Source: Pseudarthrobacter sp. C4D7
Lineage (GTDB): Bacteria; Actinomycetota; Actinomycetes; Actinomycetales; Micrococcaceae
Assembly: GCF_013359725.1 (NCBI RefSeq)
Contig: NZ_JABFMW010000001.1
Span: forward strand, 248,001-312,000
Length of the DNA stretch: 64,000 nucleotides
Direction of reading: 5' to 3'
In this document: piece by piece, positions 1 to 64,000 of the stretch
Position numbering within the stretch: position 1 is the first letter of the stretch
Layout of the letters: every line of letters begins with the position of its first letter
The notes under the pieces: generated by a model
What the model was told of the DNA's origin: nothing
Seen by the model: the letters and a program-made list of their open reading frames with translations, nothing else
Databases searched by the model: none
Made by a program: the position numbers and the translations under genes

Positions 1-71
1 GTGGTAACAAGTACCACGGCCGGATTGCCGCCGTCGCTGACGGTGCACGCGAAGGTGGGCTGTCACTGTGA
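1..71 (+). CDS. rplR: 50S ribosomal protein L18, C-terminal end (partial)
   Basis: The window opens inside a reading frame whose last residues are [22 protein letters not shown], split here as [11 protein letters not shown] plus [11 protein letters not shown], followed by TGA at 69-71. This matches the conserved C-terminus of L18, the 5S rRNA-binding protein of the large subunit. The stop overlaps the GTG start of rpsE by three bases, as expected for the spc operon order rplR-rpsE-rpmD-rplO. The N-terminal part lies outside the window, so only the tail can be judged. Confidence 0.85.
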
Positions 72-784
72 CCGAAGCAAACAAGGAAAAGGACACTGTG
101 TCTGCAGATCAGAAGGCCCCCGAAGCCGCAGCTGCTGAGACCACTGCCCCCGCTGCCGACGACCGCCGTGGTGGCGCCCGTCGTGGCGAGCGTGGCGACC
201 GTGGCCAGGGCCGCGGCGACCGCGGTGGCCGTGGCGGCCGCGACGGTGGCCGTGAAGCCGAAAAGAACCAGTTCGTAGAGCGCGTTGTCACCATCAACCG
301 CGTTTCCAAGGTCGTCAAGGGTGGTCGTCGCTTCAGCTTCACCGCACTGGTCGTCGTTGGTGACGGTAACGGCATGGTCGGCGTGGGCTATGGCAAGGCC
401 AAGGAAGTTCCCGCTGCGATCGCCAAGGGCGTTGAAGAGGCCAAGAAGTCCTTCTTCCGCGTTCCCCGCGTTGGCAGCACCATCCCTCACCGCGTTCAGG
501 GTGAAGCCGCTGCCGGCGTCGTAATGCTGCGTCCGGCTTCCGCCGGTACCGGTGTTATCGCCGGTGGTCCGGTCCGTGCAGTACTGGAGTGCGTGGGCAT
601 CCACGACATCCTCTCCAAGTCGCTCGGTTCCTCCAACGCCATCAACATCGTTCACGCGACCGTTGATGCCCTGAAGCGCCTCGAAGAGCCGGCATCCGTG
701 GCAGCACGCCGCGGCCTGCCGCTGGACGAGGTTGCCCCGGCGGCACTGGTGAAGGCTCTCCTCAGCCCGAAGGCAGGTGCCTAG
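68..784 (+). CDS. rpsE: 30S ribosomal protein S5
   Basis: S5 binds 16S rRNA in the small subunit and contributes to decoding accuracy. The conserved core ([20 protein letters not shown], then [12 protein letters not shown] and the helical C-terminal domain) begins near residue 68. It is preceded by an unusually long extension: an acidic/Ala stretch, then roughly 30 residues of Arg-Gly repeats. The product is 238 aa against about 165 aa in E. coli. The GTG at 68 overlaps the rplR stop. A second GTG at 98 has a stronger Shine-Dalgarno (AAGGAAAAGGA at 83-93) and would shorten the protein by ten residues, so the start is uncertain. Identity of the gene is certain. Confidence 0.97.
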
Positions 785-786
785 TC

Positions 787-993
787 ATGGCTAAGAACCT
801 GGTCCCCTCCGACGCTCAGTTGGAGATCACTCAGATCAAGTCCGCCATTGGCGGCAAGCAGAACCAGCGCGACACCCTGCGGTCCCTCGGCCTGAAGCGG
901 ATCGGACACACCGTTGTCCGCACCGCCGACGCCGTGACCGTTGGAATGCTCAACACGGTTCCGCACCTGGTAAAGGTAGAGGAGGCGAAGTAA
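787..993 (+). CDS. rpmD: 50S ribosomal protein L30
   Basis: This 68-residue protein has the L30 fold sequence, including [20 protein letters not shown] and [10 protein letters not shown]. Its length is typical of bacterial L30, a late-assembling large-subunit protein. The ATG lies two bases after the rpsE stop, so it is surely co-translated in the spc operon. The next gene, rplO, starts directly at its stop codon. Confidence 0.97.
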
Positions 994-1479
994 ATGGCAG
1001 AGAACACTGCTGATAAGGCTCAGGCTGCTGAGAAGCAGAACGCCCTGAAGGTTCACCACCTGCGTCCCGCTCCGGGTGCCAAGACCGCCAAGACCCGTGT
1101 GGGTCGTGGTGAGGCATCCAAGGGTAAGACCGCCGGTCGCGGTACCAAGGGTACTGCTGCCCGCTACCAGGTAAAGGCTGGCTTTGCCGGCGGCCAGCTG
1201 CCGCTGCACATGCGCCTGCCCAAGCTGCGTGGCTTCAAGAACCCGTTCCGGGTTGAGTTCCAGGTGGTAAACCTGGACAAGCTCAACGAGCTGTTCCCGG
1301 AAGGTGGCGCAGTCACCGTGGAGAACCTGGTCGAAAAGGGTGCCGTTCGCAAGAACCAGCCTGTCAAGGTGCTGGGCACCGGCGACATCACCGTCAAGGT
1401 TGACGTCACCGCCCACGCATTCTCGGCCAGCGCCGCTGAAAAGATTGCTGCAGCAGGCGGAAGCACCACCGCCCTGTAA
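994..1479 (+). CDS. rplO: 50S ribosomal protein L15
   Basis: L15 binds 23S rRNA and is needed late in 50S assembly. The sequence shows [20 protein letters not shown], the Gly/Lys/Arg-rich [17 protein letters not shown] segment, and [19 protein letters not shown], all diagnostic of L15. At 161 aa it is slightly longer than E. coli L15 because of a short N-terminal extension. A GGAGG sequence in the end of rpmD serves as ribosome binding site. It is the last gene before a strong terminator, so it closes this transcription unit. Confidence 0.97.
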
Positions 1480-1499
1480 GGGACGGCGCCAGCTGTTGA

Positions 1500-1546
1500 A
1501 CTCCCGGTATCCGAGGGCATTCGCCCCGGATACCGGGAGTTTTTCT
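1500..1546 (+). terminator. Rho-independent terminator of the spc operon
   Basis: A perfect 13-bp stem (ACTCCCGGTATCC at 1500-1512 with GGATACCGGGAGT at 1528-1540) has a 15-base loop and is followed by a T run (TTTTTCTT). It lies 20 bases after the rplO stop and separates the ribosomal genes from secY. Confidence 0.9.
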
Positions 1547-1598
1547 TATCCGCTAGGCGAAGAAATCGGGCCATCCGGCGCACGCGGACCCGCCAGGA

Positions 1599-1629
1599 TT
1601 GTTCGCTCGGCACATAGAACCGTTAGACT
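1599..1629 (+). promoter_or_regulatory. candidate secY promoter
   Basis: TTGTTC at 1599-1604 and TAGACT at 1624-1629 resemble -35 and -10 boxes with a 19-base spacer. They lie after the rplO terminator and would give a leader of about 55 bases before the secY start. The spacer is long, so the -35 assignment is weak; the -10 is better supported. Confidence 0.4.
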
Positions 1630-1689
1630 CGGTTGTCGGGATTTATCAAATTCCATCACCCCACCCTTATTGACACCACAGGAGGACGC

Positions 1690-3000
1690 TTGCTTAGCGC
1701 ATTTGGCCGGGCCTTTCGCACGCCTGATCTGCGACGCAAGTTGTTGTTCACGCTGGGAATCATCACCATCTTCCGCTTGGGTGCTTTCATTCCCTCGCCC
1801 GGTGTGAACTACCAGAATGTCCAGCAATGCTTGCAGAACGGTCAGACCGCCGGCGGGCTGTACCAGCTCGTTAACCTCTTCAGCGGCGGCGCGTTGCTCC
1901 AGGTGTCCATTTTTGCCCTGGGCATCATGCCCTACATCACGGCCAGCATCATCGTGCAGCTGCTCCGGGTGGTCATTCCCCGGTTCCAGCAGCTGTACGA
2001 AGAGGGCGCGTCGGGACAGTCCAAGCTGACCCAGTACACCCGCTACCTCACCATCGCGCTGGGCCTGCTCAACGCGACCACCCTGGTATCCCTGGCCCGC
2101 TCCGGGCAGCTGCTCCCCGGCTGCCAGCTGCCGGTGATCCCCGATGCCAGCATTATCACCACCATCCTGATCATCATCACCCTCACGGCCGGCACCGGCC
2201 TGATCATGTGGATGGGCGAGCTCGTCACGGAGAAGGGCGTGGGCAACGGCATGTCGCTGCTCATCTTCACGTCCATTGCCGCCCAGTTCCCCACCTCGCT
2301 CGGCGCCATCTGGACCTCCCAGGGACCGGGGACCTTCTTCCTCGTCCTGGTGGTCGGCCTGCTGACCGTGGCCCTGGTGGTCTTCGTGGAGCAGTCACAG
2401 CGCCGCATTCCGGTGCAGTACGCCAAACGGATGATCGGACGCCGCACTGTCGGCGGAACCAGCACTTACATTCCCATCAAGGTGAACATGGCCGGTGTCA
2501 TTCCGGTGATCTTCGCTTCCTCCATGCTCTACATTCCCGGGCTGATCGCACAGTTCAACCAGCCCCGGAACGGCGAGCCACTGCAACCGTGGGTTGAATG
2601 GATCAACAACAACCTGACCCGCGGTGACCACCCGATCTACATGGCGGTTTATTTCCTCCTGATCGTGTTCTTCACCTACTTCTATGTCGCGATCACCTTC
2701 AACCCTGAAGAGGTCTCGGACAACATGAAGAAGTACGGCGGCTTCATCCCAGGTATCCGCGCCGGCCGGCCGACCGCGGATTACCTGCAGTACGTGCTCT
2801 CTCGGATCACCCTGCCCGGCGCCCTCTACCTGGGCTTCGTGGCACTGATTCCGCTGGTGGCACTCGTGCTGATCAACGCAAACCAGAACTTCCCGTTCGG
2901 TGGCACCTCGATCCTGATCATGGTGGGCGTTGGGTTGGAGACCGTAAAGCAGATTGATGCGCAGCTACAACAACGTCACTACGAAGGGCTTTTGCGATGA
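1690..3000 (+). CDS. secY: Protein translocase subunit SecY
   Basis: SecY is the channel of the SecYEG translocon in the cytoplasmic membrane. The 436-aa product shows the expected N-terminus (LSAFGRAFRTPDLRRKLLFT), the plug-region motif NLFSGGALLQVSIFALGIMP, and about ten membrane segments. I chose the TTG at 1690 because it follows GGAGGA at 1681-1686 and gives the family N-terminus. An upstream in-frame ATG at 1633 would add 19 residues with no family resemblance. The stop overlaps the adk start (ATGA), the usual secY-adk coupling. Confidence 0.96.
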   Translation: MLSAFGRAFRTPDLRRKLLFTLGIITIFRLGAFIPSPGVNYQNVQQCLQNGQTAGGLYQLVNLFSGGALLQVSIFALGIMPYITASIIVQLLRVVIPRFQQLYEEGASGQSKLTQYTRYLTIALGLLNATTLVSLARSGQLLPGCQLPVIPDASIITTILIIITLTAGTGLIMWMGELVTEKGVGNGMSLLIFTSIAAQFPTSLGAIWTSQGPGTFFLVLVVGLLTVALVVFVEQSQRRIPVQYAKRMIGRRTVGGTSTYIPIKVNMAGVIPVIFASSMLYIPGLIAQFNQPRNGEPLQPWVEWINNNLTRGDHPIYMAVYFLLIVFFTYFYVAITFNPEEVSDNMKKYGGFIPGIRAGRPTADYLQYVLSRITLPGALYLGFVALIPLVALVLINANQNFPFGGTSILIMVGVGLETVKQIDAQLQQRHYEGLLR

Positions 3001-3575
3001 CGAGAATGCTGATTATTGGACCTCCCGGTTCCGGAAAAGGAACGCAGGCGGAGCGGATTTCAGAACGCCTCGGCGTTGTGGCCATCTCCACCGGCGACAT
3101 CTTCCGTGCCAACGTAAAGGGCGAAACTCCGCTGGGGGTCGAAGCCAAGAAGTACATGGACAACGGTGACTTCGTTCCGGACAGCGTGACCAACAAGATG
3201 GTCCGCGACCGCCTGAACGAGTCCGACGTCGAGAACGGCTTCCTGCTGGACGGCTACCCGCGCACCACCGCGCAGGTGGACTACCTTGACGAGATCCTCG
3301 CCGACGGCGACGAGAAGCTCGACGTGGTGCTCCAGTTGACCGCCGACGACGAGGAACTGGTGCACCGCCTCCTGGGCCGCGCCAAGGAGACGGGCCGGAG
3401 TGACGACAACGAAGCCGTCATCCGCCACCGCCTCGACCTTTACCACGAGCAGACCGAAGCGGTGGTGGCCAAGTACGCCGACCGTGGCATCCTCACCAAG
3501 GTTGACGGCATCGGACCCATTGACGAAGTCACCAACCGCGTCATGGAGGCCATCAAGGCCGCACAGGCAGCCTGA
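2997..3575 (+). CDS. adk: Adenylate kinase
   Basis: The enzyme interconverts ATP and AMP with two ADP. The P-loop GPPGSGKGTQ sits at residues 8-17, followed by the AMP-binding segment STGDIFRANV and the DGYPRT motif. At 192 aa it is the short actinobacterial type, with a small LID in place of the zinc-type LID. The start overlaps the secY stop by four bases. A perfect hairpin lies in the short gap before map. Confidence 0.97.
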   Translation: MTRMLIIGPPGSGKGTQAERISERLGVVAISTGDIFRANVKGETPLGVEAKKYMDNGDFVPDSVTNKMVRDRLNESDVENGFLLDGYPRTTAQVDYLDEILADGDEKLDVVLQLTADDEELVHRLLGRAKETGRSDDNEAVIRHRLDLYHEQTEAVVAKYADRGILTKVDGIGPIDEVTNRVMEAIKAAQAA

Positions 3576-3596
3576 CCCCAGGCGCCCGGTTTTATC

Positions 3597-3627
3597 GAGG
3601 CTCCTCCCGGCATCCGGGAGGAGCCTC
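3597..3627 (+). other. perfect hairpin between adk and map
   Basis: GAGGCTCCTCCCGG at 3597-3610 pairs fully with CCGGGAGGAGCCTC at 3614-3627 around a three-base loop. There is no T run after it and the map ribosome binding site (GAAAGGA) starts nine bases later. It may be an intra-operon processing or attenuation element and is not a typical terminator. Confidence 0.6.
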
Positions 3628-3648
3628 AGCCATTTGAAAGGACACACC

Positions 3649-4476
3649 ATGGCCTTCGGCCAGCCCCGCATCGAATTCAAGAACAATGCCCAGATGCGCA
3701 CCATGCAGGAGGCAGGCCTGGTCCTCAGCCGAGCGCTGGATGCCGCCGTCGCAGCTGCGGTGCCCGGCGTCACCACCAAGCACCTGGACGATGTCTTCGC
3801 CGCCGTCCTGAACGGTGCCGGCGCCAAATCCAACTTCCTGGGCTACCACGGTTTTCCTGCCACCATCTGCACGTCCGTCAATGAAGAAGTGGTGCACGGA
3901 ATCCCCGGCAGCCGGGTTCTCCAGGACGGCGACATTATTTCCATCGACGGCGGCGCTATCGTCAACGGCTGGCACTCGGACTCCGCGCGCACGGTCATCG
4001 TCGGGACGGCGGACCCAGAGGACCAGAGGCTGTCCGACGTCACGGAGGCTGCCATGTGGCGGGGAATCGCCGCCCTGGCCACCGGCACGCACGTCGGGGA
4101 CATCGGGGCCGCCATCGATGACTACGTCTCCTCGGTCCCCGGCAAGCCCCTGGGCATCCTGGAGGACTACGTGGGCCACGGCATCGGCTCCGAGATGCAC
4201 ATGGCGCCGGATGTCCTGAACTACCGGACCAACCACCGCGGCCCCAAGATCAAGCCGGGCCTGTGCCTTGCCATTGAGCCCATGCTGGTGCGGGGCGGCA
4301 TCGAGACAGCAGTCCTGGAGGACGACTGGACCGTTGTGACCACCGACGGCAAGCGGTCCTGCCAGTGGGAGCACTCCGTGGCAGTCCACGAAAAGGGCAT
4401 CTGGGTTCTTTCAGCGCCCGACGGCGGGGCGGAGCACCTGGAGCCCCTCGGCGTCACCCCGGTGCCGGTCCCGTAG
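3649..4476 (+). CDS. map: Methionine aminopeptidase, type I
   Basis: The enzyme removes the N-terminal Met from nascent proteins, using two metal ions. The pita-bread fold ligands are visible: Asp in IDGGAIVNGWHSDSA, His in GHGIGSEMHM, Glu in LAIEPML, and Glu in WEHSVAVHEKG. GYHGFPATICTSVNEEVVHG supplies the substrate-pocket His. The ATG at 3649 follows GAAAGGA; the frame is open further upstream, but that part is antisense-like to adk and unconserved. The product is 275 aa, typical of type I. A bidirectional terminator follows. Confidence 0.96.
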   Translation: MAFGQPRIEFKNNAQMRTMQEAGLVLSRALDAAVAAAVPGVTTKHLDDVFAAVLNGAGAKSNFLGYHGFPATICTSVNEEVVHGIPGSRVLQDGDIISIDGGAIVNGWHSDSARTVIVGTADPEDQRLSDVTEAAMWRGIAALATGTHVGDIGAAIDDYVSSVPGKPLGILEDYVGHGIGSEMHMAPDVLNYRTNHRGPKIKPGLCLAIEPMLVRGGIETAVLEDDWTVVTTDGKRSCQWEHSVAVHEKGIWVLSAPDGGAEHLEPLGVTPVPVP

Positions 4477-4500
4477 GGGACGCACCGACGCCGGCGACAT

Positions 4501-4548
4501 GCAAAAGCCCTGGCGACTCCTGCAATCAGGAGTCGCCAGGGCTTTTGC
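4501..4548. terminator. bidirectional terminator between map and the ABC importer
   Basis: A perfect 22-bp stem (4501-4522 with 4527-4548) has a four-base loop. The stem ends are AAAA/TTTT, so on each strand the hairpin is followed by a short U run (GGGCTTTTGC). It serves map from the left and the minus-strand ABC operon from the right. Confidence 0.9.
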
Positions 4549-4561
4549 GCGTCCGAAACCG

Positions 4562-5911
4562 CTAGGACTTCAGCTTCGGCTTCACGTCCCGGTCGTAGAT
4601 GCCCTGCAGCGTGGACTTCAGGTCCGTCATAGTGGATTTGACGTCGCCCTGCTGGGTGAGGATCTTCGCGGCTGCCTTGGCCATTTCCTGGTCGGCGCCC
4701 GGCAGGAACACCCGGGCGTTGTCCTGGACCTTGGTCACGGCCAGCTGGTCCACGGCGGTCTGGATCTGCGGAGTCTTGGCCAGCACCGCCTTCATGTCCG
4801 CCGACTTCCGGGTGGGCATGTAGCCGGTGGCCGCCGAGAATTCCGCGGTGCTCTCGGGCTGCGTGACGAAGTCCAGGAACATCCCTGCGGCCAGCTGTTC
4901 TTCCTTGGTGATGCCGCTGGGGATGCCCAGGCCCGCGCCGCCCGTGGGGCATACGTTGGTCGTTGCCTTGGGACCGCCCGGCAGGAAACCAACGCCCACG
5001 TTGAACTTTGCCGACTTGAGGATCCCCAGCAGGGAGCCCGTGGAAGCGATGGTCGCGGAGGTCAGCCCTGCGGAGAAGTCGTCGGCGGCTTCCTTGGATG
5101 ACACGCCCGCCCACTTGTCCTTGTAGATCGAATCCTGGGCCCACTGCAGGGCCGCGACGGATTCGGCGGAGTCGCAGGTGATGTCCCATTCGTTGGACCA
5201 GCCACCGCCCCAGCCCCATAGCATGTTCTGCAGGGTCCAGCCTGCGTAGCCGGCCAGTGCCGGGTAGATGTAGGCGTACTGCGCACCGGAACTGGCCTTG
5301 AGCTTGGGGGCCCAGTCACCGAACTCCTGCCAGGTCTTGGGCGCGCGGTCCGGAACCCCTGCGGCCGCGAAGTGGTCCTTGTTGTAGTAGAACAGCGGGG
5401 TTGAGCGGCCGTAGGGGAGCGCCCACTGTTTGCCGTCGTACTTGTAGTCATTGACCAGGGATTGCTGGAAGTCGTCCATTTTCATGTCCAGCTGCTTGGT
5501 CAGGCTGTCCACCGGGATGATGCTGCCGTTGGTGTAGTAGCGGAACCACCATACGTCGGACAGGACAACGACGCCGGGGAGGCCGGACTTGGCTGCCTGG
5601 GCCGTCTGGAACTTCTGCGCGATCTCCTCATAGTTCGCTCCGGCCGTGACGAGGTTGACGGTGATGCCCGGGTTCTTGGCCTCGAATTTCTCGATCAGGC
5701 TCTTTTCCACGTCCTGCGACTGGCCGGGGTGGCTGGACCAGAAATCGATCTTGGCCGCCGGCTTCACGCCGCTGAAGTCGATATCGGCCGCCTGGGAGGT
5801 GGCCTGCCCGCCGCCGGTTGTTGAGGGTCCGCCGCATGCGGCCAGGGCAGCGGCAGAGGCGGTAACCCCTGCCAGGCCCAGGAAGTGCCTCCGGTCCAGG
5901 TGAAGTGTCAT
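4562..5911 (-). CDS. ABC transporter substrate-binding lipoprotein (sugar/UgpB type)
   Basis: This 449-aa solute-binding protein has an N-terminal signal with a twin-arginine-like start (RRHFLGLAG) and a lipobox (ALAAC), so it should be tethered outside the membrane. The mature part resembles cluster-1 sugar binding proteins, with IDFWSSHPGQSQDVEKSLIE, VVVLSDVWWFRYYTNGSI and ALPYGRSTPLFYYNKD. The last two resemble glycerol-3-phosphate binding protein UgpB, but the substrate cannot be assigned. It is the last gene of the three-gene minus-strand operon and has a GAAAGGA ribosome binding site. Confidence 0.9.
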   Translation of the reverse strand: MTLHLDRRHFLGLAGVTASAAALAACGGPSTTGGGQATSQAADIDFSGVKPAAKIDFWSSHPGQSQDVEKSLIEKFEAKNPGITVNLVTAGANYEEIAQKFQTAQAAKSGLPGVVVLSDVWWFRYYTNGSIIPVDSLTKQLDMKMDDFQQSLVNDYKYDGKQWALPYGRSTPLFYYNKDHFAAAGVPDRAPKTWQEFGDWAPKLKASSGAQYAYIYPALAGYAGWTLQNMLWGWGGGWSNEWDITCDSAESVAALQWAQDSIYKDKWAGVSSKEAADDFSAGLTSATIASTGSLLGILKSAKFNVGVGFLPGGPKATTNVCPTGGAGLGIPSGITKEEQLAAGMFLDFVTQPESTAEFSAATGYMPTRKSADMKAVLAKTPQIQTAVDQLAVTKVQDNARVFLPGADQEMAKAAAKILTQQGDVKSTMTDLKSTLQGIYDRDVKPKLKS

Positions 5912-5987
5912 GACAGTTCCTTTCGGTTGTTGCCTGCGGAAGAGTAGGAGTACTGGAAGGTGGAGAAGTACGACGGCGGCCGGCGGC

Positions 5988-6899
5988 TTAGCCGGTCACG
6001 CTGCCTTGGGTGAGGCCTGCCACGATGTAGCGCTGCAGGGCGGCGAAGATGATCAGGATGGGAACAATGACCAGGACTGCGCCGGCCATGAGGACGCCCC
6101 ACCCGGCGGCGTTGCTCTCGTTGTTCTGCAGCAGGGTCAGCCCTACCGGCAGGGTCATGGTTTCCGGCCGGTCGGTGATGATCAGCGGCCAGATGTAGTC
6201 GTTCCATTCGGTCACGATGGTCACCAGGGCCACGGTGGCGATGGAGGGCACGGATACGGGGACCACGATCTGCCATAGCCGGCGCCAGTGACCGGCACCG
6301 TCCATCTCTGCCGATTCGAGGATGGACGCGGGCAGGGTACGGAAGTGCTGCCGCAGCAGGAACGTGCCGAACGCGGTGCCCAGGCCGGGCAGGATGATGC
6401 CCCACAGGGTGTTCTTCCCGCCGATCCCCGCGATCAAAATGAAGTTGGGCAGGATGGACACCTGCGGCGGCACCATCAGGGCCACCAGGATCAGCAGGAA
6501 AATGAAGTTCCGGAACGGGAAGCGGACAAAGACCAGGGCGTACGCCGTCAGGATGGCCAGGAGGACCTTGACGGTGGCACCTGCCAGGGTGACGATGGTG
6601 CTGTTCAGGAAGAACTGGCCGAACGGGACCGTGGTCATTGCCGTCCGGTAGTTCTCCAGGTTCAGGCTTTCCGGAAGGATCTTCAGGTCCGTGGTGACGA
6701 TTTCGCCTGACTGTTTGAAGGAGCTGAGCACCATCCACAGCAGGGGCAGGAACACCACCAGCGTGGCCACCAGCAGCGGCAGGTAACCGCCCACCACGGT
6801 CTTGAGCAGGTTCCGGCGGGAAAACGGCCGGTCGCGGCGGAGGCCGGGATCAGGCTCGGCGATGGCGGGGTCCGGACTCACCGGTGAGAGGGAGGTCAC
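5988..6899 (-). CDS. ABC transporter permease, MalG/UgpE family
   Basis: This 303-aa protein has about six membrane segments and the inner-membrane EAA-loop motif ESAEMDGAGHWRRLWQIVVP near residue 200, where the ATPase docks. It resembles UgpE/MalG carbohydrate permeases. Its GTG start overlaps the stop of the preceding permease by four bases (GTGA), indicating translational coupling. The binding-protein gene follows 76 bases downstream. No ATPase gene is in the operon, so a shared MsiK-like ATPase encoded elsewhere probably energises it (inference). Confidence 0.92.
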   Translation of the reverse strand: MTSLSPVSPDPAIAEPDPGLRRDRPFSRRNLLKTVVGGYLPLLVATLVVFLPLLWMVLSSFKQSGEIVTTDLKILPESLNLENYRTAMTTVPFGQFFLNSTIVTLAGATVKVLLAILTAYALVFVRFPFRNFIFLLILVALMVPPQVSILPNFILIAGIGGKNTLWGIILPGLGTAFGTFLLRQHFRTLPASILESAEMDGAGHWRRLWQIVVPVSVPSIATVALVTIVTEWNDYIWPLIITDRPETMTLPVGLTLLQNNESNAAGWGVLMAGAVLVIVPILIIFAALQRYIVAGLTQGSVTG

Positions 6900-7855
6900 G
6901 AGTAATGCACCTTTCGTTCCACGAACCGCAGCTGGAGCACGGTGATCACCAGGAGGATGGCGAAGAGGACCACGGAGATGGCCGCCGAGTAGCCAGCCCT
7001 GTTGTAGGCGCCGAATGCCTGGAGGTATGCCTCGTAAATCAGGGTGCTGGTGCCGGTGCCCAGCGGCGTCATGATCCTGATCAGGTCGAAGGCCTGCAGT
7101 GAGCTGAGCAGGGTGGTGATCAGGAGGAAGAACGTGGTGGGTGAGAGCAGCGGCAGCGAGATACTGAGGAAGCGCCGGAATCCGTTGGCACCGTCCAGGG
7201 ACGCCGCTTCCATGACTTCCTGCGGCAGGGACTGGAGCCCGGCGAGGTAGACCACCGCGCAGTAACCCAGGTTCTTCCAGACATAGACCAGGATCACCAT
7301 GACCAGTGACAGCTGCGGATCATTGATCCATTGCGGGCTCTGCTGCCCGATGCCGCGGAGCAGCCAGGCCAGGACGCCGTAGCCGGGATCGAAGATGAAC
7401 AGCCAGACCAGTCCCACGCCGACGCCGGAGAGGATGTAGGGGGCGAAGACGGCGGACCGGGCGAAGGTGGTGCCGCGGACCTTGGCATTCAATGCCAGCG
7501 CCACCAGCAGCCCCAGGATCATGGAGCCGCCCACGGTGACCAGGGTGAACACGGCCGTGGTGCCCAGGACTTTCGGGGCATCGTTGCTGGTAAAGAACGT
7601 GACGTAGTTGGCGAGGCCAACCACGGAAGCGGTGGGGGAGCCCAGCGTCCAGTCCAGGGTGGAGTAGTACATGTTGCTGAACAGCGGACGGTACGTGAAG
7701 ACGGCGATCAGCACCAGGTTGGGCAACGCCATGGCGAGGAAGACAAAGAAGTCACGGCGCGTGCGCGCGGTCCACCGGCGTCGTGGGACTTTTGCCGAAC
7801 GCCCCGGCGGCCGCTTTGGTTTTGCGGAGGGGTGCGGGGCGAGTTGACGGGTCAT
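6896..7855 (-). CDS. ABC transporter permease, MalF/UgpA family
   Basis: This is the first gene of the importer operon and encodes 319 aa. A Lys/Arg-rich cytoplasmic N-terminus of about 33 residues precedes six predicted membrane helices. The EAA loop reads EAASLDGANGFRRFLSISLP. It forms the heteromeric channel with the next gene product. The promoter should lie in the 7856-8071 divergent intergenic region, which carries a repeated GTCAGGGG sequence. Confidence 0.92.
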   Translation of the reverse strand: MTRQLAPHPSAKPKRPPGRSAKVPRRRWTARTRRDFFVFLAMALPNLVLIAVFTYRPLFSNMYYSTLDWTLGSPTASVVGLANYVTFFTSNDAPKVLGTTAVFTLVTVGGSMILGLLVALALNAKVRGTTFARSAVFAPYILSGVGVGLVWLFIFDPGYGVLAWLLRGIGQQSPQWINDPQLSLVMVILVYVWKNLGYCAVVYLAGLQSLPQEVMEAASLDGANGFRRFLSISLPLLSPTTFFLLITTLLSSLQAFDLIRIMTPLGTGTSTLIYEAYLQAFGAYNRAGYSAAISVVLFAILLVITVLQLRFVERKVHYS

Positions 7856-7928
7856 GCGTGTCTCTCCCGGGTTTGGGAGCCTGCTCGTGGCCGGCCCTGG
7901 CTTGATCTAGGGACTACTACACCAGACC

Positions 7929-7970
7929 GTCAGGGGGCTGAAACCCGCATATGCCCTTGTCAGGGGACTG
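7929..7970. repeat. two direct repeats in the divergent ABC/peptidase promoter region
   Basis: GTCAGGGGGCTG at 7929-7940 and GTCAGGGGACTG at 7959-7970 differ at one base and are 30 bp apart, about three helical turns. They lie upstream of the permease operon (minus) and the P1 peptidase (plus). An operator for an unlinked regulator is possible; nothing proves binding. Confidence 0.45.
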
Positions 7971-8071
7971 TTATCCAAGGCTTCGTTGCCCGTTAACGCT
8001 GTGTTGATTGCAGTCTCGCATAAAGTTTGCCGATGCGGCAGGGGCGCGCCAGCGGAGGGGACAATAGGGGT

Positions 8072-9070
8072 ATGGGAAGCATTGTTGATGTGACAGGCAT
8101 CCGTGTAGGCCACGTCCAGAAGGACACGGATGGCTGGCTGTCGGGTGTCACCGTTGTCCTGCCGCCGCCGGGCACGGTGGGTTCGGTGGATGTCCAGGGC
8201 GGCGGGCCGGCCACGCACGAAACGGACGCCCTCGATCCCACCACCCTGGTCAGCAGCGTGGATGCGGTGGTCCTTACGGGCGGCAGCGCGTACGGGCTGG
8301 CGTCCGCTGCGGGCGCGCAACGCTGGTGCGAGGAGAACGGCCGCGGCTTCGCCGTTCCCGGGGGAGTGGTGCCGATCGTCCCCGCCGCCGCCATTTTCGA
8401 CCTGGGCCGGGGAGGGAATTTCTCGGCACGGCCGACGCCGGAGATGGGCTACCAGGCTGCCGCCGCAGCGGCAGCACACAAGGATGGGCACGACGTCGAA
8501 CGCGGCAACGTCGGGGCCGGCACCGGGGCGCTCATCGGCAGGGGACAGTTCAAGGGCGGCGTAGGCACGGCCTCCATCACGCTGGACAACGGGGTGGTAG
8601 TCGGCGCGCTGGCCATAGTCAACGCACTCGGTCTCCCGTTTGGCACGACGGCCCAGCTGGCGGAGCCCGGCAGCGTGCGTCTAAGCGAGGAACGAGCGAG
8701 CACGCCGAGGGCTTCGGCTGGTGGGCCGGAAGCCAGCCACGGCGAGCCCCTCAACACCACCCTCGTGGTGGTGGCCACCAACGCCGTCCTTGACGTGGCC
8801 GAATGTAAACGGACAGCCTCCGCTTCGCATGCCGGGCTTGCCCGGGCCCTGAATCCTTCCCACACCCTGGCCGACGGGGATACTGTTTTCTGCCTGGCAA
8901 CCGGTGCGGTGGCACTGGACCGTTCGGACGATGGTGCCCGGCAGACCAGCCTCATCATGCTCCAAAGCGCGGCAGCCGACGTCGTCCGTTTGGCCATTCT
9001 CGACGGCGTGGCCGCAGCGGGTCCCGTGAGCACTCCTGCCGGCGAATATGGTGCGTACCGCACCGCGTAG
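8072..9070 (+). CDS. P1 family peptidase (DmpA-like aminopeptidase/D-esterase)
   Basis: The 332-aa product matches the self-processing N-terminal-nucleophile hydrolases of the DmpA type. It starts SIVDVTGIRVGHVQKD and contains LTGGSAYGLASAAG and GNVGAGTGALIGRGQFKGG. The autocleavage site is probably the NTTLVVVATNAVLD segment, making Thr229 or Thr230 the new N-terminus and nucleophile (by family analogy). A 20-residue polar insert sits just before it. The ATG at 8072 was chosen over 8027 because GGAGGGG precedes it and the family N-terminus begins there. Substrate unknown; the usual activity is cleavage of short peptides or amides. Confidence 0.88.
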   Translation: MGSIVDVTGIRVGHVQKDTDGWLSGVTVVLPPPGTVGSVDVQGGGPATHETDALDPTTLVSSVDAVVLTGGSAYGLASAAGAQRWCEENGRGFAVPGGVVPIVPAAAIFDLGRGGNFSARPTPEMGYQAAAAAAAHKDGHDVERGNVGAGTGALIGRGQFKGGVGTASITLDNGVVVGALAIVNALGLPFGTTAQLAEPGSVRLSEERASTPRASAGGPEASHGEPLNTTLVVVATNAVLDVAECKRTASASHAGLARALNPSHTLADGDTVFCLATGAVALDRSDDGARQTSLIMLQSAAADVVRLAILDGVAAAGPVSTPAGEYGAYRTA

Positions 9071-9085
9071 GCTACGATGGCCGAT

Positions 9086-9114
9086 TTAACTTTTACCGGC
9101 CAACGGGGTAGTGT
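9086..9114 (+). promoter_or_regulatory. candidate infA operon promoter
   Basis: TTAACT (9086-9091) and TAGTGT (9109-9114) are separated by exactly 17 bases. This would start transcription about 120 bases before infA and give the translation-factor/ribosomal operon a long leader. It is a pattern match only. Confidence 0.4.
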
Positions 9115-9241
9115 TGTTTGTTGGTTGTCTGGACTGCCACGCCCTTTTGGGTCTGGAGGCGGCAATCGATCCAACAAAAACGTTCGTAGTCATGCCCGGT
9201 GCTATCCGGCGGGGCTGCGGCAACAACAGTTAGCGGAGGGT

Positions 9242-9463
9242 ATGGCCAAGAAGGACGGGGTCATTGAGATCGAAGGCGTTGTGACCGAGGCGCTGCCTAA
9301 CGCGATGTTTCGCGTTGAGCTCACCAACAAGCACATCGTTCTGGCACACATCTCTGGAAAGATGCGTCAGCACTACATCCGAATCCTCCCTGAGGACCGC
9401 GTAGTGGTGGAGCTGAGCCCGTACGACCTCACCCGTGGTCGTATCGTCTACCGCTACAAGTAA
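9242..9463 (+). CDS. infA: Translation initiation factor IF-1
   Basis: The 73-residue product is a single S1-like OB fold: [20 protein letters not shown], then [20 protein letters not shown] and [17 protein letters not shown]-1 occupies the A site during initiation. The ATG at 9242 follows AGCGGAGGG and gives the canonical N-terminus. It heads infA-rpmJ-rpsM-rpsK-rpoA-rplQ, the usual actinobacterial alpha-operon arrangement. Confidence 0.98.
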
Positions 9464-9531
9464 ATTGCTGGGCAGCGCAGCGCAAGCTGACTGCTGCTCC
9501 AGTTGACCAAACTGCTACGCAAAGGAACGCC

Positions 9532-9645
9532 ATGAAGGTCAAGCCGAGCGTCAAGCAGATCTGCGAAAAGTGCAAAGTGATCCGCCGTAATGGCCGGGTC
9601 ATGGTGATCTGCGAGAACCCGCGCCACAAGCAGCGCCAGGGCTAA
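9532..9645 (+). CDS. rpmJ: 50S ribosomal protein L36 (zinc-binding form)
   Basis: A 37-codon frame encodes [20 protein letters not shown] and then [17 protein letters not shown], the complete L36. Cys11, Cys14, Cys27 and His32 form the zinc ribbon, so this is the C+ paralogue. AAAGGA precedes the ATG. It is too short for many ORF callers. Confidence 0.98.
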
Positions 9646-9756
9646 TTTCCTTCCCTGAAGGAAATCCTGGGTTGCTAACCCACGCAAGTAAATAAAGGCA
9701 GCACAAGCTGATCTGGAACATTGAGCTCGAAAGAGTCCGGACAGCTAACCCCCGGT

Positions 9757-9806
9757 CGGAGGCTGGGGCCGCACGGAACGTGCGGGTGTACTGCCTACGA
9801 CCTCCG
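9757..9806 (+). promoter_or_regulatory. possible structured leader upstream of rpsM
   Basis: Between rpmJ and rpsM there are 184 bases. CGGAGG (9757-9762) can pair with CCTCCG (9801-9806), enclosing a second stem CCGCACG/CGTGCGG (9769-9775 with 9779-9785). Such a fold could be a ribosomal-protein autoregulatory leader, but I recognise no named family. Confidence 0.35.
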
Positions 9807-9829
9807 GTTTATCAAGGAGTACTGCCACT

Positions 9830-10204
9830 ATGGCTCGTCTCGCTGGCGTAGACATTCCCCGCGAAAAGCGGCTGGAAATTGCGCTTACTTACATCTACGG
9901 CGTGGGCAAGACCCGTGCACACGAAACCCTGGCTGCCACTGGCATCAGCGCTGACGTCCGCGTCAAGGACCTGACTGATGCCCAGCTGGTTGAGCTGCGT
10001 GACTACATTGAAGGCAACTACAAGGTTGAGGGTGACCTTCGCCGCGAAGTAGCAGCAGATATCCGCCGCAAGGTTGAAATCGGCAGCTACGAAGGCCTGC
10101 GCCACCGCAAGGGCCTGCCCGTACGCGGTCAGCGTACGAAGACCAACGCACGTACCCGCAAGGGCCCGAAGCGTACCGTCGCCGGCAAGAAGAAGGCCCG
10201 TTAA
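9830..10204 (+). CDS. rpsM: 30S ribosomal protein S13
   Basis: S13 sits in the head of the 30S subunit and contacts the P-site tRNA. The 124-aa sequence has [20 protein letters not shown], the helix-hairpin-helix [15 protein letters not shown], and the basic tail [27 protein letters not shown] lies upstream. The next gene, rpsK, follows after 54 bases. Confidence 0.98.
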
Positions 10205-10258
10205 AATTCCCGCCCGGGATTTACGGACTTTCCCCAATAACTTTCTGTAGGAGAAAAA

Positions 10259-10660
10259 ATGCCCCCGAAGACTCGTGGCGCGGTTCGCAAGCCGCGTAAG
10301 AAGGACAAGAAGAATATCGCGCTTGGCCAGGCGCACATCAAGAGCACCTTTAACAACACCATCGTTTCCATCACGGATCCGACCGGCGCTGTTATCTCTT
10401 GGGCTTCCTCCGGTGAGGTTGGCTTCAAGGGCTCGCGCAAGTCCACCCCGTTCGCTGCCCAGATGGCTGCCGAAGCCGCTGCCAAGCGTGCGCAGGAGCA
10501 CGGCATGCGCAAGGTAGACGTTTTCGTCAAGGGACCGGGTTCCGGACGCGAAACCGCCATCCGTTCGCTGCAGGCCGCTGGCCTCGAGGTTGGCTCCATC
10601 CAGGACGTCACCCCCGCAGCACACAACGGCTGCCGCCCGCCGAAGCGCCGCCGCGTCTAA
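10259..10660 (+). CDS. rpsK: 30S ribosomal protein S11
   Basis: S11 lies on the 30S platform near the mRNA exit. The 133-aa product shows [20 protein letters not shown], the conserved [14 protein letters not shown] and the end [25 protein letters not shown] precedes the ATG. Unusually for the textbook alpha operon, no rpsD (S4) gene follows; a hairpin and then rpoA occupy that place. Confidence 0.98.
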
Positions 10661-10678
10661 TTCTTTTCCGCAGCAGGA

Positions 10679-10710
10679 GCTTGCCCGGACCAGTGATGGT
10701 CCGGGCAAGC
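10679..10710 (+). other. strong hairpin between rpsK and rpoA
   Basis: GCTTGCCCGGACC (10679-10691) pairs perfectly with GGTCCGGGCAAGC (10698-10710) around AGTGAT. No T run follows, so complete termination is unlikely. It may be a partial terminator or RNA-processing site that sets the ratio of ribosomal to polymerase transcripts. Confidence 0.6.
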
Positions 10711-10790
10711 CCAGCGCGTTAAGTCTTCAGACCGAATTTCCACCACCTGTGTTGCGTCATATAGCGGATGCTCGCCGAAAGGAAACCTAA

Positions 10791-11801
10791 GTGCTCATTG
10801 CACAGCGCCCCACCCTCTCCGAAGAGGTAGTCTCCGAAAACCGTTCGCGTTTCATCATTGAACCGCTGGAACCGGGCTTCGGCTACACCCTCGGAAACTC
10901 CCTCCGCCGTACCCTGCTCTCCTCCATCCCCGGTGCTGCCGTAACCAGCATCCGGATCGATGGTGTGCTGCACGAGTTCACCACGGTTCCGGGTGTCAAG
11001 GAAGATGTCACCGAGATCATCCTTAACATCAAGAGCCTGTCGGTTTCCTCCGAGCACGACGAGCCTGTCGTGGCTTACCTGCGCAAGCAGGGCCCCGGAG
11101 TCGTCACCGCCGCGGACATCGCTCCGCCGGCCGGCGTCGAATTCCACAACCCGGATCTGCACATCGCCACGCTGAACTCGAAGGGCAAGTTCGAACTGGA
11201 ACTGACCATCGAGCGCGGCCGTGGCTACGTTTCGGCAGCTCAGAACAAGTCCGGCGATGCAGAGATCGGCCGTATCCCGGTCGATTCCATCTACTCGCCG
11301 GTGCTGAAGGTTACTTTCCGCGTGGAAGCAACCCGTGTTGAGCAGCGCACTGACTTCGACAAGCTTATTGTCGACGTCGAGACCAAGCAGGCCATCGCCC
11401 CGCGCGATGCTGTTGCTTCCGCAGGCACCACCCTGGTGGAACTGTTCGGTCTGGCCCGTGAGCTGAACACCGCAGCTGAAGGTATCGAGATCGGCCCGTC
11501 GCCCACCGACGCTGCCCTGGCAGCCGACATGGCACTGCCGATCGAGGATCTGGACCTCACCGTCCGTTCCTACAACTGCCTCAAGCGTGAGGGCATCCAC
11601 ACCGTGGGTGAACTCGTTGCCCGCTCCGAGGCTGACCTGATGGACATCCGCAACTTCGGTGCCAAGTCCATTGACGAGGTCAAGGCAAAGCTGGTTGAAC
11701 TGGGCCTGTCCCTCAAGGACTCGCCTCCCGGTTTTGACCTCGCAGCACGCGCCGCAGCAATCGAAGAGGACGACGCCGCTTTCGGCGACGACGAACTCTA
11801 A
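10791..11801 (+). CDS. rpoA: DNA-directed RNA polymerase subunit alpha
   Basis: The 336-aa product contains the dimerising N-terminal domain ([20 protein letters not shown]) and the C-terminal UP-element/activator-binding domain ([34 protein letters not shown]). The C-terminal tail after the aCTD is acidic, as in relatives. The start is GTG at 10791, preceded by GAAAGGAAA. rplQ follows 68 bases downstream. Confidence 0.98.
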
Positions 11802-11869
11802 ACCAGACCTTGGCCGGCGGGCAGCACCATGGTGTGCCGCCCTCGGCTTCCACATGAGGAGAAACAATT

Positions 11870-12442
11870 ATGCCTACCCCCACTAAGGGTCCGCGCCTCG
11901 GCGGCGGCCCGGCTCACGAGCGCCTGATGCTCGCGAACCTGGCCTCATCCCTGTTCGAGCACAAGCGGATCACCACCACGGTGACCAAGGCCAAGCGCCT
12001 GAAGCCGTACGCAGAGCGCCTGGTGACCTTCGCCAAGCGCGGTGACCTCGCGTCCCGCCGCCGCGTTCTCGGCCTGATCAGCAACAAGGGCATCGTCCAC
12101 GAGCTGTTCACCGATATCGCGCAGGCTGTGGAGAACCGCGACGGCGGCTACACCCGCATCACCAAGATCGGCAACCGCAAGGGCGACAACGCTCCCATGG
12201 CTGTCATTGAACTGGTTCTCGAGCCGGTTTCCGCCAAGCAGGCTGTCGTAGCCGAGGCTACCCAGGCTGCTGCCAAGGCTGCTCCGGCCGCCGAGGAAGC
12301 TCCCGCTGAAGAGGCTCCGGCCGCTGAGGATGCTGCCGCAACCGAAGAGGCACCTGCTGCTGAGGAAGCTGCAACCGAAGAGGCTCCGGCCGCTGAGGAA
12401 GCTGCCGAGGCTCCCGCAGCCGAGGAGAAGGACGCGAAGTAA
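11870..12442 (+). CDS. rplQ: 50S ribosomal protein L17 with Ala/Glu-rich tail
   Basis: Residues 1 to about 120 are the standard L17 core ([59 protein letters not shown]). After [14 protein letters not shown] there are about 65 residues of near-repeats of EEAPAAEEA, highly acidic and probably disordered. The total is 190 aa against about 120-130 for compact L17. Such tails are common in actinobacterial L17 but the role is unknown. GAGGAGAAA precedes the ATG. Confidence 0.97.
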
Positions 12443-12461
12443 TTCGCTGATTCTCTTCGCA

Positions 12462-12467
12462 TAGACT
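12462..12467 (+). promoter_or_regulatory. leaderless -10 box of truA
   Basis: TAGACT lies seven bases before the truA GTG, so transcription would begin at or next to the start codon. There is no convincing Shine-Dalgarno. The same spacing recurs at nine other genes of the window. Confidence 0.5.
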
Positions 12468-12474
12468 TAGGTCT

Positions 12475-13368
12475 GTGAACCACCAAAAACCCGCGGCCCC
12501 CGTTTCAGGGGGCGGCGGGTTTTTGCGTATCCGGCTTGATCTTTCGTACGACGGCGGCCCGTTCAGCGGGTGGGCGCTTCAGCCCGGGCGGCGGACCGTC
12601 CAGGGCGTCCTGGAGGAAGCGATTGCCCTCCTGGTCCGGCGCCAGGTGCGGGTCACCGTCGCAGGACGGACCGACGCCGGCGTCCACGCCCGCGGCCAGG
12701 TGGTCCACCTGGACCTCACCGAAGCCGAGTGGCTGGGACTGCCGCGGGGGCACGAGCTGGATCCCGCCGTCGCCATGCTGCGCCGCCTCCGCGGGGCCCT
12801 GAGCCGTGCGCTCGGGGACCTGACCGGTGCCGTGGAGGTCCACCGCATCACCCTGGCACCGGAGGGCTTCGACGCGCGCTTCTCAGCGTTGTGGCGGCGC
12901 TACAGTTACCGGATTGCGGACGGTCCGGAGCGCTGGGATCCGCTGGAACGGTATTTCACGCTGTGGCACAAGCAGGCGCTGGACGTGGAACTGCTCAACC
13001 AGGGCGCATCCCGGCTTCTGGGCCTGCAGAACTTCATGTCGTTCTGCAAGCCGCGCGAAGGCGCCACCACCATCCGCGAACTGCAGCGGTTCGAGTTCCG
13101 GCGTGGTGCGGACGGCGTCATCGTGGCCACTGTCCAAGCCGATGCGTTCTGCCACAACATGGTGCGGGCCCTGATCGGCTCAGCCCTGTATGTGGGGGAG
13201 GGCGTCCAGGAGCCGGGCTGGCTGCATGAGCGGCTGCTCCTGCAAAAGCGGGACGCCAAATCAGTCCTTGCGGCCCCGCACCCCCTGGTACTGGAGGAAG
13301 TGTCCTACCCTTCCGACAGCGAACTGCTGGCCCGCGCTGAACAGACCCGGGCTGTGCGGGAGCACTGA
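12475..13368 (+). CDS. truA: tRNA pseudouridine(38-40) synthase TruA
   Basis: TruA modifies U38-U40 in the anticodon arm. The 297-aa protein has LRIRLDLSYDGGPFSGWALQ, the catalytic Asp in VAGRTDAGVHARGQVVHLDL, and FDARFSALWRRYSYRIADGP. The GTG at 12475 is the only start giving the Gly/Ala-rich leader MNHQKPAAPVSGGGG; a TTG at 12523 would begin directly at the conserved core but has no ribosome binding site. A terminator-like hairpin occupies codons 4 to 17. It lies 32 bases after rplQ. Confidence 0.93.
   Translation: MNHQKPAAPVSGGGGFLRIRLDLSYDGGPFSGWALQPGRRTVQGVLEEAIALLVRRQVRVTVAGRTDAGVHARGQVVHLDLTEAEWLGLPRGHELDPAVAMLRRLRGALSRALGDLTGAVEVHRITLAPEGFDARFSALWRRYSYRIADGPERWDPLERYFTLWHKQALDVELLNQGASRLLGLQNFMSFCKPREGATTIRELQRFEFRRGADGVIVATVQADAFCHNMVRALIGSALYVGEGVQEPGWLHERLLLQKRDAKSVLAAPHPLVLEEVSYPSDSELLARAEQTRAVREH
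12485..12524 (+). terminator. rplQ terminator embedded in the truA reading frame
   Basis: AAAAACCCGCGGCCCCC (12485-12501) pairs with GGGGGCGGCGGGTTTTT (12508-12524) over 17 positions with one mismatch, around the loop GTTTCA. The 3' arm ends in five T. Its form is that of a Rho-independent terminator, yet it lies inside the first 17 codons of truA. Confidence 0.8.
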
Positions 13369-13379
13369 CCTGGTGGTTG

Positions 13380-14948
13380 CTAGAACGCCGGTGGCGGGCC
13401 CTCTGCAGGGAGCGTCATGGTGAACGTGCTGCCCTGGCCTTCCCCGCTCTCGCACACGATGCTCCCGCCGTGCCGCTCCACGATCATCCGCGTGATGGAC
13501 AGGCCCAGCCCCGCCCCGGGGATGGCAGCCTGTTGGGCCGACTCGGCACGGAAGAAGCGGTTGAAGACCTTAGCGGCATCGTCGGGGGACATGCCCATGC
13601 CGGTGTCCGTGACGCTCAGCCGGATCCACTGCCGGTCCGCCGTCGCACTGATCCGGATAGACCCGCCGTCCGGGGAGTACTTGATGGCGTTGGACACCAG
13701 GTTGTCCAGGACCTGCCCAATCCGGAGCGGGTCCGCGTAAGCCCAGAGCGGCGAGGGGACATCGGTGGCGATCTCCACATGGGACCGCTGTGCGGAGGCC
13801 TGGGCCGAACTGAGGCTCGTTTCCACCAGGCTGGCCAGGTCGGTCCGCTTGGGGTGGACATTCAGGGTGGTGGAGGCGGACGCCGTGAGGTCAGCCACCA
13901 GGTCCAGCAGCCGCTCCGCGTTCCGCTGGACCACTTGGAGGCGCTGGGCTAGATGGGGTGGCAGCATGTCCACGTCGTCCAGCACCAGGTCCACGTTGCC
14001 GATGATCGAATTCAGCGGGTTCTTGAATTCGTGCGAGACGTTGGAGACCAGTTCGTGGTTAGCGGCTACGGATTCCACCCAGCCGGTCACGTCGGTGTAG
14101 ACCACCACGGCCCCGGTGAGGCGGCCGTCGTCGCTGACCAACGGACGCGCCGCCGTGGACACTGCACGCTGCTCAGGGCCTTCGCCGGCCCACACCAGAT
14201 AGTCGGCAAAGGATTCGCCTGCCATGGCGCGGCTGATGGGCCTGCGGTCCGGAGGGAGCAGGGTGTGCCTGTCCTGGCCGTAGATGAGCTGGTGACCCTG
14301 GCCGGGGACGGCTTCGTCAGCGCCCGTGGCCCGGCGGAAATTGCGCTGGCGGCTGTTCGATACCAGGAAGTGGCCGGAGCTGTCGACGGCGGCAATTCCG
14401 ACGTCCGTAGCGTCCAGGACGGTTTCCAGCAGCTTTTCCCTATCAGTACTCGCTGCCAGCAGCTCACGGAGCTCGCGGTCTTTCTCCGCCAGCTCACGTT
14501 GTTGCAGCCGGAGGTTCACACTGGCGAAACGGATAGCCAGTGACACGGCCAGCATCATGACGGGAAAGAGCACCACCGTGGTGAGGTCCGAGGAGGTCAT
14601 GGCGGCCAGGTGGTCCATGGATGAAGGGACCATGACGAAGAATGGACCCAGGAAGCTGAGTGCCAGGCTGCTGCGCGAAAGCATTCCGGAGGCGGAGATC
14701 CAAATGACGGGAAAGACTGCCAGGACGGCCAAACCCGGCAGCAACGGTGCTGCGCCGTTCCGGAGAAGTCCAATGGCGGCGAAGTCCAGTACGGGAACCA
14801 ACAGGTAGGCCCTGTGGGGCAGGCGCTCCCACGGGACCAGCAAGCATGCAACGAAAAGGACGCCGTGGAGGACAAGGCCGGCCCCGTACAACGGCCTCTG
14901 GAGGAGGGCGGGCCAAGCGAACGGAGTGATCACGGCAAGCGCCGCCAC
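13380..14948 (-). CDS. PAS-containing membrane sensor histidine kinase (probable 5' frameshift)
   Basis: The protein has about five N-terminal membrane segments, a PAS domain (ATDVGIAAVDSSGHFLVSNS), a HisKA domain with phospho-acceptor His in VSNVSHEFKNPLNSIIGNVD, and an ATPase domain (N box DNLVSNAIKYSPDGG, G boxes DTGMGMSPDDA and GAGLGLSITRMIV). It presumably phosphorylates the divergent OmpR-type regulator. The GTG at 14948 has no ribosome binding site and cuts into the first membrane helix. The true start is probably ATG 15042 in another frame (MAEPLFHRGAGRIFRRLGPR), joined if a six-G run at 14960-14965 had one base fewer. The full protein would be about 553 aa. Confidence 0.88.
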   Translation of the reverse strand: MAALAVITPFAWPALLQRPLYGAGLVLHGVLFVACLLVPWERLPHRAYLLVPVLDFAAIGLLRNGAAPLLPGLAVLAVFPVIWISASGMLSRSSLALSFLGPFFVMVPSSMDHLAAMTSSDLTTVVLFPVMMLAVSLAIRFASVNLRLQQRELAEKDRELRELLAASTDREKLLETVLDATDVGIAAVDSSGHFLVSNSRQRNFRRATGADEAVPGQGHQLIYGQDRHTLLPPDRRPISRAMAGESFADYLVWAGEGPEQRAVSTAARPLVSDDGRLTGAVVVYTDVTGWVESVAANHELVSNVSHEFKNPLNSIIGNVDLVLDDVDMLPPHLAQRLQVVQRNAERLLDLVADLTASASTTLNVHPKRTDLASLVETSLSSAQASAQRSHVEIATDVPSPLWAYADPLRIGQVLDNLVSNAIKYSPDGGSIRISATADRQWIRLSVTDTGMGMSPDDAAKVFNRFFRAESAQQAAIPGAGLGLSITRMIVERHGGSIVCESGEGQGSTFTMTLPAEGPPPAF

Positions 14949-15157
14949 CAGGACGGCCAGGGGGGCACAGGGCCACCTGGGTGCGGGGTCCCAGGCGGCG
15001 GAAGATCCGGCCGGCCCCGCGGTGGAACAATGGCTCAGCCATGATTCTGACTCGCACCTTTCACAACTGGATTAGCGGCCCCCCGTGGTCCTCGAATTGC
15101 TTTCCGTGCCCCGTTAACTACCCATTTCCGATCGTAGTTCACATGTATTGTCATAAT

Positions 15158-15173
15158 AATTGAATTTTCAATT
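15158..15173. promoter_or_regulatory. AT-rich inverted repeat between kinase and regulator
   Basis: AATTGAA (15158-15164) and TTCAATT (15167-15173) form a seven-base inverted repeat with a two-base centre. It sits in the most AT-rich stretch of the divergent kinase/regulator intergenic region. It is a plausible operator for autoregulation but unproven. Confidence 0.4.
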
Positions 15174-15291
15174 TTTAGGTCAATACAGCTGTGATCAGCG
15201 GGGCTTACTAGTAGCGTATAAATGGTTGGAGCGGGAATGGCATTGGCGCTGGGCCAATGGGGGGCCATCTCCGCCTGGCGCAGGGATAGCA

Positions 15292-16074
15292 ATGGACGAT
15301 CTTGGTGTGGCTGTAGTAATCGAAGATGACGTGGACGTACGCAACCTCCTCGAAGGTGTGCTGACCCAAGCGGGCTTCGAAGTGCATACGGCTGTTGATG
15401 GGCGGGCCGGCGTTGAGGCGGTTCGCAGCAGGCAGGCCAATGTTGTGACGCTCGATATCGGCCTGCCGGATATTGACGGGTTCGAAGTTTTGCGCCGCAT
15501 CCGGAACTTCAGCAATGCCTATGTGGTGATGCTGACGGGCCGGACTGATGAACCCGACCTGCTGTCCGCACTGCATGCAGGTGCTGACGACTACATCGCC
15601 AAACCGTTCCGGCCACGGGAGCTCCGGGCCCGGGTTGCCGCAATGATGCGCAGGCCCAGGCACGGGGCTGACGGGGAAGCGCCGTCAGCTGCCCTATGGG
15701 GACAGGTTGCGGTGCAGGCGGGCGACGGCGGTGGGGAGGTTTTTCGGCATAACGGCCTTTTGCTGGACCACAGGACACGCACCGTGGAAGTCAGGGGCGA
15801 GCCGCTGGGATTGACCCGCAGTGAATTCGACCTGCTGCACGTGCTGTTGAAGGGTGGCGGTGCCGTCTGTACCAGGGCTGACCTGGTGCGGGCCGTGCGC
15901 GGCGATTTTTATGACCGGGATGCGTACATCAGTGAAGCTGACGAACGGGCCGTTGAGGTCCATGTAGGAAACCTGCGGCGCAAGCTCAAGGAAGACCAAC
16001 TGGCACCACGCTGGCTGCAAACGGTCCGCGGTGTTGGGTACCGGTTGGCGCCCCGGCGGCCCGACGACGCTTGA
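15292..16074 (+). CDS. OmpR/PhoB-family response regulator
   Basis: This 260-aa regulator has an N-terminal receiver: acidic pocket EDDVDV, phospho-acceptor Asp in VVTLDIGLPDIDGFEVLRRI, conserved Thr in VMLTGRTDE and Lys in IAKPFRPREL. A winged-helix DNA-binding domain follows (GLTRSEFDLLHVLLKGGGAV, DERAVEVHVGNLRRKLKEDQ, TVRGVGYRLA). The ATG at 15292 was chosen because the receiver begins immediately after it and AGGGAT precedes it; the 44 upstream codons show no homology. It is divergent from the kinase and convergent with the Hpt-like gene three bases away. Confidence 0.93.
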   Translation: MDDLGVAVVIEDDVDVRNLLEGVLTQAGFEVHTAVDGRAGVEAVRSRQANVVTLDIGLPDIDGFEVLRRIRNFSNAYVVMLTGRTDEPDLLSALHAGADDYIAKPFRPRELRARVAAMMRRPRHGADGEAPSAALWGQVAVQAGDGGGEVFRHNGLLLDHRTRTVEVRGEPLGLTRSEFDLLHVLLKGGGAVCTRADLVRAVRGDFYDRDAYISEADERAVEVHVGNLRRKLKEDQLAPRWLQTVRGVGYRLAPRRPDDA

Positions 16075-16077
16075 GCG

Positions 16078-16560
16078 TCAGCCCGTTTCCAGGATGTAGG
16101 TTGTCTGCAGCGCGGAGACGGTGCGCGCGCCGTCCTCCGCCACGCCTGGCATCATGGCCTGGCCCCGGACAAAGTCCCCGCGCCGGATGAGCGCTTCCAG
16201 GAGTTCTGCGAGCTTGGCCAACCGGATGCCGCCCACCATGGCGGAGCTGATCTTCAAGCTGATAACTGCGTCCAGGGCGGAGGCCCTGTCCTGGCTGTCA
16301 ACGGCTGTTCCCAGCCGGGTCAGGCGAAGCTCCCACATGGCGGCGTAGTCGCGGGCAAAGCGCTGGGCAAGTCCCGATCCGGCCAGCTCATCGTCCAGTT
16401 CGTCCAGCACTGCTGTGTCAATTAAAGGCAAGAGGGCCGCCGCTTCCAGGGAGGGGGGTGCTGCCGCGGCTGGACCGGGTGCTGCAGGCGCCGCAACCCC
16501 GGCCGGCGGGGAGTCCGCAGCGGGGCTCTCTCCGCTGGAACCGGGCTCTTGACTCTGCAT
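16078..16560 (-). CDS. Hpt-domain-like protein lacking the phospho-acceptor His
   Basis: After a 45-residue Pro/Ala-rich leader, the 160-aa protein has the helical pattern of a histidine phosphotransfer domain (LIDTAVLDELDDELAGSGLA, then RLAKLAELLEALI). The motif normally read as H-x-L-K-G-S-S appears as ISLKISSAMVGG, so the His position is Ile. It therefore cannot relay phosphate the usual way and may be a pseudo-Hpt adaptor. It ends three bases from the response regulator and lies just downstream of the first tad locus on the same strand (94-base gap). Confidence 0.7.
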   Translation of the reverse strand: MQSQEPGSSGESPAADSPPAGVAAPAAPGPAAAAPPSLEAAALLPLIDTAVLDELDDELAGSGLAQRFARDYAAMWELRLTRLGTAVDSQDRASALDAVISLKISSAMVGGIRLAKLAELLEALIRRGDFVRGQAMMPGVAEDGARTVSALQTTYILETG

Positions 16561-16654
16561 TGTCCAAGGCTACTTCCTGCAGTTCTGTCGGGGTCCTATT
16601 TCTTAGTATTCTGTGTAAACCTTGAGGCAACCTTGCCGCCGCCCTGAGTTTCGT

Positions 16655-17539
16655 TTATTGCCCGCTGAAGGTCATCACCGTGTTGATGACAGCCGGTCCC
16701 AGGATGGCGATGAAAAGAACCGGGAAGATAAAGAACAGCAGGGGGAAAAGAATCATGACCGGCAGCTTCATGGCCTTTTCCTCCGCCCGCTGGCGGCGTT
16801 TGACCCGCATGACCTTGGCCTGGACGCGCAACACCCGGCTGATGGCGATGCCGTATGTGTCAGCCTGGACGACGGCCTGCACGAAGCTGCGAAGTTCGGG
16901 GATGCTGGTCCGCTCCGCCAGCGCGATGTAGGACTCGCGCCGGCTGCGTCCCACCTGCATGTCCTGCAGGGTGCGGACCAGTTCCTCGGCCAGCGGTCCT
17001 TTTCCGTTTTCTCCTGCCCGTGCCATGGCGCCTTCGAACCCCAGCCCGGCCTCCACGGAGATCAGCATTTGGTCCAGGGTGTTGGCCAGTTCCAGCTGCA
17101 TCGCCTTCTGCCGCTCCTGTCCCTTGCTGTAGAGGAGGAGGTCCGGGATGAAATACCCAAGGAACAGGACGAAGATCCCGGCGAGCTTCATCAACGGGCT
17201 GCTTCCGATTCCCGCCAGGTAGCCGCCCATTGCCACGCCGGCCAGGCCCAGGGCGAGCTTGGAGCCCAGCACCTTTCCCAGCGGCATGGCGGCGGGCCGC
17301 CCGGCGAGGGACAGGAGGCGGTCCAAGAATGCGACGTAGGCCGGGGGAGTGAGGCGCCGGCCCAGGGCTTCGAGCCGTGCCGGCGCCCCCGGCGCCACCG
17401 CGGCGGTGGCCGGTGCGCCGCGGGAGAGCAGGTCGCTGACTGCGGCGCGGCCCTGCTTGTCCACGGCCAGGACGGACCACGCCAGCGCCGCCATGGGGAC
17501 ACAGACCAGCACTATGGCGAGGGGAATGATAAGGCTCAT
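16655..17539 (-). CDS. tadC: Tad pilus inner-membrane platform protein TadC (locus 1)
   Basis: The 294-aa protein is a type II secretion GspF-family platform subunit with an N-terminal membrane helix, a middle pair, and a C-terminal helix. Conserved features include ELANTLDQMLISVEAGLGFE, GPLAEELVRTLQDMQVGRSR and LRVQAKVMRVKRRQRAEEKA. It pairs with TadB around the TadA ATPase. It is the last gene of locus 1, six bases after tadB. Its closest visible relative is the TadC of locus 2. Confidence 0.92.
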   Translation of the reverse strand: MSLIIPLAIVLVCVPMAALAWSVLAVDKQGRAAVSDLLSRGAPATAAVAPGAPARLEALGRRLTPPAYVAFLDRLLSLAGRPAAMPLGKVLGSKLALGLAGVAMGGYLAGIGSSPLMKLAGIFVLFLGYFIPDLLLYSKGQERQKAMQLELANTLDQMLISVEAGLGFEGAMARAGENGKGPLAEELVRTLQDMQVGRSRRESYIALAERTSIPELRSFVQAVVQADTYGIAISRVLRVQAKVMRVKRRQRAEEKAMKLPVMILFPLLFFIFPVLFIAILGPAVINTVMTFSGQ

Positions 17540-17545
17540 GGGTCC

Positions 17546-18478
17546 TCAGAACTTCAGGTCGATGATCTTGCGCATCCACAGCGCACCGATGGTCACCAGG
17601 ACAAAGGACGCACCGATCATCACCCAGCCCAGGGGGTTGGTGAACATGGAGTTCATGTAGCTGGGGCTGACCGCCAGCAGCATGGCCACGATGCCGAACG
17701 GCATGGCAATCAGGATGTAGGCGGAGAACTTCCCTTCCGCGGCCAAGGCCTTGATGTGGCCCTTGATCTCAGCGCGCTCGCGGATGGTTTCGTTGACCTG
17801 GTCCAGGACCTCCGCCAGGTTGCCGCCCACCTCGCGGTTGATCTGGATAGCCTGCGAAATCCAGACGAAGTCCTCGTTCTTCATCCGGTCCGCGGTGTCA
17901 TTGAGGGCGGCGAGCAGGTCACGGCCCAGGCTGGTTTCTGTGATCACCCGCCGCATCTCCTCGGAGGTGGGTTTCTGTGATTCGGCAGCGGCGGCGTCGA
18001 TGGCGCGCAGGATGCTGTGCCCTGCGCGCAGCCCGCCGGAGAGCAGCTGCAGGGTGTCGCCCAGCTGGCTGTCGAAGGCGGTGCGGCGCTTGCCGGCCAG
18101 GAATCCGAGGAACAATTTGCCCACGAAGGGCGATAGCAGGGCGAGCAGCAGTCCCATGAAGGGGCCAACGGTGACCAGGCCCACCAGCATGCCGACGCAC
18201 GCCCCGATCCCCACGAGCAGGAAGAACTCCGCCTGGCTGAGCCGCAGGCCTGCATTCTCCAGTTCCGCCCTGGAGAAGAGCTTGACGTTGCGGCCGGCGA
18301 GCAGCTTCTCGAAGGACTTCACTCCGGAGAGTGCCACACGGGACAGCGAAGACGGCGGCTCGGGTTCAAACGGACGACGCCGGTCCAGCGGCACGGGGGG
18401 CGTGCCCGGCAGGAGCACGGCTACGCCGAGCAGGCAGATGGCTGCGAACAGGATGGCACTTCCCATGGCGATGATCAT
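17546..18478 (-). CDS. tadB: Tad pilus inner-membrane platform protein TadB (locus 1)
   Basis: This 310-aa GspF-family protein has an N-terminal membrane helix, a central helix pair and two C-terminal helices. It contains QLGDTLQLLSGGLRAGHSIL, SEEMRRVITETSLGRDL and WISQAIQINREVGGNLAEVL, the TadB core. The ATG at 18478 has AGGCGGG upstream; the open frame extends further, but that part is the complement of tadA codons. It lies ten bases after the tadA stop. Confidence 0.92.
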   Translation of the reverse strand: MIIAMGSAILFAAICLLGVAVLLPGTPPVPLDRRRPFEPEPPSSLSRVALSGVKSFEKLLAGRNVKLFSRAELENAGLRLSQAEFFLLVGIGACVGMLVGLVTVGPFMGLLLALLSPFVGKLFLGFLAGKRRTAFDSQLGDTLQLLSGGLRAGHSILRAIDAAAAESQKPTSEEMRRVITETSLGRDLLAALNDTADRMKNEDFVWISQAIQINREVGGNLAEVLDQVNETIRERAEIKGHIKALAAEGKFSAYILIAMPFGIVAMLLAVSPSYMNSMFTNPLGWVMIGASFVLVTIGALWMRKIIDLKF

Positions 18479-18488
18479 GGCTGCCCGC

Positions 18489-19973
18489 CTACTTTGCGCC
18501 CGGCCCCAGCGGCGTGGCGAACACCGCGGGGGACACATGGATGCCCAGGTCTTCGAACCGGTCAATGAAGCGGGGCCGGATGCCGGTGGCCACCGGCCGG
18601 CCCAGGAACCGGCCGTGGGCGTCCACGCCTGCGGAGTAGTCGAAGACAAACGCGTCCTGGAGGGTGACGATGTCCCCTTCCATGCCCTGGACCTCCGTGA
18701 CGTGGGTGATCCGCCGGGAGCCGTCCCGCAGACGCGAGATCTGGACGATGAGGTTCACGGCGGATGCGATCTGTTCGCGGATGGCGCGCAGCGGCAGGTC
18801 CATCCCGGCCATGAGCACCAGGGTTTCCAGGCGGGCCACGGCATCGCGGGGCGAGTTGGAGTGCACGGTGGAGAGGGAGCCGTCGTGGCCGGTGTTCATG
18901 GCCTGGAGCATGTCCAGTGATTCACCGCCGCGGACCTCGCCCACCACGATCCGGTCCGGGCGCATGCGGAGGGAGTTGCGGAGGAGCTCGCGGATGGTGA
19001 CTTCGCCCTTGCCCTCGGTGTTGGGCGGGCGGCTTTCCAGCCGGACCACGTGGTCCTGCTGGATCTGCAGTTCCACGGCGTCCTCGATGGTGACGATCCG
19101 CTCGTCGTGGGGCAGGAACGAGGACAGGACGTTCAGGAGCGTGGTCTTGCCCGTGCCGGTACCGCCGGAGACGATGATGTTCAGCTTGGCCTTGACGCAG
19201 GCGTTCAGCAGCTCGGCCATCTCGGGAGTCAGGGTGCCGTAGTCGATGAGGTTACGGACGGTCAGCGGGGTTTTGCTGAACTTTCGGATGGTGAGCGATG
19301 AGCCGCCCACGGCCAGCGGCGGAATGACCGCGTTTACACGGGAACCGTCCTCCAGGCGGGCATCCACCAGCGGGGAGGACTCATCGATGCGGCGGCCTAC
19401 CTTGGACACGATCCGTTCGATGACCTTGCGCAGGTGCTCCTCGGAGCTGAAGCGCGACTCGGTGAGCGTCAGCTTGCCCTTCCGTTCCACGTAGATCTGG
19501 TCCATGCGGTTGACCATGATTTCGGTAACGGCGGGATCGTCCAGGAGGCGCTGCAGGGGGCCGTAACCCAGCACGTCGTCGGCCACGTCCTGGACCAGGC
19601 GGGTGCGTTCCTCCGGGGTCAACGGCACCTGCTCGGCGTCGACGATGCGGGTGAGTTCCTCCTTGGCGGTGGTCCGCAGTTCCCGTTCACTTACGGCTGC
19701 GTCGTTGAAGCGCGTCCCCATCCGTTCGAACAGAGCGGTGGCCGCCCTGTCCTTCATGGCTGCGAAGACATCCACCCGCGGTGCCGTGGGCACCAAGGAG
19801 GTGCCGGCGTCGTGCGTTGAATGCACGACGGCGGCGTGCGCCGGCTGGTGCCGCTCCGTGCTTTCCGAGGGGGAAGGCGAAGGCGCGGGGGCCGGGCGGG
19901 GCGGCTCCAGCAGCGCGGTGCCCGACGCCTGGTTGCGCGACTGGACCGCGTTGATGCGTTCGGAGAGTTTCAT
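18489..19973 (-). CDS. tadA: Tad/CpaF pilus assembly ATPase (locus 1)
   Basis: This secretion-superfamily ATPase powers Flp pilin polymerisation. The 494-aa protein has a Pro-rich variable N-terminus, an all-helical N-domain, Walker A (GGTGTGKTT, about residues 270-278), the Asp/His boxes and RMRPDRIVVGEVRGGESLDM with Walker B. ATG 19973 was chosen with AAGGGTGG upstream; it overlaps the cpaE stop by one base (TGATG). The last 230 residues are nearly the same as in the locus 2 copy, whereas the first 90 differ. Confidence 0.95.
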   Translation of the reverse strand: MKLSERINAVQSRNQASGTALLEPPRPAPAPSPSPSESTERHQPAHAAVVHSTHDAGTSLVPTAPRVDVFAAMKDRAATALFERMGTRFNDAAVSERELRTTAKEELTRIVDAEQVPLTPEERTRLVQDVADDVLGYGPLQRLLDDPAVTEIMVNRMDQIYVERKGKLTLTESRFSSEEHLRKVIERIVSKVGRRIDESSPLVDARLEDGSRVNAVIPPLAVGGSSLTIRKFSKTPLTVRNLIDYGTLTPEMAELLNACVKAKLNIIVSGGTGTGKTTLLNVLSSFLPHDERIVTIEDAVELQIQQDHVVRLESRPPNTEGKGEVTIRELLRNSLRMRPDRIVVGEVRGGESLDMLQAMNTGHDGSLSTVHSNSPRDAVARLETLVLMAGMDLPLRAIREQIASAVNLIVQISRLRDGSRRITHVTEVQGMEGDIVTLQDAFVFDYSAGVDAHGRFLGRPVATGIRPRFIDRFEDLGIHVSPAVFATPLGPGAK

Positions 19974-21166
19974 CAGATGACCACCCTTCGGTGAAGTTTC
20001 CGCTGGGCCTGCGTGCGCCATGCCGGGTTGAAGCGCTCCACCAGCTGGCGGAGGCTCTTGACGGCGGGGTCCTTCTTGGATTCCTGGAGGACGGGGATGC
20101 CGCGGTTGGTGGACAGGGCCACGGCGCGGGAGCGGGGGACGCTGACGTCCACGGGCGCGCCGATGGTGGATTCGACGTCCCGGACGTTCAGGCCGGATTT
20201 CGCATCGGCCATGTTCAGGACCACGTGGCGGGATTCGGGCATGATGTCCAGTTGGCGCAGGACCTCAAGGCCGGAGCGGAGGCCGCGGAGGCTGGGGATG
20301 TCCATGGCGCTGACCCAGACCACGTCGGTGCACTGTTCCATGGCGGCGAGGCCGATTTCGGGCATCCCGGGGGCGGTGTCGATGACCACATACTGGAATT
20401 CCTGGGCAAGCTGTTCGAGCAGGTGGCCGATCTGTTCCGGGGTGATGTGGTCCGCGTCCACGGGGTTGGGCGGGGCGCACAGGGCGTAGATGCCTGCCGG
20501 GTGGACCGTGAGGAAGGCCTTCAGGACCAGGGAGTCCTGGGCGGCGGCAGGGGAGACGGCGTCAGTGACGGTGTGCTGCGGATTGAGGTAGAGGCCGGAG
20601 GCGACGTCCCCGAACTGCAGGTCAAGGTCCACGATGACCACGCTCATGGGCGCGATCTGGCCAAGGCCGATGGCGATGTTGGTGGCCAGCGTGGTCTTGC
20701 CGACGCCGCCCTTGGGGGAGAAGACGCCGATGACCAGGCCGCTGCCGCTCTCCGCCTGCTGTGCCTCCGGGCCGCGGTGGCGCGTGGTGAAGGATTGGCA
20801 GGCGCGCTCCAGCAGCACCCTGATTTCCGCGGCGTCGGCCTGCGGGCTGAGGATGTCGCGGATGCCGGCGCGCATGGCGTGGAGGAGGTAATCGGGGTCC
20901 ACGTCACTGACCAGGACCAGGCTGAGGCCTGGCAGTTGGACGTCGAATACCTTGGCGAACCGCAGGGCCTCTTCATACGGGACGTCCGGTCCGATGATGA
21001 GGACCTCGGGCTGTTCCTGGTTGAGGAGGGCGAACAGCTCCGCGGGACCTGCGGGGAGGATGTCGCTGGCGATGGTCTGGACGGTGCCGCGCAGCCCGTT
21101 GGCGACGGCGGCGCGCAGCTTCTGGTCGAAGTCGCCGTTGGGGGAGAGGAGGACGAAGCGGCTCAT
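19973..21166 (-). CDS. cpaE: Tad pilus assembly protein CpaE/TadZ (locus 1)
   Basis: A receiver-like N-terminal domain (residues 1 to about 125) is followed by a MinD/ParA-type ATPase with deviant Walker A (SPKGGVGKTT, about residues 150-159) and VVIVDLDLQFGDVASGLYL. TadZ/CpaE proteins position the pilus machinery at the membrane. The 397-aa product starts at ATG 21166, overlapping the cpaB stop (ATGA); upstream codons in frame are not conserved. Its receiver-like domain lacks an obvious phosphorylation site. Confidence 0.92.
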   Translation of the reverse strand: MSRFVLLSPNGDFDQKLRAAVANGLRGTVQTIASDILPAGPAELFALLNQEQPEVLIIGPDVPYEEALRFAKVFDVQLPGLSLVLVSDVDPDYLLHAMRAGIRDILSPQADAAEIRVLLERACQSFTTRHRGPEAQQAESGSGLVIGVFSPKGGVGKTTLATNIAIGLGQIAPMSVVIVDLDLQFGDVASGLYLNPQHTVTDAVSPAAAQDSLVLKAFLTVHPAGIYALCAPPNPVDADHITPEQIGHLLEQLAQEFQYVVIDTAPGMPEIGLAAMEQCTDVVWVSAMDIPSLRGLRSGLEVLRQLDIMPESRHVVLNMADAKSGLNVRDVESTIGAPVDVSVPRSRAVALSTNRGIPVLQESKKDPAVKSLRQLVERFNPAWRTQAQRKLHRRVVI

Positions 21167-21912
21167 TTGTACACGTTGTCCTTCCTGGCGATGAAGCCGC
21201 CGTTGTCCTGCGCGTCGAGGGGTTCCTTGGTGAGCCAAAGGCTGCCGTTGAGGTTCGTGTAGATGATCTTGCTTGCATCCACGTCACTCACCGCCACGGT
21301 CACCATGAAAGAGCCTTGGGGAAGGGTGGTGTCCTGCGGGTTTGTGCCGTCGGTGGGCTTGGCAGTTGGTTGCGCGGCGCGCTGGACGGCGGTGACAAGG
21401 ACTTTACGCAGGGAGAGCTGCGTGGTGGGCTCACCGGGCTTGTTCTTGTCCGCGCCGCCCGCAAAGCTGAATCCGATGGCCACATGGTCCCCGGCTTCAA
21501 GCCGGCCACCGACAACCATCTTGGGTTCCAGCTCGAAGGTCACTTCCTGCAAGCCGTCGGGCACTTTGGCGGCACTGCTGCTCTTGGCGTCTTGAGGGGC
21601 GATGAGGCGTTCGGCGAGGAGCTGTTCGCCGGGGACCAGATCGACGGCGGCCACGGTCCCGCCCTTGCCATCCAGCGAGGTGAGCGCAGTGGCGGCTACA
21701 CCGGCTGCGGGCACGTCCTCGATGACGAGCGAAGCCGTCATGTCATTCACCGGGGTTCCGGCGGGGATGGCCTTTTGGACGACCAGCACTTTCTTGGGGT
21801 TCGTGGTGGCCATCGCCCGTGCGTCGGCGCCGTTCGCGTAAACGATGATGAGAAGGGCTCCCACAAGCGCCAGGGCTACGGCGGCCGCGCCAGCGAGCAT
21901 GCGAGATTTCAC
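21163..21912 (-). CDS. cpaB: Flp pilus assembly protein CpaB (locus 1)
   Basis: The 249-aa protein has one N-terminal membrane helix (residues 5 to 25) and a SAF/CpaB domain (VLVVQKAIPAGTPVNDMTAS, AVDLVPGEQLLAERLI). It also has the RcpC-like segment, DGLQEVTFELEPKMVVGGRL. CpaB is an envelope-facing Tad component, perhaps contacting peptidoglycan. The GTG at 21912 follows AGGAGAAA, which rules out the longer open frame upstream. It overlaps cpaE by four bases. Confidence 0.9.
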   Translation of the reverse strand: MKSRMLAGAAAVALALVGALLIIVYANGADARAMATTNPKKVLVVQKAIPAGTPVNDMTASLVIEDVPAAGVAATALTSLDGKGGTVAAVDLVPGEQLLAERLIAPQDAKSSSAAKVPDGLQEVTFELEPKMVVGGRLEAGDHVAIGFSFAGGADKNKPGEPTTQLSLRKVLVTAVQRAAQPTAKPTDGTNPQDTTLPQGSFMVTVAVSDVDASKIIYTNLNGSLWLTKEPLDAQDNGGFIARKDNVYK

Positions 21913-21934
21913 TTTTTCTCCTGATGGGATAGCG

Positions 21935-22984
21935 CTAGAGGGTCGGGCGGACGATGGTTGCACCGTAAGGGCTGACGGGGCCCAGGGTGTAGCCGTCCGC
22001 GAGGGAAACGTAGGTGACGAACTTGCCGATGATGCCGCGGCAGTTTCCGGTACATTGGGTAGCCGTGGTAACCCCTGTAGCTGTGGACTTGGTGCTTTGG
22101 AATTCATAGGGCAGGCCTGTGCCGCCGCTGAACTTCCAGCCGGTGACGTCGAAGGCTGCAAAGGAGACCAGGCTGTAGATCGCTCCCGATCCAGTGCCGG
22201 TGATTTTGTTGAAGACGGGAAGCAGCACGATGACCTTCTTGCCGGCTGCGATGTCTGCACCCCAGCCGTTAAGCGTGGCATCGCAGTTGCCAGGCGCGTT
22301 GTTGCCCGGGTCGCTGCCGCCCTCGCTCACTGCCAGGTCGATGGTGCCGCCGCATTTTCCGGCATCCTGGACAAGCCATCCGTAGCCGCCGGACACCGCC
22401 GCTCCTGAGGGCCCATAATTGCACGAGGCATTGGCATTCTGGCCATGGTCCTGGAGAAGCTGCAGGCCGCCGTCGACATAGCCCTTGACCTGGCAGATGG
22501 AAAAGGCAAGCGGGAAAGCAGTGCGTCCGGCTTTGGGGCTGCCCCAAACAGCCGACGCCTTCGCACCAACCTCTTTGGATGGGATGCCCAGCACTCCGGC
22601 AAAGAAGAGGGAGACCGAATTGTCCGGAGCTCCCTTTTCCCTGGATGTGGTGGTGACCGAAACAGTCCTGGCCGTTGTGTCTAACTGGATGTTGTTGACG
22701 TTGCTCATGCCGTCCAGCGCGTTTTGGTTCGCCAGGCTGCCGGCGAGCGTGGACGTCGTCGAACACAGCGGGTCTGCTGCATTGCGCGCGCACTTTTGTG
22801 CGACGGCGATTGCGGAAGCGTCCGCACCGTTCTGCAGCTGCGCACGCTCGGAATAGATCACCCCGACGTCGACTGCGATGGCCACGAAGCCGAGGAGGGT
22901 CACCAGGAGGATGGCAACGATGACGCTGATGGCGCCGCGCTCGCCGTGCTCAGTGGCGCGGTTGTTCCTACTCAGCCGCCGCAC
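21935..22984 (-). CDS. tadG: TadG-like pilus assembly protein (locus 1)
   Basis: The 349-aa protein starts with a pseudopilin-type segment (GERGAISVIVAILLVTLLGF) and the TadG signature VDVGVIYSERAQLQNGADAS, followed by a secreted domain with several Cys pairs. TadG-like proteins are anchored by the N-terminal helix and act in Flp fibre initiation. It overlaps tadE by 13 bases, the same overlap as in locus 2. The C-terminal region is not conserved enough to name. Confidence 0.87.
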   Translation of the reverse strand: MRRLSRNNRATEHGERGAISVIVAILLVTLLGFVAIAVDVGVIYSERAQLQNGADASAIAVAQKCARNAADPLCSTTSTLAGSLANQNALDGMSNVNNIQLDTTARTVSVTTTSREKGAPDNSVSLFFAGVLGIPSKEVGAKASAVWGSPKAGRTAFPLAFSICQVKGYVDGGLQLLQDHGQNANASCNYGPSGAAVSGGYGWLVQDAGKCGGTIDLAVSEGGSDPGNNAPGNCDATLNGWGADIAAGKKVIVLLPVFNKITGTGSGAIYSLVSFAAFDVTGWKFSGGTGLPYEFQSTKSTATGVTTATQCTGNCRGIIGKFVTYVSLADGYTLGPVSPYGATIVRPTL

Positions 22985-23355
22985 AGCATTACCCCTTTGC
23001 CTGTCATCGGGAACGGGCCGGCGATGCCGGTGATGGTTGAGAGCGTGTACTTGATGGTCAGCGTTATCTGGTTCCCCGTGCTGCAGGTGGTGCTGCTGAG
23101 CGTGATGTCTGAGACGGGAATGGTGCTGCTGACGGATGCGGCCGCGTTTTGCGCTGCTTTCTTGGCGGCGGTGGGATCGTTGTTGATCGCCATGACCCGC
23201 ACCCCGTCGCGGGCTGCGTTGGTCAGGGTGATCTGGGCGTTGTACGCCCGGCCGAATTCGATAGTTCCCAGCACAAGCATCAAGAGGAGGGGCAGCAGGA
23301 TCGCGAATTCGACGGCGGCCGCGCCGCGCTCCGAATCACGTTTCACCTGCTGCAC
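22972..23355 (-). CDS. tadE: TadE-family minor pseudopilin (locus 1)
   Basis: The 127-aa product has a short leader ending SERG, then AAAVEFAILLPLLLMLVLGT, a typical TadE prepilin sequence with Glu at +5. The prepilin peptidase should cut after the Gly. The C-terminal domain has two Cys that may pair. It lies between flp and tadG. Confidence 0.9.
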   Translation of the reverse strand: MQQVKRDSERGAAAVEFAILLPLLLMLVLGTIEFGRAYNAQITLTNAARDGVRVMAINNDPTAAKKAAQNAAASVSSTIPVSDITLSSTTCSTGNQITLTIKYTLSTITGIAGPFPMTGKGVMLCGG

Positions 23356-23433
23356 CTCCTCTTATTTTGCTTGTTTCCGCCGGGCAGAGTGCCGCCGTTC
23401 CAATATGGGGTCCGGAACGGTTGGCGGGGGGTG

Positions 23434-23637
23434 CTACGGGGAGGGGATGGCGGTGGAGGTGGGGTGCGCAATGTCCTTGGTAACACCGCTGAAGAGGGTG
23501 CCGAGCTGGCCGCCGAGCGTGCTGACCGCGACGATGATGACGACTGCGATGAGGGCGACCATGATGCCGTATTCAACGGCGGTTGCGCCCTTTTCGCTGC
23601 GAAGACGGATCATGATGTTGGTGTAGAGAGAAAGCAT
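23434..23637 (-). CDS. flp: Flp-type major pilin (locus 1)
   Basis: This 67-aa prepilin has a 17-residue leader ending RSEKG and the mature start ATAVEYGIMVALIAVVIIVA, the Flp signature with Glu5 and Tyr6. The ATG at 23637 follows AGGAG; the longer open frame upstream is promoter DNA. It is the first gene of locus 1, and 78 bases separate it from tadE. The C-terminal tail differs from the other three pilins in the window (PTSTAIPSP end). Confidence 0.93.
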   Translation of the reverse strand: MLSLYTNIMIRLRSEKGATAVEYGIMVALIAVVIIVAVSTLGGQLGTLFSGVTKDIAHPTSTAIPSP

Positions 23638-23759
23638 CTGAGACTCCTGTGCGAGACGGATTGGCTGGCCCTGCACCAGCACTGGATCGAAGTTAGCAAC
23701 GCTTGATCCGGTGTTGACCCGATCTTGCAACATCCTGCGCAAAGCCTTTACGCAGGGCC

Positions 23760-23792
23760 TTTTTCCTGCGCTTTTGGTGGGTTTTTCCTGCG
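23760..23792. repeat. direct repeats upstream of locus 1 flp
   Basis: TTTTTCCTGCG occurs at 23760-23770 and 23782-23792, 22 bp apart (two helical turns), with a shorter TCCTGCG at 23733-23739. On the minus strand these are CGCAGGAAAAA boxes about 100-150 bp before the first pilin gene of locus 1. They may be regulator sites. Confidence 0.45.
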
Positions 23793-23822
23793 TCAGCGGT
23801 GGGCTACCGGACCTTGGCACGC

Positions 23823-23859
23823 AAAAGGACCCCCTCGGTTCTGGGTGCCGAGGGGGTCC
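23823..23859 (-). terminator. terminator ending tad locus 2
   Basis: CCGAGGGGGTCC (23848-23859) pairs with GGACCCCCTCGG (23827-23838) in a 12-bp stem with a nine-base loop. Read on the minus strand it is followed by CCTTTTGC. It lies 40 bases after the last gene of locus 2 and separates the two tad loci. Confidence 0.8.
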
Positions 23860-23899
23860 GGTTCTTGGAGCGCCGCAAAGTGCGATGGGCGGGCGTCCC

Positions 23900-24112
23900 C
23901 TAGGGGAGGCCGAGCGCGGCCTTGAGCCCGGTGGTGAGGTGGTCGAAGAAACCGTTGAGCGATAGCCCGAACAGGCCCACTCCGGCCACGATCACAATGG
24001 CAATAAAACCGACCGTGATTCCATATTCCGTGGCGGTTGCGCCGTCTTCCTCAGCCCTTAGGCGTTGCGTAAAACTTCGGATCAGCCACAAGGCCTGTAC
24101 TAGTTGCGTCAT
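23900..24112 (-). CDS. flp: Flp-type pilin at the end of locus 2
   Basis: The 70-aa prepilin has a 24-residue leader ending RAEEDG and the mature start ATATEYGITVGFIAIVIVAG. It follows tadC of locus 2 by eight bases, so it is expressed from the locus 2 operon, not from its own promoter. Its C-terminus (FFDHLTTGLKAALGLP) differs from the paired pilins at 30820-31249. It may be a minor pilin. AGGAGGAACC precedes the ATG. Confidence 0.9.
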   Translation of the reverse strand: MTQLVQALWLIRSFTQRLRAEEDGATATEYGITVGFIAIVIVAGVGLFGLSLNGFFDHLTTGLKAALGLP

Positions 24113-24120
24113 GGTTCCTC

Positions 24121-24993
24121 CTAGGAGAACGCAGCGATGATGTTCATGACTGCCGGCCCCAGCAAGATGATGAAGAGGGTCGGGAAGATAAAGAAGATCA
24201 GCGGGAAGAGAATCTTCACCGGAATCTTCATGGCGTGTTCCTCGGCACGCTGGCGGCGCTTCATCCGCATTTCGTGGGCTTGGACTTTCAGTACCTTGGC
24301 GATCGCGATTCCGTATGCATCCGCTTGAACAATGGCCCGGATGAATGAGCGTAGGTCGGGAACGTCAACACGGTCGGACATGGCCAGATAGGCTTCCTTG
24401 CGGGAGCGGCCGACCTGCATGTCTTGCAGAGTTCGCATCATCTCATCAGCTAAGGGGCCGCCTCCGTTTTGCGCTGTGCGGGCCATAGCGGCTTCAAATC
24501 CGAGACCCGCTTGGACAGAGATCAACATCTGGTCCAGAGTGTTCGGCAGTTCCTGTCGGATTTTGTCCCGCCGCTTCTCAGCATTACTGCGGATTAAGAG
24601 GTCCGGTGCAAAATAGCCAAATGCAAGAGCGGCAATGAGAATCGCGAAACGTGCTGGCTCTGGCGAAGCGAGAAAATAAAACAGCGCCATAAGTCCGGCA
24701 CCGAGAGCGAGCAGCGGTTTCACCACCAATAGTCGCTCAAGGGGCCACTCCTTGGGTCGTCCCAGGGCAGCGAGCTGCTTGTCCAGCCAAGCGACATAGC
24801 GAACTGGCGTGACCTTGCGAGCAGCGGCGCTGCATTCGAGGGTCAAGCTTTGCGGAGCAGCGTTCCTGGCTCGTTGTCCTAGGTTCGCCTGAATGTTGCG
24901 AAGGGCAACTCTATCTGTGGCTGTAACTGACCACACAAGATAGGTTATGGGCAGAATGATGGCGAATATGGCTCCGAGAGCAGTGGGTGACAT
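24121..24993 (-). CDS. tadC: Tad pilus inner-membrane platform protein TadC (locus 2)
   Basis: This 290-aa paralogue of the locus 1 TadC has the same blocks: ELPNTLDQMLISVQAGLGFE, LADEMMRTLQDMQVGRSRKE and AHEMRMKRRQRAEEHAMKIP. The N-terminal third has diverged strongly. Its codons look less GC-rich at third positions than locus 1. It is nine bases after tadB and followed by a pilin gene. Confidence 0.92.
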   Translation of the reverse strand: MSPTALGAIFAIILPITYLVWSVTATDRVALRNIQANLGQRARNAAPQSLTLECSAAARKVTPVRYVAWLDKQLAALGRPKEWPLERLLVVKPLLALGAGLMALFYFLASPEPARFAILIAALAFGYFAPDLLIRSNAEKRRDKIRQELPNTLDQMLISVQAGLGFEAAMARTAQNGGGPLADEMMRTLQDMQVGRSRKEAYLAMSDRVDVPDLRSFIRAIVQADAYGIAIAKVLKVQAHEMRMKRRQRAEEHAMKIPVKILFPLIFFIFPTLFIILLGPAVMNIIAAFS

Positions 24994-25002
24994 GTCGCGC
25001 TC

Positions 25003-25956
25003 CTAGTACTTCGGCTTAATCAGCCGGCTAAGCCAAAAGCCGCCGGCAGTGAGCATTACGGCCGCAGCGCCTAGCATCAGGAACCCGGGAACTGTAGTCG
25101 TGAACGTTTTCGCATATTGACCGTTGATCAAGATCAGTGCGAAGAACAAAACCACCGGCAGTCCCATGAGAACAGCAGCTGACATCTTTCCTTCGGCACT
25201 TAGCGCCTTCACCTGACGGCGAATCTGGTTGCGGTCGCGGATAGTTTCGCCGACATGATCAAGTACTTCCGCCAAATCTCCGCCCACCTCCCGGTGGATC
25301 TCGATGGCCTGGGAGATCCAGCTGAAGTCTTCGCTTCCCGTGCGGATAGACACTTCTGTCATTGATTCCCCCAAGTCGCGGCCGATCCTGGTTTCATTGA
25401 CGATCCTGCTCAGTTCTTCCGACATTGGCGCGTCACTTTCACGTGCTGACGCGTCGATAGCCCGCAAGAGGGAATGACCGGCTCGCATGCTTCCCGTAAG
25501 CATTTGCAGGGTGTCGGGCAGTTGCTCGTCGAACTTACTCTTGCGCCTGGCGATAAGGACCGAAAGATAGGCGAGCATCCCGGCGGGAACAACTGCAAGC
25601 AGAACGATCGCGAAGAAGAGTCCCCCAAGGAGGAAACCGAATACGCTACCTGCCAGCGCTCCTGCGCCCATCATGAGCAGAAAGTCCGCGGGCTGGGCCT
25701 TCAGCCCGGCCCGTTCCAGCTTCTCGCGAGTAATCAGGAAGTTGTTCTTTCCCTTAAGTCGCTTGTTGATGGCGCCAACGGCGGTGTCGGTCAGCACGGT
25801 AAGCCTGGAAGCGCTTGCGGGCACATCAGGGCGGCGGCGTGAGAGCGGGATTGTATTTCCGGGTTTCAGAACGACTACGAAAGTGACGATGATCGATGTG
25901 AAGATCATTAACACCCCCGCCACCAGGATCATGATCGGGGCTTCTGGAGTTTCCAT
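25003..25956 (-). CDS. tadB: Tad pilus inner-membrane platform protein TadB (locus 2)
   Basis: The 317-aa GspF-family protein shows QLPDTLQMLTGSMRAGHSLL, SEELSRIVNETRIGRDL and WISQAIEIHREVGGDLAEVL, matching locus 1 TadB position for position. The N-terminal helix (IMILVAGVLMIFTSIIVTFV) and linker differ. Its start directly abuts the tadA stop, so the genes are translationally coupled. Confidence 0.92.
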   Translation of the reverse strand: METPEAPIMILVAGVLMIFTSIIVTFVVVLKPGNTIPLSRRRPDVPASASRLTVLTDTAVGAINKRLKGKNNFLITREKLERAGLKAQPADFLLMMGAGALAGSVFGFLLGGLFFAIVLLAVVPAGMLAYLSVLIARRKSKFDEQLPDTLQMLTGSMRAGHSLLRAIDASARESDAPMSEELSRIVNETRIGRDLGESMTEVSIRTGSEDFSWISQAIEIHREVGGDLAEVLDHVGETIRDRNQIRRQVKALSAEGKMSAAVLMGLPVVLFFALILINGQYAKTFTTTVPGFLMLGAAAVMLTAGGFWLSRLIKPKY

Positions 25957-27402
25957 CTACCGGCTCCTCGGCCCTTGGGCTCCGAATACGGAGGGAGAAA
26001 TCCTGATTCCCAGTTCTTCGAACCTGTCCGTAAACCGCGGACGAACCCCCGTCGGAACGGGCTTCCCAAGGAACCTTCCGTTCGCGTCAATGCCGGCGGA
26101 GTAGTCGAAGACGAAAGCGTCCTGAAGCGTGACGATGTCGCCCTCCATCCCCTGGACTTCAGTTATGTGTGTCACCCTCCGGGTTCCGTCGCGGAGCCGG
26201 GAGATATGGACAATCAGGTTGACCGCGGATGCAATTTGCTCGCGGATTGCCCTGAGTGGGAGGTCCATCCCTGCCATAAGGACGAGGGTCTCCAGTCGGG
26301 CCACGGCGTCACGAGGTGAGTTTGCGTGGACCGTTGATATCGAGCCGTCGTGACCGGTGTTCATCGCCTGGAGCATATCTAGCGATTCGCCCCCACGGAC
26401 CTCGCCGACAACGATGCGGTCAGGCCTCATCCGGAGGGAGTTGCGAACCAGGTCACGTATGGAGACTTCACCTTTGCCCTCAATATTCGCTGGCCGGCTC
26501 TCCAACCTGACCACGTGGTCTTGTTGGAGCTGCAGTTCGACGGCATCCTCAATGGTGACAATGCGGTCTGTGGCAGGGATGAATGACGAAAGGACATTCA
26601 GCATCGTCGTTTTTCCCGTGCCCGTACCGCCGGAAACGATGATGTTCATTCGGGCCAGGACACAAGCCTGGAGCAGTTCGGCCATTTCGGGAGACAGGCT
26701 TCCAAAGCTGATCAGTTTCTGTACCGTCAGCGCCTCCCGCCCGAACTTTCGGATTGTCAGAGAGGCACCGTTGACGGCCAACGGAGGGATGATGGCGTTT
26801 ACGCGCGATCCATCAGCCAGGCGCGCATCCACGAGGGGGGAGGATTCGTCGATCCGTCGACCTATCCGGGTGACGATCCGTTCGATTACTCTACGCAGCG
26901 CCTCCTCGTTGCTGAACTTAGTGTCAGTGAGAAACAGGTGGCCGTTGCGCTCCACGTAGATCTGGTCTGCCCTGTTGACCATGATCTCTGTGACTGACGG
27001 GTCATCGAGGTACCGCTGCAGCGGCCCATGTCCCAGGACATCGTCGATGATCTCCCGTGTCAGTCGTTGCCGCTCACCCTGTGACAGAGGGACCTGTTCC
27101 TCATCAACCACGGCCTTCAGCTCGTCCTTCACGAACTGATGGAGTTCGGCCTCCTCAAGGGATGAGTCTGTAATTCGGGAGCCAAGCCTCTCGTAGAGTG
27201 CCTGGCTGGCACGTTCCTTGAGCCCTGTGAGTGCCTCACTCGCAGTCCCACCGGTAACTTCAACTGTCACGGGGATTTGGGCTTGCTCTGCTGCCTGGGC
27301 CTGCTGGATAGCGCCCAGAGTCGAGGCGGCATGTGGGGAGATTGCGGGTGCAACGGGATCGGACTCGCCACGCATCTTCGCAAAACGGTTAGAGAGACTC
27401 AC
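25957..27402 (-). CDS. tadA: Tad/CpaF pilus assembly ATPase (locus 2)
   Basis: The 481-aa ATPase has Walker A GGTGTGKTT at about residues 258-266 and RMRPDRIVVGEVRGGESLDM. Its C-terminal half is almost identical to the locus 1 TadA through to PVPTGVRPRFTDRFEELGIR. The first 60 residues (Ala/Gln-rich) are unrelated. It overlaps cpaE by four bases. The high similarity of the motor next to diverged partners points to duplication followed by specialisation. Confidence 0.95.
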   Translation of the reverse strand: MSLSNRFAKMRGESDPVAPAISPHAASTLGAIQQAQAAEQAQIPVTVEVTGGTASEALTGLKERASQALYERLGSRITDSSLEEAELHQFVKDELKAVVDEEQVPLSQGERQRLTREIIDDVLGHGPLQRYLDDPSVTEIMVNRADQIYVERNGHLFLTDTKFSNEEALRRVIERIVTRIGRRIDESSPLVDARLADGSRVNAIIPPLAVNGASLTIRKFGREALTVQKLISFGSLSPEMAELLQACVLARMNIIVSGGTGTGKTTMLNVLSSFIPATDRIVTIEDAVELQLQQDHVVRLESRPANIEGKGEVSIRDLVRNSLRMRPDRIVVGEVRGGESLDMLQAMNTGHDGSISTVHANSPRDAVARLETLVLMAGMDLPLRAIREQIASAVNLIVHISRLRDGTRRVTHITEVQGMEGDIVTLQDAFVFDYSAGIDANGRFLGKPVPTGVRPRFTDRFEELGIRISPSVFGAQGPRSR

Positions 27403-28598
27403 TGCACTACCGCCCTTCTGTGGACCTTCTTCCGCGGCGCTTCCCAGTTAGGTTTGAAACGCTCGACCAACTTCCGCAGCCCCTTGGCTGCTCCGTCCCG
27501 GCTCCCGTCCTGAAGCAGGGGGACTCCCTTGTTTGTTGAGAACGGCACCGCACGGGATTTGGGAAGAACTACATCAACGGGAGCGCCGATGGTGGCCTCC
27601 ACGTCCTGGACCGTAAGACCTGTTCGCCGATCAGCCATGTTGAGGACAACGTGCCGGTTATCGGGTAGCAGGTCGAGCTCGGACAAGATCTGGAAGCCGG
27701 TTCGCAATCCACGAATGCTGGGCACATCCATGCCGCACACCCAGACGGCGTCCGTGGCTTGCTCAAGCGTGGCGAGCACGTGCTCGCCCAGACCGGGTGC
27801 GGTGTCGACCACCACATATTGGAACTCGGCTCGCAGCTGGCGCAGCAGGTGGCTGATATTTTCCCCGGTTATACGGTCCATATCGATGGGATTGCGGGGC
27901 GCACAGAGGACGTAAATGTTGCTGGGGTGCAGCGACAAATATGTCTTGAGCACCATTGCGTCCTGGCTAGCGGCGCCAACAACAGCCTCTGTGATCGTGA
28001 ATTCAGGTTCAAGCATCAGCCCGCTTGCAATGTCGCCAAACTGGAGATCCAGATCGACGACCACCACGCTCATTGGTGAGACCTGTCCCAAGCCGATCGC
28101 AAGGTTGCTTGCCACCGTCGTCTTGCCGACGCCGCCTTTGGGAGACATGACAGCGATGACCCGCCCCCCTTCAGCGGCTGGACGCTCAGCAGTGTTAGGA
28201 GCCAAACCACGCCGACGTCCGGCGGCGGCAAGGCTGGCCCGTTCCACCAATGCCCGGACCTGGTCCATATCTGCTGCCGGCGGGATGAGGTCGCGAATAC
28301 CGGAACGCATGGCGTTCAAAGCAAGCTCGCCGTCGTCTTCCGCGGCCAGAACGATGCTAATTTCCGGGTACTGGAGGTCCATTACCGCTGCGAACTTGAG
28401 AGCTTCGTCCTGCGGAAGGCCAGGTCCGAGAATCAGTACCTCAGGAGGTTCGCCCGCTTGTTGCCGAAGGATATCGTCAGGGGATTCGGGGAGATAGGCG
28501 GCTTGAAAGAACTGCAATGAGCCACTGAGGGGTGCTACAGACGCCCGGACTTTTCGTTCGTAGTCGGTGGACGGCGAGATCAGAATGAAGCGGCTCAT
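27399..28598 (-). CDS. cpaE: Tad pilus assembly protein CpaE/TadZ (locus 2)
   Basis: The 399-aa protein starts MSRFILISPSTDYERKVRAS, parallel to the locus 1 copy, and has a receiver-like domain and then a MinD-type ATPase (SPKGGVGKTTVASNLAIGLG, VVVVDLDLQFGDIASGLML). The overlap ATGA with cpaB upstream and with tadA downstream is the same layout as in locus 1. Confidence 0.92.
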   Translation of the reverse strand: MSRFILISPSTDYERKVRASVAPLSGSLQFFQAAYLPESPDDILRQQAGEPPEVLILGPGLPQDEALKFAAVMDLQYPEISIVLAAEDDGELALNAMRSGIRDLIPPAADMDQVRALVERASLAAAGRRRGLAPNTAERPAAEGGRVIAVMSPKGGVGKTTVASNLAIGLGQVSPMSVVVVDLDLQFGDIASGLMLEPEFTITEAVVGAASQDAMVLKTYLSLHPSNIYVLCAPRNPIDMDRITGENISHLLRQLRAEFQYVVVDTAPGLGEHVLATLEQATDAVWVCGMDVPSIRGLRTGFQILSELDLLPDNRHVVLNMADRRTGLTVQDVEATIGAPVDVVLPKSRAVPFSTNKGVPLLQDGSRDGAAKGLRKLVERFKPNWEAPRKKVHRRAVVQ

Positions 28599-29365
28599 TT
28601 GAATACCTTTGTCTGGTTGACGACACCTTGGGTGCCTTCGGTGGCGTCGGCCGGCTCTTTCGAGAGGTAGACCTTTCCAAACTCAGCGGCGTAGACCAGC
28701 TTTTCGGTATCAACGGCGTCTCTGGCAAATGTAATCAGGTAAGAGTCGCTGGTTGCCGGCTTGTTCTCGCTGGCGGCGTTGAGGGCACTCGAAGAGCTGC
28801 CTTGAGTTGATTGCGCCTGCGTCTGCGCCGCGGCCCCTGAGCTAAACTGAACAGCCGTGACCAGAACCTTGTGGAACGTCAGTTGGGTTCCGTTTCCACC
28901 GCCCGCGGAGTCGGCCATGGAGATAAAGACGCCTACTGTGTCGCCGGCTTGGATCTTGCCGCCGACCACCCGCTCAATCCCCAAGCGAAGAGTGATCTCC
29001 TGGAGCCCGGCAGGAACTGCCACTCGGGAGGGCCCGAGGTAGGCATTTGCATCCACAAGGCGGCTGCTGAGGAGCTGCTCGCCGGGCACCAATGCTACTG
29101 ACGTGACCGTTGATCCCAACGAGCCCAGATCGTGGACCCCATCGGCTGCGACGGCAGTACGTGGCACGGCTTTGGTAGTCACGTATTGGGCGAGTTGACT
29201 AGCCGGCGTTCCGGCAGGGATGTTCTGTTTTACAACTAATACGTCTTCTGTTTCCGTGTTCGCCAATGCGCGTCGGTCCGCGCCTTGGACGTAGTTGAAA
29301 AGAAGGACCGTGCCAATGACTGCAACAACCAGCGCGGCGATGCCTCCCAGTAGGCGTGCTTTCAT
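28595..29365 (-). CDS. cpaB: Flp pilus assembly protein CpaB (locus 2)
   Basis: The 256-aa protein has an N-terminal membrane helix (LLGGIAALVVAVIGTVLLFN), a SAF-like domain (VLVVKQNIPAGTPASQLAQY, SVALVPGEQLLSSRLV) and the RcpC-like block AGLQEITLRLGIERVVGGKI. A Gln/Ser-rich low-complexity insert (TQAQSTQGSSSS) is absent from the locus 1 copy. It overlaps cpaE by four bases. Confidence 0.9.
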   Translation of the reverse strand: MKARLLGGIAALVVAVIGTVLLFNYVQGADRRALANTETEDVLVVKQNIPAGTPASQLAQYVTTKAVPRTAVAADGVHDLGSLGSTVTSVALVPGEQLLSSRLVDANAYLGPSRVAVPAGLQEITLRLGIERVVGGKIQAGDTVGVFISMADSAGGGNGTQLTFHKVLVTAVQFSSGAAAQTQAQSTQGSSSSALNAASENKPATSDSYLITFARDAVDTEKLVYAAEFGKVYLSKEPADATEGTQGVVNQTKVFK

Positions 29366-29383
29366 TACTTTCCCCTTAGATTT

Positions 29384-30352
29384 TTACTTGACCAGATGTG
29401 GCGGCAGATCGACCCCGCCACCGTCATAGCCGCCGCCACCGTAAAGCGTCGGGTCGGCTACCCATTCGACGAACTTGCCTCGGACGCCGCGATTGCTACC
29501 ACCAAGGCCTGTCAAATCGCCGCCCTCAGCTCCGGGGAAGCTGTATCCGAGGAGAAGGAACGCGGCATAGCCCTTGATGTAGTACTTGCCACCCGCGCCA
29601 GTGCCACTGGCAGGCGTGAAGACCGGAAACAGAACCACCTTGTTCAAATAGGTGGGAATGAGTGGTTTACAGTCCGATGGGATGCTCAATCCGGTATTCG
29701 TCTTGGCATATGGGTCCGTAACGCCAGCCGTTGTTGGGTCGTCCGGATATACGGTGGCTTGGCACTTGCCCGGGTCCGGCATTAACCATTCAAATCCGCC
29801 AGGTATTACCGCACCCGAAGGGCTGTCACTCGTACAGGTTTCACTGCCGTGAGTCAGGATCGTGTGAACCGATCCATCGACATCGAACTGGCATGGAGCG
29901 AACGTGATAGGCAACGTAGCAGGGCCCGACCCTGGCGACCCCCAGGCAGCCGTTGAGGTAGCACCTACTGTGACCGGTCCTGAGTTCAGCGCGCTTGCAA
30001 ACATTTTTGCCAAGAAACTGTTGGAGCCGTTCCGTGTGGATGTCGTCACCGTGACCTGCCCGGCGACACTCAGGTCCACTGCCGCGTCGCTGGCACCGTC
30101 GTTGGAGTTTGCGTTCGCAAGAGGGCCAGCGAGTGTGGCCACACACGGTCCCGGAGAGCAGCTCTTGGCCACGGCAAGTGCACCGGCGTCCGCGCCGTTC
30201 TGCAGTTGTGCGCGCTCCGCGTAGATCTGTCCGACGTCAACAGCCATGGCGCCGGCACCGATGAGGACCAGCATCATGACGGCCACCATGACGCCGGCCA
30301 CACCGCTTTCACGGGATCCTGGATCATCCTGGATTCTGGTTAGCCACCGCAT
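29384..30352 (-). CDS. tadG: TadG-like pilus assembly protein (locus 2)
   Basis: The 322-aa protein has a membrane helix (VMVAVMMLVLIGAGAMAV) and the TadG signature VDVGQIYAERAQLQNGADAG, then a Cys-containing secreted region ending in a Gly/Tyr-rich GGGGYDGGGVDLPP tail. ATG 30352 overlaps tadE by 13 bases exactly as in locus 1; in-frame codons further upstream belong to tadE sequence. The exported domain has diverged more from locus 1 than the cytoplasmic parts. Confidence 0.86.
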   Translation of the reverse strand: MRWLTRIQDDPGSRESGVAGVMVAVMMLVLIGAGAMAVDVGQIYAERAQLQNGADAGALAVAKSCSPGPCVATLAGPLANANSNDGASDAAVDLSVAGQVTVTTSTRNGSNSFLAKMFASALNSGPVTVGATSTAAWGSPGSGPATLPITFAPCQFDVDGSVHTILTHGSETCTSDSPSGAVIPGGFEWLMPDPGKCQATVYPDDPTTAGVTDPYAKTNTGLSIPSDCKPLIPTYLNKVVLFPVFTPASGTGAGGKYYIKGYAAFLLLGYSFPGAEGGDLTGLGGSNRGVRGKFVEWVADPTLYGGGGYDGGGVDLPPHLVK

Positions 30353-30738
30353 TGCATGGCTCCTTTGCCTTGAAGAACCAATGAGGACCCGAAAAAGCCT
30401 GTGAGGGAAGTACCGGAGTACGTAACGGTTACGGACGCAGTTGGCGTTGGAGTCACCGCCGGGCACATAGCTGCCGAATAATCGAAACTCAGCAGGGCGG
30501 TGTTTATGGAGGGTGCGCCTGTCTTTCCGGCCGCAGTTGCCTTCGCGGCATCGTGGGTGATCGCCATGGTTCGTGCCGCCTCGCGAGATGCCTGCGTGAC
30601 AGACACCTGGATGTTGTATGCGTTCGAGAACTCGACAATGGCGATAATCAGTGCAATTAGAATCGGGGCGACGAGCGCGAATTCGACTGCAACGGCACCC
30701 CGCTCACCGTTATCTGGAGTCCTGTGGCTGCGTTTCAA
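30340..30738 (-). CDS. tadE: TadE-family minor pseudopilin (locus 2)
   Basis: The 132-aa product has the leader KRSHRTPDNGERG then AVAVEFALVAPILIALIIAI, a TadE pseudopilin. I chose the TTG at 30738 because AGGGGGA precedes it and the result aligns with locus 1 TadE. An in-frame ATG at 30813 would add 25 residues whose codons include a terminator-like hairpin. The C-terminus MQCGG parallels LCGG of locus 1. Confidence 0.82.
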   Translation of the reverse strand: MKRSHRTPDNGERGAVAVEFALVAPILIALIIAIVEFSNAYNIQVSVTQASREAARTMAITHDAAKATAAGKTGAPSINTALLSFDYSAAMCPAVTPTPTASVTVTYSGTSLTGFFGSSLVLQGKGAMQCGG

Positions 30739-30778
30739 AGGGTCCCCCTGGACGGTTGCAGCGTGAAAATGATGTGGT

Positions 30779-30802
30779 GTGCCGCGCTGATGAGCGCGGC
30801 AC
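30779..30802 (-). terminator. attenuator-like hairpin between the paired pilins and tadE
   Basis: GTGCCGCGCT (30779-30788) and AGCGCGGCAC (30793-30802) form a perfect 10-bp stem with a four-base loop. Minus-strand transcription then reads CATCATTTTC. A partial terminator here would let pilin mRNA greatly exceed assembly-gene mRNA. Confidence 0.7.
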
Positions 30803-30819
30803 ACCGGGTGCATCTCGAA

Positions 30820-31020
30820 CTACCAACCGCCGACCGTGGTCGCGAGACTGCTGAAGAAGGTCTGAAGGTTCGTTCCAAAGAGCGTTACCCCAGCGACGAT
30901 GACGAGAGCAATGAGGCCAACCAAAAGCGAATATTCGGTTGCCGTCGCGCCCTTCTCCGTGGTGAGAACAGCGCGAAACGCGGTTATCACTTGTCGGACG
31001 TATGCATTGAGATTGCGCAT
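30820..31020 (-). CDS. flp: Flp-type pilin (locus 2, second of the tandem pair)
   Basis: The 66-aa prepilin has a 24-residue leader ending TTEKG and the mature start ATATEYSLLVGLIALVIVAG. Its mature part differs at a single position from the adjacent pilin (SSLATTVGGW against SSLATKVGGW), while the leaders are unrelated. ATG 31020 has GAAGGGAA upstream. The duplicated mature part points to a recent duplication or gene conversion. Confidence 0.92.
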   Translation of the reverse strand: MRNLNAYVRQVITAFRAVLTTEKGATATEYSLLVGLIALVIVAGVTLFGTNLQTFFSSLATTVGGW

Positions 31021-31048
31021 CGCTTTTGTTCCCTTCAATTTGGGGCTG

Positions 31049-31249
31049 TTACCAGCCGCCAACCTTCGTAGCAAGGCTGCTGAAGAAGGTCTGAAGGTTG
31101 GTACCGAAGAGCGTGACGCCGGCGACGATCACCAGTGCGATGAGCCCTACAAGAAGCGAGTACTCGGTAGCTGTTGCACCCTTTTCCGAAGAGAATCGAT
31201 CCTTGACGCCGGCGATGAACGCAGTCATTGAGACCATAAGAGAAGTCAT
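31049..31249 (-). CDS. flp: Flp-type pilin (locus 2, first of the tandem pair)
   Basis: This is the first gene of locus 2. The 66-aa prepilin has a leader ending SSEKG and the same 42-residue mature sequence as its neighbour except for one residue. AAAGGAAAA precedes the ATG at 31249. The AT-rich region upstream (to about 31330) should hold the operon promoter. Confidence 0.92.
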   Translation of the reverse strand: MTSLMVSMTAFIAGVKDRFSSEKGATATEYSLLVGLIALVIVAGVTLFGTNLQTFFSSLATKVGGW

Positions 31250-31385
31250 TGTATTTTCCTTTAATTCGGTGAAATGGGTTCTTTTTTATTCCAACGAATT
31301 TCCAGCTGCCCCCATAAATATTTAGCGGCTGGACTTCGCTAAGAAGAGATTGTCACTGGGGGGTATGGGGCAACAATGCGTAGTG

Positions 31386-31442
31386 GTACTCGACTTTTGG
31401 GGCAGACACCAAAAGTACGTACTCGAATACGGGGTCGAGTAC
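31386..31442. repeat. GTACTCGA repeats and nested hairpin upstream of locus 2
   Basis: GTACTCGA occurs at 31386-31393 and 31419-31426, with its inverse TCGAGTAC at 31435-31442. Between them ACTTTTGG (31393-31400) pairs with CCAAAAGT (31409-31416). The cluster lies about 140-195 bp upstream of the first locus 2 pilin and after the prepilin peptidase stop. It may be a multi-site operator or a structured RNA end; no T run supports a terminator. Confidence 0.5.
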
Positions 31443-31528
31443 TCAGTCGCCGTTCATATGTATCAGGCTGGCTACTTGCTGTTGTTGATGAAGCGGCCGG
31501 GGTGCGGCCGGATAATCGGCTGGGTTTG

Positions 31529-32194
31529 CTAGCCGATGAAGAACGTGACTGCGGCGACGGCTCCGAGCATCGAGGGGCCGTGGGGTACTTCGGTGGCCTT
31601 ATTCCGGCCTTTTCGACTGAGCACAAGCACTGTGACGATGCCATTCAAGACGAAGCCAATGAGGCCGCCGTAGAGCAGTTGGCTCCAACCTAGGTACCCC
31701 AGGTAAAGGCCGACAGGCGCGGCGAGCTTCACGTCGCCCATCCCGATGCCGCCGGGGGAAACGAGTCCCAAAATCAGGTAGGCAGCGAACAAAATAACCG
31801 CTCCCAGGGATGCGCGGAGCAGATCGTCAGATTGCTTACCAAATAGTCCCGGCAATAAAAGCAGTGAAAGACCGCCGGCCAGCAGTATTAACACGAGGGG
31901 ATTTGGCAGCAAATGGAGCGCCATGTCTATCCGTGCCAGCTGGGTGCCCAATACGGAAAGTAAAAGGAAGGCTGGAAGGCTCAATGCGTTGCCGAAATGC
32001 GCGGCAAAGGCCGCACATGCGATGCCGGTGAGCGTCGCCGTCGTAATTCTTGCCTGCAGTCCCGGCGTCTCGCCGAGCCTCGGAAGAAGCTTCGCAATCA
32101 GGAGTTCGGCGATGGGGGAGAGGATGCCTCCCAGAATCCCGGCGCCAACGACTAGCAGTGTGCTGGTGGGATCCCCATTCGCCGCTGACAGCAC
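31529..32194 (-). CDS. Prepilin peptidase, TadV/A24 type
   Basis: This 221-aa polytopic membrane aspartyl protease shows the two catalytic regions: the first Asp in LARIDMALHLLPNPLVLILL and the second in GGIGMGDVKLAAPVGLYLGY (GxGD-type). It lacks the N-terminal Cys-rich methylase domain, as TadV enzymes do. It is the only prepilin peptidase in the window and should process all four Flp pilins and both TadE proteins. Start is GTG 32194 with AGGGGGAT upstream. Confidence 0.9.
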   Translation of the reverse strand: MLSAANGDPTSTLLVVGAGILGGILSPIAELLIAKLLPRLGETPGLQARITTATLTGIACAAFAAHFGNALSLPAFLLLSVLGTQLARIDMALHLLPNPLVLILLAGGLSLLLLPGLFGKQSDDLLRASLGAVILFAAYLILGLVSPGGIGMGDVKLAAPVGLYLGYLGWSQLLYGGLIGFVLNGIVTVLVLSRKGRNKATEVPHGPSMLGAVAAVTFFIG

Positions 32195-32488
32195 TGCATC
32201 CCCCTGCGTTGATTGGGCCGGCGTGGCCCCAGCGGCCTCCGGCTACCTCATTTTGACCCCGAACCACCTGACGCGCTAATCTTGGTAGTCGTTGTGCGTG
32301 TCCTATTCCGATGGTGCGTGCCCGCTTGAGGATCCGGTTGCAGGATAACTACTCAACGTGCACATTCGGAACTTCAGGATGACTGGTTACATGGAGCCCT
32401 CACCTCTGTTCCGGTAGCGCGCAGACAGTAGGTGCGCGAGCTAGCGACACCTAAACAAGAACGCCAGAACAAGAACGAGGCAAACACC
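32195..32488. other. 294-base intergenic region before rplM
   Basis: No gene or tRNA is visible. A candidate promoter for rplM is TTGAGG (32326-32331) with TACTCA (32350-32355), spacer 18. Nearer rplM, TAGC and GCGC sequences around 32415-32445 can form an imperfect hairpin that may be an L13 leader. Both are weak. Confidence 0.3.
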
Positions 32489-32932
32489 GTGCGTACGTAC
32501 ACCCCGAAGCCCGGCGATATCAACCGCCAGTGGCACGTCATTGACGCCACCGACGTTGTCCTTGGTCGTCTTGCAAGCCAGACCGCAATCCTGCTGCGCG
32601 GCAAGCACAAGGCCACTTTCGCATCCCACATGGACATGGGCGACTTTGTCATCATCATCAACGCTGAAAAGGTAGCCCTGACCGGCGCCAAGCTGGAGCA
32701 GAAGCGGGCATACCGCCACTCCGGCTACCCGGGCGGCCTGACCTCCGTCAACTACGCGGAACTGTTGGAATCCAACCCGGTGCGCGCCGTTGAGAAGGCC
32801 ATCAAGGGCATGCTCCCCAAGAACTCCCTCGCTGCCCAGCAGCTCGGCAAGCTGAAGGTGTACCGCGGTGCTGAGCACCCGCACGCTGCCCAGCAGCCCA
32901 AGACTTTCGAAATCACCCAGGTCGCCCAGTAG
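32489..32932 (+). CDS. rplM: 50S ribosomal protein L13
   Basis: The 147-aa product has [40 protein letters not shown] and [20 protein letters not shown], all L13. The GTG at 32489 follows ACGAGG and gives the family N-terminus; 19 upstream codons are open but unconserved. rpsI follows 38 bases later, the usual pair. Confidence 0.97.
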
Positions 32933-32970
32933 TCCTGGCCACCAAACAACTTATCTATACAAGGAGAACC

Positions 32971-33474
32971 GTGGCTCAGAACGAAGAGACCACCGAGGCT
33001 GTCGAAGCCGAGGAAAACCTGACCAGCTACACCTCTGAGAGCTCCGCTGCTGAAGCTGCTCCCAAGAAGGAACGCCCGGCCCTGACCGTTGCCGGCGCAG
33101 CTGTTGGCCGCCGCAAGGAAGCCGTTGCACGCGTCCGCGTGGTGCCCGGCTCCGGCAAGTGGACCATCAACGGCCGCGAGCTGGCGAACTACTTCCCGAA
33201 CAAGCTGCACCAGCAGGACGTCAACGAGCCTTTCAAGATCCTCGATCTCGAAGGCGCCTACGACGTCATCGCCCGCATCCACGGCGGCGGCATCTCCGGC
33301 CAGGCCGGTGCCCTGCGCCTCGGCATCGCCCGGTCGCTGAACGAGATCGACGTCGAGAACAACCGCCCGACCCTGAAGAAGGCCGGTTACCTGTCCCGCG
33401 ACGCCCGTGTCATCGAGCGTAAGAAGGCCGGTCTCAAGAAGGCCCGTAAGGCTCAGCAGTACTCCAAGCGCTAA
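32971..33474 (+). CDS. rpsI: 30S ribosomal protein S9
   Basis: The C-terminal 130 residues are S9 ([39 protein letters not shown]), ending in the basic [12 protein letters not shown] tail that reaches the P-site tRNA. An acidic N-terminal extension of about 35 residues brings it to 167 aa. Start is GTG with AAGGAGAA upstream. A terminator follows. Confidence 0.97.
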
Positions 33475-33487
33475 ATCCGCTTGCACA

Positions 33488-33520
33488 GAAGCCCGTCTCG
33501 CCATTGGCGGGGCGGGCTTC
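33488..33520 (+). terminator. terminator after rpsI
   Basis: GAAGCCCGTCTCGCC (33488-33502) pairs with GGCGGGGCGGGCTTC (33506-33520) over 15 positions with two U-G pairs and a three-base loop, then TTGCGTT. It lies 13 bases after the rpsI stop. Confidence 0.65.
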
Positions 33521-33576
33521 TTGCGTTACTGGTTACATGAACAATTTGAGAGGCGGGCATTACCGTCCTCCAGCCT

Positions 33577-35544
33577 TCATCTGTATGCCTTCTGCTGCGC
33601 CTTCAGGTCGTAGACGGTCGCACCGTCTATTAGGGTGGATGAAAACCTGGATTTGACCCAGCGAGATATTTCGAGAAGGTCAGAGCTCCGGCCGGGAAGG
33701 TCCAAATGGTCCTGGTGCCAGACGAGTAGGCATATCCTTCCCTCTTGGACGAGCAATTGAAATTGCTCCAGTGTCGGTGCAGGGTCTGTGCCGTTGAAAC
33801 CGCCAAGCGGTAGCACCGCCTTGGAGCTAGCCAGCTGAAGCTTCGCTGCTGATTGTGACGGGTACGTAGCCGCTCCCCAATCGCATGAAGAAGTATCACG
33901 AGTTAGCGCAGTCAATGCCGGTGATGGATCAAACCCGAAACCCAGATCGTAGGACCACCCTGCTCCCTTAGCTTCTACATTTGCCAGGAATCGACTAATC
34001 GAGGTGCTGCTTTTGGTGAGTGGGCCCGAAACTGGGTTTGAACCTTGGTGAGCCACTGACGTCGTGTACACAGACGTTGCTACGGGACCGGCTATTAAAC
34101 CGCCAGCCGCACAGGCACACGCGACGACGTTTATCCACTTTGCGGGCGGCCTGATTGCCAGGAGCGCGGCACCCACAAGGCCCAAGACCAGTGACGCACT
34201 GATGAAAGCAGCATGCCAGCCTTCGACTCCACTCAGGAGTGCCCACTCCACCAGGGACCCAATTAGTACGCTACATGAGGCTAGGATCCGGCCGAGTGTC
34301 CTAGACTTCATAGCCAAGATTGACTCGAGGCCCATGCCAATCATGAGTGCCATGGGAGGGGCCAATGTCGCAGTGTAATACGTGTGAATGCCATCTCCCA
34401 TGAACGACAGCATGATGTAAGCGGTCAGGAACCAGACCAGAGAGATAACAGCGGTAGCCCGACGTGCCGGAGTGTTGGCCACACCCCGCCATGCGAGCAG
34501 CAGCCATACGCACGAGAACAATCCGACGACGAGCAGCCAGCCTATCTCCTGTGAAAAGTTGCCGTTGAGCAACCGCAGAAAACCAGCGTCGCTTTCCGCA
34601 GATTTGAAAGCCTCCGGAATCAAACCAACGGTTGGGTCCTTCTGCGTCGGAAAGAGTCGACCTAGGCCGTTATAAGCGAGTGTGAGTTCAACTGCACTGT
34701 TATTAGTCGAACCCCCGACAAATGGTCTGCTGTTGGGCGGTATCAGTTCAACTGCTGCTGTCCACAACCCACCAAGAAGCACCAGGGAGACGGCCCCACA
34801 CGTGTAGGCTCGAAGTTTCTTTGTCCATACACAAGTGGCCGAAACCATGAAGGCTACCCCGAGTGCGGGCACATTAAGGAGTGCCTGGAGCTGCTTAGTC
34901 ATGAAGGCAAGCCCCAGCAGGGCGCCTGCAAACGCAAAAGGTATACAGTTTCCGGATTCTACCGCCCGTATCACAAAATAGGTCGCCGCGACCATAAGCA
35001 GCAACATCAAAGGGTCAGGATTGTTGTATCGGGAGAGAAGGGTGATGATTGGGGTCGTGAAGAATGTCGTTGCTGCCACTAAAGCGGTAACAGCCGAAAA
35101 GTTACGGCGGACAATCACGTAGATCAAAAGCGTTGTTGTAACTCCCATGACTGCTTGGGGGATCAGTATGCTTGTGGGCGATAATCCAAACAATCTGGCC
35201 GATGCCCCCATTATCCATAAGCTAAGAGGGGGTTTGTCCACCGTGATTGCGTTTCCCCAATCGGACGAGCCAAAGAAAAATGCTTTCCAATTCATTGTCC
35301 CGGATTGGACTGCTGCTGAATAAAAAGAGTTGGCCCACCCATTTATGCCGATGTTGGTGAAATAGAGGCCCGTATTCGTGAGGAGCAGTAGAAGAAGAGC
35401 AGGTCGCTCCCAAGCCGAGCCTTCCCTGGTGCCTCGAAAGAGTTGCCGTGCAAAGGAAGCCCAACGTTTTGCCCCACTTCTATATTTCGGTCGCGATGAC
35501 AACTTTTCGCCGTTAGGAACCGAGGTCAAAGATCGTGACGCCAT
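33577..35544 (-). CDS. GT39-family membrane glycosyltransferase (ArnT-like), second copy
   Basis: About eleven membrane segments and the first-loop motif TVDKPPLSLWIMGASARLFG mark a 655-aa GT-C transferase of the PMT/ArnT type. These use polyprenyl-phosphate sugars on the outer membrane face. SRYNNPDPLMLLLMVAATYF is shared with the neighbouring paralogue. The ATG at 35544 has AGGGAG upstream and lies within the end of the preceding gene (32-base overlap); a TTG at 35592 lacks a ribosome binding site. The C-terminal part is a soluble domain. Base composition is visibly lower in GC than the flanking ribosomal and glm genes. Confidence 0.88.
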   Translation of the reverse strand: MASRSLTSVPNGEKLSSRPKYRSGAKRWASFARQLFRGTREGSAWERPALLLLLLTNTGLYFTNIGINGWANSFYSAAVQSGTMNWKAFFFGSSDWGNAITVDKPPLSLWIMGASARLFGLSPTSILIPQAVMGVTTTLLIYVIVRRNFSAVTALVAATTFFTTPIITLLSRYNNPDPLMLLLMVAATYFVIRAVESGNCIPFAFAGALLGLAFMTKQLQALLNVPALGVAFMVSATCVWTKKLRAYTCGAVSLVLLGGLWTAAVELIPPNSRPFVGGSTNNSAVELTLAYNGLGRLFPTQKDPTVGLIPEAFKSAESDAGFLRLLNGNFSQEIGWLLVVGLFSCVWLLLAWRGVANTPARRATAVISLVWFLTAYIMLSFMGDGIHTYYTATLAPPMALMIGMGLESILAMKSRTLGRILASCSVLIGSLVEWALLSGVEGWHAAFISASLVLGLVGAALLAIRPPAKWINVVACACAAGGLIAGPVATSVYTTSVAHQGSNPVSGPLTKSSTSISRFLANVEAKGAGWSYDLGFGFDPSPALTALTRDTSSCDWGAATYPSQSAAKLQLASSKAVLPLGGFNGTDPAPTLEQFQLLVQEGRICLLVWHQDHLDLPGRSSDLLEISRWVKSRFSSTLIDGATVYDLKAQQKAYR

Positions 35545-37399
35545 CAACGTTCTGCTCCCTAAAGTTTTCCTGCACCCATCGTGAGATATCAATCGTGTTC
35601 TGGCTCAGTTCGCCCCGGTCCAGAAGGTCCTGTTGCCAGATGAAGTAGCCAACTCTTCTTTCAGCCACAAGTGCCTCGAACTGAGCTAGAGTCGGAGCCG
35701 GGTCCGTTCCGAGCCAACCGCCCACAGCGATCACAGGCTGGCCTGATTCAAGTTGGTACAGGGCTGCATTCTGGGCTGAGAAAGTGGCTGCGGCCCAGGT
35801 GCTTTTGCCTCTGGTCAGGCTAAGCATTTCTGTTATGGATTCAACTGGTGTCGAACCGTAGGCGGTTTGTAGAGCCCAAGCTGGGGATCCGGCCTTTGCC
35901 ATCAACAGGAGCCGGGACATGGCCATTGGATCGTTGGCTATGGGGCCGGACTGGGGGTTGGTGCCGTTTTGCGTAGTGGAAATGGTGTAGACATCAGCTC
36001 CAAAGGGGGGTATCACTAGGGCCGCTGCGACGGCAGTGGAGGCGATTAGTGCTTGTTTTTGGTCTTTACTCACTAACCATCCACCCGCGGCGGCGATCCC
36101 CGTTATGACAACGAGCACCCGGAACCACGTTGGCCACTGATCGCTGTAATTGAGAACTCTGACGCACATATACGTGGACGAACCAACAACCAGAGCGCCA
36201 ATCATCCGAAGGGCGAACCTGTCCCGCTGTTGCCAGAGAACGGCGAGTCCGACTGGAATCACCAGAGCGACCGGCGCGGCTAGTGAGTAGGTGTAGTAGG
36301 TGTGGATCATGGATCCCATGAAACAGAGCAAAAGGAACGTGATCGCAAACCAACTGGTGGATACCACGACCAGGCACTTTTGCAGTCGTGCAAGTCTCAA
36401 GGTTCGATACAAAACCACCAGTACGATCGTCAAAGCTATTGCCGTGAACGTAAGCCACGCTATCTCAGGGGCGAAGTTGCCATCGAAGATTCGCGTGAAG
36501 CCGCCGTTGTAGGGTGCAAGTTCATCCTTCGAAGTAGCTCGATTCCCGCTTATTTGGGTCGGGATGCGAATAAATCTAGCGAGGCCGTTGTAGTCGAGAG
36601 TGAGTTCCAGGATGCTGTTCGTTGCTGATCCTCCGACGAATGGTCGATTTGCCGCCGGCGTAAGTTCGACGAGGGCCATCCACCAGCCGCCACTGATGAC
36701 CAAAGCGACAAACGATCCGACGAGCCGGAGGAGTCGTGATGAGATGGTCCCTGCGCCGAAAATCAGGACCACGAGCACTAGAGCCGGGATGGGGAGAAGT
36801 GCTTGGATTTGCTTGGCCATGAAGCCCAGGCCCAGTGATACACCTGCGATCAGGTACCAGTGCCAGAGGTTGCTTTCGACGGCCCGGAGCATGAAATAGA
36901 CCGCTGCAACAGTCAGCAGCCCCATGAGCGGTTCCGGATTGTTGTACCGGGACATGAGGACGACCACGGGTGTGGTTGCGTAGATAAGGCCGCCCAGAAG
37001 TGCCGGTGCAGCGGTGTGGCTTCTGCGGATGATTCTATAAATCAGCCAGGTAGTGGTGACGCCCATGAGCGCCTGGGGGACCAGCAATGCCCAGGAGTTT
37101 AGTCCGAATAGTCGGACTGAGAGGGACATGATCCAGATGCTGAGAGGCGGTTTGTCCACCGTAATAAGATTTCCGGCGTCTAGGGAACCGTAAAGAAAGG
37201 CCTTCCAGTCTTGTGAGCCGGCTTGTGCAGCCGCCGAATAGTACGGGTTAGCCCACCCGTTGCGGTCCAGCCCCCAAAGGAACATTGCAGCCGTGGCGGT
37301 TAGGAGGACGGCAAGCCCAACTTTCTCCCAAGGCCAAGGTCCGCGACCGTCAACGCCTAGTGGGGAAGCCGCGCCGCGGCTCATCTCTGCCACACTCAT
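35513..37399 (-). CDS. GT39-family membrane glycosyltransferase (ArnT-like), first copy
   Basis: The 628-aa protein has the motif TVDKPPLSIWIMSLSVRLFG near residue 77 and roughly eleven membrane helices, then a soluble C-terminus. It is a paralogue of the next gene, with shared blocks through most of the length (SRYNNPEPLMGLLTVAAVYF, TNSILELTLDYNGLARF). The start overlaps the GT2 gene stop by four bases. It probably uses the lipid-linked sugar made by that GT2. Confidence 0.9.
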   Translation of the reverse strand: MSVAEMSRGAASPLGVDGRGPWPWEKVGLAVLLTATAAMFLWGLDRNGWANPYYSAAAQAGSQDWKAFLYGSLDAGNLITVDKPPLSIWIMSLSVRLFGLNSWALLVPQALMGVTTTWLIYRIIRRSHTAAPALLGGLIYATTPVVVLMSRYNNPEPLMGLLTVAAVYFMLRAVESNLWHWYLIAGVSLGLGFMAKQIQALLPIPALVLVVLIFGAGTISSRLLRLVGSFVALVISGGWWMALVELTPAANRPFVGGSATNSILELTLDYNGLARFIRIPTQISGNRATSKDELAPYNGGFTRIFDGNFAPEIAWLTFTAIALTIVLVVLYRTLRLARLQKCLVVVSTSWFAITFLLLCFMGSMIHTYYTYSLAAPVALVIPVGLAVLWQQRDRFALRMIGALVVGSSTYMCVRVLNYSDQWPTWFRVLVVITGIAAAGGWLVSKDQKQALIASTAVAAALVIPPFGADVYTISTTQNGTNPQSGPIANDPMAMSRLLLMAKAGSPAWALQTAYGSTPVESITEMLSLTRGKSTWAAATFSAQNAALYQLESGQPVIAVGGWLGTDPAPTLAQFEALVAERRVGYFIWQQDLLDRGELSQNTIDISRWVQENFREQNVDGVTIFDLGS

Positions 37400-38634
37400 T
37401 GTGCGGATTCCGCAAAGGGCTGCAGCGCAACCAGGCCTGACCGTTGATCATTACCGCGGGCCCGGAAGACCCAGAGGCGCAGCAATACGAACCGCATTAA
37501 GGTCGCAAGGACATTGGCGCCTGTTAGCGTCAGTAGTTCCATGCTCGGCAGTGCATCCGGGTTGGCGGCATGGAGGATGAGCAGGGCCGAAGAAGTGATG
37601 CCCCATGCGAGCAGGAAGACAATCAGTCCTTGAATCTGCTGGGTTACTAGTCTCGAAGGCCCGATGATCCCGAAAGTGAAGCGCCGGTTCGCTGCGGTGT
37701 TGCCAACAGCGGTCAGAAGTAAGGCCAGAAAATTAGCCTCTTGAGAACTGAACGGACCCTGAAGCAACAAATAAAGCACGGCGAACGCCACGGTGGAGGC
37801 AATCCCCACAAGCCCGAACCGGAGCACTTGACCAAAGAAGCTTGGACGGCCCAGGGGCACGATCGGTCGACGCCCCAGCTCCGCGTAAAGAGCCTGAACG
37901 GGAATCACACCATTTACCAGCGAGCCCGCTACGCGCACCATCCCTCTGAGGTCATCTAGAGCCGTCTGCTTGATGTCCACCCGGCTGTCCGGATCGTCCA
38001 CCCAGTCGACAGGAATCTCGTGAATGCGAAGCCCTGAACGCTCAGCGATAATCAAAAGCTCCGTGTCAAAAAACCAACCGTTGTCCTCAACGTGGGGAAG
38101 CAACCGTTTTGCCACGTCGGTTCGAATGGCTTTGAACCCGCACTGGGCGTCGGAAAACCTGACCTGCATCGTGCGCCGCAGCAGGAAATTGTAGGACCTG
38201 GAAATAAACTCCCTTTTGGGACCGCGGCTCACCCTGGAACTCTGGCCCAAACGGGTGCCGATGGAAATATCAGAATGCCCGGACAGCAGGGGGGCCACCA
38301 AAGGTGGAAGCGCTGCAAGATCCGTGGAGAGGTCGACGTCCAGGTAGGCCAGCACTTTTGCATCGGAGGCAGACCAGGCGTCCCTTAGCGCGTACCCGCG
38401 TCCTTTGACCTCGAGACGCCGATACTCAACGTTTGGCAGGTGCTCGCTAAGTCGAGCGGCAATCACCGGTGTCCGGTCAGTGCTTGCATTATCGGCGATG
38501 GTGATTTTCCACGTCGACGGCATTTCATTCGTCAGATATTCGGCGAGCCTTGTGATGCTTCGTTCCAGTACCGCTTCTTCGTTGTAGACCGGTACTACAA
38601 TTTCGAGCGCCAAGCCCCCATAGCTAGGTGTCAT
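37396..38634 (-). CDS. Polyprenyl-phosphate sugar synthase fused to GtrA-like domain
   Basis: Residues 1 to about 240 are a GT2 of the dolichol-phosphate-mannose synthase type (EIVVPVYNEEAVLERSITRL, nucleotide-binding ADNASTDRTP, DVDLSTDLAALPPLVAPLL, QCGFKAIRTDVAKRLLPHV). A GtrA domain with four membrane helices follows (QVLRFGLVGIASTVAFAVLY). The 412-aa protein should charge polyprenyl phosphate and help flip it for the two GT39 enzymes. ATG 38634 begins at the conserved fold; TACGAT six bases upstream and no ribosome binding site suggest a leaderless mRNA. Confidence 0.9.
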   Translation of the reverse strand: MTPSYGGLALEIVVPVYNEEAVLERSITRLAEYLTNEMPSTWKITIADNASTDRTPVIAARLSEHLPNVEYRRLEVKGRGYALRDAWSASDAKVLAYLDVDLSTDLAALPPLVAPLLSGHSDISIGTRLGQSSRVSRGPKREFISRSYNFLLRRTMQVRFSDAQCGFKAIRTDVAKRLLPHVEDNGWFFDTELLIIAERSGLRIHEIPVDWVDDPDSRVDIKQTALDDLRGMVRVAGSLVNGVIPVQALYAELGRRPIVPLGRPSFFGQVLRFGLVGIASTVAFAVLYLLLQGPFSSQEANFLALLLTAVGNTAANRRFTFGIIGPSRLVTQQIQGLIVFLLAWGITSSALLILHAANPDALPSMELLTLTGANVLATLMRFVLLRLWVFRARGNDQRSGLVALQPFAESAQ

Positions 38635-38640
38635 GCATGG

Positions 38641-38646
38641 ATCGTA
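38641..38646 (-). promoter_or_regulatory. leaderless -10 box of the GT2-GtrA gene
   Basis: TACGAT (minus strand) ends six bases before ATG 38634. TCGCCA lies 18 bases further upstream as a 4/6 match to a -35 box. Confidence 0.5.
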
Positions 38647-38806
38647 GGGGCCGCCAAATAGGCGTGGCGAGGGTTTCGAGTAAAGACAGGTAGCAGGCAA
38701 AAAAACCAAGTAGTCCCAGTAATGCGCCCAGACCGTCAGCAGGTACTCGACAGGTAGGGCCAGCTGCGGAACGCCGACTACGCAGATCTTGGCAGCACCC
38801 ATCCTC

Positions 38807-38812
38807 TACACT
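38807..38812 (+). promoter_or_regulatory. leaderless -10 box of glmM
   Basis: TACACT ends six bases before the glmM GTG at 38819. No Shine-Dalgarno is visible. It is divergent from the GT2 promoter 160 bp away. Confidence 0.5.
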
Positions 38813-38818
38813 TGACCG

Positions 38819-40180
38819 GTGTCTAGATTATTTGGAACTGATGGTGTCCGGGGGCTGGCCAATGGCCTGCTGACAGCAGAGCTGGCCCTGCAGCTGGCCC
38901 AGGCGGCCGCCGTCGTGCTTGGTCACGACCGCAACTCCAACGGCTCCCGGCCCCGCGCTGTGCTGGCCCGGGACCCGCGCGCCAGCGGTGAATTCATCGC
39001 CGCTGCCGTGGAAGCCGGGCTCTCCAGCTCCGGCATCGACGTCTATGACGCCGGCGTCCTGCCGACCCCCGCCGCCGCCTACCTGGTCGCGGACCTGGAC
39101 GCCGACTTCGGCGTCATGATCTCCGCCTCCCACAACCCGGCGCCGGACAACGGCATCAAATTCTTCGCCCGCGGCGGCCAGAAGCTGCCGGACGACGTCG
39201 AGGACGCCATCGAGGCCCAGATGACCAAGGAAGCCGTCCGCCCCACCGGGCCCGACGTCGGCCGCATCCAGCGCTTCTCCGACGCAGAGGACCGCTACAT
39301 CGTCCACCTGCTCCGCACCCTCCCGCACCGCCTGGACGGCCTCACCGTCGTCCTGGACTGCGCCAACGGTGCCGCCAGCGGCTGCTCACCCCAGCTCTTC
39401 AAGGACGCCGGCGCCGACGTCATCGTCATCGGCGCCGACCCTGACGGCCTGAACATCAACGACGGCGTGGGCTCCACCCACCTGGGCCCCCTCAAGGAGG
39501 CCGTGGTCAAGTACGGCGCGAACCTGGGCATCGCCCACGACGGCGACGCCGACCGCTGCCTGGCCGTGGACCACGAGGGCAACGAGGTGGACGGTGACCA
39601 GATCATGGCTATCCTCGCCATCGCGCTCAAGCAGTCCGGCAAGCTCAAGGACGACGTCCTGGTGGCCACCGTCATGAGCAACCTCGGCCTGAAGCTCGCC
39701 CTCCGCGACGCCGGCATCACCATTATGGAAACAGCCGTGGGGGACCGGTACGTCCTGGAAGGCATGCGCGACGGCGGCTACAACCTGGGCGGCGAACAGT
39801 CCGGCCACGTGATCTTCTCCGACCACGCCACCACCGGCGACGGCCTCCTCACCGGGCTTCAGCTCGCCGCACAGGTGGCCCTGACCGGGAAGCCGCTCAA
39901 GGAGCTCGCCACGGTCATGACCAAGCTCCCGCAGGTACTCATCAACGTCAAGGGTGTTGACCGCAGCAGGGTGGGCAGCAGCGAGGTACTGGCCCAGGCC
40001 GTGGCGGCAGCGGAAGCCGATCTGGGTGACACCGGACGCGTCCTGCTCCGCCCCTCCGGCACCGAGCCCGTGGTCCGTGTCATGGTGGAGGCGGCGGACG
40101 AAGAAACCGCCCAGTCCATCGCCGAACACCTCGCACAGGTGGTCCGGACGGAGCTCGCCCTGGAGCTCGCCTCCAACTAG
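38819..40180 (+). CDS. glmM: Phosphoglucosamine mutase
   Basis: GlmM converts glucosamine-6-phosphate to glucosamine-1-phosphate for UDP-GlcNAc and peptidoglycan. The 453-aa product has [20 protein letters not shown], the phospho-Ser loop [16 protein letters not shown], the metal loop HDGDADR, the sugar loop [10 protein letters not shown] and the phosphate-binding [17 protein letters not shown] 38819 gives the canonical N-terminus. glmS lies 2.5 kb downstream on the same strand. Confidence 0.97.
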
Positions 40181-40192
40181 AAATTAAAGAAA

Positions 40193-40224
40193 TGTGGCCC
40201 GCCTCCATCAGGAGACGGGCCACA
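40193..40224. terminator. bidirectional terminator between glmM and mscL
   Basis: TGTGGCCCGCCTCC (40193-40206) pairs with GGAGACGGGCCACA (40211-40224), one mismatch, four-base loop. The minus-strand side is followed by a T-rich run (TTTCTTTAATTT), so it ends mscL best; it probably also slows glmM transcripts. Confidence 0.75.
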
Positions 40225-40244
40225 GTTGTGGGGCGGATACGGGG

Positions 40245-40649
40245 TCAGATATTCCGGCTCTGGAGGGAGTCACGGATTTCGGTCAGCAGGGCGATCTGCG
40301 GGTCCTCGGCAGATTCTTCCTTGACGTCCTGGTTGATGCCGAGACGGCGGTTGCGGCGCTCGATCATGTGGTTCATGGGCATGACCACCACAAAGTAGAT
40401 GGCGGCGGCAATCAGCAGGAAGTTGACTATCGCGGTTAGCAGGACGCCAAACTCCACGGCGTTGCCGTTGAAGTCCACCTTGGCGAAGCTGTCAAAGTTC
40501 GGCGATCCCACAAGCCCTGCAATGAACGGCATGAGCACCTTGTTCACCAGCGCGGTTACAACCGCGCCGAAGGCAGTACCCATGACAACAGCGACGGCAA
40601 GGTCGACGACGTTGCCCTTCATAATGAAATTCTTGAATCCTGTCAGCAT
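40245..40649 (-). CDS. mscL: Large-conductance mechanosensitive channel MscL
   Basis: The 134-aa protein has the S1/TM1 signature TGFKNFIMKGNVVDLAVAVV, a periplasmic loop, TM2 (FGVLLTAIVNFLLIAAAIYF) and a charged C-terminal helix. It forms the pentameric valve that opens on hypo-osmotic shock. ATG 40649 gives the standard N-terminus; a GTG at 40658 is in frame but adds only GP. TAGCGT seven bases upstream suggests a leaderless start. Confidence 0.95.
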   Translation of the reverse strand: MLTGFKNFIMKGNVVDLAVAVVMGTAFGAVVTALVNKVLMPFIAGLVGSPNFDSFAKVDFNGNAVEFGVLLTAIVNFLLIAAAIYFVVVMPMNHMIERRNRRLGINQDVKEESAEDPQIALLTEIRDSLQSRNI

Positions 40650-40656
40650 GGGACCC

Positions 40657-40662
40657 ACGCTA
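40657..40662 (-). promoter_or_regulatory. leaderless -10 box of mscL
   Basis: TAGCGT on the minus strand ends seven bases before ATG 40649. No ribosome binding site is present. Confidence 0.4.
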
Positions 40663-40741
40663 GCCCACGGAGGTACTGCTTCAGATAACGCGGCGGTAAA
40701 TATTTATCGCGTCTTGGGAACCGGATTGGCGTGCGGAACGT

Positions 40742-41593
40742 TCAGGAGTAGCCCGGTGCCGCTTCCAGTCCGAAGTATTCCTCCAGCGTCCCGATGCCGC
40801 GGTTCAGCATGTCCGTTGCCGCCTCAACCCCTACGTACCGCAGGTGCCACGGCTCGTAGTAGTACCCCGTGATGGGGTGCAGCATCCACTGGTACCGGAC
40901 CACGAAGCCGAAGCGGTGCCCGTTGGCCTTCACCCAGGTGGCCGCCGGCTGCTCCGCGAAGCACGGCTGGAAGCTGCAGGCGCCCCCGCCATCGCCGATG
41001 TCGAACGCCCACCCGGTCTGGTGCTCGGAATGGCCGGGCCGCGCACTGGCGGTGTCGGCGTCGGCCTGTCCACGCGCCGCCACGTACCCGTTGTAGGTGG
41101 TCACCTGCGTGTTGTATGAGCGGTAGCCGCTGGCCAGGACCACGGCCACGCCGTCCCGGGCGGCGGCCGCGAACATCTCTTCGGCGGCTGCCGCGGTGGT
41201 GCTGTTGAGCAGCGCGGCTTCACCTGCAGCGGAGATAGCGACGGCGGGGCGCACCAGATCGGCCGGCACATAGTCCGCCGGGTTCAGGGCGCGGTGCTTG
41301 TTGACGATGACCCAGGGGCCGGCCGGATCATCGAGCGAGAACTGCCGCGCCAAAGCGGCCGACGCCGACGGCGCGGGGGACGGCGCCTCCGGTGACGGGG
41401 CCGCCGTGGTGGCGTCCGCCGTCGGGCTTGCTGCCGCAGTGGCGGCTGCGGGGGAGGGGGACGGAGCAGCGGACGACGGCGACACAGGATTGGGTGCCTC
41501 CGGTGTGCAGGCTGCCAGGACAGTCAGCCCGGCCCCCGCCGCGAGGAAGCGCGTGAAGCTGCGCCGGCTGGCGGAACCGCATTGGTAGCACAC
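40742..41593 (-). CDS. M15-family D-Ala-D-Ala carboxypeptidase lipoprotein (VanY/LAS type)
   Basis: The 283-aa protein has a twin-arginine-like signal (SRRSFTRFLAAGAG) and lipobox LAAC, then a 60-residue Pro/Ala/Ser linker. A LAS metallopeptidase domain follows: SGYRSYNTQ, zinc motif PGHSEHQTGWAFDIG, and YYEPWHLRYVG. It should trim peptidoglycan stem peptides outside the membrane. GTG 41593 lies five bases after the coaA stop, with GGAAGG in the coaA tail as ribosome binding site, so it is in an operon with coaA. Confidence 0.9.
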   Translation of the reverse strand: MCYQCGSASRRSFTRFLAAGAGLTVLAACTPEAPNPVSPSSAAPSPSPAAATAAASPTADATTAAPSPEAPSPAPSASAALARQFSLDDPAGPWVIVNKHRALNPADYVPADLVRPAVAISAAGEAALLNSTTAAAAEEMFAAAARDGVAVVLASGYRSYNTQVTTYNGYVAARGQADADTASARPGHSEHQTGWAFDIGDGGGACSFQPCFAEQPAATWVKANGHRFGFVVRYQWMLHPITGYYYEPWHLRYVGVEAATDMLNRGIGTLEEYFGLEAAPGYS

Positions 41594-41598
41594 CTGTG

Positions 41599-42564
41599 CT
41601 ACACCTTCCGGAGCAGCATGCGGCGGATGGAGTGGTCCGCCTCTTTGGTCAGCACCAGCTGCGCCCGGCCGCGGGTAGGCAGCACGTTCTCCTCCAGGTT
41701 GGGTTCGTTGATCCGCTTCCAGATGTCCCGGGCCGTATTCTCGGCTTCCTCATCGGACAGTGTGGCGTACCGGTGGAAGTAGGACTCCGGCTGCGCGAAC
41801 GCGGTGCTCCGCAGCTTCCGGAACCGGTCCACGTACCACTCTTCAATGTAGGAGGTCTTGGCGTCCACATAGATGGAGAAGTCAAAGAAATCGCTCAGGG
41901 CCAGGCCCTGGCGGCCGTCATGCCGGGGACGGGCCGGGGCCAGCACGTTCAGGCCTTCCACGATCAGCACGTCCGGGCGGCGGACCACCACTTCCTTGCC
42001 GGGCACAATGTCGTACGTGACGTGGGAGTACCAGGGCGCCCGGACTTCCTCGGCGCCGCCCTTGATTTCACTCACGAAGCGCAGCAGCGCCCGCCGGTCG
42101 TAGGACTCAGGGAAGCCCTTCCGGTCCAGCAGCTGCCGGCGCTTGAGCTCGGCCAGGGGGTAGAGGAAGCCGTCAGTGGTGATGAGCTCAACGTTGGGGG
42201 TGCCCGGCCAGCGGCGAAGCATCTCGCGCAGCACGCGGGCAATGGTGGACTTGCCGACCGCGACGGAGCCGGCCACGCCGATCACAAACGGGGTGCGCTG
42301 CGTCTGTTCACCCAGGAACGTGGTGGTGGCCGCGTGCAGCTGCCCGGCAGCCTCCACGTAGAGGTGCAGCAGCCGGGACAACGGCAGGTAGACGTCCCGG
42401 ACTTCGTTCATGTCCAGGGGGTCGCCAAGCCCGCGAAGGCGCAGCACGTCCTCTTCGTTAAGGGGCTGTTCCATCTGGGCTGCGAGCCGGGACCAGGTAT
42501 GCCTGTCCAGCTCCACGAACGGCGAGGCACCCTCCCCGTTCGCTTCATTGCGTTGCGAAGTCAC
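41599..42564 (-). CDS. coaA: Pantothenate kinase, type I
   Basis: CoaA catalyses the first step of coenzyme A synthesis. The 321-aa product shows P-loop [43 protein letters not shown] and [20 protein letters not shown]. The GTG at 42564 starts [20 protein letters not shown]; the frame stays open for 225 codons upstream but that part is complementary to glmS. CAGAAT seven bases before the GTG resembles the leaderless boxes seen elsewhere. Confidence 0.95.
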
Positions 42565-42571
42565 GCTAAAG

Positions 42572-42577
42572 ATTCTG
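42572..42577 (-). promoter_or_regulatory. leaderless -10 box of coaA
   Basis: CAGAAT on the minus strand ends seven bases before GTG 42564, one base from the TAGAAT seen at acpS and alr. No Shine-Dalgarno is visible. Confidence 0.35.
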
Positions 42578-42686
42578 CCCCGCGCCCGGCCCATCGCGAA
42601 ATGACGCCCCTGCTCAGCGCGGCGGCACCCGCCACGGAGGCTCCACCCGGCAGCCGTCCGGTTTAGAGCAAGGGGCACGCTGCCGA

Positions 42687-42692
42687 TAGTCT
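42687..42692 (+). promoter_or_regulatory. leaderless -10 box of glmS
   Basis: TAGTCT ends seven bases before ATG 42700. If used, the mRNA has no leader and therefore no room for a glmS ribozyme. Confidence 0.4.
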
Positions 42693-42699
42693 TGTGCCT

Positions 42700-44592
42700 A
42701 TGTGTGGAATCGTGGGTTACGTAGGCCGTTCGGTTGACGGTGCAATTAATGGTCACAGTGCGTTGGATGTGGTCCTGGAGGGGCTGCGGCGCCTGGAGTA
42801 CCGCGGTTATGACTCTGCCGGTGTGGCTGTGGTGTCCGGAGGGGCTATCGAGTCGCGGAAGAAGTCCGGGAAGCTGAGCAACCTGATTGGTGAGCTGGAG
42901 GCCCGGCCGTTGCCGGAGGCCCTGACCGGTATTGGCCACACGCGGTGGGCCACGCACGGCGGCCCGACGGACCGTAACGCGCACCCGCACCTGGCTGATG
43001 GCGGCAAGCTCGCCGTGATCCATAACGGCATTATCGAAAACTTCGCCGAACTCAAGGTCGAGCTGCTGGAAAAGGGTGTGACCTTCCTGTCCGAGACGGA
43101 CACCGAGGTCGCTGCCGCGCTGCTGGCGGACATCCTGCGCAACCAGTTGGGCGGGGACACCGCCAACGGTGGCCTGACCAAGGCCATGGAGCTGGCCTGC
43201 CAGCGCCTTGAGGGTGCTTTCACCCTGCTGGCCGTGCACGCGGACCAGCCCGACGTCGTCGTGGCCGCCCGCCGCAACTCACCGCTGGTGGTGGGCCTGG
43301 GCGAGGGCGAGAACTTCCTGGGCTCGGACGTGTCCGGGTTCATCGATTACACCCGCCGCGCGGTGGAGCTGGGCCAGGACCAGATCGTCACGATCACCGC
43401 CGACTCCGTGGAAATCACCGATTTCTACGGCAACCCGGCCCAGGGCAAGGAATACCACGTGGACTGGGATCCGGCCTCGGCGGAAAAGGGCGGCTTCTCC
43501 TCGTTCATGGAGAAGGAAATCAATGACCAGCCCGACGCCGTCGCCCAGACGCTGCTGGGCCGCTCGGACATCAAGGGCAACCTGACCCTGGATGAGCTGC
43601 GGATCGACCCGGAGCTGCTCAAGCAGGTCAACAAGATCATCGTCCTGGCCTGCGGCACCGCCGCGTATGCGGGCATGGTGGCGAAGTACGCGATCGAGAA
43701 CTGGTGCCGGATCCCCACCGAGGTGGAACTCGCCCACGAGTTCCGTTACCGGGACCCGATCCTGGACGAGAAGACCCTGGTGGTCTCCATCTCCCAGTCA
43801 GGGGAGACCATGGACACCCTGATGGCTGTCCGGTACGCCCGGGAACAGGGTGCGAAGACCATCTCGATCTGCAACACCAACGGCTCCACCATCCCGCGTG
43901 AGTCCGACGCTGTGCTGTACACGCACGCCGGCCCGGAGATCGCGGTGGCCTCCACCAAGGCGTTCCTGGCCCAGATCACGGCCGCGTACCTGCTGGGCCT
44001 GTACCTGGCGCAGCTGCGCGGGAACATCTTCTCGGGCCAGATCAAGGACGTCCTGGCGGACCTGAACAAGATCCCCGCCAAGATCCAGACCATCCTGGAC
44101 AACGCCGGCCCGCTGCGTGAGCTGGCCCGGTCCATGGCCCAGGAGAAGTCCGTCCTGTTCCTGGGCCGGCACGTGGGCTACCCCGTGGCCCTTGAAGGCG
44201 CGCTCAAGCTCAAGGAAATCGCGTACATCCACGCTGAAGGGTTCGCCGCCGGTGAGCTCAAGCACGGCCCGATCGCCCTGATCGATGAAGGCCAGCCGGT
44301 GTTCGTGGTGGTCCCGTCCCCGCGCGGACGCGATTCCCTCCACGCCAAGGTGGTTTCCAACATCCAGGAAGTCCGTGCCCGCGGCGCCCGGACCCTGGTC
44401 ATCGCCGAGGAAGGCGACGAGGCCGTGAAGGCCTACGCCGAGTATGTCTTCTACGTCCCCGAGACCCCCACCCTGCTGATGCCCCTGCTGACCACCGTCC
44501 CGCTGCAGATCTTCGCCGCGGAACTCGCAGCAGCCAAGGGCTATGACGTGGACCAGCCCCGCAACCTCGCCAAGAGCGTCACCGTCGAATAA
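42700..44592 (+). CDS. glmS: Glutamine-fructose-6-phosphate aminotransferase (isomerizing)
   Basis: GlmS makes glucosamine-6-phosphate from fructose-6-phosphate and glutamine. Cys2 (MCGIVGYVG) is the glutaminase nucleophile, followed by [34 protein letters not shown] and two SIS domains ([39 protein letters not shown]). The C-terminus [13 protein letters not shown] is complete. The protein is 630 aa, with an insert relative to the E. coli enzyme. ATG 42700 is required because Cys must follow Met; a GTG two codons earlier is ignored. A terminator follows. Confidence 0.97.
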
Positions 44593-44613
44593 GCGGCACA
44601 CTGCAGGACACTG

Positions 44614-44643
44614 AAGCCCCGGGCCCCACGGCCCGGGGCTTTT
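44614..44643 (+). terminator. terminator after glmS
   Basis: AAGCCCCGGGCC (44614-44625) pairs with GGCCCGGGGCTT (44630-44641) around CCAC and ends in TTTT. It lies 21 bases after the glmS stop. Confidence 0.85.
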
Positions 44644-44818
44644 GCGTTATTGCCTCCGGCCGAACAGGTTTGCGTCACTTTTGTGCCGCCTCGGGTACAG
44701 AAGTCCCGGGGTATCGGGGTGCGCTCCGCCCGGCCAGCCTGAAAACCGCGCATTTCCGCTGTTGGCGGACAGCGTGGGTGACCGGCGCGCGGCGGCTTCC
44801 CGGCGGGGACCGCAACCG

Positions 44819-44824
44819 TAGAAT
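44819..44824 (+). promoter_or_regulatory. leaderless -10 box of acpS
   Basis: TAGAAT ends seven bases before ATG 44832, a near-consensus -10 box at leaderless spacing. There is no Shine-Dalgarno. Confidence 0.55.
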
Positions 44825-44831
44825 TGCACCC

Positions 44832-45179
44832 ATGATCGTTGGCATTGGGGTAGACGTAGTAGACATTGAGCGCTTCGGCCGCCAGCTGGAACGGACGCCG
44901 GGCCTGAGGGACCGCCTGTTCGTGCCTGCGGAACGTGAGCTGAACACCCGCTCGCTGGCCGCCCGGTTCGCCGCCAAGGAGGCGGTGGCCAAGGTCCTCG
45001 GCGCGCCCGCCGGCATGAACTGGCAGGACTGCTGGATCGGCCTCGACCGGAACGGGCCCACCGTCCAGGTCAAGGGAACCGTCCTTGCCGTTGCCGAAGC
45101 CAAGGGCGTCAAGCGCTGGCACCTGTCCATCAGCCACGACGGCGGCATTGCCACCGCCACGGTCGTGGCCGAGGGCTGA
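44832..45179 (+). CDS. acpS: Holo-[acyl-carrier-protein] synthase
   Basis: AcpS moves phosphopantetheine from CoA to acyl carrier protein. The 115-aa product starts [20 protein letters not shown] and has [16 protein letters not shown] and [19 protein letters not shown], the Mg and substrate sites. ATG 44832 begins the fold directly; the open frame upstream overlaps the glmS terminator. The nnr gene starts 15 bases after its stop. Confidence 0.96.
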
Positions 45180-45194
45180 CCAGGCCTCCGCCGC

Positions 45195-46778
45195 ATGATC
45201 AGCGCCTACACCGGAACACAGGTCCGGGCCGCCGAGGAGCCACTCCTGGCGGCCGGGCAGGGGGACGTGCTGATGCAGCGCGCCGCGCACGGGCTGGCCA
45301 CCGCCGTCGTCAATGAACTCAAGTCCCGTGGCAGGCGCCTGAACGGTTCGCACGTGGTGGTGCTGGCCGGCAAAGGCAACAACGGCGGGGACGGCCTGTT
45401 CGCCGGCGCCTTCCTGGCGGCCCGTGGAATGCGGACGACGGCGGTCCTCACCGGAGAGGCGGCCCACCCTGCAGGCCTCGCCGCCTTTGAGCGCGCCGGC
45501 GGGCGGGTGCAGCGGCTCACCGGCGACTCCCTTCCGGGACTGGCGGCGGAAGCTGCCGGTGCCGACGTCGTCATCGATGCGCTGCTGGGAACCGGCGCCA
45601 GGGGAGGGCTGCGGGGGAGTGCCGCGGACCTGGTCCGGGCTCTGGCTGATGCACACCGCTTTGGGCTTGTGGTGGCCTGCGACCTCCCCAGCGGCGTGGA
45701 CGCAGATACCGGCGCGGCTGCCTTGCCGGTCCTGCCCGCCGACGTGACCGTCACCTTCGGAGGCGTCAAGAGCGGGCTGCTGGCCGACCCCGGCGCGGAC
45801 TTCGCCGGCCGCGTGCACGTGGTGCCTATTGGCATCGAGGAACATCTGCCGCAGCCATCCCTGCGCCGGCTCGAAGGAGCTGACATGGCGCACCTCCTGC
45901 CGCACCCGGCCCGGCGGGCGCACAAGTACTCCCGCGGTGTCCTGGGCGTGGTGGCAGGCTCGGAAGACTACCCCGGCGCAGCCGTCCTTGCATGCCGCGG
46001 AGCGCTTGCCGCCGGCGTCGGCATGGTCAGGTACCTGGGCCCGCCGTCCGTGGCCGGCCTGGTCCGCCAGTTCTGCCCGGAAGTTGTCTGCAGCACCGGA
46101 ACAGTCGCTGAAAACCGCGTTCAGGCATGGCTGGTGGGCTCGGGCATAGGGCCCCATGACCACGAGCAGCTGACCCGGGCGCGTGACGCTGTCGCATCGG
46201 ACCTTCCGGTTGTAGCTGATGCCGGCGCGCTGCCGGCCCTGCCGGCCATCCTTGCCCCCCACATGGTGCTGACGCCGCACGCAGGGGAGCTCGCCTCGCT
46301 GTTCCACCGCCTGGGCCGCGGGGAAGACCGGGAGGCTGTTGAGGCCGGCACCCTGGCCGCCGTCCGCCATGCCGCCGAGCGCACCGGCGCCACGGTCCTG
46401 CTCAAGGGGGCAACGACGCTCGTGGCCGCCCCCTGGGGCACCACCTTCACCCAGGCGGACGGCACGCCCTGGCTCGCCACCGCCGGCAGCGGGGACGTCC
46501 TGGCCGGCGTCATCGGTGCGCTGCTCGCGCAGGCGGGGCCCGACGTCGGACGCTTCAGTGAGCTCGGAATCGCTCCGGAGGGGCGGTGGGCCGCCCTCGC
46601 CGCGCTGGGTGCTGCGCTGCACGGCCAGGCCGGGAAGGCGGCGTCGGAGGCAGCATCCGGAGGCCCGGTCACCGCAGGACGCGTGGCGGAAGCCATACCC
46701 GAAATTTGGGGTAAAGTCAGCATGCTTAGTAACTATGGAGCCTGGAAACGTAATAGTCACAGCCAACCACTACGGTAG
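45195..46778 (+). CDS. nnrD: Bifunctional NAD(P)H-hydrate epimerase / dehydratase
   Basis: The protein repairs damaged NAD(P)H hydrates. The N-terminal epimerase domain has AGKGNNGGDGLFAGAFLAAR and CDLPSGVDADTG. The C-terminal ADP-dependent dehydratase domain has HKYSRGVLGVVAGSEDYPGA, LTPHAGELASLF and the catalytic Asp in TAGSGDVLAGVIGALLAQAG. The 527-aa fusion (NnrE-NnrD) is typical of bacteria. The last 25 residues after AEAIPEIWGKV look unconserved and overlap DNA that may carry the glgX promoter. Confidence 0.93.
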   Translation: MISAYTGTQVRAAEEPLLAAGQGDVLMQRAAHGLATAVVNELKSRGRRLNGSHVVVLAGKGNNGGDGLFAGAFLAARGMRTTAVLTGEAAHPAGLAAFERAGGRVQRLTGDSLPGLAAEAAGADVVIDALLGTGARGGLRGSAADLVRALADAHRFGLVVACDLPSGVDADTGAAALPVLPADVTVTFGGVKSGLLADPGADFAGRVHVVPIGIEEHLPQPSLRRLEGADMAHLLPHPARRAHKYSRGVLGVVAGSEDYPGAAVLACRGALAAGVGMVRYLGPPSVAGLVRQFCPEVVCSTGTVAENRVQAWLVGSGIGPHDHEQLTRARDAVASDLPVVADAGALPALPAILAPHMVLTPHAGELASLFHRLGRGEDREAVEAGTLAAVRHAAERTGATVLLKGATTLVAAPWGTTFTQADGTPWLATAGSGDVLAGVIGALLAQAGPDVGRFSELGIAPEGRWAALAALGAALHGQAGKAASEAASGGPVTAGRVAEAIPEIWGKVSMLSNYGAWKRNSHSQPLR

Positions 46779-46847
46779 GCATTAGTTCGCACCAGCAGCA
46801 GGGGCGTTCCAATGCCGTCTGCTGCTGACAAAATAATGAGGAGCACG

Positions 46848-49106
46848 ATGGAAGTCTGGCCTGGAAATGCCTACCCGCTGGGAGCTACCTTTGACGGCAC
46901 CGGCACCAATTTCGCCCTGTTCAGCGAACGGGCGGAGCGGGTCGAACTCTGCCTCCTGGCCGACGACTTGACCGAAACCCGGATCGAGCTGACCGAGGTG
47001 GATGGCTACGTGTGGCACTGCTACCTGCCGCACATCCAGCCCGGCCAGAAGTACGGCTACCGGGTGCACGGCCCGTACGACCCCGCCGCCGGCAACCGCT
47101 TCAACGCGAACAAGCTGCTGATGGACCCCTACGCCAAGGCCATCCAGGGCCAGATCGACTGGGACCCGGCCCTGTTCTCCTACGAATTCGGGGACCCCGA
47201 TTCCCGCAATGACGCCGACTCGGCCCCGCACACCATGCACGGCGTGGTCATCAACCCGTTCTTCGAATGGGACGGCGACCGCCAGCTGAAGATTCCCTAC
47301 CACGAATCGGTGATTTACGAAGCCCACGTGAAGGGCCTCACCGAGCTGCACCCGGAGATCCCCGAAGAGCAGCGCGGCACGTATGCCGGCGTGGCACACC
47401 CCGCGGTCATCGACCACATGAAGAAGCTCGGCGTCACCGCCATTGAGCTGATGCCCGTCCACCAGTTCGTCAACGACGGCACCCTGGAAGAGAAGGGCCT
47501 CAACAACTACTGGGGCTACAACACCATCGGCTTCTTCGCCCCGCAGAACAGCTACAGCTCCACGGGCGATGTGGGACACCAGGTCCAGGAATTCAAGGCG
47601 ATGGTCCGCGACCTGCACCGCGCCGGCATCGAAGTGATCCTGGACGTCGTGTACAACCACACCGCAGAGGGCAACCACCTGGGCCCCACGCTGTCCTTCA
47701 AGGGCATCGACAACCAGGCCTACTACCGCCTGGTGGACAATGACCTCAAGCACTACATGGACTACACCGGCACCGGCAACTCGCTGAACGTGCGCCACCC
47801 GCACTCCCTGCAGCTGCTCATGGATTCCCTGCGCTACTGGGTCACCGAGATGCACGTGGACGGGTTCCGCTTCGACCTCGCCTCCACCCTGGCCCGCGAG
47901 TTCTACGACGTGGACAAGCTGTCCACCTTCTTCGAACTCATCCAGCAGGACCCGGTAGTCTCCCAGGTCAAACTGATCGCCGAGCCGTGGGACGTTGGCC
48001 CCGGCGGCTACCAGGTGGGCAACTTCCCGCCGCAGTGGACGGAATGGAACGGCAAGTACCGCGACACGGTCCGCGACTTCTGGCGCGGCGAGCCCTCCAC
48101 CCTGGGCGAGTTCGCGTCCCGCCTGACCGGCTCCGCGGACCTGTACGAAAGCTCCGCCAGGCGCCCGGTGGCGTCCATCAACTTCGTCACCGCCCACGAC
48201 GGCTTCACCATGCGGGACCTGGTCTCCTACAACGAGAAGCACAACGATGCCAACGGTGAAGGCAACAACGACGGCGAATCCCACAACCGCTCCTGGAACT
48301 GCGGCGTGGAAGGGGACACCGACGACGCGAAGGTCCTGACCCTCCGTGCCCGCCAGCAACGGAACTTCATCGCCACGCTGCTGCTCTCCCAGGGCGTTCC
48401 CATGCTGCTCCACGGTGACGAGCTGGGCCGCACACAGCAGGGCAACAACAACACATACTGCCAGGACTCCGAACTGAGCTGGGTGCACTGGGAAGCCATG
48501 GACCAGCCGCTGGTCGAGTTCACGGCTTTCGTCAACAAGCTCCGGCACGACCACCCCACGTTCCGCCGCAGCCGCTTCTTCGACGGCCGCCCCGTGCGCC
48601 GTGGCGAAGGCGAGAAGCTGCCCGACATCGTGTGGCTGAAGACCGACGGCACCGAAATGCTGCCGGAAGACTGGGGCAGCGGCTTCGGCCGGACCATCGG
48701 TGTGTTCTACAACGGCGACGGCATCCAGGAACAGGACTCCCGTGGCCGCCGGATCACCGATGACAGCTTCCTCATGGCCTTCAACGCCCACGACGACGCC
48801 GTGGACTTCTGCGTCCCCTCCGACGAGTACTCGCAGTACTGGGAGGTCCTGATCGACACCGCAGCCCAGGCTGACGCCTACGAGCCGCTCCAGGCCGGCG
48901 CCACGCTGACGCTGGACGCCAAGTCCATGGTGGTTCTGCGCGCCTACTCCGGCCCCGAAGCCGAAGTGGACACCTCCGCAGCCGCGTCCCTGGCCTCCAT
49001 GGCCGAGCATGAGGAAGCCCAGGAGGAGATGGTGGAGGCCCAGACCAAGGCCGCAGAAGCCAGCGAAGCACGGGCAACCGGCGCCGACGAGGAAGCCACG
49101 GCATGA
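46848..49106 (+). CDS. glgX: Glycogen debranching enzyme GlgX
   Basis: The 752-aa GH13 isoamylase-type enzyme removes limit-dextrin branches from glycogen. It has an N-terminal CBM48 ([20 protein letters not shown]), the barrel with nucleophile Asp in [11 protein letters not shown], acid Glu in [16 protein letters not shown], and [19 protein letters not shown]. The ATG at 46848 follows GAGGAG; two earlier in-frame ATGs add unconserved residues. An acidic Ala/Glu-rich tail of about 45 residues ends the protein. It heads a four-gene operon in which each gene overlaps the next by ATGA. Confidence 0.95.
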
Positions 49107-51430
49107 GGACTCCTGTCTCCACCTACCGGCTGCAGATCCGCAGCAGCTTCACCCTGTTCGACGCCGCCGAGAAGGTCCCCTACCTGAAGGACCTCGGTGT
49201 GGACTGGGTCTACCTCTCGCCCATCCTCACCGCTGAGAAGGGCTCGGACCACGGTTACGACGTGACCGATCCTTCCGCCGTGGACCCGGACCGTGGCGGC
49301 CCCGAAGGCCTGCTGGCCCTGTCCAAGGCGGCCCGCGAGCACGGCATGGGCGTCCTGGTGGACATTGTGCCCAACCACGTGGGCGTGGCCACCCCGGCGC
49401 AGAACCCGTGGTGGTGGTCCCTGCTCAAGGAAGGCCGCGGCTCACCGTACGCCGAAGCGTTCGACGTCGACTGGGACCTTGGCGGAGGAAAGGTCCGGCT
49501 GCCCATGCTGGGCTCGGATGACGACCTGGACAAGCTCGAAGTCAAGGATGGCGAACTCCACTACTACGACCACCGGTTCCCGCTGGCCGAAGGAACGTAC
49601 AGCGAGGGAGACTCCCCGCAGGACGTGCACAGCCGCCAGCACTACCAGCTGATGGATTGGCGCCGCGCGGACGCCGAGCTGAACTACCGGCGCTTCTTTG
49701 CGGTCACCACCCTGGCGGGCATCCGGGTGGAGGAAGCCTCCGTTTTCGAGAAGGCCCATGCCGAGGTGGGCCGCTGGTTCACCGATGGCCTGGTGGACGG
49801 GCTCCGGGTGGACCACCCGGACGGGCTGGCCGACCCGGCCGGCTACCTTCGCTGGCTCAAGGACCTCAGCGGCGGCGCGTACGTCCTGGTGGAGAAGATC
49901 CTGGAGCCGGGCGAAGTCCTGCCCCAGGACTTCGCCTGCGAAGGAACCACCGGCTACGACGCACTTGCTGACGTGGACCGGGTGTTTGTTGACCCTGCCG
50001 GGCAGCAGGCCCTGGACGCCCTGGATGCTTCCCTGCGGGGAACGTCCGGACCAGCCGATTACGCGGAGATGATCCGCGGCACCAAGCGCATGATCGCCGA
50101 CGGCATCCTGCGCTCCGAGGTGCTGCGCCTGGCCAGGCTTGTCCCGGAGTCCCACGGCATCACCGTGGACCAGGCGGCCGACGCCATCGCCGAGATCATT
50201 GCGTCCTTCCCGGTCTACCGGTCCTACCTGCCGGTGGGAGCGGACGTCCTCAAGGAAGCCTGCGAATCCGCTGCCGCGCACCGGCCGGACCTGGACGTCG
50301 CGGTGGGAACCCTCCTGCCGCTGCTGCTGGATCCGGCCAATCCGATCGCCATCCGTTTCCAGCAGACCTCCGGCATGGTCATGGCCAAGGGCGTGGAAGA
50401 CACCGCGTTCTACCGCTACACCCGCCTGGGCACCTTGACCGAAGTGGGTGCCGAGCCCACCGAGTTCGCGGTGGCACCGGAGGAATTCCACCAGCGCATG
50501 CAGCGGCGCCAGCAGGACCTCCCGCTGTCCATGACCACCCTCTCCACCCACGACACCAAGCGCAGCGAGGATGCCCGGGCCCGGATCTCGGTCATCGCCG
50601 AACTGCCGCAGGAGTGGGCAAAAACGCTGGAGACGCTCCGCGGACTGGCGCCGATTCCGGACGGTCCGTACGAGAACCTGCTGTGGCAGGCCATCGTGGG
50701 CGCCTGGCCGGCAAGCCGGGAGCGGCTGCAGGGCTATGCGGAAAAGGCGGCCCGGGAGGCCGGCAACTCCACCATGTGGACCGATCCCAACGAGGACTTC
50801 GAAGCCAAGGTCAAGGCTGCCGTTGACGCAGTGTTCGACGACGCCGAGGTGGCCAAGGTGGTTGGCGATTTCGTGGCCCGCATCGATGCCTTCTCCGCCG
50901 CGAACTCGGTGTCCGCCAAGCTGGTCCAGCTGACCATGCCGGGCGTTCCGGACGTGTACCAGGGCAGCGAGTTCTGGGAACGGTCGCTCACGGACCCGGA
51001 CAACCGCCGCCCCGTGGACTTCGCCGCACGGCAGGCAGAACTGGCAAAGCTCGACGCCGGATCGTTGCCGGAGGCGGGCACAGAGGCCAGCAAGCTGCTG
51101 GTCACCTCACGGGCACTGCGCCTGCGCCGGGACCGGCCGGAACTGTTCGAGGGCTACACCCCGGTGGCAGCCACCGGGGCCGCGGCAGGTCACCTGCTCG
51201 CGTTTTCCCGCGGCACCTCGGCGTCGACCGGCGCGGTGACCCTTGCTACCCGGCTCCCCGCCGGACTGGAAGCCGCAGGCGGGTGGCGGGACACCGCCGT
51301 CGAACTTTCCACGGCCATGCGGGACGAACTGACCGGAGCCGGCTTCGGTCCGGGCCGGGTTTCGGTCGCAGAGGTGCTGGGTACCTACCCCGTGGCTTTG
51401 CTGGTACCTGTGGATGGAGAAAAAGCATGA
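49103..51430 (+). CDS. treY: Maltooligosyl trehalose synthase
   Basis: TreY isomerises the reducing-end glucose of maltodextrin into a terminal trehalose unit. The 775-aa GH13 protein starts [20 protein letters not shown] and has [53 protein letters not shown] and [16 protein letters not shown], all TreY markers. It overlaps glgX and treZ by four bases each. Confidence 0.96.
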
Positions 51431-53217
51431 CCCTGGTCAACGTTGGATCCGAGCGCTTCGATGTGTGGGCGCCGGACGCTGCATCGGTGGTGCTGCTGGC
51501 CGGCGGCAGGCAGTACCCCATGCAGAAGAAGGACACGGCGCCCGGATCCGAAGGCTGGTGGAATGCCCCCGACGCCCCCGCTGAAGGGGACGTGGACTAC
51601 GGCTACCTGCTGGACGGGGACACCACCCCGGTTCCGGATCCCCGGTCCCGCCGGCTCCCTGCCGGCGTCCACGAACAGTCGCGGACCTACGACCCCGCCT
51701 CCTACGCGTGGCAGGATTCCGGCTGGGGCGGCAAGGACCTGCAGGGTGCTGTCATCTACGAACTGCACGTGGGCACCTTCACCCCCGACGGCACCCTGGA
51801 CGCGGCCGCGGAGAAGCTGGACTACCTGGCGGACCTGGGCGTCGACTTCGTGGAACTGCTGCCGGTCAACGGCTTCAACGGCACCCACAACTGGGGCTAC
51901 GACGGCGTCCAGTGGTACGCCGTGCACGAAGGCTACGGCGGCCCTGCTGCCTACCAACGGTTCGTTGATGCCGCCCACGCGGCAGGACTCGGGGTCATCC
52001 AGGACGTGGTCTACAACCACCTGGGACCCAGCGGCAACTACCTGCCCAAGTTCGGCCCCTACATGAAACAGGGCGACGCGAACACCTGGGGTGACTCCGT
52101 GAACCTCGATGGGCCCGGCTCGGACGTGGTGCGCGAATACATCCTGGACAACGCTGCACTGTGGCTGCGTGACTACCACGTGGACGGGTTGCGCCTGGAT
52201 GCGGTGCACGCGCTGCGGGACGAGCGGGCCGTGCACATCCTGGAGGAGCTCGGGGCTTTGTGTGACGCCATTGCGGCTGAATCCGGGCTGCCCAAGACCC
52301 TCGTCGCCGAATCGGACCTCAACAATCCGCGCCTTATCTACCCTCGGAATACCAACGGATACGGTCTGGCCGGGCAGTGGAGCGACGACTTTCACCACGC
52401 GGTCCACGTGAACGTCAGCGGCGAAACCACCGGCTACTACTCCGACTTCGAATCCCTGGCCGTGCTGGCCAAGGTCCTCAAGGACGGGTTCCTCCACGAC
52501 GGCAGCTACTCCAGCTTCCGCGGACGGCACCACGGGCGCCCCATCAACGCCTCGCTGGCGCACCCGGCGGCGCTGGTGGTCTGCAACCAGAACCACGACC
52601 AGATCGGCAACCGGGCAACGGGGGACAGGCTCTCCCAATCGCTGTCCCACGGGCAGCTGGCCGTGGCCGCGGTGCTCACGCTGACCTCGCCGTTCACGCC
52701 CATGTTGTTCATGGGGGAGGAATACGGCGCCACCACACCGTGGCAGTTCTTCACCTCCCACCCCGAACCCGAGCTCGGGAAGGCCACCGCGGAAGGACGC
52801 ATCAAGGAGTTTGAGCGCATGGGGTGGGATCCCGCCGTCGTGCCCGATCCCCAGGACCCCGAAACCTTCCGTCGGTCCAAGCTGGACTGGGCCGAAGCTG
52901 CTACGGGCGACCATGCGCGGCTCCTGGACCTGTACCGGTCCCTGACGGCGCTGCGCCGCTCCCATCCGGACCTGGCTTCGCTTGGTTTCGGTGAGACCGA
53001 GGTTTCCTTCGACGACGACGCCGGGTGGCTGCGCTTCCGACGCGGCTCCGTGGAGGTACTGGTCAACTTCTCCGACGCTAAAGTCCGGCTGGACGGCGCC
53101 ACCGGCAGCGTCCTGCTGGCCACTGACGACGGCACCGGGCTGGACGGCGACGCCCTGTCCATGGCGCCCTGGAGCGCCGCAATCATCGCAACCCAACAGG
53201 AGGGACAGAACGCATGA
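51427..53217 (+). CDS. treZ: Maltooligosyl trehalose trehalohydrolase
   Basis: TreZ cuts free trehalose from the TreY product. The 596-aa GH13 protein has an N-terminal CBM48-like domain ([20 protein letters not shown]), [20 protein letters not shown], nucleophile Asp in [12 protein letters not shown], Glu in [12 protein letters not shown] and [23 protein letters not shown] 51427 overlaps the treY stop; 48 further open codons upstream lie inside treY. An aldo/keto reductase follows with the same ATGA overlap. Confidence 0.96.
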
Positions 53218-54254
53218 CGTATGCAGCAGCGGACAACCGCTACGAAACGATGCCCTACCGCCGGGTGGGCCGCAGCGGGCTCAAGCTCCCGGCCATCTCC
53301 CTGGGTCTCTGGCACAACTTCGGCGACGACAAGCGCTTCGAGGAACAGCGGGACATCCTCCGCCGTGCCTTCGACCTTGGCGTGAACCACTTCGACCTCG
53401 CCAACAACTACGGCCCGCCGGACGGATCCGCGGAAACGAACTTCGGCCGGCACCTGCGGGACGACTTCAGGCCCTACCGTGACGAGCTGGTCATCTCCAC
53501 CAAGGCCGGCTACTACATGTGGCCCGGCCCGTACGGCGAATGGGGTTCGCGCAAGTACCTGATCTCCAGCCTGGACCAGTCGCTGCAGCGGATGGGCCTG
53601 GACTACGTGGACATCTTCTACAGCCACCGCCCGGATCCCGAAACACCCATGGAGGAAACCATGGGCGCCCTGGATCATGCCGTCCGGTCCGGCAAGGCAC
53701 TCTACGCCGGGATTTCCTCCTACACCCCCGAACAGACCCTCGAGGCTGCCCGCATCCTCAAGGAACTCGGCACCCCGCTCCTGATCCACCAGCCCAGCTA
53801 CTCCATGCTGAACCGCTGGACCGAGGACGGCTCGCCGAACCTGTACGAGGTGCTGGACCAGGTAGGTGCCGGGTCCATCGCCTTCTCGCCCCTGGCGCAG
53901 GGCATGCTCACGGACCGCTACCTCCACGGCATCCCGGAAGACTCCCGGGCGGCCAAAGCACGGTTCCTCTCCGAGGACTCCATCACGGACGAGAAGCTGG
54001 ACCGGGTCCGCGGACTGCGGAAGATCGCCGAAGGCCGCGGGCAGTCCCTCGCGCAGATGGCCATCGCCTGGATCCTGCGCGACCAGCCCAAGGGCTCACC
54101 CGTCACCTCGGCCCTGGTGGGCGCCTCCAGCGTCCGGCAGCTGGAGGACACCCTGTCCGCCATCAACAACCTCGACTTCTCCGGCGAGGAACTGACCGCC
54201 ATCGACGAGTTCGCCGTCGAGTCCGATATCAACCTCTGGAAACAGGACGCCTAA
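53214..54254 (+). CDS. Aldo/keto reductase (YghZ / L-glyceraldehyde-3-phosphate reductase-like)
   Basis: The 346-aa (beta/alpha)8 protein has the AKR tetrad: Asp in [11 protein letters not shown], Tyr in the same loop, Lys in [20 protein letters not shown], and His in [15 protein letters not shown]. The sequence resembles E. coli YghZ, which reduces L-glyceraldehyde-3-phosphate and methylglyoxal. It overlaps treZ by four bases, so it is made together with the trehalose enzymes, an association whose meaning is not obvious. A terminator follows. Confidence 0.88.
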
Positions 54255-54271
54255 GGCACCTTGTTTTCATT

Positions 54272-54312
54272 ACACAGCGGGACCGGCGGAACAACGGCCG
54301 GTCCCGCTGTGT
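54272..54312 (+). terminator. terminator of the glgX-treY-treZ-AKR operon
   Basis: ACACAGCGGGACCGGC (54272-54287) pairs perfectly with GCCGGTCCCGCTGTGT (54297-54312), 16 bp with a nine-base loop. It lies 17 bases after the reductase stop; the T run is short. Confidence 0.8.
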
Positions 54313-54417
54313 TGGGTAGTATGAAATGGCGCCGTGCGGCGCCAAGCCAGCCGGCCGTCGTCGTCCATTCCCTGGAGGCTTACCGGGCCGGCTGACGTTT
54401 GTCCCCAAAGGAGTTCT

Positions 54418-55503
54418 GTGTCTTCACATCCCATCCGTGTTGCAATCGTTGGCGTGGGCAACTGCGCCGCCTCGCTGGTGCAGGGCGTCCACTATTACAA
54501 GGATGCCGACCCTGCAGAGACCATTCCCGGCCTGATGCACGTTGAGTTCGGCCAGTACCACGTGGGTGACGTTGAGTTCGTCGCCGCGTTCGATGTGGAC
54601 GGCAAGAAGGTCGGCGTTGACCTCTCCGATGCCATCCTTGCCAGCGAAAACAACACCATCAAGATCGCCGACGTACCGCCCACCGGCGTCACCGTCCAGC
54701 GCGGCCACACCCTGGACGGCCTGGGCAAGTACTACCTCGAGACCATCGAGCAGTCCACCGAAGAGCCCGTCGACGTGGTCCAGGCCCTCAAGAACGCCAA
54801 AGCCGACGTCCTGGTCTGCTACCTGCCCGTCGGCTCGCAGCAGGCTGCCGAGTTTTACGCCCAGGCTGCGATCGACGCCGGCGTGGCCTTCGTCAACGCG
54901 CTGCCCGTGTTCATCGCCGGCACCAAGGAGTGGGCTGACAAGTTCACCGCCGCCGGTGTCCCGATCGTTGGCGACGACATCAAGAGCCAGATCGGCGCCA
55001 CCATCACCCACCGCGTCATGGCCAAGCTGTTCGAGGACCGCGGCGTGACCCTGGACCGGACCTACCAGCTGAACGTCGGCGGCAACATGGACTTCAAGAA
55101 CATGCTGGAGCGTGACCGGCTGGAGTCCAAGAAGATCTCCAAGACCCAGGCCGTGACCTCCAACGTGGAAGCCGAACTGGCCGCCAAGGACGTGCACATC
55201 GGCCCGTCCGACTACGTCCAGTGGCTGGATGACCGCAAGTGGGCGTTCGTGCGCCTCGAAGGCCGCAACTTTGGTGACGCCCCGGTGTCCCTGGAGTACA
55301 AGCTGGAGGTCTGGGATTCCCCCAACTCCGCCGGCGTGATCATCGATGCGATCCGTGCCGCCAAGATCGGCCTGGACCGCGGCATCGGCGGCCCGCTGCT
55401 CTCCGCGTCCAGCTACTTCATGAAGTCCCCGCCGGAGCAGTTCAACGACGACCTCGCCCGCGAGAAGGTCGAAGCCTTCATCCGCGGCGACCTGGAGCGC
55501 TAA
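54418..55503 (+). CDS. ino1: Inositol-3-phosphate (myo-inositol-1-phosphate) synthase
   Basis: The enzyme converts glucose-6-phosphate to inositol phosphate, the precursor of phosphatidylinositol and mycothiol. The 361-aa actinobacterial-type protein has the NAD fold [49 protein letters not shown] and [23 protein letters not shown] 54418 follows AAAGGAG; the open frame upstream is the preceding intergenic region. mshA, the next user of its product, is 3 kb downstream. Confidence 0.95.
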
Positions 55504-55523
55504 ACGCGTCTCTTAGGTACCTG

Positions 55524-55558
55524 AACGCTCCCTCACCTTCGTCGGGTGGGGGAGCGTT
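55524..55558 (+). terminator. terminator after ino1
   Basis: AACGCTCCCTCACC (55524-55537) pairs with GGTGGGGGAGCGTT (55545-55558) with one U-G pair, followed by TCCC. It lies 20 bases after the stop. Confidence 0.75.
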
Positions 55559-55568
55559 TCCCTTAAAC

Positions 55569-55648
55569 ACGCCCGCTCACTTTTGACTGTTGTCTCCCAA
55601 CGCCCGCTCACTTTTGGCGTGTTTTTCTTGACCCCTCGCTCGCTTTTG
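55569..55648 (+). repeat. three-copy short tandem repeat, array A
   Basis: ACGCCCGCTCACTTTTG occurs at 55569-55585 and 55600-55616 (exact), and a decayed copy ACCCCTCGCTCGCTTTTG at 55631-55648, so the period is 31 bp. The core CCCGCTCAC is the reverse complement of the core of array B at 56726-56813. The array lies between the ino1 terminator and a pseudogene. Confidence 0.75.
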
Positions 55649-55674
55649 ACGAATAGGCATCAGTCCCGTTCGGG

Positions 55675-56634
55675 CTAAGCTTCTTCCGCGAAGCCGGCGG
55701 CGACCGTTGAGTCGCTCACCGAGGCCCTGAGGGCTTTTTTGATTTTCTTGATCGCGGCAGTGAAACCATCTTCCATATCTGTCTTATCGACAATGATGAC
55801 TGCCCATCCGGCCGCTTCGAAAGCCTTGTCGCGGCGATGGTCACTTAGCCGCTGCGGTTCGAAAAGATGATGGCCGCCGTCGTACTGGACAGCAACTTTT
55901 CGCTGTCTGAAGCCCAGATCGGCGGACGGTGGTCGCGGATCCGCGGGTCGAAGTCCAACCTGCAATTCGGGCTCGGGAAGGCCGGCATCCAGAATGGACA
56001 GTCGGAGGAAAGTCTCTGGCGCAGAGTCAGATCCAACCCGCATCAGGTCCAGTGCTTGCCTGGCACGCACAACGCCCTGAAGGTTGGGATGCCGGCCGAC
56101 CAGCCCCCGCAAATCCTCTACGGTTGAGTACGCGCGCTCCCGGCCCTCAAGTTCTGGGCGGGGTACACGGATGATTTGGTCTCCCATAGCTACCAGGTCG
56201 TTCAAAGGCAGTTACCGTGCCAGATCCAGCCACGTTCGTTCCCAGGTGCTCAGCCACATTCCCTCGACGAACTCAACCTCGCCGGGCTTCACAATGACCC
56301 GATGGCCATGAATTCCTTTTCTCCGAGCGCCGGGAAAAGCAGTGGGTTTGCTGAGATGCAGCTCGTTGGAGTCGGAGAGCCACGGAGGCAGGATCGAACC
56401 TCGAAGCCTGGCTGCGGTTACGTGCGAAATCCACGCACCCGGCGTGGCCTCCGACAAAGCCCTGGCGGCGTCCTCCAAACAGAAGTCCCAGCCAGCGGGC
56501 CGGTATAGTCCCCGGCTGATGTGCTGGACGTCCTTAAGCCGCAAACGATTGCGGTGGATCCCGGCGCTCCTCGAAGTCTCGAGCGTGAAAGGCCTGTTGG
56601 CTAAGTGACCGGGTAAAGGCGGGCGGGATTGCAT
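55675..56634 (-). pseudogene. DUF559-like nuclease-fold protein interrupted by one in-frame stop
   Basis: Two consecutive minus-strand pieces share one reading frame. The first (56634-56212) ends WERTWLDLAR, then TAA at 56214-56212, then LPLNDLVAMGDQIIRVPRPE in the same frame to 55675. Joined, they give about 319 codons with a transcription-antitoxin-like N-terminal half and a C-terminal PD-(D/E)xK/VSR-like domain (SAPETFLRLSILDAGLPEPE, then AVQYDGGHHLFEPQRLSDHR and AGWAVIIVDKTDM). Intact actinobacterial homologues read straight through this point. A TTG at 56205 could restart translation of the C-terminal half. Function unknown. Confidence 0.8.
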
Positions 56635-56725
56635 AATGCATTCTCATACAAGCACGTGAGGTTCGTCCGAACTTATCCACAGCGCCGTGCCGGTGGCTGC
56701 CCGGCAAGCAGGATCTCTTCGAAAT

Positions 56726-56813
56726 GTGCTGCAGGAGGTGAGCGGGGGTTGGGTGAAGTGCTGCAGGAGGTGAGCGGGGGTTGGGAGAAGTGCTGCAGGA
56801 GGTGAGCGGGGGT
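56726..56813 (-). repeat. three-copy short tandem repeat, array B
   Basis: A 32-bp unit beginning GTGCTGCAGGAGGTGAGCGG occurs at 56726-56757 and 56758-56789 (one difference) and 56790-56813 (truncated). Its core GTGAGCGGG is inverted relative to array A. It ends one base before the fhs stop codon. Confidence 0.85.
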
Positions 56814-56814
56814 G

Positions 56815-58491
56815 TTAGGTGAGGCCCACGGGGTTGCCGTCCGCGTCCACATCCATCCGCAGCGCAGCCGGGACGGCCGGAAGGCCGGGCATGGTCATCA
56901 CGGCACCGGTCAGCGCCACGATGAAGCCCGCACCGGTCTTGGGCAGCAGTTCCCGGACGTGGATGGTGAAGCCCTTGGGCGCGCCGAGCCGGGAGGCATC
57001 GTCCGTGAACGAGTACTGCGTCTTGGCCATGCACACCGGCAATGAACCCCAGCCGTTCCGCTCGATATCGGCAAGCCGTTTCAGGGCGGGCACGGAGAAA
57101 TCCACGCCATCGGCACCGTAGATCTCCTGGGCGATGGTGCGGATCTTCTCCTCCACAGACAGCTCCAGGGGATAGAGGTGCCGGAAGTTGCTGGGTGCCT
57201 CCACCGCCTGTGCCACCAGGGCCGCGAGTTCATCACCGCCGTCGCCCCCGCCGCCCCGGCCCCAGACATCGGCGACGGCGGCGCGCACGCCCTCCGCAGC
57301 GCACCACGCCAGCAGCCAGTCGAGTTCTTCCGGCACGTCGGCGGAGAACCTGTTGATGGCCACCACGGGGGTGACCCCGAACTTCTCCACGTTGTGGATG
57401 TGCCGGCGCAGGTTGGCCACACCGGCCTCCAGCGCCGCCATGTCAGGCCGTCCCAGCTGGTCTTTCGCCACCCCGCCCTGCATTTTCAGGGCGCGGACCG
57501 TAGCCACCACCACGACGGCGGACGGTGCAATGCCGCCGTACCGTGCCTTGATGTCCATGAATTTTTCGGCCCCCAGGTCGGCCCCGAAACCGGCTTCCGT
57601 CACCACGATGTCCGCCAACCGGCGGGCGGTCTGCGTGGCAATGAGCGAATTGCAGCCGTGGGCGATATTCGCGAACGGACCGCCGTGGACCAGCGCCGGG
57701 GTGCCGGCGATGGTCTGCACCAGGTTGGGTTTGACCGCTTCCTTCAGCAGCAGCGTCAAGGCCCCTTCCACCCCGAGGTCCGCCACAGTCACGGGAGTCC
57801 GGTCGTAGGTGTAGCCGAACGTCATCCGGCCAAGCCGCGAACGGAGGTCTGCCAAGTCGGTCGCAAGGCAGAAAACCGCCATGATCTCGGACGCCACGGT
57901 GATGTCGAAGCCGTCCTGGCGCGGCACGCCCTGCGTGGGGCCACCCAGTCCGATGACCACCTCCCGCAGGGCCCGGTCGTTCATGTCCAGGACGCGTTTG
58001 AAGGTCATCCTGCGCGGATCGATGTTCAGCGCGTTGCCCTGGTAAATGTGATTGTCCACCAGCGCCATCAGCGCGTTGTTGGCCGAGGTGATGGCATGGA
58101 AGTCGCCGGTGAAGTGCAGGTTGATCTCGTCCATCGGCAGCACCTGCGAATAGCCGCCGCCGGTGGCACCCCCCTTCATGCCCAGCACGGGGCCCAGGGA
58201 CGGTTCCCGCAGGGCAATCATCACCTTGTGGCCGGCGCGGGCCAGCGAGTCCGCCAGGCCAACGGTGGTGGTGGATTTGCCCTCGCCCGCCGGGGTGGGG
58301 GACATGGCCGAGACCAGCACCACCTTGCCGTGTGGAGCCGGGGCCGCGAGCCGGGCAGGATCGATCTTCGCCTTGTACCGACCGTACTGTTCCAGCGCAT
58401 CGGGATTGATCCCGGCAGCGGCCGCGATCTCCCCAATGGGACGGATCCGGGCTGCGCGGGCTATCTCAAGATCAGAGGGAAGCGAAGACAT
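56815..58491 (-). CDS. fhs: Formate-tetrahydrofolate ligase
   Basis: The enzyme activates formate with ATP and tetrahydrofolate. The 558-aa product has the ATP-binding loop [60 protein letters not shown] and NPVGLT at the end, all diagnostic. AAAGGAC precedes ATG 58491. The 3' end abuts repeat array B. Confidence 0.96.
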
Positions 58492-58619
58492 CCTTGTCCT
58501 TTCCGGCTCAGTGTTCCCCGCACCGTCATCCGGCGCGGAGACCTGCCCCTAAGCTAACAGCCCCGACCCCAACGGCACGCCATTCCAGAGGCACGCGGGC
58601 GCGCCCATGCGAAGGACAA

Positions 58620-59885
58620 TCAGGACGCCGGCACCACCGGGGCCAGGCGGCGGACCACGAAACTGTCTACGGCGGCGTGGTAGCTCTCCAGCGTGATGGC
58701 GGCAGTGCGCTGCCAGCCGGAGTTCTGGGCCCGGATGGCGGCGGCGCGGCCAAGGTCCTCCCGGGTTGCGGGGTCGTCGTACAGGGCCTCGAGGGCGTCG
58801 GCCCAGTCCGCAGCATGGTGCCCGTCCACCAGGAGGCCGGTCCGGCCGTGGAAAATGGCGCGGGACAGCCCGCCCACCCGCGTGGCGACCACCGGGGTCC
58901 CGCAGGCCTGCGCCTCCAGCGCCACCAGTCCGAAGGACTCGCTGAAGGAAGGCATCACCACGACGTCCGCCGCGCGGAACCAGGAGGCAAGCTCAGATGC
59001 CTTCACCGGCGGAAGCTGCGTGACGACGTCGTCCATGCCCAATTCCGCCACCAGGCAGCGGAGGTTGAATTCCTTGTTGCCGCTCAACGCGCCCAGGATG
59101 GTGACGCGCAGGTCGATGTCCGGGCGGCGTTTGCGCAGCAGCGCGGCAGCCTTGACCAGCACCTGCGGGCCCTTCAGCCGCTGGATCCGGCCCGCGAACA
59201 CCAGGTGGAACGTCTCCGGGCTGACGCCGTGCTCCGCCCTGGACCGTGCGCGGAACGCGGGGGTGAAGGTTGCCAGGTCCACGCCGGGCGGTGCGATGTC
59301 GATGCGGTCAAAGGTGGCGCCGTAGTGGGAAACCAGTTCGGCGGCTTCGGAGCTGGTGTTGGCGATGAGCCGGGATGCGCCCTCGACGATGCGGTGCTCG
59401 CCCAGTTCGCGGCGCCGGGGCTCCGGCTGTTCACCGGATTCCAGCAGCAGGTTCTTGACCTTGGCCATGGTGTGCATGGTGTGCACCAGCGGAACACCCC
59501 ATAGCCGGGACAATTCCAGCCCGGCGATCCCGGACACCCAGTAATGGGAATGGATGACGTCGTACCGGCCGTGGGGCTGGCGGCGGCGGATCTGCTCGAT
59601 CTCGGCGACCATGGCGTGCAGGAGTCCGGGAAGCTCCTCTTTCGGGATCTTCCGGGGCGGCCCGGCCAGGACGTTGTGCACGCACACGCCCGGGTCCGGA
59701 TGTTCGACGGCGGGCTGGTCGGCTGAGGTGGCGCGGGTGAAGATCTCCACCTCTACACCTGCCTCGGCCAGCGCCGACGCCAGTTCCCGGATGTAGACGT
59801 TCATGCCACCGGCATCACCGGAACCCGGCTGTTCCATGGGGGAGGTGTGGAGGGAAAGCAAAGCGACCCTGCGGATCAGTGCCAC
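58620..59885 (-). CDS. mshA: D-inositol-3-phosphate glycosyltransferase MshA
   Basis: MshA joins GlcNAc from UDP-GlcNAc to inositol-3-phosphate, the first committed step of mycothiol synthesis. The 421-aa GT4 protein has the MshA signature SPMEQPGSGDAGGMNVYIRE, HSHYWVSGIAGLELSRLWGV, and the retaining GT-B motif PSFSESFGLVALEAQACGTP. GTG 59885 follows GGAAGGAGG, a strong ribosome binding site. ino1, which makes its acceptor, lies 3 kb away on the other strand. Confidence 0.94.
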   Translation of the reverse strand: MALIRRVALLSLHTSPMEQPGSGDAGGMNVYIRELASALAEAGVEVEIFTRATSADQPAVEHPDPGVCVHNVLAGPPRKIPKEELPGLLHAMVAEIEQIRRRQPHGRYDVIHSHYWVSGIAGLELSRLWGVPLVHTMHTMAKVKNLLLESGEQPEPRRRELGEHRIVEGASRLIANTSSEAAELVSHYGATFDRIDIAPPGVDLATFTPAFRARSRAEHGVSPETFHLVFAGRIQRLKGPQVLVKAAALLRKRRPDIDLRVTILGALSGNKEFNLRCLVAELGMDDVVTQLPPVKASELASWFRAADVVVMPSFSESFGLVALEAQACGTPVVATRVGGLSRAIFHGRTGLLVDGHHAADWADALEALYDDPATREDLGRAAAIRAQNSGWQRTAAITLESYHAAVDSFVVRRLAPVVPAS

Positions 59886-59958
59886 GGGACCTCCTTCCGG
59901 CGGCCGGCATGTCAGGGAGCCGGCTCAGAGCGCATTCGATAAAACACTACTCCTTCCC

Positions 59959-61371
59959 CTAACGCCCACCGCCCTCCCACATCTTCCCCAGGTGCGGGAA
60001 CGCCTGCTCATAGCCGGCCATGAGCCTCGCACCGAGCTCCGCCGAATCCACGAGCGGGTGCCGCGCAAAGGCCTCGACGGCGGCCTGCCGGTTGCCGGTG
60101 CCCGCGGCCAGGACAACGAGCCGTTCCACCTCCTTGACCCGCCGGAGCAGGTCCAGCTGTGGTTCCCCGGGGGCCTGCTGGGGCAGCGGAACAGCGCCGG
60201 CCGGGGTGACAGTGCAGGGGACCTCGACGACGGCGTCCGCCGGCAGGCCGGGAATGGCGGGTTGGGGAGGGGCAGGGGGAGCACCGGTGGGCCCCGGTGC
60301 CCGGGCTGCCGGCAATGCGTTGACAGTATTGAGGACCAGTTGGGTGGCCCCGCCGCCGGACAGCGCCTGCATGGCCGCCAGCGCCACGCGCTCGTAGCCG
60401 CCGCCTGCCAGGTCCTCCTCATCCCGGCTCCCGCCATCGCGCCGGGCCTCGGCCAGGTACCCCTCTTCGCGGGAGCGCCGTGCCTCCTCCCACAGCCGGT
60501 AAGCGTCCGGTCCGGCAGCGGCCAGCCGGGGGTACAGGTCCTGCTGCTGGTGGTGGATGGTCTGCCCACGGGTGCGTTCCATGGCCCGCATTGCCTGCCG
60601 GGCCGAATCGGCCTGGTAGTAGTAATACAAGTATTCGTTGGGTAGCAGGCCCAGGCCGGTGAGGAATTCCTGCGGGAAGAGCCTGCCTTCCTCGAAAGAC
60701 TGGAGCGCCCCGGTGTCGGCAAGCAGGCCGGGCAGCACGTCCTGTCCGCCGGACTCCAGCCGGTACAGCCAGCCCAGGTGGTTCAGCCCGTAGTATCCCA
60801 CGTCGTCGAGCCGTCCCTCGGACAAAGGCACGCCTGCCGCACGCGCCGCCCGCTGCACCAGCCCGCCCGCGGAGTCGCAGATCCCGACGACGCGGTGCCC
60901 CAGGACGGGGAGCAGGGCCTCGGTCACCATGCCGGCCGGATTGGTGAAGTTGATCAGCCACGCGTCCGGGCAGCGCTCGCGCATCAGCCGGGCAAGGCCC
61001 ACCATGTGCGGGATGGTCCGCAGCGCGTAGGAGATGCCGCCGGCCCCGGTGGTTTCCTGTCCCAGCAGCCCGAGGTTCTGCGCCACGGTCTCGTCCACCA
61101 CCCGGCCCGCGGTGCCGCCGGGCCGGATGGCGGCGAAGACCATGGCGGTGCCGGCCAGGGCTGCGGAAAGATCCGTGGTGGCCTGCACCGGAAGATGCGC
61201 GTTCCCGGGGGCGGGCATACTGCGCAGTACGGCGGTGACAGCGTCAAGGCGGGCAGGATCGACGTCGTGCAGCACCAGCTCGGTCACCAACCCGGAGAAC
61301 CGGCCGGACACCAGCGCCCGGTAGATGAGCGGCACCCGGAAACCCCCGCCGCCGGCAATCAGAAGCCGCAT
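59959..61371 (-). CDS. Glycoside hydrolase family 4 (6-phospho-beta-glucosidase-like)
   Basis: GH4 enzymes use NAD+ and a divalent metal to cleave glycosides by a redox mechanism. The 470-aa protein has the N-terminal NAD fold (RLLIAGGGGFRVPLIYRALV), INFTNPAGMVTEALLPVLGH, the metal-binding Cys in VGICDSAGG, and His in GYYGLNHLGWLYRL. The substrate, probably a phosphorylated beta-glucoside, is inferred from the closest visible pattern. TAGACT six bases before the ATG suggests a leaderless mRNA. It is divergent from a PfkB-type sugar kinase. Confidence 0.9.
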   Translation of the reverse strand: MRLLIAGGGGFRVPLIYRALVSGRFSGLVTELVLHDVDPARLDAVTAVLRSMPAPGNAHLPVQATTDLSAALAGTAMVFAAIRPGGTAGRVVDETVAQNLGLLGQETTGAGGISYALRTIPHMVGLARLMRERCPDAWLINFTNPAGMVTEALLPVLGHRVVGICDSAGGLVQRAARAAGVPLSEGRLDDVGYYGLNHLGWLYRLESGGQDVLPGLLADTGALQSFEEGRLFPQEFLTGLGLLPNEYLYYYYQADSARQAMRAMERTRGQTIHHQQQDLYPRLAAAGPDAYRLWEEARRSREEGYLAEARRDGGSRDEEDLAGGGYERVALAAMQALSGGGATQLVLNTVNALPAARAPGPTGAPPAPPQPAIPGLPADAVVEVPCTVTPAGAVPLPQQAPGEPQLDLLRRVKEVERLVVLAAGTGNRQAAVEAFARHPLVDSAELGARLMAGYEQAFPHLGKMWEGGGR

Positions 61372-61377
61372 GGTTGC

Positions 61378-61383
61378 AGTCTA
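61378..61383 (-). promoter_or_regulatory. leaderless -10 box of the GH4 gene
   Basis: TAGACT on the minus strand ends six bases before ATG 61371. No Shine-Dalgarno is visible. Confidence 0.5.
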
Positions 61384-61449
61384 GGACCAGCCTCCGACAC
61401 GTTGTCCAGACCGGATCCAAAGCCCCTACCGGAGCATTGCGGCGCGGCG

Positions 61450-61455
61450 TATCCT
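61450..61455 (+). promoter_or_regulatory. leaderless -10 box of the PfkB-family kinase
   Basis: TATCCT ends seven bases before ATG 61463. It is divergent from the GH4 box 67 bp away. Confidence 0.45.
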
Positions 61456-61462
61456 GCGCACT

Positions 61463-62554
61463 ATGGACGCGATGCCAGCCCGCCCCTTCGATCCGCTGGC
61501 TGCCGTCCGCCCGCCGGGGGGACCTGGTTTAGACCTCCTGCTGGCCGGCACTGTTTTCCAGGACATTATCTTTACCGGCCTCCCGCACGGGCCCGAACCC
61601 GGCACGGAAATCTGGAGTGACGGCATGGGCAGCTGCCCGGGCGGCGTGGCCAACCAGGCCATCGCCGCCGCGAGGCTGGGTCTGCGCACGGGACTGGCGG
61701 CGGCCTTCGGCGATGACGGCTACGGCGACTTCAACTGGAAAATCCTCTCCAGCCAGGAACATGTGGACCTCAGCCTCTCCCGCCGTGTCCCGGGCTGGCA
61801 CTCCCCGGTGACCGTGTCCCTCTGCGTGGACCAGGACCGCTCCATGGTCACCCACGGTCACTCCGCGCCGGTGACCAATTCCGAACTGATCGGAGATCCG
61901 CCCAGAACACTCGCCGGCATCGCGGAGGTGGGCCTGGAAATGGAACCGTGGGCCCGGGCCGCTTATGCGGCCGGCGTCAAGCTGTTCGGCGACGTGGGGT
62001 GGGACCCCAGCGGGGAATGGGCGCCGGTGCGGCTCGAGAACCTGAAATATTTCTACGCTTTCCTGCCCAACCAGCGCGAGGCCATGGCGTTCACCGGCAA
62101 GGACAATCCGTGGAGTGCGCTCTATGCCCTGGCTGACCGGGTGCCGGTGGCCGTGGTGACGTTGGGGCCGCAGGGCGCCATGGCCGTCGATTCGGAAACC
62201 GGGGAGGAAGAATGGGTGCCGTCGCTTCCGGTCAAGGCGCACGACCCTACCGGCGCCGGTGACTGTTTCGACGCGGCGTTTATCGTGGGCACCCTGGCCG
62301 GGTGGCCGCTGGGGGACAGGCTGCGGTTCGCCAACCTGTGCGCCTCCCTGGCCGTGCAGGAAGTGGGTGGTTCCCTGGCCGCCCCCGGATGGGGAGACAT
62401 CGCGGACTGGTGGAAACGCGCCAACGCCCGCCCGGAACGGCAGATGAGCCAGTGGCTGCGGCGCTTCGGATTCCTTGCCGACATCATCGACGACGTCCCG
62501 CTTGCGGCCCAGCGACGGGCGGCCGCCACCATCGCGCATCTGTCCGACGCCTGA
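61463..62554 (+). CDS. PfkB-family carbohydrate kinase
   Basis: The 363-aa ribokinase-superfamily protein has LLLAGTVFQDIIFTGLPHGP, the Gly-rich GMGSCPGGVANQAIAAARLG, and the C-terminal signature DPTGAGDCFDAAFIVGTLAG with the catalytic Asp. The sugar is unknown; the divergent GH4 gene suggests a sugar salvage pair. The C-terminus extends about 50 residues beyond the fold (SQWLRRFGFLADIIDD onward). ATG 61463 is supported by a leaderless-type TATCCT; a second ATG at codon 4 is possible. Confidence 0.9.
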   Translation: MDAMPARPFDPLAAVRPPGGPGLDLLLAGTVFQDIIFTGLPHGPEPGTEIWSDGMGSCPGGVANQAIAAARLGLRTGLAAAFGDDGYGDFNWKILSSQEHVDLSLSRRVPGWHSPVTVSLCVDQDRSMVTHGHSAPVTNSELIGDPPRTLAGIAEVGLEMEPWARAAYAAGVKLFGDVGWDPSGEWAPVRLENLKYFYAFLPNQREAMAFTGKDNPWSALYALADRVPVAVVTLGPQGAMAVDSETGEEEWVPSLPVKAHDPTGAGDCFDAAFIVGTLAGWPLGDRLRFANLCASLAVQEVGGSLAAPGWGDIADWWKRANARPERQMSQWLRRFGFLADIIDDVPLAAQRRAAATIAHLSDA

Positions 62555-62588
62555 CCGTCCCCGATTATCCGGCGCGAAGTGCCCGCAC

Positions 62589-62594
62589 TAGAAT
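62589..62594 (+). promoter_or_regulatory. leaderless -10 box of alr
   Basis: TAGAAT ends seven bases before GTG 62602, identical in sequence and spacing to the acpS box. Confidence 0.55.
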
Positions 62595-62601
62595 CGGTTA
62601 G

Positions 62602-63840
62602 GTGACCTACCCCGACGCAACCGGTGAATTCAGTGCTGCCCCCGGGCCGGACCCGCGCAATGAGCGGTCTGCCGTGATCGACCTGGAAGCGATCCGGCAC
62701 AACGTCCGCCGGCTTGCCTCCGCCGCTTCGCCCGCGAAAGTCATGGCCGTGGTCAAGGCCGATGCGTACGGACACGGTGCCGTTCCCGTAGCCCGCGCTG
62801 CCTTGCAGGCCGGCGCATCCTGGCTGGGCGTGGCGCACATTTCCGAGGCACTCGCGCTCCGTGCCGCCGGCATCGATGCGCCCCTTCTCGCCTGGCTGCA
62901 CACCACCGACAGCAACTTCGGCGCCGCCGTGGCTGCCGGCGTCGACATCGGCTGTTCCGGCTGGGAGCTGGAACGCATCGTCGCCGCCGCCCGCGAACAG
63001 GAACGTCCGGCGCGGGTGCACCTCAAGGTGGACACCGGGCTGGGCCGCAATGGCGCGACCCCCGCGGCCTGGGACCGCCTGGTGGGGGAGGCCATGGAGT
63101 ACCAGGACCAGGGACTGCTGCGCGTGGTGGGCATCTTCTCCCACCTGGCCGTCGCGGACGAACCGGAGCGGCCCGAAACGGATGAGCAGGTAGCCGCCTT
63201 CCGTGAAGCCCTGGCCATTGCCGAAGACGCCGGCGTGGACCCTGAGGTCCGGCACCTGGCCAACACCCCTGCCACCCTGTCCCGGCCGGACACCCACTTT
63301 GACATGGTCCGCGCCGGCCTGGGCATCTACGGTCTTTCGCCGTTCGACGGGACCACATCCGCCGAACTGGGCCTCCGCCCGGCCATGACGCTGCGCACCC
63401 TGGTGTCCCAGTGCAAGGAAGTTCCCGCGGGGCAGGGCGTCTCCTATGGGCTGCACTACCGCACCAGGACCGCGAGCACCCTGGCGCTGATCCCGATGGG
63501 CTATGCCGACGGCGTTCCGCGCGTGGCCACGGGAGGTCCCGTCCGCGTTGCCGGAAAGACCTACCCCGTGGTGGGGCGGATCGCCATGGACCAGATGGTC
63601 ATCGACCTCGGTCCGGAGGCATCCGGCGCGGCGCTGCAGGGCGTGGAAGCCGAGCTCTTCGGGGAAGGTTCCGACGGCGGGCCCACGGTTGACGACTGGG
63701 CGCACGCCGCCGGCACCATCAACTACGAGGTAGTGACCAGGATCAGCCCCCGCGTACCCCGCCGCTTCATCAACGAAGACGAACCGGCGCGCAGCAGCCA
63801 TCCACTTGTGGGCGTGCCCGGCAAGGCGGGAGCCGCATGA
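62602..63840 (+). CDS. alr: Alanine racemase
   Basis: This PLP enzyme makes D-alanine for peptidoglycan. The 412-aa product has the PLP Lys in VMAVVKADAYGHGAVPVARA, a TIM-barrel core (HLKVDTGLGRNGATPAAWDR), and the catalytic Tyr segment GVSYGLHYRTRTASTLALIP with GRIAMDQMVIDLGPEASGAA. GTG 62602 is supported by TAGAAT at leaderless spacing; the first 20 residues are variable. tsaE overlaps its stop by four bases. Confidence 0.95.
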   Translation: MTYPDATGEFSAAPGPDPRNERSAVIDLEAIRHNVRRLASAASPAKVMAVVKADAYGHGAVPVARAALQAGASWLGVAHISEALALRAAGIDAPLLAWLHTTDSNFGAAVAAGVDIGCSGWELERIVAAAREQERPARVHLKVDTGLGRNGATPAAWDRLVGEAMEYQDQGLLRVVGIFSHLAVADEPERPETDEQVAAFREALAIAEDAGVDPEVRHLANTPATLSRPDTHFDMVRAGLGIYGLSPFDGTTSAELGLRPAMTLRTLVSQCKEVPAGQGVSYGLHYRTRTASTLALIPMGYADGVPRVATGGPVRVAGKTYPVVGRIAMDQMVIDLGPEASGAALQGVEAELFGEGSDGGPTVDDWAHAAGTINYEVVTRISPRVPRRFINEDEPARSSHPLVGVPGKAGAA

Positions 63841-64000
63841 GCACGCCCCAAGAGCTGCCCGCCAACTGGGAAAAGACCTTCACGGCGACGACGGCGGAAC
63901 AGACCCACGCGTTCGGCGCCCGGCTGGCGGAGGTGCTGCAGGCCGGGGACCTGCTGGTGCTGTCCGGCGAGCTGGGTGCCGGGAAAACCACCTTCACCCA
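63837..64000 (+). CDS. tsaE: tRNA N6-threonylcarbamoyladenosine ATPase TsaE (partial)
   Basis: The frame starts at ATG 63837, overlapping the alr stop, and is cut by the window end after 54 codons. It shows AEQTHAFGARLAEVLQAGDL and the Walker A GELGAGKTTFT, typical of TsaE, which works with TsaB and TsaD in t6A synthesis. tsaB and tsaD probably follow outside the window. Confidence 0.9.
   Translation, partial: MSTPQELPANWEKTFTATTAEQTHAFGARLAEVLQAGDLLVLSGELGAGKTTFT

Follow-up and report, generated by a model that had tools for sequence, protein, structure and literature searches.

Two distinct Tad/Flp pilus loci in tandem between truA and rplM of Pseudarthrobacter sp. C4D7, the second probably an exchangeable cassette

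The truA-rplM site of Pseudarthrobacter sp. C4D7 appears to encode two independent Tad/Flp (type IVb) pilus machines, each with its own pilin or pilins, pseudopilin, TadG, CpaB, CpaE, motor TadA and platform proteins TadB and TadC. We consider it probable that each machine builds a pilus of its own, that the prepilin peptidase TadV serves both, and that locus 2 is a replaceable cassette swapped by homologous recombination. A whole filament machine appears to be repeatedly replaced at one site between close relatives, while the peptidase gene and the gap that precedes the pilin are left where they are.

Within the window, i.e. the whole 64,000-nucleotide stretch that was analysed, both tad operons are complete and lie on the minus strand, with open frames in the order flp-tadE-tadG-cpaB-cpaE-tadA-tadB-tadC (Table 1). 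This agrees with the first-pass annotation, as do the flanking genes truA and rplM (named from reading of the frames), the 13-base tadE/tadG overlap (22972-22984 and 30340-30352), the 4-base cpaB/cpaE overlap (21163-21166 and 28595-28598) and the number of pilins. The four pilins, one in locus 1 and three in locus 2, are all the PF04964 matches of the genome; Flp1 (67 aa), Flp2a (66 aa), Flp2b (66 aa) and Flp2c (70 aa) all carry the motif GATA[VT]EY. Each of the ten proteins submitted to Pfam exceeded the cut-off for Flp_Fap, TadE, Tad, RcpC or Peptidase_A24, and the TadE/TadG and CpaB/RcpC components did so in both loci. TadA1 and TadA2 matched T2SSE with 237 and 231 bits, and their Walker A motif is GGTGTGKT. 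In NCBIfam, TadA and CpaE of both loci were matched below the curated cut-offs, the best TadA match, TIGR03819, reaching 351 and 355 bits against a cut-off of 373. TadB and TadC are tentatively assigned to two consecutive ORFs per locus that are similar across the loci, and a weak UpsF match of tadB2 was the sole NCBIfam result for the platform proteins. The predicted model of TadG1 shows a long N-terminal helix followed by a beta-rich part (mean pLDDT 73) and had no match in the PDB at E <= 0.001; that of TadG2 was too poor (pLDDT 50.5). The scan between the loci gave three terminator-like sites, all on the plus strand, which are uninformative.

Table 1. Features of the tandem tad loci and their surroundings in the window
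Feature	Position	Strand	Basis and remarks
PAS-HisKA-HATPase histidine kinase	13380..14948	-	Pfam; part of locus-1 module
OmpR-type response regulator	15295..16074	+	Pfam; start chosen in analysis, ORF open from 15160
HPt-like phosphotransfer protein	16078..16560	-	Pfam Hpt 22.4 bits, just below cut-off 24.6
tadC1	16655..17539	-	ORF; 53% identity with tadC2
tadB1	17546..18478	-	ORF, start chosen in analysis; 43% identity with tadB2
tadA1/cpaF motor ATPase	18489..20021	-	T2SSE match; Walker A present
cpaE1/tadZ	19973..21166	-	MinD/CpaE matches below cut-off; KGGVGKT
cpaB1/rcpC	21163..21909	-	Pfam RcpC; start chosen in analysis
tadG1	21935..22984	-	Pfam Tad
tadE1 pseudopilin	22972..23355	-	Pfam TadE
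flp1 pilin	23434..23637	-	Pfam Flp_Fap; processing site G/ATAVEY
Intergenic region 5' of flp1	23638..23899	.	Segment identities
flp2c, third locus-2 pilin, 3' of tadC2	23900..24112	-	Pfam Flp_Fap
tadC2	24121..24993	-	ORF
tadB2	25003..25956	-	ORF
tadA2/cpaF motor ATPase	25957..27402	-	T2SSE match; Walker A present
cpaE2/tadZ	27399..28598	-	MinD/CpaE matches below cut-off; KGGVGKT
cpaB2/rcpC	28595..29365	-	Pfam RcpC
tadG2	29384..30352	-	Pfam Tad
tadE2 pseudopilin	30340..30813	-	Pfam TadE; true start possibly internal
flp2b pilin	30820..31020	-	PF04964 match in genome; 71% identity with flp2a
flp2a pilin	31049..31249	-	Pfam
tadV-flp2a intergenic region, presumed locus 2 promoter	31250..31528	.	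Segment identities: goes with flank, not cassette
tadV prepilin peptidase	31529..32194	-	Pfam Peptidase_A24; G.GD motif present
Two GT39 (PMT_2/YkcB_C) and one GT2-GtrA glycosyltransferase	33577..38802	-	Pfam

The tandem arrangement had been taken for a local peculiarity. Among 100 genomes of the genus, tallied by hand, 61 carry the tandem, ten carry two copies apart, 25 carry one only and four carry none; the single copies are of locus-1 type in two genomes and of other types in 23, and three of these 25 genomes are less than 90% complete. The same tandem map was found among named records, mostly of Arthrobacter, and other genera of the family likewise use the truA-rplM site for tad genes. 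Region maps covered 39 tandem regions (38 from the set of 61 tandem genomes, with G203 of the family search added) and six of the ten genomes with copies apart; 14 of 79 loci were mapped in one mapping round.

The relationships of the two loci were compared in genomes that were chosen rather than drawn at random. In a tree of 146 clusters (L107, L109 and L117 omitted as repeats of L030, L027 and L044), copies of locus 1 from the genus form a single clade together with copies from other genera, and the locus-2 copies fall in at least five groups; the locus-2 classes were cut from this tree by eye. A clade of 12 genomes defined by locus 1, with the window included and a support of 100, contains all five locus-2 groups. 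Close relatives carry deeply different locus-2 types at one site, between TadV and locus 1. On the gyrB tree of 31 chosen genomes at least 12 changes of locus-2 class are required, compared with a possible minimum of 4 and a mean of 14.1 after shuffling. Pairwise distances in 26 genomes (L041 omitted, its region being cut) correlated with those of gyrB at 0.66 for the locus-1 motor, 0.65 for TadV, 0.67 for the response regulator and 0.77 for the kinase, but at 0.13 for the locus-2 motor; the exposed genes of locus 1 reached 0.48 only. Bipartitions shared with gyrB were few throughout (6 of 23 for the locus-1 motor, 7 for TadV, 8 for the response regulator and 3 for the locus-2 motor).

In AU tests, locus 1 recovers ten near relatives and two gyrB sister pairs, whereas locus 2 rejects the group of ten (p = 6e-49) and the sister pairs (p = 3e-7 and 6e-7). 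The group of ten is compatible with TadV (p = 0.18), whose tree recovers both sister pairs, one at a support of 75 only. The group of ten was defined by the locus-1 tree, and this test rests on that grouping because gyrB leaves the place of the window within a group of 16 unsettled. Locus 1, the adjacent regulators and TadV are in broad agreement with gyrB, unlike locus 2. The cassette tree and the species tree are in strong conflict, and the agreement of the flanks is broad, if incomplete. The outcome that would have refuted the first-pass annotation, both loci being vertical orthologues in the whole family, does not hold either: within the genus the descent of locus 1 is more or less vertical and that of locus 2 is not, and such a TadA was found in only 38 of 120 family genomes at E <= 1e-120. 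Locus 1 is also exchanged, to a lesser extent: its tadG is swapped, often along with tadE and cpaB, and some genomes have the whole cassette replaced, so the contrast between the loci is one of degree.

The edges of the exchanged segment were approached by comparing segment identities between genomes. In 41 pairs that differ in locus-2 class and have TadV at least 75% alike, identity was 0.81 in the tadV-flp gap, 0.60 in the pilin past the processing site and 0.68 at the end of tadC. The corresponding values were 0.60, 0.59 and 0.67 in 639 pairs with TadV below 65%, and 0.85, 0.70 and 0.83 in 22 pairs of the same class with TadV at least 75% alike. The tadV-flp2a gap goes with the flank, while the pilin gene body does not. 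The left edge may accordingly be placed in or just before flp2a, and the right edge probably falls past the end of tadC2 and short of flp1; both are approximate, since flp leaders are conserved between classes even in distant pairs (0.67). Homologous recombination would replace a segment that begins in the first pilin gene or close to it and ends shortly past tadC2, while TadV, the pre-pilin gap with its presumed promoter, and locus 1 would stay. Given that TadV and the gap stay, an incoming pilus would be expressed from the resident promoter and matured by the resident peptidase.

The patchy distribution of the locus-2 classes could also stem from an ancient array of several locus-2 types that was lost differentially in each lineage, with no need of exchange, and a third such TadA does occur in two genomes (G055 and G079), though on other contigs. 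We regard this as unlikely. In each of the 61 tandem genomes the site holds at most one additional TadA of this kind (E <= 1e-150). Sister species on the gyrB tree carry one class each, and not the same one, and the gap before the pilin gene goes with the flank, unlike the body of the gene.

We also weighed whether one locus is silent or decaying and the other alone makes the fibre. No sigma-70-type promoter-like match was found at 23300-24300 between the loci, by a scan that is ill-suited to this organism. However, both loci have open frames and carry the motifs for the ATPase and for pilin processing, and the motor proteins of both are 91-98% identical to those of genome G026 at a nucleotide identity of 81-93%, which suggests purifying selection on both. 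We give this explanation only a slim chance.

A lineage-specific tandem duplication, yielding two similar pili that are co-assembled or alternately expressed and share one maturation enzyme, would fit the common gene order, overlaps and strand and the single TadV between rplM and the pilins. Motor parts close to identical over long blocks had been described, but the proteins of the two loci are only 35-70% identical: TadA 70% (longest identical run 38), CpaE 56%, TadC 53%, TadB 43%, CpaB 41%, TadG 41% and TadE 35%. The blocks in TadA are its conserved core. In 44 genomes the mean TadA identity between locus 1 and locus 2 was 0.711 within genomes and 0.708 between genomes; the copies are no closer to each other than to those of relatives, so there is no sign of recent duplication, and gene conversion between the loci was rejected on the same values. 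In the tree of 146 clusters and in a further cluster tree (from which L088, with too few genes, was left out) the loci fall in different clades, each shared with other genera, and the genome holds two A24 peptidases. The sequence comparisons already largely refute a recent duplication, and this explanation as a whole seems very improbable. The GC content of the motor genes is 58.4% in locus 2 and 66.8% in locus 1. Low GC was rejected as a mark of recent arrival in this genome because locus 2 lies below locus 1 in 36 of 38 genomes. Similar loci in tandem within one genome need not mean duplication, and two Tad machines seem able to coexist without homogenizing.

The co-assembled fibres proposed in the first-pass annotation are disfavoured, since the loci occur singly (25 of 100 genomes) or apart (10 of 100). 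For the same reason we find it hardly credible that both loci build one competence pilus, by analogy with Micrococcus luteus of the same family, in which single knock-outs in either of the two tad clusters abolish transformation and Flp complexes (for tadB, transformation is largely lost) according to PMC4322843; the M. luteus clusters described there, without cpaB, cpaE and tadV, are closer in gene content, the one feature compared, to two further TadA-family clusters elsewhere in the C4D7 genome (L024 and L023).

TadV (221 aa, GMGD motif) matched only Peptidase_A24, over the cut-off, and has no methyltransferase domain. It is the one TadV-type peptidase of the window, as had been noted, but not of the genome, where a second A24 (type IV prepilin) peptidase lies at G000:C55:80475; this second enzyme is present in 97 of 101 genus genomes and could mature either pilus. 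TadV is at the site in all 39 tandem regions (for L041 via its piece L202) and in all 19 regions with locus 2 alone, and it adjoins locus 1 in both locus-1-only genomes. No TadV match was found in the stretches fetched around relocated locus 1 in the six mapped genomes. The TadV beside locus 2 is probably the enzyme that processes the prepilins of locus 1 as well as those of locus 2; the idea of a shared maturation enzyme holds in this form, and that of a single enzyme does not.

Locus 1 is probably under the control of the HPt/response-regulator/kinase module beside it. The response regulator accompanies locus 1 in 47 of 47 regions (G009 via its piece L208) and locus 2 alone in 2 of 19, and the kinase adjoins locus 1 in 44 of 47 (L208 counted for G009; missing in L039, L064 and L218). 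The glycosyltransferases beyond TadV are possible, tentative pilus glycosylation genes: their kin adjoin tad genes on plasmid pYA7-1b as well as in G009, and no link with locus-2 class was evident in the region maps.

Plasmids may be a vehicle. Arthrobacter sp. YA7-1 plasmid pYA7-1b, predicted to be conjugative, carries a tad cluster whose motor genes nest within the chromosomal locus-2 class E; unlike in the window, its tadE and tadG follow tadC and are in turn followed by GT2 and GT39 genes. A more distant tad cluster lies on the 427-kb plasmid pACHL01, typed as non-mobilizable. The pYA7-1b cluster suggests that conjugative plasmids can carry such cassettes; no donor-recipient pair for a locus-2 cassette was seen in the analysis. 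More speculatively, the truA-rplM site of Arthrobacter may act as a dock where peptidase and promoter are resident and locus 1 is a stable, regulated pilus, and at which whole second machines delivered by plasmids or DNA uptake are swapped by homologous recombination, so that close relatives switch pilus type, perhaps under phage pressure. The fibres might serve in attachment or in escape from phages. If exchange is confirmed, surface-fibre identity would be a switchable trait in a common soil genus, and strains paired in this respect would permit tests of pilus function and phage sensitivity.

Surface-antigen loci, such as those for O-antigen and capsule, are exchanged at a fixed chromosomal site. 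Like locus 2, they are variable cassettes flanked by conserved sequence; there the cassette encodes a polysaccharide pathway, whereas here it is a whole pilus machine with its motor. A search of titles and abstract openings, with most subscription journals outside its reach, found no literature on such exchange of tad cassettes. Tad pili have often been transferred among bacteria according to PMC6668835. The loci resemble known Tad/Flp loci in having flp, tadE, tadG, cpaB/rcpC, cpaE/tadZ, tadA, tadB, tadC and TadV and the G/xxxxEY processing site, and differ in forming two full loci in tandem with TadV and cpaB inside the cluster. Actinobacterial tadV is described as not clustered with tad genes (PMC4322843) and rcpC/cpaB as absent from Gram-positive tad loci (PMC8467076); according to the latter, M. 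luteus has cpaB, cpaE and a PAS kinase in an operon of their own. As in the window, the M. luteus genome holds two tad clusters and its peptidase has no methyltransferase domain, but its tad-1 and tad-2 are 1.2 Mb apart and both are required for one pilus (PMC4322843), whereas the loci of the window are adjacent and complete, and each occurs alone in some relatives.

The window covers positions 248001-312000 of contig C11 in a 4.32-Mb genome. Open reading frames, Pfam/NCBIfam matches and a genome-wide pilin search bore out the gene order, overlaps and pilin number that the first-pass annotation had assigned to the two loci. Its description of the motor parts as close to identical did not hold: TadA of locus 1 and TadA of locus 2 share 70% identity and the remaining proteins 35-56%, and the long identical blocks in TadA represent its conserved core. 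Among 44 genomes that carry both loci, two of which belong to other genera, TadA1 and TadA2 were 71.1% identical when taken from the same genome and 70.8% when taken from different ones; CpaE and TadC behaved in the same way. Since the two values are so similar, this comparison gave no sign of recent duplication or homogenisation of the locus pair. Inside locus 2, Flp2a and Flp2b have different leaders, yet agree at 40 consecutive residues, and a local pilin duplication is indicated.

Coordinates of the loci and associated features (window positions unless a fetched region, L, is named)
Feature	Position	Strand	Remark
Regulator module	13380-16560		PAS histidine kinase, OmpR-type regulator, HPt-like protein
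Locus 1	16655-23637	minus	complete Tad locus
Locus 2	23900-31249	minus	complete Tad locus
flp2a, flp2b	30820-31249		
tadV	31529-32194	minus	
Glycosyltransferases	33577-38802		two GT39 (PMT_2/YkcB_C), one GT2-GtrA; between rpsI and glmM, mostly low GC
C35 cluster	L023 6616-12037		CpaE/Ssd-like frame, tadA, tadB, tadC, Flp-like and TadE/G-like frames, beside helicase-like frame; partly named by reading frames
C22 cluster	L024 8230-12976		tadA-tadB-tadC, small TadE/F/G-like frames, ahead of prfB-ftsE-ftsX; partly named by reading frames
pYA7-1b tad locus	L264 4710-12625		

By manual count of 100 genomes of the genus, 61 carried the tandem, 10 had two separated copies, either distant from each other or on other contigs (six mapped), 25 had one locus only and four had none, one of these being 68% complete. 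The singles comprise two of locus-1 type and 23 others that were assigned to locus-2 type from their scores, three of them in genomes less than 90% complete; 14 of the 25 were mapped, and one (L059) fell outside the five locus-2 groups described below. Of 79 named loci found, 14 were mapped, and here the tandem was seen in Arthrobacter sp. OY3WO11, A. nitrophenolicus, A. ipis, Arthrobacter sp. ISL-28 and ISL-30, and one Sinomonas. TadA at E <= 1e-120 occurred in 38 of 120 family genomes and 18 of 32 genera. Given that truA or rplM lay in the same stretch in at least 20 of 37 regions fetched from other genera (manual count, some of the regions being truncated), the truA-rplM site looks like an old home of tad genes.

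The locus 2 found between TadV and locus 1 falls into at least five groups (A-E, drawn by eye), deeply divided in the tree of 146 clusters, and all five are present in a single 12-genome locus-1 clade that includes the window. Across 31 genomes picked from the mapped ones, the locus-2 class changes at least 12 times on the gyrB tree (minimum 4; shuffled mean 14.1; 9 of 200 shuffles as low), and it differs within the well supported pairs G065/G022, G066/G138, G061/G089 and G059/G203. Distances of the locus-2 motor correlated at 0.96 with those of the locus-2 exposed genes and at 0.13 with gyrB, a value equalled by 103 of 2000 permutations. In AU tests, locus 2 rejected the ten near relatives (p = 6e-49), a group taken from the locus-1 tree, gyrB leaving the position of the window open within a group of 16; it also rejected two gyrB pairs (p = 3e-7 and 6e-7). 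For TadV, the grouping of the ten was not rejected (p = 0.18); its tree recovered both gyrB pairs, one with a support of only 75. From these trees, locus 2 appears to be the exchanged locus.

The edges of the exchanged segment were assessed in 41 pairs of different class with TadV >= 75%, 639 of different class with TadV < 65% and 22 of the same class with TadV >= 75%. Identities, in that order, were 81%, 60% and 85% in the gap before the first pilin; 60%, 59% and 70% in the pilin after the processing site; 52%, 50% and 61% in the bases after the pilin; 68%, 67% and 83% in the last 250 bases of tadC; and 71%, 60% and 76% before flp1. The gap therefore goes with the flank and not with the locus-2 body, which places one edge within or near the first pilin gene and the other between tadC2 and flp1. 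In the close relative G035, identity is 99% for TadV and 91-97% for the locus-2 motor, but 48% for tadE2 and 43% for tadG2, so that smaller pieces are exchanged as well. In the two locus-1-only genomes, G098 and G018, locus 1 lies directly behind TadV, and a flp2a-like frame is left between them in G018. Tad pili are phage receptors in Caulobacter; escape from phage is our guess at the reason for the exchange.

In the tree of 146 clusters, locus-1 copies of the genus form one clade, joined by copies from other genera. The ten near relatives share a branch (support 96), and locus 1 also recovers two gyrB sister pairs. Distances correlated with gyrB at r = 0.66 for the locus-1 motor, 0.65 for TadV, 0.67 for the response regulator and 0.77 for the kinase, and few bipartitions were common with gyrB (6, 7, 8 and 6, respectively, and 3 for the locus-2 motor, in trees of 21-23). 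Descent of both loci as vertical orthologues thus disagrees with the trees and AU tests, in which locus 1 roughly follows gyrB and locus 2 conflicts with it; locus 1 is the more stable. The response regulator and HPt frame adjoin it in 46 of the 47 fetched regions, and in all 47 if L208, the other piece of G009, is included; the six genomes with a relocated locus 1 are among them. They accompany a lone locus 2 in only 2 of 19. The kinase is beside locus 1 in 44 of 47, being absent in three tandem genomes (L039, L064, L218). Locus 1 is not immune to exchange: several genomes (e.g. L209, L210, L218-L220) have a swapped tadG, frequently together with tadE and cpaB, and a few (L035, L222, L223) have exchanged the entire cassette, the regulators staying in place.

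Since each locus occurs alone in some genomes, two independent pili fit best. TadV is present in every region mapped at the truA-rplM site, and no TadV match was found in the stretches fetched around six relocated locus-1 copies; TadV therefore probably serves both loci. A single TadV-type peptidase had been proposed, which is correct within the window but not genome-wide, a second A24 peptidase being encoded at C55, with no tad genes in the stretch read around it. Among 101 genus genomes (manual count), two A24 peptidases are encoded in 92, three in another five and a single one in the remaining four. Two of these four (G033 and G092, 99% complete) lack such a TadA at E <= 1e-150, so the second peptidase seems to be a general one and TadV to go with these Tad loci; G048 (620 contigs) is a counter-case, with no such TadA at this threshold yet two peptidases. 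The general enzyme could substitute for TadV.

Related genes also occur on plasmids. Arthrobacter sp. YA7-1 carries a tad locus on the 90-kb, predicted conjugative plasmid pYA7-1b; its motor genes nest in class E (SH-like support of 98% for a set of 8), and its tadE and tadG follow tadC, as in L259 and L260. A more distant cluster lies on pACHL01, a plasmid typed non-mobilizable, of Pseudarthrobacter chlorophenolicus A6. No direct donor of the locus-2 cassette was seen among the plasmid and chromosomal loci compared. In G009 (L041), kin of the window glycosyltransferases lie between the two tad loci, and on pYA7-1b they directly follow tadG (GT2 76% identical); these genes are a possible pilus glycosylation module.

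Four TadA-type ATPases in the genome exceed the Pfam cut-off: two in the window and one each at C35 and C22. By gene content alone, the C22 and C35 clusters resemble the competence clusters tad-1 and tad-2 of Micrococcus luteus (PMC4322843).
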